A stretch of DNA of 64,000 nt from Ceratodon purpureus. Its lineage: Eukaryota; Streptophyta; Bryopsida; Pseudoditrichales; Ditrichaceae. Shown one piece after another: positions 1 to 64,000 of this stretch. Each line of letters begins with the position of its first letter. The stretch's first letter is position 1. The position numbers and the translations under genes are program-made. Where the stretch lies: NCBI GenBank assembly GCA_014871385.1, contig CM026426.1:14229810-14293809 (forward strand). Reading direction: 5' to 3'. The notes under the pieces are model-generated. The model worked only from the letters and a program-made list of their open reading frames with translations, was not told where the DNA came from and did not search any database.

Positions 1-829
1 CAATTCATCCTCCCAAGTCGTGAAAGGTATTTAAAAAAAAAAACCTTCAGTTAAAATTGCTTTGCGATTGATGTAACGTGATCAAAGTCCCCTGAGTTTC
101 TTCAGACGTAAAGTCCGTGGCGGTCAAGGTCAGAAAATAAGAAAATATATACCAGATTCATGTGTATCAAAAATATATACCAGATTCAGGTACCAGCCGG
201 AATGCTATGTCGTACGTGTCTCCCACCATGCGCTTTCTGACTTAGAGTACGTTTTAGTATAGATTCAGAAGGCATTAATCCGAAATCTGTAACCTGGTGA
301 CAAGAAATGCTTGTGGAAGAATTCGTGTATGGCTCGAAGACACTAACCGTATATAGCAACCATATTGTTCTACTTGGAAAGGCTATTTTCCAGTATGTAA
401 GATCCATTCCATTCATACATTGCCTTAGTCTGCGTTCAGTCTCAATAAAATGAACTACAATCTAATCATAATTACCCCGCCACGATATACATTGTAACTA
501 CTTCTCGAGTAGTCAGAGCCTGTACAGTAACCGCATCACCGAAATCCCAACATGGTACTCCCGTTCGGGGAAGTTGGAAATCCGAAATCCAGCTACAATG
601 AATAAAGCCTCACTAAACAGATAACATTATTCAAAAATTAAAGAAAAGATACAGATAAAAATAATACCTTCATATGATAATTTTCCAGGTAGATATTATA
701 ACTGATTGACATCTACCTTGTCGAGGCAATGTCGTATCCTCTCAAATGCAAGCATGGTTTACAAAATGATGGACAAACTGAAAGTGTGATCAAACAAAGA
801 CGACAAAAGTGATAAAGGAATAGAATATC

Positions 830-3800
830 TTACTCAAGTAGCTCAGCTGTGAAGACTGAATGCCGAATGACATAGTCGTGGACATGCACCAAATCATTCC
901 CTGTGAGTCGTTTTTGTTTGGGGCGTCCACATAGAAGCTCACCAGCGTCGCGCAATTCCTCCTCTAGATCCCATACTCTTCTACGAGTGTAGGCGTAAAG
1001 TGCAAAATATTCCGTACAGAAGCCAAGACTTTCGTCTATCATGTAGCCCGAGGCCATTCCTGCCTCGGGCTTTGACCTATCCCTGACATACTTTGTCAAC
1101 TGTCCAAGATATCTCTCAACAAAATAGCACCACCTTGATTGTACTGGGCCACAAATTTCAATTTCTCTAACTAGGTGCACCACAAGGTGTGGCATTATGT
1201 CCAAAAAACCCGGAGGAAAGTACATCTCCAGCATGCATAGCATTTCTGCACAATCAGTGTATAGAGAAGGAAGCTCAGATTTGAATATGAACTTCGCGCA
1301 AATTCTTTTGAATAGTTTCCCCACGCGAATGATAGTCTCCTGCACACCTTTGCTCAGCGCGTGTCTTACTGCTGCAGGTAGAATCTGCTGGAGGAGTATG
1401 TGATGGTCATGACTTTTCAGCCCTGATAGTCTCAATTCCCCCACGTGTTTAATCAAAGTTGAGGAGTATCCCGAAGGGACCTTTGTCGAAGACACCAGTG
1501 AAAAGAAGTTCTGCCTTTCCTCCGTGGTAAACACATATGGAGCTCTGGGCTTGATGAAATCGCCAAGCTCTGTTTGCCTGAGGTGCAAATGAGGCATTCT
1601 CCAGGCCTCCTCCATGTCACGTCGAAGTGAGGGTGTGTCTTTTTCGCCAAATAGGTGTTTAAGAATATTGTCAGATATGTTCCTCTCGATGTGCATCACA
1701 TCGAGGGTGTTTCTTATGGGGAGTTCCTGCAGCGACATACATTTAAGTCACAGTTAGCTCATCTATCACTACAGCAACTGAGGACATTTGGAGCCTGATA
1801 ACACAAGACTCACAGCAGCCTCGTCTTAATAGACTATAAGTGCTCCGCTTCCCGTCTCTGCGTGGCACGGTATTCCAGTTCTGATACAGATAAGGTTCTC
1901 ATACAAAAGAATTTTCCAATACAGTAGTTATTGTTCTTTGACAAATTCGAGAAAACTCGGCAGGAAATAGAATGACCAATTACTGCTGAAAAAAAACACG
2001 AAATCACAATTGAATTCAACACAGCTCTGTGTGTTACTATGTATAGTTATGTTCAGAGTATTATGTAGGCACACACTTCATGACTCGAGTTTCAGCGTAA
2101 GTGCGGTCCCCCCTAATACCATGTCATTCGTTTCTGCCATAAGAAATAAACATTGAGGCAATGAAGCGTTTTCGTTCTCTAAGACGACAACAGTACCCAC
2201 GGGACATATATCTGAATTTTTATTGTACATAAACACTAGTCAGAAGATCGTGGTATCCACGCAGAATTTCTTGATGACAATGTCTGCCTAGAAACTCTTG
2301 TTTTCAGGCCCAAAAAAAGTAAGCTACCAAAGAAGTGGAGAGGAGCACACGATAGTGAGCCGATTAAATCTGTAACCCCGGGACGACATGGTCAATGGTA
2401 TGCTAAGCATTATTTGAATAAAACAAAGCACTACTGGACTTAAAAACAAAGACGTCCCCCAACTAGTTGGTATAACGTATTGTAACCGGAATATTAAAAA
2501 AAAAAAGCGAGATAACCATATCTGTGTCTTGAAACAATTCATCATCCCCGCGTCACAGGACTCCTACATGGGGTTTCTTTTGGATCCGGTAAATCAATTT
2601 TACAGATCCTAAAGAAGCATCACAGTCGACGATTGTCCAGTTCATAAAGAACGGTGAAAAACGTAAAAGAAAAATATGAAGTGCGGTGCAACACCATAAA
2701 CTAGTCGAAGACTGCTGAGACCGAATGTAACTCCATACCGTCCCTGCCATTCCATGTTCGAGAGTATTCTATTGCAGAGCACAAATCCTCTGTTACAGAT
2801 GGGTACGTCATGACAAGGCACAGTATGTGGTCATTCATCATTGAGAAGAACATTAAAAAATAAAGTGCCAATAGTCCTCGGGATAGAAGTACTCGTATAA
2901 TGCGGACCCAACATTGAAGACAGCGGTTCATAGTAACATATGATAAAGAATCCTCGAATTAAGAAGTAAGCAGAAGACGTTACAGTGCCCACTATAATGA
3001 AGACTTCCTTAAAAAAATATATATAAACAATACAGCAAATTATCTTTTCTAATGGACCTACACATGCAAATTGACTCAGACTTTGAGACCAGGGCCCGTA
3101 ATAATGTCATCAGAACACAAATGAAATTAAGAAGGAACCTCTATGGAGGAAGCATGGTATTAACGAATACTGCATCTTAAAAAAATGGAACCAAACGAAT
3201 GAACAAGGTTAGAACAGCTAACCTCCCAATAAGGCAGTTGAAACAAGCAAGATACGCGCTTGACACCGTACTCCCGAGCCGGATCGTCTGCCTTGGGATT
3301 GGACCCTCGAAGAACGAAGGCTTCCCGAAGCCTGCCCCATCGAAGAGTCTCCTGAACCGTTATAGGCGGTGGTCGTAACTCCATTTCCCCACCAAATTCA
3401 GCGCAGTTTCTCCTCCAAGGGTGATCATTTGGTAACCACCTCTTGTGTTGGTTATCATACACTGATTTTTTCAAGGCAACAGATCTATGAGACACTGTGT
3501 TCTTTCCACAAACCGGGCAGCCCTTGTAACCCTTGGTTACACAACCGGCAACCACCCCATAAGTCGGGAAATCGTGGCACGTCCACATCAAGATGGCCTT
3601 GAGATTAAAAGACGGAGATCCTTCATACCTTGCAGCATCTTGCACTTGAACACCACGTGACCATAGCAGTTGTAATTCCTCCAAAAGGGGCTGCATGTAG
3701 ATATCAAAATTATCCCCCGTCACGGATCGTTTACCGAGAATAATTAAACTTAACATTATGAAATGTTTTTTGGTGGTCATCCAAGGAGGCACGTTGTAGT

Positions 3801-5319
3801 TCATCAAGAGCACGGGCCAGGTACTGTGCGTTGATCTCTTTATTGAGAACGGATTCACACCGTCAGTTGCAAGACCGAGTCTCACATTCTTGGCCTCTTT
3901 ACCGAATTCCTCCGACCAACGCCAGTCGATGAACTTCCACTGGTGAGAGTCGTAAGCGCCTCGCATTCCGTCGTCAGTACTTGCAAGACGAGCATGCAAT
4001 GTCATGAAGTGTGCCTGTACAGGAGTGCTCTACATGCGTTCCAGCCTTGGAATAAGCGGGAAGTGTCTTAGAACCTTAAGAGGGACCTTAGTCTTCGCTA
4101 CCTTCCGGTATCTGGCTGCACCACAAATCGAGCAATTCTCAAGCATCGAATTCTCCGTACCTCTGAACAGCAGGTTTTAGGTCCAGGTTTTAGGTCCAGG
4201 GCAGGCATGGATTGTGTTATACGCCAAGCCGAGTTGCTTCAGGAGTTTGGAAGCATGATATTCCGAATGCGGCAGGGAGTACACGAACGGCAGAACACTC
4301 CTTGAAAGCAGCTGAAAAATCTCTGTCACAAGTGCATTCGAGGCACCATGTGTCCTCAAGCAATTCAGTAATAAGAGAGTTGTACTGCTAAGTTGGGTGA
4401 GTCTAGCCCTTGCATAGAGTGGGGTTCTTGCGTATTCCTCTAAATGCTCTCGCCCAGTGTCAAAAGCGGACTCCATCGCAGCCACATCGTCATCGACTTC
4501 TGGTTCCATTGGTCCCTGTTGGGGAGAGTGTTGGGGATCCTCATTTTCTACCCGTACTCCCTCCCGGTGACCATCTTCATGGATGTTTTCAGCCATGTCT
4601 GGATATACACGTCTGTTGTCAACCTCGGGAACCGATGCACCAACTTCCTCTTCTACTTCCGACTCATCTGAGCCCTCTCCCTCTGGCACAGCTCCTGCGC
4701 CAATTTGACCTCCCAAAGCGTCGTACACATGAAATGCATTTTGGACCAGAGCATGCATTTCAAGGTTCTGGTCGACGGGTGCTTCGAATAGACCGAGAAA
4801 TCCGTCCCTGCGACTGCCGTAGCCCTCCCTGATATTCGAGTCCCATTTTGTATCTGATTCGTCCTGCTCCCAACCCTAGTAAACCTATATTAATTCAAAC
4901 AGTCCTAAACCCTTTTGCAACAGTGTACACCCTATCGATGATACCCAACACCCTGTACCCAACTTGCAAGATACTGGAATTGGATAAGGTAATGCACTTC
5001 TTCCCTGAGAAGAGCGGGAAGGGACTAAGGTGACCCGTGTGAAATCACAAACAACACCTGGAAATTTTGATGCACAAATTGACGAACAAGTAATTACCTG
5101 AGTGCTCCCTCGGTGGTATGGGTGGCGACCATACGTCGACAGATGATAGTGTATGGTCCCATGTGTTTTTCGCGAGTGGTTCTGGCCAAGGCAGATATTG
5201 CAAGGACACGGTCTATGAGTCCTCCCCCTGCGCTCCGCAACCGCTTTCTCCCGAGATTCCAACTTACGATCCCTCGCGTTTATCCTTGCCTCACTTTGGA
5301 TCGGCAACCGACCGTCCAT
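830..5319 (-). pseudogene. CACTA tnp2-type transposase (CACTA-1), broken
   Basis: This encodes the CACTA DDE-type transposase that binds and cuts element ends. Read right to left: an exon at about 5319-5100 has the Cys/His pattern of the transposase-associated domain (CPCNIC...HYHLSTYGRH) and ends at a GTAATT donor. An acidic N-terminal stretch follows (4758-4400). The TNP2 core (about 4360-3224) includes NVRLGLATDGVNPF, WPVLLMNYNVPPW, FDIYMQPLLEELQLLW and KGYKGCPVCG. An intron at about 1727-3222 separates it from an exon with LDVMHIERN and a DUF4218 domain (RICAKFIF, PPGFLDIMPHLVVHLV). That exon ends at a GTAAGA donor near 830. Two in-frame stops break the core: TAA at 4177-4179, next to a 13-bp direct duplication, and TAG at 4030-4032. 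The DUF4216 C-terminus is not in the window. The family call is firm; exon borders are inferred from splice motifs and from the CACTA-2 copy. Confidence 0.85.
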
Positions 5320-6069
5320 ACCTCAATACGGACTCCAAGCTTACACACAGAAACCCCTGTTTGGTACAATGAAGACCCTGAACCTGTCTCCCAAACTCAA
5401 AGTACTACGCATAGAACGGACTTGCAGAGTTTTCGTCTATCATCTAAGAGCCGTAGTTCATCAAGGCGCACTAAGCCCCTACCCCTCGTCACTAAAACCC
5501 GTACAGATTTTGTTGACTACAAATACCACAATTCCTCAGAAACGCTCCTCTTCACTAATGTAACTACAGTTGTTGAAAATCACCTTATCTGTGGAGTAAT
5601 GATAATGCAACCCACGCGAACTCATAAACGACGAAGCTTAAAATTGCTGTGCACGATAATAAAAGGACTTTGGAATATAGAGCGGTTCAGAAACCCTAAG
5701 ATGGTACTGGGCGAGTCTGGTGCTGCGTAAGACACCGACATTCGAATACCAATAAAGTTCACCCTCTTTCATAACACACCGCTTCCAATGTTTAAAATTT
5801 CGAAAAATAATTATGGACAAGAATGGTACGGCAGTGCATACTTAAGTCCAGCCTCGTTATTGGATTCCTCGAGTTACCCACATCGACACTTGCATAGAGC
5901 GGTGTGCATTACCATCTCTAGAGTTGAGGAGTGGCAGTGTACTAAAGAGTCCCGAACCCAAAATTGGGTAGAACGTAGAGCCCTCTACTCTGGCTATCTA
6001 ACCTAGTTATTAGTTAACACAACACATATCTCAGAGCGCTTGAACAGCTATCCCGAATCCAGTAGTCCC

Positions 6070-6561
6070 TCAAGACATGAAGTTGTTGAAAAGCAGCCCA
6101 AATAGTCTATCCCACACCGGCACAAATTCCGCCCAAGGCACTCCCTGGATTTGGCCCACCCTTTGAAGCAATAAAGTCGTGAGAACAGACGCGTTAACCT
6201 CAGCCACATGAACGTGATACGGTACTGGCATGCCGAAATGCTCAGGCCCGAACTGGAAGACTTCTTCCACGGAGGGCATATCGTACCAAGGATCACCTGT
6301 CTCCTCCTTCGGCGTTGTAAATCTAACCATGCGGGACGGCACGCTAGGCCGTCCATCGGATGTGGGATTCCCGGGATCCCCTTCCGCCGTCCTCAATTTC
6401 TCCATGTCAACAGGTTCCAGTGGAACAACTGCCGATCCCAGATTATCAACCTCACTGCTGCAGTCTGAACCTCGATGTAATGCAATGTTGGGCAGGTCTT
6501 CAGATGGTGTTGCTCCAGCCAGGAGATGGTTTTCCGATTCCAGCCACATATACACGCACAC
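6070..6561 (-). CDS. Unrecognised minus-strand reading frame in CACTA-1
   Basis: A 163-codon frame upstream of tnp2 on the same strand. The second half reads like a folded protein, with aromatic and hydrophobic residues at regular spacing (DPWYDMPSVEEVF, VPWAEFVPVWDRLFGLLF). I recognise no family. It could be a 5' exon of the tnp2 transcription unit or a separate element gene. CACTA-2 also has minus-strand frames at the equivalent position (35445-35867 and 36186-36792), but I see no clear sequence match to them. It overlaps a plus-strand frame that ends at 6875, so at most one of the two may be real across the overlap. Confidence 0.35.
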   Translation of the reverse strand: MCVYMWLESENHLLAGATPSEDLPNIALHRGSDCSSEVDNLGSAVVPLEPVDMEKLRTAEGDPGNPTSDGRPSVPSRMVRFTTPKEETGDPWYDMPSVEEVFQFGPEHFGMPVPYHVHVAEVNASVLTTLLLQRVGQIQGVPWAEFVPVWDRLFGLLFNNFMS

Positions 6562-6566
6562 ACACT

Positions 6567-6875
6567 ATGGCTGGGAGAGGTGAAATCGAAGCAAGCCGAT
6601 TTGTATTGAGGGTGCATGCGGAATCCCGTGCGTTTTGTTGTATTCATGTTAGGGGAGGGAATAGTTCAGGAGATATATATATCCGGGTGGGGACAAAGCA
6701 TGAGAATAAGATTTTTCTAGTGGCGGCTCAGATCGAATTATTGCCCATGGATCGTCTGCTGCCGGACAAAAATCTATCCGTTTTAGGTCTTCGGCAGTGC
6801 ACAGTCTTAAAGTTGCGACGTAGTCCCCACATGGTCGTCATTGGCATTTTCACAGAAGCCAAATCTCATTTATGA
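6567..6875 (+). CDS. Small 102-residue frame in CACTA-1, faintly ubiquitin-fold-like
   Basis: ATG at 6567 opens 102 codons. The order is MAGRGEIEASRFVLRVHAES, a strand-like DIYIRVG, IFLVAAQIELLPMDRLL, then LPDKNLSVLGLRQCTVLKL. The last part recalls the ubiquitin-like pattern of a loop, 'L.D..TL...GI', and a closing beta strand. This is a visual resemblance only; no residue set proves the fold. The frame sits between the minus-strand frame at 6070-6561 and the tnpA-like gene, so it may be a first exon of the plus-strand unit or a chance frame. Confidence 0.3.
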   Translation: MAGRGEIEASRFVLRVHAESRAFCCIHVRGGNSSGDIYIRVGTKHENKIFLVAAQIELLPMDRLLPDKNLSVLGLRQCTVLKLRRSPHMVVIGIFTEAKSHL

Positions 6876-7213
6876 GGATGCTAATTCAGTAGGCATTTGG
6901 AATTCTCAGGGGGGTTAGTGTATTTCTCAAGATATTATCATCCCGGATGCGCTGACTGGGACGTATTGTCAGGCTTTCGTAGAGAAATGCGGAGACAAAC
7001 CATCATGCGGCCACGACTCTGTTGATCTCTTAACTTACTTCCTTTATGCCTCTGGTTTTGGACCGTGGTCTCACGATTTATCTTAGTTAGCACACCTTTC
7101 ATGGTGTACCCTAATTACGCCCGCCGTCACTGAAATCTTAGTTTCGTAGAGCTTGCCCTCCCTACTTACCTGTATACTCCACCAATCTCCAATTCTCTGA
7201 ATTTGCATCTTGG

Positions 7214-8939
7214 ATGGATTACTATGATCATGTTAGAGGATCTAGGGATTTATCCCCCACCTTCAGCACCTCTGATGAATCCGCCGCTTCATTCACAGAC
7301 TCTGCGGACTCTAACCTGGAAGCAGTGAGAGAGGGAATTCACTGTCCCATCTTTATTCGGTCTCTGAAGAATTGGACAATGGCGTCACCGTACCCACAAG
7401 GCTCCAAATTGTTTCCAGCTCGTTTTCTCCAGGATTGCGACATTGGACCTGGCTTTAATCGGCCCTCACTCAATTGTCAGGTAAGTTCTCTCTTCATACA
7501 TGATTAAGAATATGAACAAGCAGTAGGCTTTTCATGTTATAACTTTATTGACATGGACCATGTTTACACACCTTTGTCCAGTATCATGCAGTTGTTGAGT
7601 GATTGTTTTTCATGTTCACAGATGAGTTTACATGGTTTTGATAAGTCTATGTTAGAGTAAGTCAGTATTGGCGCAGTTGCTTATAGAAACTTCAGGGTTC
7701 CTCTGTACCTTACAAAGTAATTCTACCTTCTTTTAGACCGGTGACGAACTCTTCTCCGGAGAAGCGTATGGTGACGACTTTGAAAACGACTATGGAAGTG
7801 AAGAAATCCCTGGCAGGAGGGGAGAGCAGTACAGAACGGATATTGGGAACCATGCAGGCCCGTCAGGTTCTAGACCATACCGAGAGGAAGCATTTACGGA
7901 AGAGCAGCACTCGAGATGCTACCAAGTCGATGTGCCAGTAAGAAGACAATGCGTTTCGGTGGCACCTCTTGAGCGCCCTATGTCCTCCCAGAGAGCAGGA
8001 GCACGAAGTCCGGTTAATGCGCAAATAAGGTTGGCGCAGATGGAATTACCATCTCTGCCCGTTGCGAATGATTCCTGGAGAACACCACTGGAGGAGCAAG
8101 CTAAACGCCGAAGGCTGCAGAGAGAGTTCTCGAAGCCGTATCTCAGTGAAATGGCCAACGCTCATGCGGAGCGTAGGTCACCTGTTATTCATGTGCCCAC
8201 TACAACAACAGGTAAGCTCATCGGTTTACGTAGTGCATGGCATAGGCAGGTTAGATTGATTGCCCGTCAGAGCATGGATCAATCAATTCGGAGTTATAGA
8301 GGGAAGAAGGGAGCATGGTGGAAGGCCGTGGAGAAGATTTATGTTGCATTAAGTGATATATTCACATACGATTATCCTTTGTGCTCAACATATTTGTCAA
8401 AATATCTGAAAGGCGCTGTGAAAAATGATAGATTAGAGTGGAGGGAATTTTTTTTTGAACACAAAGGTGCGCAGCATGAGAAATGCCCAGATGAGGCATT
8501 TGGCACATTGCGTAAATACTGGCTGAGTGTTGCAGGTAAGGAAGAAAGCGAAAACATGGCTGCTGTAAGAGCGCTACGACCTACAAAATCCGACAGCATC
8601 GGAAGTGAAGGCCCCATGTCGACAAGTCCTCTTAATGGCCAGGTGCACACTACAGATTTTGTGTTGGTAGCATTACATGTACATCTCAGCAGTCCATTAT
8701 TTTCCCCTGTTCCTTTTATTATAATCCTTGTGACAGAGACTTTGTTATTAATTCTTGGGGATTCTTCCCTGCCATACCGTGAATATAGGAGGGGACATAT
8801 CGTAGCACACCTTCCATACCTTCAGGCAGCACGGGTATGGGAGAGAGTTTTTTACCCACATCCAGCAGTGCGAGAGAGGCATCCACCCGCGGATCTGCAC
8901 CAGAACAAGGTGATGGTCAGAGATGCATGCCCCACCTAA
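7214..8939 (+). CDS. tnpA-like CACTA protein (Transposase_24-type), CACTA-1
   Basis: In CACTA elements the second protein binds subterminal repeats and assists the transposase. Exon 1 (7214-7480) is acidic and serine-rich and ends at a clean GTAAGT donor. Exon 2 starts after a TTTTAG acceptor at 7737 in phase 0. It reads through a Gly/Asp/Arg-rich part, then a helical domain from about 8220 to 8600 (AWWKAVEKIYVALSDIF, LKYLKGAVKNDRLEWREFF, FGTLRKYWLSVAGKEESENM). That layout is close to the tnpA-like domain of CACTA-2 (WKSLQRELENP...). A possible donor lies at 8643; codons after it, to 8939, are doubtful. Transcription is away from tnp2. Family assignment rests on general pattern and position, not on catalytic motifs. 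Confidence 0.55.
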
Positions 8940-9935
8940 ACAATGCTGTAAGACACATATCCCTGCATGTTGTAAGCTTGTTTTGTTTCAAAGGTGCACG
9001 AGCTAAGTTTATTCAATGCTGTCGATAATGAACTAAATCTATGAAGCTTTTAAAGGTCCGGACAGAGTAAGGTTTAGCAAGTTATTGGTGTAATTCGATA
9101 GTAGAAGGCGGTTGACACCATAACTAGATCATCGCCATGTATACCAATCGGTAAATTGTCATTACGTACCAGTGCGTCAGTGCCCATGATGTATAGTACC
9201 GATGTGACTTGACACAGTCAAGAATTCTGAAATCTTGGTCTCCTGTGGGGTCCGTACCCGCCATCTTGAAGGTGCGTTTCCAGTTAGCTATAGCCTGTCA
9301 AAGGGGTAAGTACTGTGTCTATCTTCTCGGCTCAAAGAACGTTACTGACTAGTGCAGATGTCTATAACTAGTTCCGAGAATCCAAATGGCCGTAATCATA
9401 TGATTTTCCGATGTGGTAACATGAGGCAGTAACACCTATGAAATCCTCAATGTAGAAGGTACATTTTTTTCCTCCTAACAAGGAACGTTTAAAAATGGGC
9501 ACGCTTTAATTTATGTCATGGTACTCTGTAGCATTAAACAAATATCAGTTTTGTTTTTGGAAATTCCTCGACCGCTGAAATGGATGTCTCCATTACTCTC
9601 TAACTCGCAATGGTTGATTATGTGTTCTCCACTGTATATCCTTGGAGAGACTATGTTACATATATACGAAGTAAATCACACCTTGTTGTTTTCTGTATGT
9701 TATAACTTCTCTTGAAGCAATGTCCTGGTTATTCAGCTTGAATGTATATTTCCACCTTTTTATGTCGTGGAATTGGTAGGTCACCAAAATAATCCAACGT
9801 CAGTATTACTGGTATGCAGTACTGCATTATATTTATTATTGGTTCTAATTTTGAATATCAGTCTTAACTTTGTCTGCGTGTCTACTTTCATTATCATGTT
9901 TATAGAAAATGGAATTCTGACTCCTCATCTTTTTA

Positions 9936-11006
9936 ATGTCTGATCAGCCCAACAGCACACCCGAGTCTGGTAGAGGACCATCTGCCAGAACGATGTCATC
10001 AGCTGAAGCAAGTCGAGCCTGCGGTGGAGACCTCATACGGATAACAGAATTGGAGTCCCGTGTAGGAGACCTTGCAACTAAATTAACGCAGAATTTTGCA
10101 ATGGTCGAGGAGGTGCTTCACACACAACGTGATTTCAAAGATATACTGCTTCGCCTCGTCAACTCTAATGCACCAACCGCACCTCTAGAGACGAATGGCA
10201 TGACTTTGCAAGACCCTCCGAATGCGATTAACGCGGCCAACACTTCACTTCCTGTTGGAGATCAGCAGCCTCTGGCTTATGGTGATCAAAGTCCTGTACC
10301 TGCCGCCTCATCACAGCCGTCCTGGATGTCCGCAGACACCGTCTTACTCACTCCAAATACTCGAGACAACTTTCGACCCATGTGAGGTGCTCGTGTGGAC
10401 ATGACAGCCGTATCAGCGGATGTTTCAGACCAATCTATCGCCAATGGATCTCTAAATGAGAGCGTCGGCCTGAGTGACAGTGGCGGTCCAGAGTGTGACT
10501 ATGCAGTACGTGCATCTGATTTAGGGGCAGGTAATTTCGGACGTCGTCTAGATCGCGGCACCCAACCCGTGCTGCAGGACCCGCACAACATGAGTGCTGC
10601 TTTCCAAACCATGGCAACCAGAGGGAAGACACCCTCTACAGGCATAGACAGTAGAGCTGTGGAAGCGTCAACCGCAATTGCTCTCAAGTTCCCACCGAAG
10701 TCAGGATGCGAGGCAATAGCTGTTAATAAACCTTGCTTTTTGACTCATCCAGACATGGGCGACGAAGCAGTAGCGGAGGGACGAACGGGTGGGTCATGGA
10801 GGGCGAAGGCGCAGAAATCCGGCAAACTATGTGAGCAAGGCGAACAAATGGTTCAGATTCACAAGGTACTGTTACCGAAAATTCGACTACTTCACGTCAA
10901 AGATCGCCATCAGTTTGTTTATTTGGAAGATGCAATTGTGAAAAGTACCGGCTCCAATGTGTTTGTGAAGTGGGACTGCAAGTATCTTTACAAGAAATCC
11001 TTTTGA
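9936..11006 (+). pseudogene. CACTA-1 downstream frame with coiled-coil-like segment, one in-frame TGA
   Basis: One reading frame from 9936 to 11006 is broken only by a TGA at 10383-10385. The first part has a heptad-like stretch (LIRITELESRVGDLATKLTQ) followed by a polar Pro/Asn/Thr-rich tail. The second part contains RGGSWRAKAQKSGK-like basic residues and ends VFVKWDCKYLYKKSF. I do not recognise the protein. It may be a 3' exon of the tnpA-like gene or a separate accessory gene. The single TGA could come from CGA by C-to-T change. Confidence 0.35.
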
Positions 11007-12740
11007 ATGAGTTGGTTCGGTTCGTTCGGAGTCACTTACCGCACCGTCATAGCTGAGAATGGATATCGTACTATGTCATGGGCGGTAATCAGGCAATGCA
11101 GTTGGGGCATACAGACCAACCGTGATTTGCATTTAAAACACAGAGATCGATATCAATAAAGGTCTCCCTTTGCAATGAGGATGGCTCCTGTGTACATAGA
11201 TTTTTTTTCTACCTGTAATATTGGTATTCCGAGGTCATGCTTGGTTGGCTTCAATGTTTACGGGGCGATTCCTCATCCATACTAGAACTATCGGTTTCGT
11301 AACTGAACCTAGGTTCTGATCGGAAATATCATTGTTACAAATCGCAAATACCGACAATTGTCATCCGGGAAGAATACTGAACCCTAATGATAAACAATTT
11401 TCATCTACTTTCCCGGTTATCAATAGTATACGTTGCGGGTATATCGTCACAGGCGGGCATACCCCCCCCAAATGGTCATTACCACATATGCCGGTTAGGA
11501 ATACCCTTTTGTGGACATCAAACTCATGAACACAACATGACGGATATCGATTGGTCGTAGGGGTTCCGGACATCGTACCCGGGCATCCACCAATATTGAC
11601 CGTGTATCATCCAGAATGAAATTGGACATCAGTATCTAAACCGGTCAGGGTACCATGCATCCAAGAATACCAACCAGGATATTACGTTGACCGTTGACCG
11701 TCTCGTATCCGCTTGGACAAAAACCTTCGCCGGTTCTCGAAGTAAATTACAGAGCCGAGTTACCTCCCAGTGGTCCTATGCGGGGCCACAACGACGAAAC
11801 GTGGGTCCCCAACATCAATGGCTTCCGCCAAGTTTAGCGTGTCCGATTTGACGGACAGCAGGCGCAGGTTACCATAAACGAGCCTGGTCACCTCGTCACT
11901 GTTCAGTAAGCTTTCTGGTAAGAATATCCGTCAAAGTGGACACACAATGCACTAGTGATTATATGACGGTGAGCTTGAAACACCAGCGGTGCATGATGCT
12001 GCTCTGCAGAGTTGTAAGTGAAACTACACAAGGCAGATCTTGATTGTTGATTGAGCACATAGAATATTTTTAGTGACAATTTAGTGTTGTTTAAAATAAT
12101 TGCTACAGACGAGTAACAATTATTTATTGCTCCCCCTGTGAAGACCATGAAAAACTGCAAGAGCAACTAGCAGGAGGCCATGCAGAACACTTCTTGATAA
12201 TAATGTATTATTGTAACCACTTTGTTATCACTGAAACGCATACATAGATGCTCATGTTAGAACATGGCAAAAAACAGCATATTGCTTCACTTATCAAAAG
12301 GATCCATCCTGAGATGTTTTTAATGTGACTTCTTACTGTCGTGTTATAATTTTGCTTACACTACAGTAGCTGTAAATGTGTATGAAATGATATTTGTGTA
12401 ATCAGATTAGCTTATTCATTTTTCTCCCTTCTGTATTAGTTTTAACATATTGAAGTTTGTTTAATTTTTGAAGATAATACATTTGTATTGTGAAGATATT
12501 CATGAAGCCACATCACATTCCAAGTTTGCATTGGTTATTTTGAAGAAGCTTGAATCATTTACATAAATCTCAAAATGTATTTTTCATATACACTCTCTAG
12601 ATACTACTTCCATGTGCATCATATCACCAAACTTCACAATTTATTCCAAAATAAAAAATGCCCACAGCTCTTCCATAACACATGATTACATCCTTTCTCT
12701 ACTACCTTTTATTTATAATATTTGAAAAAAAACTCCATGT
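11007..12740. other. Stretch without a supported gene
   Basis: Only short frames are present on either strand. GC content falls near 11.9 kb, where the sequence turns AT-rich like MULE-C to its right, so the boundary between CACTA-1 and the MULE-C relic probably lies here. I searched by eye for a CACTA right end (TTCTTGTAGTG-like) and saw none. Confidence 0.5.
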
Positions 12741-15700
12741 CTATTCCAAAATCAAAGGACTATCATAGTTCTTGCAGAACACAGAATCCTCTCCTTTCTC
12801 CACTACTGTGTTGACCTTACATTTGTCACAATGTACCTTAGGAATCTTTGGAAATATAGTCTTCTTCTGCTTAAAATGAGCCACAAGCATGTGAGTTGGA
12901 CGCTTTGAAGGTGGTTGCAACCCACTTCCTCCTCAATCTTCTTCAGTTACACGTTTCTTTCCATGTCCCATCCGTGTTTGCTGTACATTTGCTTGAATCA
13001 TAGCTATAGATCCCCGTAGAGGCATATCAATAGTGGAGGGTCTTTCAAAGGTAAATGGCTTAGAAAGAGATGTTATAAACTTTTCCACAACATTTTTTTT
13101 GTGTTTCACTTCTTCCTCCGTATATGTTTCTAATGAAGATCTTAATTCTTGAATCTCGGTCTCTACTTTCACCAAAACCTCTAACAATCCTCTTCTAGGA
13201 TCATTATCTTCACCACTCTTGGTAGTCATGTCTACATTTGAAGCATACATATCCATGAAAGGAATGAATTCCTCATTCTGATCATGCTCCGTCACATGCA
13301 CTCCTAAGGTTGATGGAGGAATGAAGTACGGGGGGAAGCACAATAAAGTGAACCAAAAAAGTGCTTATCTTTTCACCAATTTCAGCCCCTTTTGTAAACA
13401 TTGGGGAAAGTCGGATCTATGTTATGTCGATGCAAGATTGAGTTTGGGATACAGAAAGTAGACTTGATCTTCTTCAACTTCCCAAAGTTGCGAGAGAGGA
13501 CATTGAGTTTACAATGGAAAACGGAGACGTCGAACTTGGGCAAAGTGAATGGACTCATTTGGAAAAAAGAACAAAATGGTTTAGGGTTTTGTCCAAAATC
13601 ACTTTTAATTTCGCGGGGCCCTCCGTATGTTTAAAAGGTATTCTAAAATAGTCAATTCATATACTCATTGATTGATTTAGAATTCCAAAAGTATTGCAAG
13701 GATGCTTTTTAAGAGGGTCTTTTCTGCAATACTTTTTGTCACTTTTTTTTCACCGAACATTGTTTTTTAAATTGAAAAAAACATCATCTAAAGACAATAG
13801 AGGGCCCCAAATGAAGAAATCAAGACTTTGGAAAAGTTCATTTTCATGATTTAGAACTAGTGGTCAAATTTAGTTTCAATTCAGGATGTTCTTCTTATAA
13901 AGGTGTGTGTAAGATACCTTATGACACCTTTGAAAGTGACTAAAATGCTCAAAAACTACACCAAAATCCTCAAAATCAGCTTTGAGCCTTCAAAAACAGC
14001 ACACTTCATATTCACTTGTTAGTGGTCACATTTTGCACTTTGTGGTCTACTCTATTGTGCTCTCCCCCATACGCTTTCACAATCTGTTGGACTCCCAAGA
14101 TGTGCTTGCAAATTAACACTCTAGTTCGCCTATCACATAAATAAGTGTTCAAGGAAACACTGTACTTGGTGTCTGGTGAAGTTTCACTTACCACAAAGAA
14201 TAACCTTAGCTCCAAGTTCACAACTTCTAGTATAGCACTCGGATTCAATTGATAAGTTTTGAATATGCGCTCTCCTCCTTTCAAGCGTCGACAATGTTCC
14301 TTACCATTGTCTCTTTTAGAATATCTCTCAGAGTCACCTGTACATTACATCAAATTTGATTAGAACATTGATGAAAGCTCAAAAAAATGTATATTCTTAA
14401 AAATATAACAAAAAAATTCAACTTCAAAAACACTTACTTATAAGTTGCACCATTTGAAAATGGTCTGTCAAAGTGGGTCCTCCAATACGACTCCCATCTT
14501 CAGCGCTACCAACAATAGCAACGATGAGTTCTCTTAAGGCACGATTCACCTTTCCCTGTAGAAGTGTATACTTAATCCACTCCCAATGCCTTTCTACATG
14601 GTTGATTGTATCCATACCACCATAAGAAAAGAGCCGCCCAAATCGTGGCCATAGCTTCCTCCACGGGACATTTTCCCCTACCCATGCAGCCTCCATGTAG
14701 TTTGCCACGCTAGGTATGTGCTGAAAGTCTTCATAGAATCTTTTTAGATTATCCTCAAAATGCTCTTCTTTTGAACAATGCATCAGAACATGTAGGGATA
14801 GCCACAACTTATTCTTTTCCGGTATAGGAACACGAGTTAGAAGGTTTTCACTTCAAGCTTTCATAACATGGAAATGACATAACAAAACCTTGCCAGACAC
14901 TTGTACCTTTACTCCATTCTCCATGCTCCAACAATGATCATCATTCATCACAACGGCGTTGATAGAATTCAATGATGTTTTGTCCTTATCAATGACAATT
15001 GCAGACGGTCGTATTCCTTCCAAAGATGAAAAAACAGCCGTCAACGCCAACTCCAACGCTATACCCTGATGCCCTTGCTTCTTGTCCTTCGTACACAACA
15101 TGTAGAACACAAGCACTTCCTTTACATCTTGGTTTGGCACAATTGCAGCATATAACGGTAAATCATATTGATTAGTCTTGAAAGTAGAGTCCAGAGCCCA
15201 AGAGTTACCACGTGAGAATCTTCTACCAACATCTCTCATCCAGTCATCTTGAATGACTACCACAAATGGCCGTTTCTTTATGTCCTCGTGCTTTGGTGAA
15301 TAAGGTTGGTAAAAAATAACCTTCCCCTGTGTTTGCAGTTTCCTAATTCCCACTTGAGCAGCATCCCAATCATCCTCACGTAGAGCATCTACAAAACATG
15401 CAATAAATCCAGTTAAAGATTTCTTCGCAAATCAAAAATACAATACAATTTCTTAAGTGACAAACTACAATAAAAGAAGTTGAGTGAGTAGAGGAAAACT
15501 TACCATTTACTCTCATCGTGGGCTTCAATTGCTTTACTTTCTTTAGTATAATGAAAAACCGATAAGTCACTTGCTCCAAATTCCCAACCATAGCTTGTAT
15601 TTTCTTTGCATCACGTTTGGATGCAAGAGACACTGTAGATGTTGAAACCATTCTCATCAAGTTCTCTCTGGCCATAGTCATAACATGTGGATGCACAGGC

Positions 15701-16851
15701 AAAAATAATACATCACCTTCAGAACCTGGTTGATGTCCACTGTGTCTGGTATGCACAGAAATAGAAGCAGTCCTGTTGATGGATGCTCCTTTGTCTTCAT
15801 CATCTATAATGGGCTCCACAGTTTTCAACTTGAAAGAGCAATCCCGCAATCTCCTCTTCCTGTCTATTCTGCCGTCCATAAGTTGAGAAGATCTCACTGC
15901 AGGTGCCTTCATATAAGGCCGACTTTTGTTTCCGCTCCTGTGGCAATGATAGTACTTGACAATGTGATTTCTATACCTATTGGTATGACTCAACCTTCGT
16001 AAAACAACATGTTTTGTGCATATTCTATCCAAAGTGACATTTAAAAAAACGCAAGGAACTTCATGTACCTCATTCCACAACTTAGATTCCTTACAAGTGG
16101 AACAAGAATCAAGACAACTCTCTACATACTTGACATGGATTCCCCCAACTCTGATATCAGTTGTCCATTGTTCACGAATTGCATCAAGCGTAGATGATAG
16201 ACTCAATGTTTGCCATTTTTATCAACATGACACTTTTCTACTATTGAACACCAAAGCTCAATAGGAGGAATTTGCCTTCCCTTTATGTCTTGTTTTATAG
16301 GAGACAAACGGAATTTGTTATTGACAGTTATTACCTTGACACTGTCTTGAAGTTTTTTCCATTGCTCAATAGTATCGAACACATTATTGACGTCTACAGG
16401 ACCACCGTGGCTCTTAGAAAGAGGCACAAATTTGTTCAAACGTAGGAAACACTTGTCTATTTAAACAGTCAATCATGAGGTTCAAACTTGCAAGTGTAAA
16501 ATGAACAAACTTTGGAAAATTGACAATAGAAACATGCTCAAAAGAGGAAAGAGAAGTCTCATTTATAGAGAATTCAATGTTGCCACTTGAAGAAATTGGA
16601 GTTTCATTTTGAACTTCCTCCATTCCTTCATGAACTCCGACATCGCCATCAGTTTCAGATTCAAAATCTGAAGTGTTGAAATACGTCTCACCATGAGTTG
16701 TAGTGGAATCAAAATCCTTACTACTCCCTTGATTACCTCGAAGGACTTCCTCTCCAAGAACTTCCTCCACCTCAGCAGCATACTCCAACTCCTCTTCAAA
16801 ATCTGAAGGATAGAAAGAATCATCCTCTTGAAATGAACTTCCTCCCTCCAT
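12741..16851 (-). pseudogene. MULE-C: AT-rich Mutator-like transposase relic with SWIM-like finger
   Basis: Read right to left. An acidic N-terminus (16851-16414) is followed by frames at 16439-16203 and 16206-15376 that are offset by single-base shifts. The MULE catalytic region (15353-14424) shows the first Asp in WALDSTFKTN, the second in IVIDKDKTS, LLCHFHVMKA, and the Glu in DTINHVERHWEW. A SWIM-like segment lies at about 14284-14012 (CDRRTRVLICKHILG); its first Cys pair is not clear. A C-terminal part (13343-12741) ends in a Cys cluster (HCDKCKVN) and a TAG. TGA stops at 14853-14855 (at a likely Trp) and 12933-12935, plus two frameshifts, make it a pseudogene. Its low GC content sets it apart from MULE-A and MULE-B, and it is not the same subfamily. 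Termini were not found. Confidence 0.75.
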
Positions 16852-18519
16852 GCTTAATGTCCAAATCTTCGAAAAGTAGTGAAAACTCTCCTCAATTGAG
16901 ATATGAGGGAATAATATGCAATATACTAAACCCTAAACCTATATACAATGATAGGAAGCAATTTCAATGTGCTTAAAAGCACAAGCCTGAACCCTAAACT
17001 CTCCAACCTCTAAATTCTAACCTCGAAACATATTCAAATAAACAAGACTGATGGAAAATACAATGTAAAATAAACTTTCACAGAATAAAATGAAACAATA
17101 TAAGGTATGAGCAGTGTGAGATAGAAAAATGATATAATCAAAAGAGATTGATACAATCAAGAAAGATTAAGAACAATAACAAGAAAGAGTGAACAAGTAA
17201 TATAACCCAAGAGAAGTCTCAAGGTGTCTGTCCTTTATATTGGGTGCCGTTCTTTTGCTTTTTTAGTTAATCTTCTATAGGTTTTCTTTTCATATGTTTA
17301 TTTTAGTTCCTTTTACTTTTTGGAGAAAGTAAATGTACGGGGTTGTAGTGAAATCAAAAACCCAGCTCAAACATCAGCTTTCAGAAAAATCATCATTTGT
17401 CCCAAACCCACCCACAAATACTCTAACCCAGAATTCCCAATCCTCCCTCCAAAAGTGAATGCAGTGACATGCACACCTTGTAATAAGGATTTTGATTTCA
17501 ACAAAGTAGTGTGAAGTGTGACATGGTTTTTCCAACAGAACCTTCTAACTTACCTCATACATGTCAATCCTTGTGACCCCCTTTTCCACATAATTGGCCC
17601 TTTAACCCTTAAATACTTTCTTGATACCACACCCAAAATCTTTTCTAGACTCTATTTTAAACACAATTATATTTTCAATTTTTTTTGACTCTATTCTAAA
17701 AAAGTGTAGATCTCTTTAAGGTGCTCGTTTTGGCATTTTAAAAATCCCATTTGATGTAATAGAATGTAAGTTATGAGCAAGATTCTCTCAAAAAAAAACC
17801 CATCCCCTCGGGCTAGGTCTGACCTTTAAAAGTTAAACTTCCCGGCCATCCACTTTCTTGTCTACCCTTAGCTTAAGGACTAGCCAAGATCATAAGCAGA
17901 ATCTGCTCTAACTTTGCATCCTCCCATGTGTTTTGTGATGTAGTCCTTCTGTTTGTCCAAAGATTCTGATCTTCAACAGATTGGTAATTTAGTCTCACTT
18001 TAAGCTATGGAAAAATTAAATAAATAAATAAACGAAATTTAAAAAATCATATTTCCACAAATAATTTAAGTTCTAAATGTTTAATTGCGCTATTACAATG
18101 TAACGTACTACATATGGTATTTGCTATCAACAAAAAGTTTTAAATTGGAATTGTAAGAGCTTGTTACAACCAATTTGATTTGAATTCCAACTATACTTTG
18201 ACCTTAGACCCATTAAAATTGTAGATACATTCCAAATACAATTTGTATTCTACTTCCCACCCAAAAAGCATCTTCTGATTTTTAAGGAATAAAAGAAGTT
18301 CTGCAACTAATCTAAGCTGGGATTGAGTTTTGTTGTTTTAAGTTAATTTATTAATAGTGGTGGTATGGGATTTGTCCCTGGTCAAGCAAGGACTTTGTAT
18401 GCTAAGGTATTCCCAGTGTAAATTACATACTATTTGTGGTAACACTCTTTCACCTGGTCCACTTATTATTACGGGTGCTTTGAATGTAAACCTGAAATGC
18501 AAGTATAGGTGGATCAAGG
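16852..18519. other. AT-rich stretch without a supported gene
   Basis: Upstream side of the MULE-C relic. It contains A/T runs and short frames only. No TIR, tandem array or RNA gene was recognised. Confidence 0.5.
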
Positions 18520-18839
18520 GACATGTTTAAAAGTCCAAGGGTGCAAAGGGAACGCGAGCACTAAACGCGAGCAGGGAACAGGTTCTACAGAGGTCGCAGG
18601 GAACACACTGCCTCGCAAGGGGCTGCAGGTCGGGCACGGGGCCTTGCACAAGTCGGGGACCTGCCTCCCCCAAGCGGGCTGCGACGATAAAAAATGGGGG
18701 TCGGGCACGTGGGGCGTCGGTGCCCCACCGTGGAGTCGATAGCCCCGAGGTTCGCCCAGGGTGGGAAACAGGGAGGCTCGGGGAAGGCGAGGGTCGGAGG
18801 CGTTGCGCTGCCCGTGCCCGCGAGAGGGGCAGCTGCAAC
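18520..18839. repeat. GC-rich segment partly mirroring the MULE-A terminus
   Basis: An abrupt GC-rich block starts at about 18520 in AT-rich DNA. Its last part (about 18800-18837) reads like an inverted, degenerate copy of the adjacent TIR's inner segment (GCCCGCGAGAGGGGCAGC against the reverse of GCTGCCGCCCCTCGCACGGG). Together they form an imperfect palindrome around the MULE-A left end. It could be the remnant of another MULE end or a rearranged flank. It may explain why no target duplication matches across MULE-A. Confidence 0.45.
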
Positions 18840-19125
18840 GGGTCTCTCTATTTTTCCCCATCAAGCGGTGCTGCCGCCCCTCGCACGGGCTGGGGCAGGC
18901 CCGATGGGGGGACGGTCGTTCTCCTCGACGCTTTCGTTCCCCAGTTCCCCCCGGGGTCCCCCGTCGTCGGTTTCCACGGTCCCCCTCCCCGCCCCGTGCC
19001 CGTGGAGGCCTCCGTCCCTGTTCTCCTCCGCCCCGCCCGGCGAGACCGTCCCCCCCCCCCCCTTTCCCCCAGCGAAACTTCTCATCCGTCGTCGACGCGT
19101 CATCCAAGGGGTCGTCTCTCTCGCG
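18840..19125 (+). repeat. Left terminal inverted repeat of MULE-A
   Basis: A GC- and CpG-rich terminal repeat of 286 bp. It matches the right terminus 45326-45597 read on the minus strand, apart from a longer C run and scattered changes. It also matches the MULE-B terminus at 60807 with lower similarity. Similarity to the right copy stops sharply after CGTCTCTCTCGCG, which defines the inner border. Promoters of MuDR genes lie in TIRs; that would fit here but is inference. Confidence 0.8.
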
Positions 19126-19363
19126 CCGGCTTTTGTTCCGCGTCATTATTCTCGCCGCCGCCGGAGAGGGTTGGCGGAATTGCTCCTCCATGGCGGGTTT
19201 GAATCGAGCTTGGAGGTGGATCTGGACAATGGAGTTGACGGTCCTCTTCGAATTCTGTATGATCATCATGCAGTGGAGGTGGGACTCGTGGAGATCCGCG
19301 CAGTTCAGTAGCGGGTGGACGTCTGCACAAGCAAAACGCTGATGTCGTCGACGATGGTCATGT

Positions 19364-22300
19364 TTGAGGGCTGCCATCTACAAGCCGATTCTCATGGGCG
19401 AGGGCGATGGAGAATGCGTGGTGCGACCTGGTGCGGATGACATAGAGGACGACCTCAGCTTTTTTCCAGAGGATGGTTTGGGTTCTGTCAGGTTTCATGA
19501 ATCCACATTGCATGAAGGAGGTGGTGAGAAGGAACTGGCCGGGCGACATGAATGTAGTACTCAACCCCCTCCACATGTCGGTGATCACCTGGGTTCTAGG
19601 GTCGACATCTCTGCAGTTGGAGAGGAGTGGACCTGGGAAGGTGATGTCCATGTCGACGAACTTGCAGGACAGGGAAGAGAGGACTACTCTCTCAAGGAAC
19701 CTGTAGAAGAATCGCTGGATGTTCGGTTTGCTAGCATCCGCTGTGTTTGCCAACGGCTCTCTTCAGGGAGCGATGTAGGTGAGGGCAAAGGAGGGTCGCA
19801 GGAGGAACGGCAAAAATCAGACTTCCAAGACCTAGGTAAAGGTGATCTGGATCAGGAAGCCCTTGTTGGAAGCTGTGCATGTGGAGAGGACGTTTTGGGG
19901 CGACATTGTCCATCCGGCAGCCATGGAAGAGTTGAAGAGATTGACCTAAATGTTACCACAATTGGAAATGGAGAGCTTGGCGGCACTGATGAGCAACCTG
20001 TCCGGAACAGCGATGGAGATTCACTGCAGCCTTCTGGACACCCCATTGTTGATGATGCTGGGACAGAGATGGAGGAAGAGAAGGTACCAAGAAAACGGTG
20101 GAGGATTATGGAGGAGAAGGTGCGGGACTCTGTCCAGAGACCCCCACCAGGGCCATTAAGCCGAGTTGACCTAGTTTGGACCGCTAAGGAGAATGTGGGC
20201 AACGGGAAACGAAGACAAACATAGAAAGCCACAATTCCCTGGGATAGGCTGGACGACTTCTTGGAAGGGGAGATGTCTGCGCGACAACATCCCTGTACCT
20301 TTGTGGAAGTCTCAAAGCAGTGCATGAAGAACGACGTGAGAAAACAGACCCGGGCTGAATCTGCTCTTCAAGAAATCAGGTTTGTTAGTACACCTTCATC
20401 ATTCCTACTATTTCATAATTTCAGCATGTTTCCTTCTAGCCCTAATCATTTTTGTTTACTTGCTTTTGGTGATCCACAATTTTCATATTGTCCTTCTTTC
20501 TCTTTTGAATTTTGAAATAAACTCTATGTATAAGTATCAGTGTGGCTGCTGTCTGTGTAATTTATACTCTTATGTGTCTTGGAAGATTCCTTCCCTTGCC
20601 GATTCTAGTAATCCCAAAATTGAGTTCTGTTGTAACTGAAGTGTGCCTGACCTGAGCAATTACAGGTACCAGTACGGACCGGAGGATTTGAGCCGAAAGT
20701 ACAACCAGACAATGCAAAAGGTTTTTGCCCACACCTTGGTGCAGAGGAAGAATTCCACAAACGAAAAAAAAGCTCTGAAACGTGCTGAGAAGCTGGTCGA
20801 AAAGGCAGCCAAGGAGGCTGAAAAAAAAAACAAACCAAAGAAGAAAGCCAAGCAGCAACCTACTATAGATTTGAATGAGGAAGCTGAAGACGAGGATGAA
20901 GAGGAGTTAGCACGAGTTCAAGAAGCACAAGAGCAGCTGATGCAGGCCCAAGCCTTCATTGAGGCAACTACCAAACCTGCAAGGAAAACCAGGGTAAGCA
21001 AGGTTCAGGGCGGGATGTCCTTGAAATGGGGGTGCCCATGTAACTTTGTAGCCAAGCAGCTTCTTGTTGAACCAACCCTTTGTACAATTCATTTCCACTG
21101 TATGTCGTATACTAACAGGGAGGGGAAACCGTGCCATGGAGCAGAGTTTGGGGGGCAGAGGGCGGGCCTGTCCGGACACCTGTCCGCACAGACCAAGAAG
21201 TGGATAGTAGACACACTTCGTTCAGGAAAGTCTCCAGCATAGGTAATGGCAGACCACAAGGCCGAAGAGATGAGGTGTGCACAGCTAAACCTTCCAGCCA
21301 CGAGGGACACTTTCATTATACCATCGGATGTCTACAACATTGCGAACAAGTTGGCGAAGGAATTGTGGGAGAAGCATCCTAGCGATGCAATGAGTATTAG
21401 GCTCTGGATGGATGAGAACCCGGACAGCTGGTTCCATTATAGGGAATACGGGACAGTACAGCTGAATGAGCCACCACCTCCCGAAGATGACCCTTTCTGC
21501 CTAGCAATTCAGACTGAGTGGCAGCTGGACATGATGATTAGGCATGGTCATGGGAGGGCCTTATCCATGGACGCCACTTTCTCCACCAATGTCGCAGGGG
21601 TATTACACTTAATCCCATTTTACAATTTCCTTTTTTTCAAAATCTTATTTTTTATTTTATCTCCAACTTGAGAATTCTGACTCCGTCCGGAATTTCCCCT
21701 ATCTTGGTTTCCTTGCAGTTCCTCCTTTACACAGTCATGGTCTTCGATGAGTGGGAACAAGGCATTTCAGTGGCTTTTGCCATTCAAGGGCAAAATCGTG
21801 AGGTGTACATCGTGCCATGGCTGACCAAGCTACAAGATCGCTGTTTAGCCGTCAAGCCAGACTGGAGACCAAACGCATTTTTTGTAGATAATGATCAAGC
21901 AGAACTGAACGCCAGAAGGTACGGACACAGTCACTTTCTTAACTGTTGTAATTCAATTCTTTACTTCGTTTTCTCATCCGGACAGGGCATGACAAATTAC
22001 CCCCGACAGGGCTTTACGGTTAGCATTTCAAATCCAGATGGACTGAATTCTTTGGAACACTACAGGAAAGTTTGGCCAGAGGCTGAGCCTGTTGAGGGGT
22101 AGAAGAAGCAAGAAGTGGCCATACTATTATGTCTTTGGCATACTGGGAAGGCGTGGCTGGAAAATGCCACTCAGAAAATCAAGGCAAACTACTTACGGGC
22201 GGAGATTCTCGCAGCCTGTGCAGATCTCATGTACGGCAATGGTATCCTCGAAGGAGATTTGGCTGTCCAGGCTGCAAAAGAGCACTTCCAATTCATCAAA

Positions 22301-23242
22301 GCTAAGTATCCCCAAGCCAAGGCGTTCTTTGTGTACTTTGAAACACATTGGATTCCAAAAATCGAGATGTGGGTGAAGGGGTTTAGGAACATGCCCCATG
22401 CAAACCAAGACACGAATGATGCAGTTGAAAGCTACCATGCTAATCTGAAGGCCCTTCTGAGGATGTCCCGTTTGAAGTTCGATGTTAGGAGAGTAGACTG
22501 GCTGATTTATCACCTATTGAAGGATGTGATTATTCACTATTGGTATGCTGTCCAGCTTAAGCTGTATGGATTCATCAAGAACGGGAGAGCAGAAGGCATC
22601 GTTGCAAGTGCAGTGATTCGAGCCGAAGAAATTCCGGATGAGCATGTGAAGATATGTGAGGAGCAGGATATTGCTTATGTTGCATCCTCGAACCACTTTC
22701 CTGCAATATGGGTAGTGACCAGTCCAAACTCGGACTGGGCCCATTGCAATTGCCCACTTGGTATGCGCGGGAACGTTTGCAAACATGCAATCAAGGTTTT
22801 TAACATGATAAATGTTAGGGTACATCCGGGAGATATTATTAGGTATGCTGGCACACTTAGGGGAACCATTCAGGTGGGGTTCAAGCCAACTGGAATTTCA
22901 GAATTAGCCGATGTTGGGGTCGTGGAGGTCATTCCGGACAGAGGAAAACAGCCTGCCAGAGATGATGACCCGGAGACATCAATGCGAGATACCGATGCTG
23001 TCCTAGCCGTACTCAGGGCAGATGCATGGGACAATCCAGCACTAAGACAAAACTTTCTGGCAATGCTAAATGAGAACAAGGGCAAGTTTGCGTCTTTGAA
23101 GGTGAAGGCAGCAGCTGGGCTGCTTCATCCACTCTCTCAACCAACATTTAAGAAGACAGATGGTCCGAAGAACCTTAGGAGGTTCAAGGCATGCTCTGAG
23201 ATGGGAGCTAAGAAGCCGGGGGGGGGGGGGGGGGGGGGGTAG
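19364..23242 (+). pseudogene. MULE-A transposase (mudrA-like, SWIM zinc finger), broken by three UAG codons
   Basis: This is a Mutator-like DDE transposase. Exons by splice motifs and by comparison with MULE-B: about 19364-20379, 20666-21599, 21719-21918, 22066-23242. Order: acidic N-terminus; PWDRLDDF block; Lys-rich coiled coil (about 20760-20900); a Cys/His DNA-binding motif of WRKY-GCM1/FLYWCH type (CPCNFVAKQ...CTIHFHC...CHGAEFGG); helical block; MULE core with first Asp in LSMDATFSTN (codon 21570-21572), second in FVDNDQAELNA, Glu in NDAVESYHANLKALL; SWIM finger CNCPLGMRGNVCKHAI. In-frame TAGs lie at 20222-20224, 21240-21242 and 22100-22102. MULE-B has Lys, Gln and Gln at these places. 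A run of G (about 23218-23239) turns the end into poly-Gly before TAG, probably a slippage error. The true start codon is uncertain. Confidence 0.88.
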
Positions 23243-23489
23243 TCTAGGAAGTAGAATTAGTCTGTTACATTTCAGTACATAGAGGTTGTATAAAACCATT
23301 TTTTTTTTAATATACATTTTGTACGTATAATGATGGTGTCTCTGCACATCGTTGTGACTGTTTATCTGTTTTTTGATATCCCTAGTTGTTATATGAGTTT
23401 CAGGACATTTCTCTAAGTTTATTTACTTTAGACAGTCAGACTTTAGTCATGTCCGGAAATACGTGCTCCTGTCCGGATGTTTGGTAAAT

Positions 23490-25255
23490 GGGAGTCTCAT
23501 CCTACCCCCACCCCATAGACCAAGTCCTGTGTATATTCTCTCACGCCTCCTTTACTCTTTTTTATACCCTCTCCCACTCGTCTATCTTCCTTCCGGGCCA
23601 TTCATCATTATATTTCCGAAATATTCTTCATTTCTTTAGGTTCCATTCACTCCCTCAGCCATCCCCCTACTAATCCTCTAAGAGCCAAACTCATACAATC
23701 TTCTGTTGTTATCTTTTTATTTTTTTCCACTTCTCTGATGTTTCCTTTTTTTGTTTAAAATTTTGTGAAATTATTTTTTCTACCCCGTTCGATCACTCTC
23801 TGAATGTTGTCTCTGATCTCTAACATACTCTCCCTCATACCCCCTTTCATTTTTTCATTTTTTTTTTTTTTCCTTTTCACTTATTTATTTTCCCATTCTT
23901 CCAGTCTACCTCCACTTCCCCTCAATCGTCTCTCCCCCGTCTGATACTCTCCCTAAAACCCCCTTATACTCCCTTTCACTCCATTTTTTTTTTAAAATCA
24001 TTTATTTCATTTTTAATATTTCATTTCACTTAATAATGTCTCCTTTCTTTCAGCATACTCCCACTTACTTCCACTCCTCTCTTCCACTATCCCATATTCA
24101 ACCTCTTACCCCTCTTCATTTTTTATTTTTCTTTTTTTCTTTTCTCTTTTTTTGTTTTTTTTTTATTTTTAAAATGCTATCTTCTTTCTTTCAGCATACT
24201 CCCACTTCCTTCCACTCCTCTCTTCCCCCATCCCATACTCAACCTCTTACCCCTCTTCATTTTTGATTTATATATTTATTCTTTTCTCTTTTTTTTTTTA
24301 AATTTTTTTTTTAAATGCTATCTTCTTTCTTCCAGCATACTCCCACTTTCTTTCACTCGTCTCTCCCCCCTCTCATACTCACCCCCTTACCCCTTTTCAC
24401 CTTTATTTTTTTTTTTTTTTCTTTTCTTTTTTTTTTTTATTTTAAAAAACTGCTATCTTCTTTCTTTCAGCATACTCCCACTTCCTCGAAGTCGTCTCTC
24501 CCCCCTCTCATACTCACCCCTTTACCCCTTTTCACTTTTTTTTTTTTTTCTTTCAGTATTTTTTTTTTCTTTTTTTTTTAAAAATTCAATCTCCTTTCTT
24601 CCAGCATACTCCCACTTCCTTTCACTCGTCTCTCCCCCCTCCCATACTGACCCCCTTACCCACTGTCATTCTTTATTTCTTTTTTTTTCTTCCATTTTTT
24701 GTTTTTTTTTTTTTTTTTTTCTATTTCTTTCTTCTTTCTTCCAACATACTCCCACTTCCTTTCACTTGTCTCTCCCCCCTCACGTACTGACCCTCTTACC
24801 CCCTTTCACTCTTATTTTTTTTTTAATTTTTTTTTTACCCTCAATTTTTTTCCCCTCTTTCCCCCTTCGCTCACTTCTCTCTCCTCTTCCCTTACTGATT
24901 CCCTTCGTACTCTACCCTACACCCCTTACTATCCCCTTCATTTTTTTCCATTTTTTTTTTTTTTTTTTTTCTTTCTCTTATCTTCTCTCCGTCTTTGCTT
25001 ATTTACCCTTCAGTTTCACCTCCAAAAGCACTTCACATTCTACCAAACATCCACTTCCATCCTCTTCCATTTCGAATTTCTTTTTTATAAAGATACTTTT
25101 TTAATTCTTATTTTTTTTCGTTTAAACCTTCTTCTCCCCTCTTTCTCAATTTTCCCCATACCATTTCTGAAAGTAATTGATTTTTTTTTACTTCTGTTTA
25201 TTTCTCTAGTTAACCTTCCATTTTTTTTTCCCTTTTTCTTTTTTCATTTCCTGTC
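23490..25255 (+). repeat. Pyrimidine-rich tract with about 140-bp minisatellite
   Basis: About 1.8 kb in which the plus strand is nearly all C and T. Six good repeat units carry the core CAGCATACTCCCACTTCC, beginning at 24051, 24192, 24333, 24468, 24602 and 24742 (spacing 134-141 bp), each followed by T-runs of varying length. Degenerate copies lie on both sides. The tract sits between the stop codons of the two convergent MULE-A genes. Long frames across it encode only Phe/Ser/Pro/Leu runs and are not genes. Confidence 0.85.
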
Positions 25256-25358
25256 CAGGACAATTGAGGGGTCTGTGTAAACCTGGATAGGTTGCTGAAG
25301 CCTGCTGGCCAGAAGGGGGATCAAACCAAAAACCATCAACAAACAAGACAGCTAAAAC

Positions 25359-25608
25359 CAGGGTTTTCTATTCGGTCGTGACGTGGCCCTCTTGCGTCAT
25401 AATGTCGGGACGTCACGACGGTTTAGAGTCACGACCGGACGTCCCATTCGGTCTTTATTGTGACGGCTCAACTCCTTTAGGCAACCTTTTCATATATACT
25501 TTTTCATTTTTACACTACAAAGCCTATTATGACGTCGGAGGACCCTCGTCGCGACCCATTCCGACGTCGCGACGGGATAGTCACGACCAGACAGGATAGA
25601 AAACCCTG
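25359..25608. mobile_element. hAT-type MITE with perfect TIR and 8-bp target duplication
   Basis: The terminal repeats CAGGGTTTTCTAT and ATAGAAAACCCTG (13 bp, perfect) bound a 250-bp non-coding segment. It is flanked by the 8-bp direct repeat GCTAAAAC (25351-25358 and 25609-25616). TIRs starting CAGGG with 8-bp duplications are typical of hAT elements. The interior repeats GTCACGAC/GTCGTGAC/GTCGCGAC motifs in both orientations, a likely subterminal binding array, and is CpG-rich. It has no coding capacity and must depend on a transposase made elsewhere. Confidence 0.9.
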
Positions 25609-25836
25609 GCTAAAACTGCATCACACTTGAGCATGGAGGTGTGGTTTTGATTATAACCGTGTATCACAATCGTTCTGTATACTTGGTCTGTGTCATTGTC
25701 ATCCAAAAATTGTGTCTCCCGAGATTGTTTTAATATCCTAAAGACAGATAGTCCGGAAAGACACCCTAAAAAAATAAAAAATTAAGGCATCATAGGAGTA
25801 TATTACTGTTCTATCAACCAGCCACTCCCACTACTA

Positions 25837-28780
25837 TCATAGAGAGGAACACCACACACTCGGTAGGATAACAACGGGCTCAGTGGACTGCCTGTCCGGA
25901 TCGTCCCCTTCGAGTAATGCCTCTACCTTCTCGGCCACAGAGGGCTCCACGGCCGTCGCGGGAGTTTGGAAGTCTAGGTCCTAGGGGTCGTCGCCGGAAC
26001 GTGAGGGGCTGGGATGACGTGGGCTCGGTAAGGCGGGCTCGGTGCGGGCGAGGACTCTAAGCTTGTCAAGGGTACACAAAATCTGGGAAGGCCTGAACTC
26101 ATCTAAGTCTTCCAAATCCTCCGTCATGTTCCACACTTGTAGTTTGCCGTGAAGATGATGCACGCTGTCCCGGTGGAGCTCCGTCGCTGCCTTGAACAGG
26201 GCATCTCCACCCGCCCCGTCCGGCTAGGTCCCGGTGGCCTCCACGGACCAGAAAATGTACCCCAAGTCCAAGTTCTCCCTGTATAATAGGACTGTCCGAA
26301 AAGCATTGGCGACCTTCTCCTTCTCCACACCTGGTCTCTCAATCCACATGTCCCGGAGCTGGTCCTTCTTCCCCAATGCCAATGTATCAAGACAGGCACG
26401 TATGAAAGTATCTTGCCTCCAGCCGTTGAACTGTGTCACCTGCCCCCCCCACCCCCCCCCCCCCCAATCCACATAGTCGTCTACCACCAACCTAAAAGTC
26501 TCGAAGGATTCTCCATCCAAGTCCATTGTTGGGAAGAAAATCTTACCCACTCTGATGAGCTCCTCCATGGCGAGCAAAATCTGGTCAGACTGACCCTCCA
26601 TGAACTCATTGGTGAGTCCCAGGACTGGACGGAGCATGGGTATACGAGCTCCCAACTCGCTCCTCGCAAACAACTTAAGTGTCTGTGCCATGTGCAGTGG
26701 CTCGTTAACTTCTCCAATCCTCCTCCCCTCCATTTCCATCCACTTGAGAAGTCCTTCAAACTCCTCGTCAGAGTGCTCATACGGCCTCGTGATGCACTTG
26801 GGTTGAAGGGTCAAGAAAAAATCCCGGAAGAGGGGCGACCACCACCACTCATCCTCCCCCTCTGCCTTCCTTATCATCTGGTCATAACGGGCCATCTCCT
26901 CAGCCAGATACGCGTGTCGGTTGCGGTCCACCTGCTCAATCTCTCCCTCGAAGTCACGTTGCTTGGCAGGAAAGTAAGTACATCATCGTGGTGGAGGTAG
27001 AACAAATGAATTTCCTTCCTGATCTCGACCTCAAACTTGTAAGTGAAGGCTGCCTTACACCTTTCAAGTCCAGCCACGATTGCTAAGGGTAATGAGTCCT
27101 GAAATAGGCAGCCATCTCCACACGTTAGTGCATTTCGGACTTTCTGTCACACCATGTCCCCTACTCCAATCCATCCTGACCACATTATTGTCTTCAAAAA
27201 TGCGCCAATAGGTAAAAAACCCTGTCCTGAATACTTACCACGAGATCGGGATTGAATTGTAGTGCGCCTCATGCCGCGAACACCGTACCACCTAACTGGC
27301 CCTGCGAGTGGAGGCTCCAAAGCTCATCCATTGGGGCCTGGAGGTCGCCCATATTGTCCCCCGTGATTATCTCTCCTATGATCTCCTGAAGACAATACAG
27401 CCCCGGAGGCTGGCCAGGTCTGCGTGGAGCACTCTCGAGGTCGACACTGGGGAAGATTTCCTTAGCCCGGGATATAGCGGCCACCTTAACCGCACGCCTC
27501 GCCTTCACTCCCTCATCTTCAACCAAAATCGCCTCATGCCTGACTATTTTACGGTCAAGGGGCGTCGTCGCAGTTGCTGGTCCTCGCTTACCCCCTTCCA
27601 CAATCATATCGTCCCCTGGGGAGTGTAGTGCAGCTCGAACAAGTTGTACTTCTTCCTTGCCCGGGCTTAGAGTCTCTCCATGCAACCTTCTCCTCTTCGA
27701 CACGGTGAACTTCAGTCTAGTCTTGCCCCCCTTTGTTTCTGCCTCACCCCCTTCCTTCAGTTCTTCTGATCCACGGCCTGCCCCTCCATGCACTTGTCCT
27801 GTTATCTTCTCCTTCCCCTTCACCAAACCAATCCCCCTCTCCTCTTCCAATCGGCCAGCTTCGTCTCCACCATCAACCTTTGTCGTCTTCCCTCCCTTAG
27901 AGGGCCCGCCCGGTCCGCAATTCTGCCCTACTCGATTGGGCGAGCTCCCCTTTTTTGTCCCCCCCCTTGCCGTCCCCTCCTGATCCAGCCCTCCTCGCAG
28001 TCCCTGCAGTATTTCTGCAATACAGAGCCCTTTGTCCAGCTGGAGACGCCTCTTCACCCCGGCCTCCCAGTCATCCCGCCCATCGCCCTGTTTTTTTCCT
28101 CCCTCAACGCCCACCCGGTCCTCCTAGTTTCCCAGCGCAGCCCCCGCGTCCCCAGCATCGCCGTGGTCCACATTGTCCCCCTCGCCGTCGTCACCCCCTT
28201 CCCCTACCCTGCCCCCGTCGCTTCCCCCGTCGGTGCTTGCCCCTTCGTCGTTGCCGCCCTCCAAACCGACCGTCTCTTCCCCCTCGTCGCTGCTCCCATC
28301 GTCATTCTCTTCCTGAGAATTCCCACTGTCCGAACCTGCTTCCCCCCCCCCCCTACTCTCGCTTCCGTTTGCCGCCCCCCGTTGCAATTTGCCCGCCATC
28401 TTCCTTCTCTCCTTCCCTTTTGCTGATTCTCCCCACCGTCTTCTTCTTTACGCCCGCACGCCCTCCCTTCATCCTCTCCTTCACCTTCCCCCCGCTCCCT
28501 CTACTTCCCCCTTCACCCGCCCCTCCTCCCCCGGCCCATACCCACTTCCCCCTACTCTTTTCTGCACCCCGCTTCACTTGCTTCTTCCCCCTTTTCCCGC
28601 GGCCTTCTTCCTCGTCTTCCCCTCCGCTCTCGTCCCACACCCATTTTCCAGTGTTTTTTTGGGCCCCCCTCGCACTCCTGCGACGGCCAGCATCAGCGCG
28701 TTCTCCCCGCTCCGGACTGCTCAGCTCCACGACTTCCTTCACGTTTCCCGGTGACGTTTTGGCTGCGCGGGGCTCCTTCT
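25837..28780 (-). pseudogene. MULE-A second gene, 3' half (Lys/Gly/Glu-rich linker and C-terminal domain)
   Basis: Continues the gene that starts at 45034 and was split at 28780/42702 by CACTA-2. From right to left: a highly charged Gly/Glu/Lys linker (28780-27270); an exon ending near a GTAAGT donor at about 27239; an exon from about 27100 with a folded-looking domain (FKYEVEIRKEIHLFYLHH-like start, RHAYLAEEMARYDQMIRK, DEWWWSPLFRDFFLTLQP, DTFIRACLDTLALGKKDQL); and a short tail to TGA at 25837-25839. In-frame TAGs lie at 28124, 26224 and 25981, and a TGA at 27269. A further frame change occurs at a G run near 28345 and another near 26960. I recognise no family for the C-terminal domain. Coding sense continues past each TAG, so these are breaks, not natural ends. 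Confidence 0.6.
28778..28780. repeat. Left TCT target duplication of CACTA-2
   Basis: TCT directly precedes CACTACAAGG at 28781, and TCT directly follows TTCTTGTAGTG at 42701. The 3-bp duplication is the CACTA signature. Confidence 0.9.
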
Positions 28781-28782
28781 CA

Positions 28783-30163
28783 CTACAAGGAAAATGGTGA
28801 CGAATTGACTAAAATTTGACAAAAAAAATGCCAAATTGACGAACCCACCTGTCCGTCCTTGTAGTTATGTCATTTATGCTAAACTTGATATCAATTGACA
28901 AAATCCCGTCAACTTCTGTGACACTGCAAAGGTTTTCATTCTCTAACTGAAGTTTACATCCGAGGTTACATTCGTCTATAATTTTAGATAACCGTTTCGT
29001 ACAGAGGCGTAAATGTTTTTAAAAAAATTCAAGTGATAAATGATATGTAGATCAAAGAATCACATTTTCTGTGTCAGTAGTCTTACACATGCAAATAGTA
29101 TTATATAATCCCATACCAGTAAATGTGAGATGGACAAGGCATTGAAAGTGTGACTGAATACCAAATGCTGACATCATTGGCTACATGCAATACAGTATAT
29201 AGTATATATATGCAGGCATTAAGAAATTCGTTTCCACTGTAAGAAGTACCTTACTAATTTTCAAGGTAAATGCATATAAAAAAGCATTCCAATATTGTCT
29301 TCCTTTCTACAAAAACTGCAGTGAATGTACAAAAAGTTCAGAGTGTCTACTTCCAATCAAAATTAACTTGCCAGCACCAAGGATGCAATTGGACCAATCA
29401 GCATGTTTTAGAGTTCTGAGGTTCAAGTTGGAATTCTTATTGTACAGAACATGGACAATAAGTATGCCGATTCGAAATGATTATATTTACCTAATTCGGC
29501 CACTCTATTGGGGTACTCCAACATTCAACACTCTGTTCTGTTTTTGCATAATGTCGACTTTAGCAAACTGCACGAAATTTGACGCATATCTTCTGTTACC
29601 CTGCCAAGTTCAAGAGAATTCAAGGACTCAGCTTTCGGATTACGTTAGAAAATCCTCTCATGAATTAGCAAGAATCAAAATATTGAATTACCTCTCCGAT
29701 ATTGTTAACCTTAAAAGCAGCGGGGATATAAGTATGCAGCCAGAAGTATCTAAAGAAAGTATGATAAACTGTTTTCAAAAAATATATATTAAACCAATAT
29801 GTTCTATCCAATCACTGTATCTTGTCACCTTATTCAACATTGGAAATGACAATTGTTAAGAACATGCCCTCTTCATGAGGAAAAAACGAGGGAAAAAATA
29901 ATAACTACCAATTCCTTCCATACTTCTCAACTGCTGATAAGAAATATATTACTATTCTGATGTGGACATTGTTTTTATCACTTTCAATATGTTGAGTCCC
30001 CTTCGAATTTATATTCCTCTTGGCAAAACGCTTACAGCCCTAATGTTACACTAACTGAACTGCATTCTAGTTGACATCATAAGAACCTGCTAAAAAGTCC
30101 GTTTCCAGAGCACCTCACAAATTTCGTCATCTGTACACATTTTACCACTAAGAAGCTTACCTC
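28783..30163. other. Left non-coding part of CACTA-2
   Basis: AT-rich, downstream of the tnp2 stop. Subterminal repeats lie in the first 150 bp. A 163-codon plus-strand frame at 29368-29859 has no recognisable features, and I do not call it. Confidence 0.5.
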
Positions 30164-33100
30164 TCATTCTTCGTTCCTACTGGAATCACTTGAAGACGTC
30201 TCCATGGGCGAAGACTGTGTAGAACTGGACTCTGTCTCTGAGCTTGTACCGACGTCGCTCTGAATGTAGTCATGCATAAGGTGTCGTTGGCGAACGTCTC
30301 TTTGCTGAGGCTGGACATCACTCTCGGCCCTCGGTCTTCTCTGACCTGCCATTCCCCTATACGACCGCTCCTCTTCAGGCGGTTCTTCGTCTTCGTTACT
30401 TGAACTCACTCCCTACTGTGTTGGTTCAGCTCCCTCGAATTCGGCACGCCTCTTGCGGGCAGGTCCCCTACCCCGTCTTTGAGGTCCGCGTCCTCCTCGT
30501 CTTCCCCTGTTCACTCTAATTGTTGGTTCCAGAATCACATCTTCTCCTGTGGCCGCAGGTTCTATTTCTTCCTCTCCCACTTCTCTATCAGGGCGTAATC
30601 CCTCGAAGTTCTCATCTTCCCCCATTTGAAACAGTTCTGCCTCGTCATCGTCTCCATTATTTGGTACCACACGCCTCCCTCTCACTTCCTTGCGCAATAC
30701 TACTCTCCATCCCGGAGACTCCCGAGCTTTTGAAAAAAATACCTGCTCGCAGTGGCTAGGGAAAGCAAAACTGTCGCGGCAAATGTTCCCGTACCTTCTA
30801 TCATAGTTGGCTAATGTGAAGCCCCACATATCTCGCTTTATTGTGACACTCTCACCAGCGTAGTTTGCTTTTACAAAGTCGCACACCAACACTACCAAAC
30901 AGTGACGTCTGTAATTGAGTTCTAGGATTTCCTCTATGTGACCAACATATTCTACGTCCGCATTAACTTGGTTACAATCTCTCGTACCATTTCTGCACAC
31001 TTGTTTGAATGTTGCAGCTACACCACTATCACATGTCTTCAGAGTACGCTGAGAACTAAGCACACGGAAATGATTTCCATACGCGTACATAGATTTGTAC
31101 ACTGCTGCAATATGTAACGGCCCTCTTGTTGTGTCTACAACTTTGGGATCAACTATGGCCCCGCGCTGTTGATCTGCCCTAACCTCTTCTAAAATCCACT
31201 GTGCAAAGTCTGGGATTTTTGACAATTCCGTTGGGAACGCGAACTTGGTTCTTCTTCCGTGTCGACGTTGCTCGCGTCGATATTGCTCCCTTTCCTGATC
31301 ACGCTCTGTCACAGCTTGTTCATATCTCGTGTACATGACGTAGCAGAATTCATTAGCCTTCCGACTACATGGCTTGACAATTATATGGCTGACTCATATC
31401 AAGCATACCGTATTCAACGACGTTCAATTGCTAGTACGGTCCAATCTGCCCGGTAGATGGTAGTTGGAGTTTCTGAAATTTAATTTTTAATACTACCTTT
31501 TCGAAAAACCTATCACTGCAAACCCAATATAACATGCATGTTATCTACATATGTTCATCATCAGCAATCAAAGCACTTTCACATACAATTTTGACGATAA
31601 GTTTACATTCTGTATGGCTCCATGTGCTTCGTATTGTCCAAAACAAATCCATGTATAAGTTTTTGGAAATCTGCTGTCATCATTCTCTCCCGATGCGATC
31701 CTTCTAAAATCTCATCATATAGAGCCGGTTCTTCCTTATCGTCCCACGCACGCTTAGTTGTAGGAGTGTATTCCGAAAGATATTCGTTCAGAAATCCTAT
31801 GGACTCCTCTGTGAGGTACTCGTAAGCCATGCTGCCTTCTGGTCTCGCTTTATTTTTTACGAACCCCTTCAATCCCTTCAGGTACCTCTCGATTGGGTAC
31901 ATCCACCGGGTGTGGACTCGACCACACAAGAACAATTCTTCGACCAAATGGATTGGCAAGTGCATCATTATCACAAAAACTGATGGTGGGAGCTCTTTTT
32001 CCAGACCGCATATTGTTTCTACAACTTCATCTAGCATCGATATTTTTTTGTCTGCATCTATCACTTTTGCACATATTTTCCTAAACAAGCGGCTGACCCT
32101 TATTCTTGAACCCACAACTCTTGGATGACCCACATTCCTCAAACAAAGGGGTAGTACCTGGTGTAGCATAATGTGGAAATCATGTGATTTCAGCCCTCTA
32201 AGTTTGCCATCCTGAATTCTCCGGCCCAGGGCACCAACCTAATTGGAGGGAAACTTCAAATCCCGAATAATACTCAGAAACTCGTGTTGCTGCTGCTTTG
32301 TTAGCACATACGGTGCGTCAGGCTTGAAATAAGTTTGTCCATCTCTGTTCCTCCTCAAGTGTAGATGCTTTCGTATCCAACGTGCTCTCATATCTTCTCT
32401 TGATTTTGCATTATCAGTTTCACCGAATAGTGTTCGAATCAAATTTTCGCATACATTTTTCTCGCAATGCATTGCGTCAAATGTATGACGCGTCGGCAAT
32501 GTCTGTCCACACATTAATACACTGTATTAGTCCTACAAATGTGCTATTTGTCGCAAACAGTGACAGTGATGTCTCTGTACGGAAAATCAGCTAAGACCAA
32601 CTTCTTTCAGGGATGTCATAGGCGTCATATTACATTACAAGATTAACTTCTACCACTGCACTTCATGTCTAAATAATGATGAACTGAGTACACACCCTAC
32701 AATATGCTGGAATGACTTCAATGTTTCCAATAAATAACATATTCTTTAACAGTGCACTCTGTCTACATCTGACAAAAATTCATAATTACATACCCGTTAT
32801 CTGCATACAACGTCACAATTTCAATGAAATAAAGAATAAGTGTAATGAAATATTACCTTCCAGTATGGTAAATTGAAGGGTATACTAATTCTCTTCACGC
32901 CTGTTCGTTTCACTGGGTCATGCTTCAAATTAGGACGTCCACCTAGTTCGAGGAATGCTGCCCTCGAAGCCCCCCTCTGGATCACAGTTTAGCCTGTTTG
33001 CCTTGGTGGTGCATCACCGAAGTTTACATGACCGTTGAATGCAGCTCGAGCTGATCGCCAGCGATGATTCCTTCGTAGCCACCTCCGATGTCCTAGAAAA

Positions 33101-35061
33101 ACAGTTTTGTTTGCCTGCTTCGAGTACTCTGCAACTGTGCCTTCCCCACATACCGGACAACCGGCATACCCTTTACCTGTTTGACCAGAGATCAAGGTAT
33201 AGGCCGGGTAGTCGTTAATTGTCCAAATAATCATACCACGCAATTTAAAATATCTTCTCACTCCTTCGGGTTCTGACATGTCAACCGCCTTCACTTCCAC
33301 CCACAACTTCTTCAAGTCATGGACCAGCGGTTGTAAAAACACATCAATGGTATCGTCTGTGGGCGAGCTAGGTCCACGTATGATCATGGTCAGGGAAATA
33401 AAAAATCTCTTCGTAACTAGATAAGGTGGAAGGTTATATAAGAATAACATGAGGGGCCAAACAGAATGCTTCGACGACTGCAGACTATGGGGGTTTACCC
33501 CGTCTAAGGCAAGGCCCATCCTCACATTTCTCTCCTCTTGACTGAATACTGGATACTGTTCCTCTATAAACTTCCACTGCTCACTATCAACAACAGAGCG
33601 CATTTTTCTGTCAGAGGAATGATTAGATCTGTGCCATCTCAAATGCTTGGCAAGCTCAGGGCATCTGAACATTCTACGTAACCGTTTTATAATAGAAAAA
33701 TACCGTAAAACTCTAAGGGGTACAGAAGTAGACCCCTCTATGTACCTCGACTTTTGGCATTTTGGACACTACTGTAAGTTGGAATTCTCTTTCCAATAGA
33801 GTGTCTTGCCACACTCACAGCACTGTATCATCTCATGTTCTAATCCTAGCTTTAGTAGGATTCGCTTCATTTTGTATGAAGATTTTGGGCAACTATTCTC
33901 AGCTGGTAAAACATCATTCTTCAGGAAAGGTAATATTTCATCAAGGCAATGATGGCTCACGGAATACAAGGTGCACAAAGACATCAATATAACGCTGAAT
34001 TGCAACCTACTTGTTGAAGAGCCTCGATACAATGGCTCGGCAGATTGTCGAAGTAAATCCTCGAGCACGGGCCTTCGATCAGGCTCATCCTCTTCACTTG
34101 ACAAATCTTCAAAGTCCAATAAAGCATCCTCCTCTTCTCTGGCTTGTTGGTCAATTTCATCAGTACGCGCGAAATAATTTTGAGCCATCTCATCGAAATT
34201 TATGTCTGTGTTTGGCGCTGCTGGTTGAAAGTCGTCCCCTTCTTCTGCGTCTACAAATACATGGTCGTCTTCTACGTCAATCTCCTCTTCATAGAGAACT
34301 TCAGCATGATGTCCTGCTGTTTCTAAGCCATCATCGGAAGTTGGTTCCACGCTCATTTTGACATGCTGGTTTGGATTTCGCTGCATCACCAAATATTATC
34401 TATATGATTAATGTAGACGTTAAGGACAATTAGAAACCCAAATTCTATGACGTAAAATAAAACAAGCGACATAATCTGAAGTGCCTACTATAATCAGAGA
34501 ATTCAGAGCGCCGGGACTTCTAAAGAATAGAGAGAGATACAATACTGGACTTGTACAATATACAGTATTACATGACATAGCAGAATAATTTAGTTGTTCT
34601 AAACTGGCAGTCATAATGCCCAAGAACTTTCACGACGTGATTCAAACCAACGGTGACTGTAATTTTCAAATTCCAAATATAGCAGTTAAGCCATTGACTA
34701 ACCAAAAACACAGATTCGGATGTCATAGTCGTTTATCACATGTGAGTACTTCACATTGCAAAGACGTCATGGTTTTTAAAAATACAGAGTTTGTGTTGTT
34801 TAGAGTGAAATAGATAATAAGGACAGCATATCTCACAAGTAGAGGTTCTTCAAGCGTGCGGTCGCGGCCGTATTTTCGATGATGAGTTTCCACTATCTGC
34901 ACCCGATGAGTTCTGAAGCCATGGCATTTTTCACACCCGCAAGGATATCGTCTAATTCCTTGGCGTGCAGCCAACGCTCTCTCGATGTGGTAAGCACGGC
35001 CTAGTCGTGTTGGCCTCATCGTATATATGTCTGCAGTGCCATACGTACTTTTTAGTATCAT
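30164..35061 (-). pseudogene. CACTA tnp2-type transposase (CACTA-2), complete but with four stops
   Basis: Full domain order from right to left. The transposase-associated Cys/His exon (35061-34840) shows YPCGCEKCHG...THHRKYGR. An acidic N-terminus starts at 34392. The TNP2 core (33770-32857) has NVRMGLALDGVNPHS, WPLMLFLYNLPPY, IDVFLQPLVHDLKKLW and KGYAGCPVCG. An intron spans 32503-32856. The next exon has FDAMHCEKNVCENLI and DUF4218 (RKICAKVID, MMHLPIHLVEEL, RWMYPIERYLKGLK) to 31603. A DUF4216 region lies at about 31370-30415 (PLHIAAVYKSMYAYG, VGHIEEILELNYR, WGFTLANYDRRYG). A Ser/Glu-rich tail ends at TGA 30164. In-frame stops are TAG 33769, TAA 32989, TAG 32239 and TAG 30413; the frame resumes each time. 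The same intron position as CACTA-1 shows common descent. Confidence 0.9.
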
Positions 35062-35444
35062 TGGAACACTATATTCAAGTCGACAAAATTCCTTTACATA
35101 CCGGGGAAGATTCTGTCTACACTAAGCTATGAGCGTCAAGAGGTTCACATGAATTATAGTCGATGTCTTTGATGAGTAACTAGTCCCACATTTAGTTGAC
35201 AGACAGTTATGAATGTCCACCGAAAATACAGACAACGAGGCTCTGATCCTTCAGATAAACTTTAATTGGAATGGGCGAGGGCAATCCATTTCAAATGCCA
35301 AACATCACTCTAAAACCATATACACATGAAACGCAAGTACAATCACTCGGACTAGATGGACATCCAATGATCCCACTCTGATATATTCAATTCCGTCAAA
35401 TTATACATAACCAACTGCCAAATCTTCAAAGTAGGAAACATTCT

Positions 35445-35867
35445 TTACAGTGCACTGTTGTCCAAGTCCGCGGGGACGCTGTCTAATACTTTCTCCATCT
35501 CAGCCTTAAGTGCTACGGTTTTCTCGAGGATGACACTGGAGAGAACCATCATTTCTCTCAAAATCCTTTTCCTCGCTTCTGTTCTACACTTCTCTCCCTC
35601 TGTACAAAGATTTCCTACTCGGTCTTTCTTTTCAAGCACATCAACGCCCACCTGGAGCAAGACGTGTCGTTCTAGATTGCTGCTACCGGTGGATACTGCT
35701 TCCTCACTCCGTAAACCTAGCGCTCTTTCCATTGCCTCTGTGGAACCTGTGGTGTTCCTATAGGAGCTGTTGGGCATTTCTGTTTGAATTAGATATTCTG
35801 TCGTCGCCCTTCTAAGAAGAACTCCTACTGTAATTGACCTAGAATGATTTGTACAAAAGCAGTTCAA
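35445..35867 (-). CDS. Unrecognised helical frame in CACTA-2
   Basis: 140 codons upstream of tnp2 on the same strand. The second half is predicted by eye to be helical, with repeated Glu/Lys/Leu/Ile (KRILREMMVLSSVILEKTVA, LKAEMEKVL). No family is recognised. It could be part of an upstream exon of the tnp2 unit. The reverse strand is also open over this span, so confidence is limited. Confidence 0.35.
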   Translation of the reverse strand: MNCFCTNHSRSITVGVLLRRATTEYLIQTEMPNSSYRNTTGSTEAMERALGLRSEEAVSTGSSNLERHVLLQVGVDVLEKKDRVGNLCTEGEKCRTEARKRILREMMVLSSVILEKTVALKAEMEKVLDSVPADLDNSAL

Positions 35868-36185
35868 TGTAAGTTCAACGTAAGGAGTGTATACACGAAG
35901 GCCTATTCTATTTCCAAATAACGAACACCAATCACTCTAAAGCAACGCGAATTCATACAGACTGGTATAGAAGGGCGTCGTTCAGATCATTCTGTGGAAG
36001 TTTTAGAGAGAACGTACCTGAGAATTCCGAAGTTTTAGACGTCGTAAACAACTGTCACCTGCTTCATGCGGTGTCCATAGCATTGGTTGGAAATCTGCAG
36101 GAATAATGTCCAAATTAGCACAGGGAGTACATTTTCGCAGTACAATCTACTTCTCACCGAAGTGACAGATTAGGTGACGAAGGCA

Positions 36186-36792
36186 TTATAGTCCATGAAT
36201 GAGACGCACAGAGTAACGCGTAGGGTTGTGAGGGACTTCACTGTGACTTGGTACAGAATGTAAGAAAGCAATCACGGTTTGAGAAAGAGGACATACCTCT
36301 TCGCCAATGTCTACTTGTTGTACCACTTCATTCTCGCTTGTGTGAGAATATTTGCATCGCACAGTCAGATCGCTCCGTTCCGTCTTGGGCGCAAACGAGA
36401 CGCGCCCCATTAATTGCACTGCTGCTGTCGGGTGACAAGTAGAAGATCAGAGCTTCAATATGAAAGTATCCGAATACGAATTGCATAGGTATAGGACCAT
36501 AGTGGAGAATGAAGCGGATTTGAGAGCGAAAACTGGGGTTGAGAACCTGTTGTAAGTATCTTACCTGAAAACCCACGTCGTCCCACACTGAGTTCTGGAA
36601 GTGGTAAAACTGTGAGTCCGCCATTGTATTTATTAGCCTGCAACTGACCCCCTCATTGATCGGCATTTGAAGTGCGATGTCGGTCCAGGAGTGGTCATGC
36701 GTTTCGTGACCACACTTGCCATACTCCGTTCCCGAACAATCAGCACCACCGTCAAGTTCCAAAAATACAACCTGAGAAGGAAGTGAATGCAA
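36186..36792 (-). CDS. Unrecognised minus-strand exon group in CACTA-2
   Basis: A frame from 36792 (start region MHSLPSQVVFLELDGGADCS) runs to a GTAAGATACT donor near 36565, after VWDDVGFQ. A second frame covers about 36419-36186. Its Cys/His residues (CSGTEYGKCGHETHDH) could bind metal, but I recognise no family. The gene would start close to and diverge from the plus-strand tnpA-like gene. Confidence 0.3.
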
Positions 36793-37006
36793 TTGCGCAG
36801 CCAGATGGGAGACTTTAAGGTTTTAGAAAGGGCTCGTAACAGATGTCGTTCATTTAGGGTTTTATGGATGAAATCAAGCCCACGTACCTGCTAGTTGAAG
36901 GCACAGACTTCGAAGTTTCTCAACCTTTTTTTTTTTGTCACCCAATTTGTCATTTGCGCTTCTCATGGTGTAACCATGGTTTTTGGAACCACCATTTCCT
37001 GTGCAG

Positions 37007-40000
37007 ATATGCTGCGCACAACGCAAAGCTGTTAGAAGAAGCACAGACGGCATTGACCACAGGAGAAATTAGAACACCGTCAGTATAGAGTCCGGAACCG
37101 TCTGAGGGTGGAGAAGGTGACGATAAATCAGTGGAGGGCGGTCCTGCAGGTACCAGTGACGACAGCGCTAGTAGTGAGGGTGTAAACGAGGTGGAAAACT
37201 CTGACGCCAACATTCTCGACGGTACTGCGTCGTCGTCAGAGTTTTCAAACAAGGATTCTGAACATGCATGCTCAGAATCAGGGGAGTCGTCTATACCCTC
37301 AGATGAAACGACTACTGACGGCGAGTACTCCGAGTACAGTTCTAGCAGCGCTGACGAGGACAGTACTAAAAGCGATACCTCTTCCGGTGGCCAAGTTATC
37401 CCTAAGGTATGTTGGAGGACTCTAAACGTGGAAACTGTCATTGTGTATGTAATGTTGCTTGATTAGTGTAAGTGATGTCCTTCACTTCACATACGTTTTA
37501 CTGAGAATGAACCTAACAGCACAATTAGACATGTGTATGGTTATGTATATGCCTATAAATTACCATTATGTAGACTAAATTGAACTTTACCAACCTCATC
37601 TGAGTACTTCTACCACGCGTGGAAGAAGAGTATGTACTTGCAGATATTTAGGTGGCTGCATCTCTATTGTTCTGCTTTGGCATCGGAATGAGATGGAGCT
37701 GTCGCAGCATGTTTGTCTTGTAGTGAATACTTGCATGCAGAGGACCAGTGAAGGACAGTAACATATGCAACTTCGGCTATTACGACCGAATGATGACACA
37801 CCATATTTGGGGATTGCAAACGTAATTGGAGAAATGAATGTGCAGGCTTCTAGGAATGTAGTGCTCACAGATTCGCAGCCCAAACGCTACAGCGAAAGGT
37901 TAGCACGTCTTCAGACATCACGAAGTCTGGTTCACGAAGAAGGCAATGACGGTGCAACAGGTGGAACGACATCAAACAAATCCTTACAATGCACGGTAAG
38001 CATCGCCCATCTTTGAATACGTGGCAATTTTGTACAGTATCATAGTCATTTTAATATGAAGTGCACGTTAGGGAGTGGCCATTACTCTAACCGATCAGAT
38101 ACACTTGCAGTTAAACAAGAGTAGTGAGGAAGTGAAGGTAACGTTGAACTTAGTACACCAGAAAGGAAAAAAAAAAATCGAACAAAGGGCTGAGGTGGTA
38201 GAAAGTGTACAAAGCAGGCCAGCAACATCACCAACAACTGTAAGTTATACTCACACATCTAATGAATTATGTGTGATAGAGAACATTGGCTGTTACGCAT
38301 GGATCATGGTGTATACAGTTACTACTTTGTTTAGGGGTGGTAATGTGAATACAGTAAAACGTTTTTATTCAATGAATATGATCATGTCAATCGTTTGTAT
38401 AATATTGCTAGGAATCAATGAATTCCATGTGTTTGCACAGATACATGTCCTGTATAATTTTGCAATGAACTTGAGAGGATGATGGTAAAGTGGGTGCATT
38501 TTACGAGTTAAAAATTGCAGTTTATGGCTCCGCCCTCGACTTCTCGTAGAAGCAAAGAGAACTTCGTGAAGTGGAACGAGCAATCAGAAGTGGTAGAGAA
38601 TCACACAGAAGAAGTTGGGATATCACCACCAGTTGGACCAAGAAAAAAAATCCGAGCAACAAGGGAGAAGCTTGTTCCAACTCTGCCGGTGGAGCGAATA
38701 GCTAGTGAGTCCAATAGTTTGCAGAGAAGTGAGGGAACTCGCGAACCTTGCAGGGAAATGCGAGCAAGACCGCCTGAATCATCTTCTAGGCCTTCCCCAA
38801 CGACTACGGTTGTTGCTCAAAAAAAATTCGTTCCACCGAAACCAACATCACATTTAAACAAAGAAACAACACAAGGATCTACAATGAATTTACAGGAGCA
38901 GAGACCTGAAGGAATTTCATCACCAGCACGACAACCTCACCAGAGGGTCCACCTACGTTCCCAAGAGATTGTGTGAAGGGAAGTATGTGGAAGTCCGAAT
39001 GGTAATGCGAATAACTCAAGTTGAGGAAGACCTCCAGGTAAGCTCTACGTATTTTTTACCGATCGTATTTATCAGTGTACAGTTCGAATTTTAGATGTGT
39101 ACATGAACTTCCGTTATTCTTGTAGAGATATGACAATGCATTTTTTCCAGTCATAGTAACTATTATTTACGTTGCAATGAAAATAAAATAAAAAAGTAAA
39201 ATATATCAAAGCTAGGAAGTTACAGTAGACTCTAACAATTTCAACACTTCAGTAGCAGGACAGAAATTGGTAGCACACCATCAAAACGGAGTTCCCACAA
39301 CAGGTGGAAACACTCGCTCACCAGCACAACGCCAAGTGTTCAAGCCGTCAGGATCAAGGATGCGGGGATCGTCTACACCGCTAGCATCTCCAGGTAGTCG
39401 TCCACATTGTAATGAAGAGAGGGGAGCAGACTCACATGGACGTTCCTCACATTTCTCGGGCAGACATGGAGAGAGAAACCGTGATCGTGGGCATGAAGAT
39501 CGCCATCATGCTCAATATGGAGAGCGTAGTCCAAATTACACCCGAAATGCAAGTCCTCGTGTGCGAGAACAAGGCCGACGGTCTCCAACTCCAATTAACG
39601 CAAATGTCACAGAAGTTGTTCACTCCATTTTCTGAATATATGAAATTGGATTGCTGCAGTTAGATGTTTTGCTTCTATATGACAAGACTTTGCTTAAACA
39701 AAATGAACATGAGCTTATAACTGCATTAGTATGTTTTGCACATTGGCACAGTCATGTACATTATGTACGTCTCACACAGTCCTATAGGAAACGCTCTGCA
39801 CAGAATTTAGTACTCTTGTCAAAATTGCTTGTACATATACAATGTAGCCTGAGATGACGTGAACATTGTCATTGAGCTACTAACGTAATCATGTATAATC
39901 GATGAGTTACATGTTGGCTCAACGCCATATTTAGCGAGTAAGAGTGGTACATTGCATGAACTTTTAGATGAATTAATTGGCAACTGGGGTGGTAATCTAA

Positions 40001-41534
40001 CAGAGTTTGCTGTTAATTACAGGAATGGGAAACCAAAACATAGTTTACGGAATCACGGCGTACCACACGCCGTCATGAAAGACAAGAATCAAGACCGTAT
40101 TCATTATACAATGACGACAACGACGACGACATCAACGCAAGTTGTGAAGACTCTCAAGAAGACAAGCATGGAGAGAGCGAGGGCCATCTTGAAGAGACCG
40201 TACCCGCTGATGTCGGACAAAATAATCCATTCCCAACAGAGACGGAGAGTCGGAGGGAACGTCGACAAGCACAGGCAGCTCGAGAAAGGGAGGGCGAAAG
40301 ACGAAGGCGCGAGGGGCTCCCACGAAATTACCTACTCATAGACCAGTACAGAGGGGAGCCATACAGACAGGGTGTTGGAATGTGGCGCAAGGAGCTCATG
40401 CTGTTATCGAGGAAACTAGACCCTGCAATAGGAAACATAAACAACCAACCGGTCAACCTTGTGAAAGAGATTGCAGATTGGATTCAACACACATGGGAAT
40501 ATAGTGGGGAAATAAAGGACAAGTGTGTGAAAGACGTTATAGCTCGTGGAGTGGCGTTGAGGCGGTCAGACCTATGGAAGAGAATCGTTAGGGGGGATCC
40601 AAAACCGGACGATCTTTCCGATAGAACATGGAAGTCGTTACAGCGGGAGCTAGAGAATCCTGCAACTATTAAGAAGCAACAGAATTGCAGCCGAGCGAAT
40701 GCAAGTAGGGTGAATTATGGAAGAACGGGACCTTCTGGTGAGGTAGGCGTCCGTAACAAACTGCGGAGACGGTATGGAAGATCACCTGATCCAGACAAAG
40801 TCAGATTTGAGATGGCTCGGGACAAGGGGTATGGAGGGCGCTCTAAGCGTGACGCACCGTCACAATATGTGATGCATGCAAAGCAGTTGACCACCGATGC
40901 AATGGAGGAGGGTCCCATCTTAGGTACATCTTATCATGAGCGAAACAAATCCACGGGCCGGGAAATATCTCCTCCTCATACATCTGATGGACCGCAAGAA
41001 GAAGTGATTAAGGAAAACGACAATGTTGAACCTCCTCAAGAATTACCGGACTCAAATATATTACAGATCTCAGAAGATCAGCTGGCACAGCATCCAATGG
41101 TTATGCGCATGATGAAACAACTTGAGGCTCTTCAAGAGAGGTAGAGTCTTCCCACGCTACAAGGTGAAACCCAACATGACGAGGGAATTCCAAGGGCACC
41201 ACATAATGAAATATCAGAACAGGTACCGGTGGAGGAGGAGGTTCCCGAACAACGCCAAAGTGCAGTTAAGAGGAAAAGCAAACAAGTGAGTGTGAATGTT
41301 GTGGTACTCCGGTGTCTTTCATTCTGATGCAACAAATCTACTTAGGGGAATGATTGAGCAAGGACCTGGCATGTGAACGTAAGCAATGACTGCATTTGCA
41401 TTATTATGTCACTGTTGTGGTCTTCGACTGATGAAATGCTTTTGTCACAGCGAGAGGGTGATGCGGTGGATCTGGAAGGCAGTGACGCAGTACGGAGGTC
41501 TGGTCGGTCTAAGAAAAGTGCCAAGCTCTCTTGA
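37007..41534 (+). pseudogene. tnpA-like CACTA protein (Transposase_24-type), CACTA-2, three UAG breaks
   Basis: Likely exons: 37007-37405 (acidic Ser/Glu/Asp), about 37750-37993, about 38071-38237, about 38521-38973, one near 39260-39635 (Arg/Ser/Pro-rich), 40022-41285 and 41451-41534. The main domain (40330-41000) reads MWRKELMLLSRKLDP, WIQHTWEYSGEIKDKCVK, TWKSLQRELENPATIKKQQN, then RVNYGRTGPSGE and PDPDKVRFEMARDKG. This is the pattern of plant EnSpm Transposase_24 proteins. The last exon is basic (RRSGRSKKSAKLS) and ends at TGA 41532. In-frame TAGs lie at 37086, 40041 and 41142; after the last, 47 codons lead to a GTGAGT donor and the final exon keeps phase. Early exons are the least certain. 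Confidence 0.65.
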
Positions 41535-42701
41535 CTTTAATCTCATCCGTAAGTTTTGTTACTATACTTTTTTAGTTAGGTAGGTTGAGAGTTTTATAAC
41601 AATGAAGTTCAAACTTTTGGAACGGAAAAGTCGTCAGAATTTAATTTGTGATGCTGATTAATGGAAACCACCTGTACGATTAGCGTGATTGTTGAATTTA
41701 GAAACCTGGTTAAGAAATCACCCGTTTACATGAGACTGATAAGGTCGTGGTACCTTACGTTATTCGTTTTGTACATTTGATTTTTATTCTTGACAAGATT
41801 CATATCGATGAACTCAACCAATGGATTCCTTATTGAATGTTCATGGTATTGATTGCCAGGGAATTAATCATAACAGGCCGGGCATCTTCACCAGTACAGG
41901 TGTATATGCATAGAGCTACGTCGAAAGCGGAAGGAGTCAGTTTCATGTTGGAAGACAAAGACGTATAGGATCCGTCACATGTGTTGCTGAAATGTGATGA
42001 AAGTGGAACGTTGCTGTGTATTCTGTGGAAGTAATGTATTCACAGAATGTTGAATATAGCCCTGTATTTGTTCTCAAAGAGTAATTATCAATGTCAGAAT
42101 AGCAAAGTAAACCTGATATAAGTGAACTTAGTGCAAAGTGTTGGCGGATGTATAAACTGGAACTCCTAAAAATGATCAGGAATTTTGGACGACGTCTGAG
42201 TGTGCTTCCGTGCAAAACACTGTGCTGTACACCGTACATGTGGACCCTAAAAACATATCCACGTGGACTATAATATCATTTTTTTTTTGGGAAATGTGGT
42301 GATACTCATTGGTCAATATCAGAACACGTCATCAGCCACCTGCATATTTGAAATAATATAAATCCAGTTTCTCTATTTTACTATATATCCATGTGTACGC
42401 AGTTCCCCTAAAATCTCTAGCAGGAAGGTTCCCGGAAAATACTTGAAGGCGCGTCACTTATTTTAACCACGGTAATTTAGTTTTCTGGCGTAAGAGTAAA
42501 ATAAAGCTGACGTGGAAGGAAAATCCAGCGTGGCAAGAGGTACACAGGCTGTGAAGCTGACGTGTATTTCTGTCCAAGATGACAGCCGAAATGACAGAGT
42601 TCTATAAACTAAGCGTCCGAATCAGGGTCTCCTAATTAACGGGACAGTTGACTGACTTCTGTCCAGTTTTTGTCATTTTGGCCACATATATTCTTGTAGT
42701 G

Positions 42702-42704
42702 TCT
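42702..42704. repeat. Right TCT target duplication of CACTA-2
   Basis: TCT follows the right terminus TTCTTGTAGTG and matches the left flank at 28778-28780. Confidence 0.9.
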
Positions 42705-45034
42705 GCCGATCCTCCCCATCACCGTCAGTGGCCCCTTCCGCCTCCACCCCTAAACCCTCACCTTCCTCTTCGGAAGACGTCTCCCTCCGGTCCCGCTTCT
42801 TCCCCCCTTTTTTTTTTCTTTGCTTTCCACGGCTCCTGTCGCTTCCCCAACATCTGCCATGGTATCCAAAGGTTGTACTTCTGGAAAACCGCCCGAGCAA
42901 CCTTGTTCCCGTCGAGACCCCTGGCCGGGTAAAACTTGAGTGGCCCGTAGTCTCTATATTCGTAACAAGGACAATGCCCCATCTTCCTGTGCCACCCCAG
43001 TGTTGCTTTGTCGCAGAATTCTTGGTCGCAGTACTTGCAAATAAAAGGTATCTTGAACCGGCACTTATCCTTTTCCTGCTCTCTCTCCTCCTCTACTCTA
43101 TACTTCCAATTCACCTCGACCATCATGAAGTCGTGTTCTGTGGTCGTAAAGGCATCTCGATTTGGCTCATACTCTGCAGCGACACTTGTGCAGACCACCA
43201 CTTCCTCCATCCCGAACTTTCCCTGAACCAGTAGCTGACGATTTCCATAACACATTTCAGTAACGACACTCATCCAAAGATTAGACAGAACCTAAACCCC
43301 TGAGTCCAAAAATGGATTAGCAAATAATCAATAAAGTGTATAAGAGAGACTTACTCCTGGCACGATCCCTTGTTCAGGTCCGTATCTTCTTCTGCCATTC
43401 CTTGGACAGACTTTTAACATTGACGAAAGTTGCTCTGTTTTCCAACACGTCCACTGCATCTTCCTTGGACAGCTTGGACAGATCTGGCAATTCCGGATTG
43501 TTTATCTGCCCATTAAGAACATACAAAGGTTAGCTGACACATAACCAATCCAAGAAGGAAATCGAAGACAATAAGGAAGTTGTGGATGGCAAACTACCAG
43601 TCCAAACACAGACGAGACGACAGTAGAGAATTTCAGGACAGGCAATTACTTCAAGACAGTCAGAGGAAAACAGGGTGTGGAGAAATAAAGGTACAAAGTA
43701 GTATCACGCAGAAGGGGTCTTAGTCGAGAAATAGCGGGAAGGAGGGGAAAAAAATAAAGGAAGAGGATGAGTGGTAAATAAATCAAATTCAGAAAGCAAA
43801 TGGAAACCCGAAGAATATAAAATAAATAAATAAATCCCCCCAAAAAAAAAAAATGACAAAATGAAACTCTGGATGAAATTATGAGAGAAGGCGGAGATTA
43901 AAATAAATAACAAAAAAGAAAAGAAAAAAAAACAACACTGAAGACAGGCACTCAGTTTAGGACAGTCCAGTAGGCAGTTTCAAAGGGGAGACGGGGGGAA
44001 AAAAAAAGAAGGAACCAAAAGGCAGCAAAACCGTAGATTTGCAATCGTAAAAAAGCCAAGAACATAAGCATTAAAAAATAAAAATAAATAAAAAAATGAA
44101 CATTATTTGAAAAATTAAAGAGAAAACGTAAATCATAAGAAAGTCAAATTCATGGAGCAAGGGGAGGAAAATAAAAAGAAAAACAGAAAAAAAGGACGTA
44201 GGTGAATTCCACGACAGGCAAGGAACAGAATGGGAGAACTAAGACAGGTTTCAGAATCCCAAGATAGGCCATAGTGTAGAAGGAAATAAAATATGTATCC
44301 AAAAATGAAGGGGGTGAGATGGGCATTTCAAGACACATACCGCATGGAGGAGGAGATGAGAGAAAAGATGCGAAGGCAAGGAAATCAAAAAACCGAATAC
44401 AACACCAAAATAAAGAATAAAAACAAAAAGCTGCAAGACAGAGAACAAGCGGAAGATGAGTGACACGAAGTGAGTGATTAAACCCTACGCAAGAAAATGC
44501 AGGTACAACAAATAACGAAATCAAAATAAAAGAAGTCCTAACCAACGATGCATCCCACACCTAATCCCAACGTCAAGACATGACAACGTACATGGAGAAC
44601 GCCGTCGACTGAACTGCTAAAACGACAAGAGGAAAATGACCAGAGAGAGCGGGAAATGAAGAAGACGATAACATAACACCATCCACAACGACAGAGTAAG
44701 GACAGACTGACTGAAGCTTGTGAGAAGAATGAGTTTACAAAAACTCCCGGAATGGAACCTAAACCGAAAAACAAATGACAACAACCAAACCAAAAGGACA
44801 TACACCGATGCAGCTAAGAAGTGACTCAAGACAGGCCGAAGTAATGGAAGTGAAAACCTAAAAAAAATAAAAAATGATCCATCCAAGAATGGCAACAATG
44901 AAGAAAAACCACGACGACAAGACACATAAGGAACTACTCACATTGATAGAACAACAACCAAAACAATGAAAACAAGGAAACCATGTATCATGGGCGAACT
45001 TACTAGGTCATACAATTTCTTGTTCCCCATCGTC
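42705..45034 (-). pseudogene. MULE-A second gene, 5' half, with C2H2 zinc finger
   Basis: Starts at ATG 45032-45034 (MGNKKLYDL) with a GTAAGT donor at once. A 1.5-kb pyrimidine-rich intron follows. Exon 2 (about 43351-43505) reads NPELPDLSKLSKEDAVDVLE and ends at GTAAGT. Exon 3 starts at about 43302 and holds a C2H2 finger at about 43050-42980 (ICKYCDQEFCDKATLGWHRK, then MGHC). A Lys-run and acidic linker follow to the CACTA-2 insertion. After taking out CACTA-2 and one TCT, the frame of 42705 joins the frame of 28780. Breaks: TGA 43374, TAG 43293, and a frame change at an A run (plus-strand T run near 42810). The product would be a nuclear DNA-binding protein, by inference. It is not recognisable as MURB. 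The right TIR lies 290 bp upstream, as for mudrB. Confidence 0.6.
43560..44990 (-). repeat. Purine-rich (plus strand) first intron of the MULE-A second gene
   Basis: The plus strand is dominated by A and G, so the coding-strand side of this intron is pyrimidine-rich like the 23.5-25.25 kb tract. It repeats short GGACAGG/AAGACAGG motifs. Frames across it are low-complexity Phe/Leu/Ser runs and are rejected as genes. Confidence 0.65.
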
Positions 45035-45325
45035 TTCAAACCCCCTGAACTTGTAAGTTCGACGACGAGCTCCTTCGAACAGCAGCTACCGGCCGGGGAC
45101 AGTCTCCCGCATTCACCAACTCCCAGTAGCCCCTGAACCCGCTAACCCCTCCCACATTGCTCGCCTCCTTCGCTACGGTGTCCCCTGCATTCCCTCCATT
45201 CGGCATCCATGTTGCCCGAACCCTATACCGCTACTCAAAATGCAAAACAAAACCCTAATCGGAAAACATCCTAACCCTCTCGCAACACCCAAGACACAAG
45301 GTGGGAGCAAAACGCTGGCGCTCCT

Positions 45326-45597
45326 CGCGAGAGAGACGACCCCTTGGATGACGCGTCGACGACGGATGAGAAGTCCCGCCGGGGAAAGGGGGGGACGGTC
45401 TCGCCTGGCGGGGCGGGGGAGAACGGGGACGGGGCCTCCACAGGCGCGGGGCGGGGAGGGGACCGTGGAAACCGCCGACGGGGACCCGGGAACCAGGCAA
45501 CGCGAGCGTCGAGGAGAACGAGCGTCCCCCATAGGGCGCTGCATCTGCCCGCGCGAGGGGCGGCAGCACCGCTTGATGGGGCAAAATAGACAGACCC
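45326..45597 (-). repeat. Right terminal inverted repeat of MULE-A
   Basis: Reverse-orientation copy of 18840-19125. The outermost bases on the minus strand are GGGTCTGTCTATTTTGCCCC. It is followed at 45598 by flanking DNA leading to the maspardin gene. Its inner border is GCGAGAGAGACGACCCC at 45326. Confidence 0.8.
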
Positions 45598-46155
45598 TAC
45601 CTTCACCTGCAAGGCTGTCCCTTCTTAAGAATTAGGTGGAATTTTCGGGTTTGTGTCTAGTGCCGAGAGCTCACTGTATACTATCCTCTTTCGTTGTTGT
45701 TTTTCCTCCTGTTTGCGTCAAATCGATAATTGGTATGGTTCCAAGCGGTAGTATGTGGACGTGTTTTTTTATTTTAATATAGGTTGAATGTCTTTGCGTC
45801 GTTTTCAGTGGTAGTGGTACTGCGTTTGGTGTGCGGAGGATTTGTGATTTTTTGGGGATTTTTAGTAGAATTTTTCTTAGGGTTTTGTGGATTTTTTGCG
45901 GGATCATGTTGTGAAATTCTGAGTTTTTGTTGGGTTTTGTGGTGCAGTTTAGAGAGGAAAGGGAGGTTTTACGTTGTTGGATCTTCGGCAGTGAAGGAGT
46001 TTTTTCTCTCTGTGTTAATGGTTTGGCAGCAATTTAGGGGAGCGTGGTTGTGGAATATTCCGAGGCGTGCGTTTTTGAGGAGGAGACGTCGTGGAGAAGC
46101 GAAATTTTGGTAGGTGCGCAGATGAAACAGGAGCGGAAGAAGCATACCTGAAGGG
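45598..46155 (+). promoter_or_regulatory. Upstream region of the maspardin gene
   Basis: 558 bp separate the MULE-A right end from the maspardin start codon, so any promoter must lie here or inside the transposon end. T/G-rich. I see no motif I would call. A 109-codon plus-strand frame at 45784-46113 has no homology and is probably leader sequence. Confidence 0.4.
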
Positions 46156-49100
46156 ATGAGTGGCATAGGCGACTACGTGCATTTTAAGGCCCATGTGCCT
46201 CTCCACCATATTATGGTTCTGGCTTACCCTATCGATCGGTTGTCTCAACAACTTTTTTTCTCATGGATGGTGTAGTCTTGGCAGTTTCGGCTCATCAGTA
46301 TCTGCTCTTTTTCGTTCAGTTTTGATCGATCAGTGGCCAAGGGTAATGGAGTAATCACCACGATATTTTGGTACTGCATTAAATAAACATGTTGTCTGGG
46401 CTTTGCAGATTGGACCGAACTGCACCAAGCAATGGCGCTACTACGACTATGGTCCCAGGTCCGTGGCGCCTTTAGTATGTCTATCGGGCACAGCAGGCAC
46501 GGCGGATGTCTTCTACAGGCAGATTCTTACTTTATGTCTGAAGGTATAATTCAACCATTGGTTCACGAGTTTGGCCTCTCGTTAGCTAAGCTTGTAGTTC
46601 ATACAGAGTAGAACTCCAGGTTGTTAGGTTAAGAGGTTAGAGTTCACATATATCGTCCTTCATGTGGGAGGTAAAATTGTACGTTGTATATGAGAGGTGG
46701 CGTAATGTTGGAGGAATTTCTATGAGGGATGTTTCAAGCGTTCTCTTTTCGCAAGTTTGTTTGTGAACTTCTGGAGCTGAATAGCTACCATGATGAACAG
46801 TGTCCATTCTGAACAGGGCTTTAGTGTTTCTTAATGCAATATGGGGATTGGCCTTTTGCTAGTTTATTTTTGGGCTGTTCTCCAATTTTGAACGAGTAAT
46901 ACGAACTCTTGACGTATCGGAAACTACGACTAAATCGAGTTGCTGATGTTGATGGTGGAATACTGTAGACTATCTGGTCAGGACAGTGGCTTTCATATCA
47001 TTAGCTTGCATCGTGGTTTAGGATCGTGATCACCATTTTGTAAAGATGAATGTTTTTCAGCTTATGATAATTTCTATTTTAATGTGTTTGTGGTTTTCAC
47101 AGGGCTATAGGGTAATTGCTGCGGATTCTCCTCCAGTTTGGACTCACCAGGAATGGATCTCGTCGTTCGAGAAGTTCTTGGATGCTATTGGTGTTCATCA
47201 CGTAAGGATATTATCGTTACAGTTTCCTTGTTTATTGCCATATGAAAGCGCAAGGGACCAGCGGCTATTCTGTAGGGTTTTGTAATCGCCGTCATGTGGT
47301 CTAGGCATCTGTTTTATTTTATTTCAGTGCTAATAGTGTTTTTGTTCTCCTGATAAGATCTTTGGGAAGAAGTTAACTCAGAAGGTTTAACATGGGCTTT
47401 ATTGCTCAACTTGGCAGGTTCATTTGTATGGTACATCTCTTGGCGGATTCTTGGCCCAAATGTTTTCTCAACATCGGCCGCGTCGTGTCAAATCCTTGCT
47501 CCTTTCTAACACGTTTTTGAACAATCAGGCCTATCAATTATCGATGTCTTGGTCAGCACTGTGAGTCTTCTGTCCTATGCCTTCTGATTTCGGTCCTCTG
47601 TGTTCGATCCCGGAATCAAATTGTCTAACTATAGTTGGCCTTTATTTATTTCTTTAAGTGTAGGGAATTTAGAAGTTGCTTCTTTATTTCTATGCTCTTG
47701 TGTGAAATCTCGATTCCTGACCCAAGATTTGGTTTGTTCTACTTGTGCCGGTAATATGGCAGCATAAGCTGGACGCCTGAGTTTGTCTTGAAACGCTACG
47801 TCCTCACGGGAATTCGTGATGGGCCTCAGGAGCCTCAAATTGCTGATTCGATCGACTTCGTAGTGAGCCAGGTAAGTTGTTTTGATTTGATTTAGCAACT
47901 TTGTGTCGAGCTGGTTCTACTTCAGTTTTTTTCTTGAATCATTTTAGAGTTCCTTGGGATTAATTCGATCTTGCTATTGGGAGTTGCGTCTGTGGAGGTT
48001 CTGAAAAGTGGCTACCAGGGTGTTATGGAACGGTTCTTTGTGCTGTTAATGAAGGAGAGCTGTTCATATCTGTACGTCCAGCTATTATATGATGAGAGAC
48101 TGAAGCTAGGATTGAACTAACTGTGAGCTTTTCCAACTTGTACAGCTAGAAACTCTGTCGAGGGACGAACTGGCATCACGCTTGACGCTCAACACCCTGC
48201 CAGCAACTGTTGGGCAGTTCTGTCTTGCCGATTCTTCAATTACTATTATGGATGTAAGTTCAGTTTCTTTAACCTGCAGGTGCCTTCCTAAAGTTGTGTT
48301 TTCAAGCTTTTTATTGCTGGGAATCATTGTTTCGGGTGTGAAGTGGTTCTATTATATGGTTATTTAGGTTAAGCTCCCTAATATTTGCTTTATGGTGCCT
48401 TAGCAACTCTATATGCTGTGCTGATGATTAATGAAGCAATATTTTATGTTTGTCTGGTAATGCAGACGAATGACTATTGTGCGGTCCCTATTTTCCTGAA
48501 AGACCAAGTTGGTGCTCGCTATCCTGGGGCTCGGCGAGCTCTTCTGAAGTCAGGAGGGGATTTCCCTTTTCTTTCTCGTGCCGATGAGGTCAATCTTCAT
48601 GCACAGGTACTAATACAGACTGGATGGGGAGCATAAATAACATGTAGTGTTTGTTGTCTAGGAGCATCGTATATTGTTGAAAGATAACACAGGGATCTTT
48701 GGATACTATCCTTCACATTTAAACTGCTGTTGGATGTGTGATCTGTCACTGATCGATATTCTGCAGTTGCACTTGCGGCGTGCAGGAGTTGAAGGTGCAC
48801 TTCAAGTAGTTCCTCAGCCCTTGGCAAGAATCCTTGCACCTAAACTAAGGGACACAAGCTCTGAAGAAGAAAGGAAGAGAGACGAGAAAGTGATGTCAAC
48901 AATTGTTGACGAGCGCCCTGAAGTGGACAGAGACATTGAGAAGAAAGGAATCAATGGCAACATCTTGAGGCGGTTGAGCATTGACAATCTTTTTCCGACC
49001 AACTCATCCTCAGTAGTGGAAATCAAGAATGAAGAGAGAAACTTGATAATCAGTGAAGAGCGCTTGCCTCTGGACAAAGATCTGAAAATGAAAGGACTTG

Positions 49101-49436
49101 CTTCTGGACCTTCCATGAAAAGACTAAATTCTGGAAGTCTTTTCACAAACAGTAGTGGTTCTGGATTGTTTCATCGCAATGGGGATCTCTTGGGACCCTT
49201 GGGAAATGATTTACTTCTGCCACAACGAGCTTTCATGCGACCGAATGGTATGTTTGTCTTACATTTAATTGTTGTGATTATGTGAAGCATTTACCATGAG
49301 TGCAAGTTTCTGTTTGGTTGACTTGTTAATAAGTCAATAATTTGCGTCACAATCATATTTGGCTAGATCCTTTGTACTGAACATGTGCTCATTACATTGT
49401 TCAGGATCCACAAGCTCTAGTCTGGTGGAATCATGA
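46156..49436 (+). CDS. Maspardin (SPG21/ACP33 homologue), alpha/beta hydrolase-fold protein, 9 exons
   Basis: About 435 residues. Exons: 46156-46215, 46409-46543, 47103-47201, 47418-47560, 47763-47871, 48146-48253, 48466-48606, 48767-49247, 49405-49436. All junctions keep phase and introns are GT-AG. The N-terminus GDYVHFKAHVPLH and TKQWRYYDYGPRSVAPLVCL, GYRVIAADSPPVW, and SRADEVNLHAQLHLRR identify the family. The nucleophile-elbow position is GTSLGGF (Ser about residue 105), within VHLYGTSLGGFLAQMFSQH. Maspardins are cytosolic or endosomal proteins of unclear enzymatic activity. The C-terminal exon 8 adds a charged tail longer than the hydrolase core, with two NLI-SEERLPL-like repeats. Stop is TGA. 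The first donor (ATG|GTTCTG) is weak. The gene appears intact. Confidence 0.93.
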
Positions 49437-51796
49437 GCAATGATCCTAGAATACTGAACTCAAACTCTGGAGTATAAGTTGGTCAGGACGTCAGAAGATT
49501 CCTGATGAGTCAACTTCGAAGTAGTCAGCTGCACAGGTAAGGTTTGTCAAATATAGCTCCATTTTGGAGCAGATGTATCATAGATCCCAAGGTTCGATGC
49601 ATTTATTGATACATAGCAAATGGCCTATCCACCTTTGTATTTTGTTGCTATGTATAGTAGAAGCTACTCTCAATGGAGTGCATGGAATGAGGTGCATGGT
49701 AGCTTGGAGAAGAATTATTCTGACCTGCTAATATGGGTAGGAACACCTTCTGCCACATATCGCTGGCCAGACCTTAATGTCAACTCTAGGAGCGAGTGCT
49801 ACAAGAGTAGGGACTCCTGCAAAGCATGTATATGTGGGATGTGAAGGTTTTTGTAAGTGTTTTAAAAGGAACTCAGTCTCGATTTTCATTCTCTATTCAC
49901 TACTACCGTCTGTCACTTCAAACCTCCATTCCCCTTAAAACACGAACAGCTACCATTTGAAACGAATATTTTATTCATACGAAAATTCGTCCATTGCCCA
50001 CTGCATGCACACGCAAAACCACTGATTAATTGATCAAAAGTTACCCTCTCAACACTTGCACCTCAAGGTCCATGTGCAGTCTGTTTAGTCAAGCTCGTCG
50101 TGAATAGGCAAGTGGAACCCCTATGACCTACAGTAGATTGCCGACACTGTTGTCGATATTCCCAATACCAGGTTGCACGGAACTTAGAACCACCAAGCCT
50201 GAGTCTCGCGATGAGAAGAGATGAGAAGGGCTGAGAACAGAGGTGAGATTGGCAGTGACACGGAGACGGGCTGCAACCACGACGCAGAATTCTGTCCCGC
50301 ACTGGGTGAAAATCCAGGAAACGAAGCACACTGAGTCTGGCAGGTTCCAGAATTTCACACCCCAACAGTCGGTTAGTCGCCACACCTTCCCTTCAGTTCG
50401 CTGTCTTCACATCTTGGCTTAGCTTATGAGCAGTTACAGTAGCCTCAAGCTCCTCAAACGCAGTGTCTCCTCGCATTCTTCCGCTTCTCGAACTCGGAGT
50501 CCAGCTTCGAAGGTAAGGGCAGAAGGTTCGAAGGTGAAGGCAGAAGGTTCGAAGGTGAAGGCTGAAGGTTTGATGGTGAAGGCGGAGGCTTGAAGGTATG
50601 TGAAGATCCGGGAGCATTATATTTTATGGTGGGTTGTTTTGCAATTCGTTCGGGGCTCAGCTGGATCCAAGCTGTTGTTTTTGATGGGTTTTGCCGGGAT
50701 CGTCTGACAGTGGGTGTTTGCGCCGGGGGGCGTTCTTCCTGGGCTGTGCCTTCTTAGGTTTCGGTCTTCTCGTCCTGGTGATGATTCGCTTTGGTGTCTT
50801 CCTGTGGGTAGTGTTTTTGAATTGGACAGAGGGTTAAGTTGAGGGGACGATATTGGATTTGGACAGTGAGGATCAGCTGTGAGGGAGCTCGTTTTAGGTC
50901 TCGCGTTTCTGTGATCAGTCGCCAAGCGGATAGGCGACAGAATTTAGACGCGGCTTTCGGCGTCGCATTTCGGTTCTCGGTCCTGGGGATAGTTCTGAGG
51001 CATGCTGTGTTGAGTGGGAAGCGCACAAGGAGGCGAAGGGCGACGAGAATACAGTACCATTGTTCAGTAGTTTAGGGTCGACTCTTCTAGTTGGAATCCT
51101 AGCAGAGACTCGTGTTATCGTGGTTTAGCTTCTGTGTTAGTCGTGGGAGATCAATTTCATGCTTTGGTGAGCTCCTTCCCCAATGCGGAGCTGCGAGAAC
51201 TTCAGTGTGAAAATTGCGAGAATTTGCTCAACTAGTGGTAGCTTTGTGAGGGGTTTGGTGTTGATGCTGCTAATGTCGAGGTAGCTGCCCTCGGCAGCTT
51301 GTTCTCTCTTTCTTAGTTGGTTCTTTAGATTCAGTTCCAGGTCGTTGGAGTTACTTTTTTGTGCATGTGGGGTTAGTGTCTGGAGCATCTGTTAGGTTTT
51401 GGGATTGTGATAGCTGGGTTGGGTCTTTTTCGTGGGTATATGAGGTTGACGCTCCTGTTCGAACTTGTAAAGTGTTGCTGCAGCTGCATGAAGTAAGTTT
51501 AGGAGGGTTGGGAGGATAGTTCGGGTGATCTTTTCCAGAGATGCGTCTGAACGTCGCAGTCTTTAGACGAAGTGATTTCTGCGTGGGTCACGCATTTGTG
51601 GGGATCAAGTGGAGGAAGATGATCTGTGAGATGAATTGACGCATTGAGTTTAGGGGGAACTTAGAGCGACATTGGACGTTTATGCCCTTCTCCTCGGTTT
51701 CCATGGTGGAAGCTATGGTGAAGTGGTAGTTGTAGCAGACCGGTTGTTGCTATGCACTCCTGCGCATGGCCATTTATGTAAATTGTACTCCTGCGC
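49437..51796 (+). other. Intergenic region between maspardin and the DUF629/UCH gene
   Basis: Holds the maspardin 3' UTR and the promoter and leader of the next gene. A 21-bp tandem repeat lies at 50506-50589. No gene is supported. A 14-bp direct repeat CTCCTGCGCATGGC occurs at about 51755 and 51787, the second copy containing the start codon of the next gene; the first copy has an ATG out of context. Confidence 0.5.
50506..50589 (+). repeat. 21-bp tandem repeat, four units
   Basis: Units of the form TTCGAAGGTGAAGGCAGAAGG start at 50506, 50527, 50548 and 50569. The last is degenerate. Being in a multiple of three, it keeps the reverse strand open and creates a spurious repeat peptide there. 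Confidence 0.85.
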
Positions 51797-54700
51797 ATGG
51801 CGCAAAAGAAGAAAGGATCTGCTGCCCGCACTGCCACTGCCAACGTCCCTTTGCCTCCCTTCCAAGAGGAGACTGTTCCAGCGAGGTCCACTTCGTCCGC
51901 GTCTCCTGAAGGCGATTCTCGGCGGGCTGTGGTAGCATCAGAGTCTCATGCTGGATCAGGAACAGAAGTGCCTTTGTCTGAGAATATAGGAGGGGCACAA
52001 TGGAGGAGAGATGTTCCCGGAAAGGGTGATGTCGCTGGAGAAGCTCCTTGGATTGACGCTGCACGCCCCGGAGCTCCAAATGGCATTGGGAAAGTGGTGA
52101 CGATCACTGGTCCGGGAGGATCTGCTGTCGCCAGTGCCGGGAAAGATGAAACTGCACATTCTGCTCTTATCAGAGGGGAGTGTGAGAAAGCACTTGTGGC
52201 TCTGCGGAGGGGGAATAGTACAAAGGCCTTGCGTCTCATTAAAGTCGCATGTAGCCGGAATGGGGCTTCTGGTGTAGCATATCGTGTGCAGGGTCATATC
52301 TTCATGCGTCTCGCGTCCGTTATTGAGGACGCAAACACTAAGCAGAGGCATTTTGTGTCAGCGCTTGAGAGCGCTAAGAAAGCTGCGTCTCTATCTACTC
52401 AGTCGGTGGAGTATGCGCACTTCTATGCTCAACTTCTTTTTGAAGCTGCAAAGGACAACGAAGGCTATGGGGAGGTGGTCCGTGAGTGTGAGAGGGCCTT
52501 ATTCATTGAGGATCCTGTCGATCCAGCGCGAGAGAGCCTGCACAATGAGCAGCAGCAGGAACTTCCTACAGCTGAGGCCCGCATAGCTCATGTACATCAG
52601 GAATTGAAAGCCTTGGTACAGAAGGCGAATATATCCTCTATTTCAACTTGGATGAAGACACTGGGAACTGGTGGTGGCGAGGAGAACCTTCGATTTGTAC
52701 AGATGCGGAAGTTTGCTGACCAGGATCTGATGGAGCAAAGGGTGTCTCAGCCAAAGCGTCCACATGAAGTGAAAAAGGTTGTGAAGACCCCTCAAGAGAG
52801 GCGGAAAGAAATTGAGGTGCGAGTTGCTGCTGCAAAGTTGTTGCAACAGAGGGATACATTAGCCGAAAGTGCTGCAGACACTCCCGACGATCATGAAAAA
52901 TCACTTCAGAAAAAGCTTGGAAGGCGAAAATCCAGAGGGCCGAACTCGCGAAGGCTCTCGAAGCCTCTTTCCAAACATGAAAGAATAGACCGTGTTCTAC
53001 AGTTCTGGCATGCCCTTACACAGGAGAACAGAGAGACGAAGCTTGTGGTCTCAATTGCACAAATGAAGGATCATTTAACATCTTGGAAGGAGGCAGGAGG
53101 ACTTGTCAAGAGTCATGCAGCATCCGATGCACTTTCAGAGGCTCTAGACTTCGCTCAGGAGAAGAAAACCTGGCGGTTCTGGGCATGCTGTAAGTGTGGG
53201 GAAAGATATATTAGCTATCAGGATCTCAGTCAGCATACTTGGGAGGAACACATACGTAGTCTCCCTGAGAAACTGCAACAGGTGGTACCTCAGGAGATCA
53301 ACCAAGAGTGGGTGGACCAGCTTCTGGATGAAGATTTTAGACCCATTGACGGAGCTGCAGCTGTAAGGATGCTTATCGAATCTGCTCGCTCGTTCATACC
53401 GGATGAATTACAAGTCGTTGATCCTGTCACCAACGACGCTGATCATTTGCATCCTTCTCAGAAAAATGAGAACGAGGACATTGTGGCGATGAGTGTAGAC
53501 GATGCTAATCAGAAAATGATTGAGAAAAATTTGAGCCTCGAAGATATCGAAGCAGGTTCTGGTCAGGCAGCCAGTGGGGTAGATCAGGGACATCTTCTTA
53601 TGTGCAAGGGAGACTGCCATAATGGGATGAAAGTAGGAAAGGAAATTCCTTCCCAAGATTTACCGTCTGCAGATGACGAAGTGAGGAGAAAGCTATTGGA
53701 GAAGATTTATGGTCTCTTCAGAATTCTCATAAGAAGCAAATACTTAGCACAGGATCATGTTGCGAAGATTATTTTATATGCCATAGAGGAGATTCGGAAT
53801 CTGGTTCCAGATCCAGAAGTACATCATGAATTCAATCAATCTCCTCTGTATATTCGCTTTTTGGATCCGCAACCTCTTCAGCAAATACAGAAATATCTAA
53901 TGGAGCTTGCTCAGGGATGTGGAGTATCTTCTCAGTCTGACAGCCCACTTCCGTCTGTTGGTGAAGAAACTGGCGAGGAGGAGATTATTCAAGATAGACT
54001 GTTTCTGAATGAGGATTTTACTCAGCTCTTGTTAGATGAGCGAGTGATTAAGGAGTTTCCTGAGGAGGTACGCTCTCCTAGTGGAACACTTGAGCATGCA
54101 GGGGTTGAAGAGATTGTGGCTGAGAAAGGTTTGGCGGCTCACAGACCTCCTCTGCCACTAATGAAAGGGAAGGATGGAGAACCAACTCCTAAGCACGTGG
54201 ATCTTCAGCTTTCGTGGATATATGGTACTACAGAATATGAATTTCTTCCTTCTGGCTGGAAGCAGTTTCGCGAGGAGCAGGGACAACGTGGGCGTGATGC
54301 GTATCGCGCGCTCGAGAGAGAGTTTCAGCGCTTACATGCATTATGTGAACAGAAATATGAGCTTGTGAGTTATGAGGAGGCTCTCAATCTTGTAGAACGG
54401 TTATGCGTAGAGGAAAACAGGAGAAGAGAACATCAAAATGATGGTACTGGCAAGAGATTTGAGACTGTCTTGAAAGGTCGGCAGCAGGAGCTACTCGATC
54501 TACGCATTAGAGGTCTTCCTTCAGCTCAGAAGGTGGAGTTGGACGCAATTAGTAATGTCTTAAGAGATGCCCAGTTTGGCATGGTTCGTAGACCTCCTTA
54601 CGATGGAAGCTTGGGAGTCCGTGTGAGTGACTCAGATGAAGATGAAGAAGCCTGGAGAAAGCAAGAGTCATTGTCTCGTGCTGATACTCGTGTGGAGGCT

Positions 54701-57700
54701 GTAATAATGCGGCAAAGAGAACAGCTTTCAAAAGAGGTGTGTCAAGTACACTGAAGTATTCATTGATTTAAGTTAAGTACTGGGAAGATTTCATGATTTA
54801 CAGGAACTCCTCTCTCGTAATGCATCCCAGGTTCTTTGTAGTATTGTTGCAGAAAATATTTCCTTGGTGCTCACTGTTTTGGGTGGTCTTATTTTGAATG
54901 GTTTTGCATTCTAATTTTTTTTGAGCGAACATGAAAATGAATATTGGTTATGTAACAGGTTAATCATTTGGATGCGACGATTATGAAGGCAACAGACGAT
55001 CTCCAGAAAATGGAGATCAAACTAGGGCAATTGGCAGTTCTTGACTACAGAGCAGTTGTTCTTCCACTTGTGAAAAGTCTTCTTCAGGTATATGCTTTAG
55101 AATTTGATGAGAATACCCTTATTTTCTCTGGAACTTGGTGCATTTATTTGTTTTACCTGTAAGAACCACTATCATTTCGTCTGGGTTGATCATCTTGAAT
55201 TTGTTTATAAACACCTTCTGTCACCTGTAAACACCGCCTCTGTAGAAGCGGTTAGAGGGAGAAGCTGAAAAGGACGCTATGCAAAAATCAGATGCAGCAC
55301 AAGAAGCTTTTCTTGCAGAGCTTGCTAAGGATCAGAAAAGCTCAGGATGTAAAGAATCGGAAAATCTGAAGCAGGCTCGTGAAAAGTCTAAGGAAAAGAA
55401 GAAAGCGAAGGAACATAAGAAATTTAAGGATGTGAAGGTCAGTGAGTTACTCTATTTTGGAACTGCCTGCTAATATTATGCTCTAGTTGTTTTCCTCCTT
55501 GCAATTACGATATTGACATTTTTGGACATGGTAGTTTATATAGGCCGGTAATGTTGTCTTTTGCCAGTAATGTGAACAAATTCTGTTTAAGGATTGTAGA
55601 GAAATTACCGCCGTTATAAGGTAGCATGGCTTGAGAGTGCTGCCCTACGATTGGATTCGTGAAGGTTTTGTCAAGCTGACTGTTTTGGGTTTGTTGACTG
55701 CAGCGTGGACCTTCCAATTCAGAACAGCTGGGTGAAGCTGCCAGGTGGGTATTCGTCCAATGTAATATTTTGTATTTGTATAACAACAGCATTCGGTCTA
55801 TTTAAAGTGGCCAAACAGGCTTTAGATTCAATGTCGCTTATCGGAGATGATTCAATTTGGAGGTTTGTATGTTTTAGTATCTTACTACTGCACATATGAT
55901 TTACTACATGTGGCAAATCTGGTAAATCAGGAGTGTCTCAATTTCTGAATCTAATTAATTGTTCCTAATATTTCAAGTGCGATGGACATAAATGTGTGAT
56001 TTACCTTTCAGCTGCAACTACAGTGAGTCAAACCAACGGTGAAACGTTTTCTTCTGACTATTTGATATGCTTGACAGTGTGGAGACAGATGAAGTCGACG
56101 ACGCTGACAACTGGGATTGGGCAGTTGAAGATGAAATAAGGCAGCAGCGTGAGTCTGAAATACGGGAAGAAGAACGCAAGCTTCTTGAAGCGCTTGAGTC
56201 GCAGCGGCGCGTGGAAGAAGAAGCGAAGCAGAGATATCTGAGTGAGCAAGGACGAAAGAAACAAATAGCACAGCAGATCACAGAGCCTTTGGAGGATTGG
56301 AAGGTCTCTTGTACTTTGTCAAATGCTAGTACAACAGTCGATGTTGTAAGCCCCATCATCCTATCAACAAAGTTTATGCAGCTCGCACTGGTGGAGAATG
56401 AAGTGGCAGGTTCTTGGAATGATCAAGCAAGCCTCCCATTAGTTCAAACTAATGGTTCTCTTCTAGCTCATAATGAACACTCTGATTTAGACAAAATCTC
56501 TGTCGATTCGCCACGTTTTGGAGAATGCACTGTAATACTTTCTGAGCAGGAAATGGTGAAGGATGCCTGCCAGAACACCTCCAAGGAAGTAGGTAAAGAT
56601 GCCCTACTTTTAGGGGACGACGACCATCTCAATACTGTACAGAAGAAAACAAGAGGGGGAGGTAACCGACACCGGCGGAGAAGGGGTCCTCGTATGTATG
56701 CCGAAGAAGGTATATCAGCAGATCAGGATGCACAGCCTTGGAAGACCCCTGAAATTGCAAGTGGTTCGAGGTCACAGTTGCAACAGAATGATTCGAATGG
56801 TAATGGAAGGTTGTCAACTACAGACAAGCCGAGGCCTCTTTTGCGTCAAAATGCAGCGAAAAGTTTTGGTGCTGCTCCAGCTAATGGAGTGCCTGCAGTT
56901 CAGCCACTCCTCTCCTTACCTTCATTTCCTTCACTTGAAGGTTGGTTTCTTTGAGCTTCACGTGTTCTTCATTTTTTACTCTTTGCACATGCTATCAACT
57001 TCATTTCCAGTTGTCTTTGATTTGCGTAGAAATCAATATCCAGTTTTCTAGGATTTCCTTATGCTTTATTTGAAAGGAATAGTGATGTAGCCACTCAATA
57101 CGTTTATTTCTGGCTTTTCTGATGTTGTGTGTGTAGTGACAGCTTGGTTCTAAGGCTGTGTTGCAGTTGATTTGATCTTTGATTGACGTGTTTTTAACAT
57201 TCTCTAGTTTCCTTGGTTCCAGCCTTTAGATTCACTAATAGGTGACAATGTTTCGTTGTGTTGCCTAGGAGCTGGAGGGCATGAGGGAAAGAAGACATTG
57301 TGGCAGCTTCAAGCTGAGCAAGACTATGAGGAAAGATTTCAGGCTGATTTGGAGCAGGCCATGCGCCAGAGTTTAAGTGAGAGTCTCTTCTATTTCTGTA
57401 TCTACTTTTGAATGAGATTTGGGAACAAGAACAGTCCTTATACGATATATTTTGGGTATGCTTTTGCAATGTTGGCAATCTGCATTGTCTTTGAAGTTGG
57501 GTTTCATGTATCTATCATATATTTCACCTGTTAACAAGGCGTTGAAGTGTTTTTTTATTTTTTTATTTTTTTTTATTTTTTTTATTTTTGGTTGTTGGTT
57601 GTTGTTTTAAGCAGATATGCTGACTTTACAACCAAGCACCTCAATTGCCACAAGTTCTGCAGCCTCGTCCCCTTCGAACACTGTAAGCTCCAATGGGGCA

Positions 57701-60151
57701 TCTTGTGACGAAAGAGTGCAGCAGATGGTAGAGACAGGCATTGTTGGCAGTCTTACGGGGACAGTCGAAACACCCTTAAAAGGAGTTGAGGAGGTCGGAA
57801 AAGGCTTAAGAAATGAAGTTGGGCAGTACAACTGTTTCCTCAATGTGGTCATACAGGTTTCTTTTTCCATCTCAAATCTAAAGTTCACGCTGGACTGTAT
57901 TGAAAGCTCTGGATTGCATTTATATAGATCTATTCAATGAATGTTTTCTCGGAACTTGCCCTACTTTATTTCAATCTAAGAAACGGCTATGTGGTCTCTG
58001 CAGTCTCTCTGGCATCTGAGGCGGTTTCGTGAGGAATTGTTGGCTGACTCCAGCATGCAGCATGTGCATGTTGGGAATCCATGTGTAGTTTGTGCACTGC
58101 GTGATATCTTCTTGGGTCTGGATACACCCACACACAATAGCAGCAGCAGCAGGGATGCGGTTGCTCCAACCGCTTTGCGGGTGGCCCTCAGTGCAATGTA
58201 TTCAGACAGTGACTTCTTTCAAGAGGTAAATGTAATGCCATTGCCAATAGGTGTTTATATTTTTCTCGATTTTTGGTGTTCTTTGTGCGCTGACGTGCAT
58301 GAAGAGTGGATGAAGAGAGGCTATTAAAAGTAATCTTTTGGTAAGTTATTTCATGTCCAAGCTAATATCTAACTGTTCATGTTTCCATCTATCAATTGTG
58401 TTGCAGCATCGGATTGCTAATGGTCCATACTGCTATGTTGTTCTATGCCAGGCACAAATGAACGATGCATCTGAAGTGTTGGCAGTCATTTTTGAATGTT
58501 TACACAAAGCCTTTGTCCCCAATTCTTCTTCCGACGGTGACTCAGAGAGTAGCACGGCAGGAGGATCATGGGACTGTCAGGGACCCCGTCCATGCATGGC
58601 CCACGCCTTGTTTGGATTGGACGTTGCGGAGCAAATGAACTGTCAATACTGTGGTTTAGAGTCTCGTCACCTCAAATACACGACTTTTTTTCACAATATT
58701 AATGCAAGCGCACTGCGCACTGCTAAGGTTTGTTCAATCTTATAGAGGTTAAACCCATTTTCTGACTTAGAACTGTAAAATTCTGGAACCATTAGACCAA
58801 ATGTATTTGTACGCGTTGCCTTCAATATATTTGATACTGCATAGTCGATGATCAAACATCATTTAATTCAATGATCGAGTGATATCCATCAAATTTAACG
58901 TTGTGATTGGCGTATGTATGTAGGTATTGTATCAAGACAGATCCATGGATGAGCTTTTGAAAATTGTTGGTATGAATCACCAATTAGCATGTGATACTGA
59001 GACGGGTGGCTGTGGGCGACAAAATCACATTCATCACCTCCTTCATGCTGCTCCAACTGTGATTACGACGGGTAAGCATAGGTGTGCAGGCTGGACATGT
59101 CAGGAATGGTAGATTTGTTCTGATAAGATATCTGCAATAAGATATTTGCCTAGTTCAATAAGTTCTGCTATCTCATAGCCTTCTCGTTTAACTGTGATTT
59201 GTTTTTTTCGGTGCAGTGCCTAATATATTACATTTCCTGTATATTTAGAATCTCTTCTAAAATCTCGGGGTTGATCAACTGTCTTTGTTGCAGTGTTGGG
59301 CTGGCAGAACGGGCGTGAGAGCTTTGAAGACATATCAGCGACAGTGGACGCTATGGATGTTTCGTTAAATGTTGGTGCTATTTATCGTGGCTTCGATGAA
59401 GGTTTTCAGCATAGACTTATATCTGTTGTAAGCTCTTACCACCTTGACTTCGTTGTTGGACTCATGCCTTTTTTATAATTTTAGATCGTATGTCTGTTCT
59501 TTTGAATTACTGCTGGGTTAAAGTCAATAGGAATTTGTTTGTGGAGAAAAGGGTTGTGTGAAACTCATCCGCAGTACATCAGTATTAATTAGTATTTCCC
59601 TGTCCTTGTTTAATATTGATTTAATGTTGCCAGCTTCTGATTGCTTTCATGGTGAACCTTACTTTTACAGGTATGCTATTATGGTCAGCATTATCATTGC
59701 TTTGCCTATAATCAGGAGCTTGATACATGGGTGATGTTTGATGACAGCACAGTGAAGGTAAATAGCGGTTTCTCTCTTTAGAATGTATCATCAACCTTTC
59801 TCTGTTCATCAACATATTGATGCATGCATCTCCTGTTGCTAAATATATTGATTATTAGTCGTTAAATTGGAGCTCTGTGCTTCTGTAGACGTAACATCAT
59901 TGCATCTAATTGAAATGTGTTCTATTCTTCACTTTTGCACTTCCATCTACAATTCTGTGGCTGATGCGCCTTCAGTTTCAGTTCCTGGCTTATTCTAAGA
60001 GTGCACTAAAGACACGACTTAATATTTACAGGTTATTGGGGAGTGGAGAGATGTGGCAAGCACATGTCGAAGAGGACATTTGCAACCTCAGGTGCTTTTT
60101 TACGAGGCGGTAGCAGCAAGGTCTGAGGCATTGACGTCTTCATTGTGTTGA
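51797..60151 (+). CDS. Plant DUF627/DUF629 ubiquitin carboxyl-terminal hydrolase-related protein, 13 exons
   Basis: About 1833 residues. Exons: 51797-54736, 54959-55087, 55246-55437, 55704-55744, 56078-56940, 57269-57376, 57615-57856, 58004-58225, 58452-58727, 58924-59071, 59294-59427, 59671-59757, 60032-60151; all phases agree. DUF627 at about residues 129-245 (CEKALVALRRGN, ESAKKAASLS, CERALFIEDPVDPA). DUF629 from about 275 to 710 (KANISSIST, RRKEIEVRVAAAKLLQQ), including a C2H2-like finger (CCKCGERYISYQDLSQHTWEE). Acidic coiled coil RQQRESEIREEERKLLEAL. UCH domain: Cys box GLRNEVGQYNCFLNVVIQ (Cys about 1498, codon 57833) and His box YYGQHYHCFAYNQELDTW (His about 1772). Relatives are often named 'inactive USP', yet Cys and His are both present. 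Stop is TGA. No lesion seen. Confidence 0.94.
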
Positions 60152-60806
60152 ACAGGGAACTGCAGATTGTAGTAGCAAATTTTTTAGAATTTAAGTTCGG
60201 GCTTCTATAAGTTCATGTAGACAGATGATACAACCATCACATAATTGCTGAGCACTATCCGTTTGTGTTGTGTCGTCTAATAGGCCACACGGGTTGTTTT
60301 TCAGTAGTATGTAGCTGATAGTTGTAGATTGGACGCAGTGGAGGCTAAAATAGTAGCTTCACTAGTTTTTGGTAATTCCATTCCTCTCGCATCGAATTGA
60401 TGAAATGTTGCAGTAGTCTAGAATAACACTAGTAGGGTGCCTATAGTTATCATCGATCCGTAACATAGCTGCTCAATGTTTTCCATCTCACTCACTTCCC
60501 CTTGTGGAGTTTTGAACAGACAGTCTTCTGGAGTTCTGAAAATTGCTAGGGTTTCCCAGAAATTACAATACCGTCCCCTCACCTTGCAACTGATCCAGGT
60601 GAATGGGAACTCTCCTAATCGTAAGATGCCTACAGTAGACTCATGCTTTTAGTTAAGGGAGGATCATATCCAGTCACTAGTAGAAACGCAGTCCAACTAC
60701 ACCAGGTTTGTACACCGAAAATATGAAATGGTGTTCTTCTATTCTGGACTCTTGCGCGTCATTGGTTCAGAGATTTTTTCGGTGTAGAGCACAGTGCATT
60801 TTAGTG
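60152..60806 (+). other. 3' region of the DUF629/UCH gene up to MULE-B
   Basis: 655 bp without a frame of note. It holds the 3' UTR and flank. MULE-B starts at 60807, so the gene's end is close to the transposon. Confidence 0.5.
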
Positions 60807-63800
60807 GGGTCTCTCTAAATACCCCCATCAAGCGGTGTAGCCGCCCCGCTCGCGGGCAGGGGCAGCGCCCGATGGGGGATGTCTCGCACGGCCCTCGACC
60901 CCAGGTCCGCGACCCCGTGCTCCCCTGGCCCCCGCGCCCGAGACGCCCTGCGCCCGTGCTGTCTCCCCCCCGCCCGCCCACGCCGTCATCCAACGACGGC
61001 GGCTTCTCATCCCCGTCTCCTCTCTCATCCTCCCCCCCCCCCCCCTCGCGTCGTCTCTCTCGTCGTTTCCTGTCTGCGCCATTACTCCCGCCACCGCCGA
61101 AGAGGGTCCCTTACTGTTTCCGAGCATTTGAATGGGGCTGCGATGGTGGATGCGCTTGGAGGGGTTAGCGATGCTCTTCGTGGAATTGATTTAGGGTAAC
61201 GTTGAAGTAACGTTGCTGATAAGGAATTGCTGTCCAAGAGATCGAAAGGCAGGTGATGTTATGATACTGTCCAGTTTCGAATGTTCTGATTGCTATGTCT
61301 TGAACATCATGCAATGGTTTAAGGGGATCTTAATGTGGGAGAGGTTAGTGATGGGAAGGACTTCGAGGCGGACTGTTCAGGAAAACCTCCAGTTGGTGTT
61401 GCTTTAGGGTGTGCATCGGATCTTCATGGGCATATGTCTTTTGGAGGTGGTTGGAGTGAGCGTGATCGACGACATGAAGGGTTCTGTCCAGGAGCCGACT
61501 CCCTTCAGGTTCCAGATCCACATGCATTATCCAGAAATGAGGCAATTGATCTCTCAGCTGTTGGAGAGGACTGGAGGTGGGTGGATGATGGCATTGTACT
61601 CGGTTTACCAAGACAGATCACAGGTGAAGCGCCTGGAGAGGGATCGGAGGATGCTCCATGCCCACCTCACCCAATGGAGACTCCATAGTCACTGGGGCGT
61701 ACTGTCCAGTCTTCAAGTGTTGCTGCAGTCGAGTTAGGGGTTCACTTCCGACCAGGGCTACCTTCGGAGGTTGTCGAGGACACCGGGCAGGGGCAAACAA
61801 CAACAAATCATTGTGCACCTTCCAATGTCGAAAGCGGTTTAGGGTTAGGGGCCCAGCTCCTACAACCAGAACCTAGAAACGAAGATGGACCTGCTGCAAG
61901 GGGGGCTCCTCGAGGGGAAACAGGTTTCACGGAATCACCTGTCCAAATTGGTGCCCTAGACACACCTGACTGGGCATGCGATATCCAAGCTCCTGACCGA
62001 TTGATTCCAGAAGACGGCGATGCAGAAGGGTTACCAATGCCGGAGAACCAGAAGAGAAAATTTTGGAGGAAGATGTCGGAGAAGGTAAAGAATTCAGTCC
62101 AGAGACCACCGGATGGACCTTTTAGTCGGGTTGATCTTGTTTGGGCCCGGAAATCTATAGGTGGCAATGGAAAGCGAAGAGATACCAAGACAGCCACCAT
62201 CCCGTGGGATCGGCTTGACGATTTCGTGGATGGGGAGATGTGCTCGCGGCAACATCCCTGCACATTCGTGGAGTTGTCCAGGCAGTGTATGAAGGTGGAC
62301 GATCGGAAACAGACTCGCGCAGAATCAGCGAAGCAAGAAATCAGGTATTTCCAATTTTGCTGTTTTGAAGTTCCTGTCCTGAAAAAGTAGAATTTCTTGT
62401 TCCAGACAGTGCTCTTCTTACTGCCCAGAGATACCCGAAACTCATCTTCGTATGTCATCTGCAGTTACTGGTGTCAATACGGACCAGAAGATTACAGTCG
62501 GCAGTACAAGGTTGCAGTTCAGAAGGCGTTTTCGCATTGTCTGGTACAGAGGAAGAACTCGACGAATCAGAAGAAGGCTGTTAAAAAGGCTCAGAAATTG
62601 GTGGAAAAGGCTGAGAAGGAAGCTGAAAAAAAAAATCGCCCCAAGAAGAAGTCAAAGAAGCAACCTGTCCCAAATCTGAACGAGGAGGCTGAGGGTGAGG
62701 ACCAAGAGGAGCTCGCACGGATTCGAGAGGCAGAGCAACAGCTGCTGCAAGCCCAAGCATTGATCCAGCAGTGCACAAAACCGGGTAGGAGTACCAGGGT
62801 GTCCAAAGTTCAAGCTGGCATGTCTATAAAACGAGGCTGCCAGTGTAACTTCGTTGCGAAACAGTTGGTTGCAGATGACACACTATGTACTATTCAGTTC
62901 CACAATATGAATCACACCAACAGGGAGGGGAAGGCTTGTCATGGAACAGAGTTCGGTGGCCAGCGGGCTCGCCTGTCCGGGCATCTCTCAGCAGCCACAA
63001 AGAAGTGGATTGCAGACACCCTTAGGTCAGGGAAGTCCCCAGCTCAAGTAATGGCTGACCACAAGGCTGAAGTCCCGCGATGTGCCCAAATGAATCTTCC
63101 AGCGACTCGTGACACATTTATCATGCCATCCGATGTTTATAATATTGCGAACAAACTGGCCAAAGAGTTGTGGGAGAAGCACCCTAACGATGCAATGAGT
63201 GTGCGTCTCTGGACAGACGAAAATCCAGCCAAATGGTTCCATTACAGGGAGTACGGTACAGTTGAACTGAATGAGGCACCTCCTCCAGAAGATGACCCTT
63301 TCTATCTAGCAATACAGACAGAATGGCAGCTGGAGATGATGATCAGGCATGGTCACCGGAGGGCTTTGTCCATGGGTGCCACTTTCTCTACCAATGCCCC
63401 AAAGGTAGTCAGTTTTATATCCCCATCGTACTCATGGTTTCCCTGTCTTTGAACATTCTGCGTTTTCAGTGTATGGTTGATTATTGCTACAAGTCTGAGC
63501 ACTGATTTTCGCCTGTCCGGGCTGCTTTACACTACCCTCTTTATACAGTGATGGTCTTCGATGAATGGGAGCAGGGCATCCCGGTTGCTTTTGCCATACA
63601 AGGAAGGTCCCGGGAAGTGGACATTGTCCCTTGGTTGACGAAGTTGCGGGATCGCTGTGTAGCAATTAAGCCTGACTGGAGACCAAATGCATTCCTCGTT
63701 GACAACGACGACGCAGAACTGAATGCAATAAGGTAAGATTCTGCAAAACACTACTCCAGGACAGGTCGTCCTCTGTCTTGAAATTGACTTCACTGCGTTC

Positions 63801-64000
63801 ACCCCTTGCTATTGAGCTGCACGCTTTCTGTAACCTTCTAAGATTTCCCCCTCACTGTGCAGGAAGGTCTGGCCGGAAGCAGAGTCTCTCCCTGGACAGA
63901 AGAAGGACGAAGTAGCAATTCTGCTCTGCTTGTGGCATACGAGAAAAGCGTGGTTGGAGAACGCCACTCAGAAGATTAAGGCTAATTATTTACGGGCTGA
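60807..64000 (+). mobile_element. MULE-B, left part of a MULE-A relative, cut by the window end
   Basis: Starts GGGTCTCTCTAAATACCCCC and continues with a GC-rich terminal segment (to about 61105) related to the MULE-A TIRs but more diverged. The transposase reading frames from 61335 onward match MULE-A closely in protein sequence and intron positions. Its right end and any second gene lie beyond 64000. Confidence 0.85.
61335..64000 (+). pseudogene. MULE-B transposase (mudrA-like), partial, catalytic Asp lost
   Basis: Exons by comparison with MULE-A: 61335-62344, 62465-63404, about 63530-63732, 63863 to beyond the window. Order as in MULE-A: acidic N-terminus (DLSAVGEDWRW), PWDRLDDF, Lys-rich coiled coil, Cys/His motif (CQCNFVAKQ...CHGTEFGG), MULE core. 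One in-frame TAG at 61686-61688. The first catalytic residue is changed: LSMGATFSTN (codon 63375-63377 GGT) where MULE-A has Asp. The intron before the VMVFDEW exon lacks a clear AG at the position used in MULE-A, so splicing may be damaged or shifted. The second acidic residue (VDNDDAELNA) is kept. The SWIM part is outside the window. Confidence 0.85.

Follow-up and report, generated by a model that had tools for sequence, protein, structure and literature searches.

In maize, the MuDR element is bounded by long terminal inverted repeats (TIRs), is flanked by a 9-bp target site duplication (TSD), and encodes a transposase together with a second gene, mudrB, that reads towards the transposase. 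The product of this second gene, MURB, is small and is not known to have clear relatives. The moss family described here shares the long TIRs, the 9-bp TSD and the arrangement of the two genes. It differs in its second gene, whose predicted product carries a C2HC finger and is about 1,100 aa long.

Additional genes are reported in other Mutator-like elements (MULEs). Spectre MULEs, from aphids and other arthropods, resemble the moss family in carrying a zinc-finger ORF beside the transposase ORF inside the TIRs, whereas the complete Spectre element differs in having a C2H2 finger, 74-bp TIRs and an 8-bp TSD (PMC6446971). In the Abermu MULEs of grasses, ORFR reads opposite to the transposase, as the second gene does in the moss; the function of ORFR is given as unknown, and it is described as missing from the rice relative Osa_Abermu (PMC9168764). 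Yeast Mutyl likewise carries a gene besides its transposase, mutB, to which a role in DNA binding is ascribed, although it lies in the same orientation as the transposase (PMC6446971).

The Arabidopsis VANDAL elements are reported to encode factors that act on members of the same family and relieve their silencing (PMC5735166, PMC10398659). VANDAL elements such as Hiun, with their VANC proteins, parallel the moss family in combining an element-encoded factor with short repeated words of the element's own that differ between families: YAGTATTAY for VANC21, and AGTTGTCC and AGTTGTAC for VANC6 (PMC5735166). In these systems short words in non-coding DNA guide the loss of methylation (PMC5735166, PMC10398659). 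Three genes, VANA, VANB and VANC, make up VANDAL21 (PMC10398659); in the moss family, two genes were found by homology. Methylation loss at the targets has been shown in Arabidopsis and is a conjecture for the moss family. The paper on VANC never uses the word 'zinc' (PMC5735166).

A two-gene Mutator-like element in the window

The stretch of Ceratodon purpureus DNA that was analysed (the window) is 64,000 nucleotides long and corresponds to C6:14229810-14293809. The genome searched comprises 362.5 Mb in 151 contigs, of which C6 accounts for 110.5 Mb. This moss is reported to have a genome of about 360 Mb, with U and V sex chromosomes that are each larger than 100 Mb (PMC8000587), and we infer that C6 is a sex chromosome. 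Element A, at 18840-45597, is an old and broken member of a large two-gene Mutator-like family. An earlier sequence-only reading of the window had placed inverted termini around two genes here, with a mudrA-like transposase entering from the left. These proposals were borne out, with termini at 18840-19125 and 45597-45326 and a transposase of Mutator type. The same reading had called the termini near-identical, which overstates their similarity: across 287 aligned columns they share 86.4% identity counting gaps, or 91.5% excluding gap columns. A TSD of 8-11 bp was sought at the flanks of element A and none was found. The ends, the transposase gene and neighboring features are as follows.

18840..19125, plus strand: left TIR of element A, beginning GGGTCTCTCTA
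19343..20224, plus strand: ORF with the 5' part of the transposase gene (from the ORF list and comparison with MULE-B)
20640..21242, plus strand: transposase ORF whose N-terminal region is rich in Cys and His; copy L029 has a longer ORF here, of 336 aa
21542..22102, plus strand: transposase middle ORF; the homologous ORF of L029 matches PF10551 (MULE)
22103..23242, plus strand: C-terminal ORF of the transposase, carrying a CLWH motif and a SWIM finger; used to search the genome
24039..24837, no strand: tandem repeat between gene 1 and gene 2, period about 141, 5.7 copies
45326..45597, minus strand: right TIR of element A
60807..64000, plus strand: left portion of MULE-B (C6:14290616-14301272), another, related element that extends past the window edge

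Within the 5' part of the transposase gene, positions 20090-20381 are 72% identical to the corresponding region of MULE-B, an element in which an internal inversion cuts both the transposase and the finger. Against Pfam, the transposase ORFs of element A gave solely sub-threshold matches to SWIM and DUF5575_C, and the middle ORF (21542..22102) gave no match. Copy L029 gave a match to PF10551 with E 5.8e-4 and 20.7 bits (under the 27.6 cut-off) and a SWIM match of 20.1 bits (cut-off 19.6).

A CACTA element splits the second gene

Gene 2 of element A is a multi-exon gene on the minus strand that converges on the transposase, starts at an ATG at 45030 and stops at 25837. The sequence-only reading had drawn a multi-exon gene running in from the right end with this same stop. 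Its orientation stands, with a start at 45034 against the 45030 read here; its exon model was wrong, a CACTA transposon having been taken for an intron.

45004..45030, minus strand: gene 2 exon 1 (predicted), ATG at 45030, followed by GTAAGT
43355..43505, minus strand: gene 2 exon 2, in-frame stop in element A; exon ends predicted
42702..43234, minus strand: first portion of gene 2 exon 3, ahead of the insertion; holds the C2HC zinc finger
28781..42701, minus strand: CACTA element within exon 3, TSD TCT; Transposase_21 at 32989-33768
27239..28780, minus strand: gene 2 exon 3, part after the insertion; charged linker and a conserved stretch ahead of the C-terminal domain
25837..27098, minus strand: gene 2 exon 4, encoding the C-terminal domain; its frame is broken in element A, and its ends are predicted by comparison with intact L025

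The nested CACTA element is 13.9 kb long, with CACTACAAGRA termini at 28781 and 42701 and the 3-bp TSD TCT on both sides. Its Pfam domains are Transposase_21 and DUF4218, both over the cut-off, and DUF4216 under it. The halves of exon 3 beside the insertion align with an unbroken exon in the relative C1a (locus L022). Since the CACTA element sits in exon 3, gene 2 spans about 5 kb rather than 19 kb and is disrupted inside an exon, and the CACTA termini, the TSD and the exon 3 alignment together rule out a single giant intron. Judged by this insertion and by stops and frame breaks relative to intact copies, element A is a pseudogene.

The two-gene layout recurs across the genome

A search with the left TIR gave at least 42 matches (40 of 90 candidates scored), which resolved into 15 distinct TIR pairs. 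A finger match lies inside all 15, and a transposase inside 11 among the matches listed; a twelfth pair with a transposase is MULE-B, where the inversion divides that gene. Ten unpaired TIR ends were also found, eight adjoining both genes, one the finger only and one the transposase only. This last end, C6:437992, has a transposase with stops and no finger among the matches listed.

Ten of the 14 TIR pairs other than element A were fetched. Both genes are present in all ten, plainly convergent in nine and rearranged in MULE-B. By eye, a perfect 9-bp TSD flanks eight of the ten; C12 has 6 of 9 positions matching and C1a has none. Counting element A, all 11 elements have TIRs of 263-325 aligned columns. 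The arms are free of mismatches in C11 (323 of 324 columns, with one gap) and C13 (297 of 297). Long TIRs, a 9-bp TSD and a MULE DDE transposase, all traits of the Mutator superfamily, are thus present in the family.

Searches with the two genes gave the same picture. For the transposase C-terminal ORF, with 108 of 783 candidates scored, there were at least 109 matches, two of which share one copy; for the finger ORF, with 150 of 309 scored, there were at least 150. A convergent finger match lies within 30 kb downstream of 98 of the 109 listed transposase matches, and within 10 kb of 91, with a median gap of 4.65 kb. Other arrangements are few among these 109, with a same-strand finger downstream in two and any finger upstream in four. 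Eleven listed transposase matches are without a finger partner, ten of them on C6. Conversely, 53 of the 150 listed finger matches have no transposase partner among the matches listed. Of these, 25 fall among the lowest-scoring rows (123-150, about 38-52% identity), which represent a more distant group; the two transposases seen there are about 49% identical, and most of the group's transposases fall outside the scored list. Gene 2 exons adjoin all four further transposases picked at 49-72% identity.

Taken from sequence comparison, the family appears to be a many-copy, two-gene lineage of Mutator-like DNA transposons, some copies of which retain open genes. The ten relatives and the 98 convergent pairs bear out the proposal that this is an independent MULE lineage with two genes, the second encoding a zinc-finger protein. 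That TIRs, transposase and finger always occur together holds for the finger in the 15 TIR pairs and for the listed transposase in 11 of them but, among the matches listed, not for the end at C6:437992 or for 53 of the finger matches.

Gene 2 encodes a C2HC finger and a conserved C-terminal domain

The sequence-only reading had proposed a search for copies free of stops, and such copies exist. In copy C11 (L025), the predicted model of gene 2 comprises four exons bounded by GT-AG splice sites, which join into a single reading frame about 1,100 aa long. The order along the protein is short N-terminal exons, one C2HC finger, a charged and variable linker and a conserved C-terminal domain. The finger follows the pattern C-x2-C-x12-H-x5-C, and its ligands C, C, H and C are invariant in all 11 aligned rows. 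The earlier description of a C2H2 finger joined to an unrecognised C-terminal domain was thus right about the zinc finger and the domain but not about the type of finger: the last ligand is Cys rather than His in 11 of 11 rows, which rules out a C2H2 identity. The Pfam zf-C2H2 model scored under its cut-off on this finger.

A profile search of PDB with the finger domain returned ordinary zinc-finger proteins. The C-terminal domain is, as stated earlier, unrecognised: 12 rows searched against Pfam gave no convincing match (six families, one member each, best E 0.0027), and a profile search of PDB gave one weak match at E 0.085. Foldseek against PDB found nothing at E 0.001. The structure models are poor, with a mean pLDDT of 56.7 for the C-terminal domain and 40.9 for the finger, and they suggest with low confidence that the C-terminal domain is mostly helical; neither these models nor the weak matches were drawn on further. 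No description of this gene was found in the open-licence PMC literature.

In distant copies, the finger and C-terminal exons gave pN of 0.115-0.36 and pS of 0.66-0.92, the latter near saturation, and within the A group of copies pN was 0.023-0.041 versus a pS of 0.058-0.122 (seven misframed finger rows with C13 were left out and five redone). These values show purifying selection on gene 2. The transposase pN in distant pairs, 0.045-0.154, is lower than that of gene 2, so gene 2 evolves faster.

Repeated words differ with one residue of the finger

In each of the four groups of elements compared, CTGTCC ranks first or second among 6-mers. It occurs 27-35 times in each of five elements, compared to a mean of 6.4-7.4 and a maximum of 14-16 in 200 dinucleotide shuffles. 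A maximal-order Markov k-mer score was rejected as a word detector: it missed this word, which order-2 and order-1 scores and shuffles reveal, because the sub-words are enriched as well.

We classed 20 copies by the one finger residue that varies as T, N, H or E, which we take to be helix position +3 in the usual numbering, the classic specificity residue. Thirteen are T, among them MULE-B, whose split finger reads T. For five extended words, the observed count in each copy was compared with the maximum of 100 shuffles. Each finger type is matched by a word: CCTGTCCGG for T, CTGTCCTAA for N, CTGGCCTAA for H and CGTCCT for E. TGTCCGG exceeds the shuffle maximum in all 13 T-class elements (6-39 versus maxima of 3-7), TGTCCTA in all three N-class elements (14 in L042, 14 in L043 and 6 in L046, maxima 3-4), CGTCCT in both E-class elements (21 in L041 and 20 in L050, maxima 6-7) and TGGCCTA in one of the two H-class elements (L047, 9 versus 4). 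The other H-class copy, L044, in which Phe follows the next Gly, is an exception with no clear word (TGTCCTA 3 versus a maximum of 2, TGGCCTA 0). The excess is modest in L046 and L048 (6 versus 4), where the class word is not the top 7-mer. Off-class, C5 and C6b, both T-class, show an excess of CGTCCTG (5 versus a maximum of 4). In three control stretches from the window, none of the five words exceeded the shuffle maximum and one equalled it.

The rule for T, N and E was stated before five further copies were read. It held in all four of those whose finger is T, N or E; the fifth, L047, has an H finger and a new word one base from the N word. Inside the N clade, then, the residue change from N to H in L047 accompanies the one-base change from CTGTCCTAA to CTGGCCTAA. 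Finger class and word class both track the gene 2 tree, with about three switches, so common ancestry can account for much of their agreement.

The words lie in clusters over introns, exons and the intergenic gap, and are not concentrated below the TIR ends. Under a partial coding mask, their density is 0.80/kb in coding versus 1.37/kb elsewhere for the T class, 3.68 versus 3.23/kb for E, 0.25 versus 2.49/kb for N, and 0 versus 2.18/kb for H. VANC21 targets are reported to have a non-coding bias, which by this mask the N and H words appear to share, the T word shows weakly and the E word does not. A strictly non-coding placement, as in VANDAL21, is ruled out for the T and E classes, whose words occur in exons too.

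Genome-wide specificity was assessed for the T-class word, using pairs of CCTGTCCGG spaced 5-35 bases apart and a reversed-pattern control. There are 29 paired sites in the genome and none for the control. All 29 have a listed transposase or finger match no more than 15 kb away, a zone covering 1.5% of the genome; 28 have one within 10 kb and 27 within 5 kb (0.6% of the genome). The 29 sites fall by 19 elements (15 fetched for finger typing, C6a, C11, C12 and MULE-B), and the finger is T-type in all 19. This is agreement rather than proof, since T is the common class (13 of 20).

A possible self-recognition factor

An element that encodes a finger protein and carries lineage-specific words, the two changing together, is best explained, as far as sequences can tell, by a protein that binds its own element. 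We put at slightly better than even, roughly 0.55, the probability that the gene 2 protein recognises the word repeated in its own element, most likely in a VANC-like anti-silencing or activating role. The protein would bind many words across the element, and this binding would mark the element's own DNA. The clustering of words in introns and in the intergenic gap resembles the VANC system, whereas the exonic words of the T and E classes speak against a plain copy of it. The C-terminal domain might then recruit a host activity that keeps the element unmethylated or transcribed; anti-silencing or activation by gene 2 is a conjecture. Against this reading, a lone zinc finger has little affinity for DNA unless its protein forms multimers. 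We hold more tentatively, at somewhat under even odds, the broader proposal that VANC-type self-recognition evolved a second time, independently, in a moss Mutator lineage, with the helix residue (presumed +3) helping to set the word and subfamilies arising by a joint switch of finger and word that escapes control by, or of, older copies. The TGTCC common to the VANC6 and moss words may be chance.

The sequence-only reading had suggested a functional stand-in for MURB, and gene 2 may be a transposition accessory, like MURB or the TNPA of CACTA elements, with the words uniting the ends or aiding re-insertion. The gene is convergent and in the mudrB position, a finger match lies in 15 of 15 TIR pairs, and insertion is described as requiring MURB (PMC6446971, PMC9168764). 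However, the words spread over introns, exons and the intergenic gap without clustering below the ends. The binding words of CACTA elements are subterminal. The word data point more to a VANC-like role than to a MURB stand-in, and we regard the accessory role as unlikely, though the strongest of the competing accounts. We consider it less probable still that the words are targets of the transposase, or of a host factor controlling the family, and that gene 2 merely shares their history. This account fits the way finger and word classes track descent with about three switches, and L044 breaks the rule; what speaks against it is the parallel between the N to H change in L047 and the one-base word change, together with the four later elements that obey the rule from their finger residue.

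Gene capture by MULEs is well known, and a host finger gene taken up without any role for the element might account for the 53 of 150 finger matches lacking a partner among the matches listed. Against it, both genes occur in all 14 relatives picked by TIR or transposase, 13 of them convergent and MULE-B rearranged, and the pairing spans 49-94% transposase identity, with gene 2 under purifying selection. We give the passenger very little credence.

Two-gene MULEs are already known; the proposed self-recognition through a finger and a matching word appears, to our knowledge, to be new. If self-recognition by the gene 2 protein is true, an unrelated zinc-finger version of the VANDAL strategy in a moss would mean that MULEs evolve self-recognition repeatedly, and it would hint at what second genes such as mudrB are for. 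The family would also offer a natural series of single-finger proteins, in which T, N, H and E fingers are set against the candidate words TGTCCGG, TGTCCTA, TGGCCTA and CGTCCT.

Repeated words within the elements

The copy on C7 (C7:7632667-7649950; L035, L036) exceeds the C5 and C6b elements, which are close relatives, by about 4.6 kb in length. The short repeated sequence, or word, of the T-finger class, TGTCCGG, occurs 39 times in this copy, as opposed to 9 and 10 times in the C5 and C6b elements. The extra length and the high count suggest that words were amplified locally in the C7 copy. In the C11 copy, intron 2 of the second gene, which encodes the zinc-finger protein, carries the word in a small array (L025:2957-3155) where the surroundings are also repeated, with ACCTGTCCGGATGCTCTG present twice, an arrangement resembling that of words spread via tandem repeats. 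The sequence CTGTCTTG is likewise frequent in the C5, C6b and C7 elements, at 12 copies each, and might represent a variant or another, second word. In L044, a copy with an H-type finger containing LGFH, no family-type word was prominent when one was sought; the top 7-mer was AATAAGA, with nine copies.

Other elements and genes in the window

Features of the window in addition to element A, the old two-gene MULE copy
830-4875, minus strand: ORFs resembling another CACTA tnp2-type transposase (candidate, judged by eye)
14853-16932, minus strand: MULE transposase located outside element A and different from its own (PF10551, E 2.3e-12)
28781-42701: CACTA element within the second gene of the MULE, in exon 3, ends intact, TSD TCT
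51782-54754, plus strand: host-like single-exon gene, 990 aa, DUF627 and DUF629
60807-64000 (C6:14290616-14301272): MULE-B, a related element, perfect 9-bp TSD

The nested CACTA element contains further ORFs at 35445-41144, and those at 40044-41144 and 38512-38976 matched no family in Pfam. An internal segment of MULE-B is inverted; the inversion breaks the transposase at one end and the zinc finger at the other.

Distribution, and possible mosaic and reduced copies

Among the transposase matches listed, 57 of 109 lie on C6, which at 110.5 Mb makes up about 30% of the genome, and many of those with internal stops are also found there. C11:3754300-3767189 and C12:7720552-7733666 may be mosaic elements; the C11 element is close to the window copy in its transposase (pS 0.475) and distant in its finger exon (pS 0.84). 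Three TIR pairs (C8:2417371-2422932, C6:68584612-68593244 and C2:20941794-20958471) enclose a finger match and no transposase among the matches listed, and these could be deletion derivatives that have retained the second gene.
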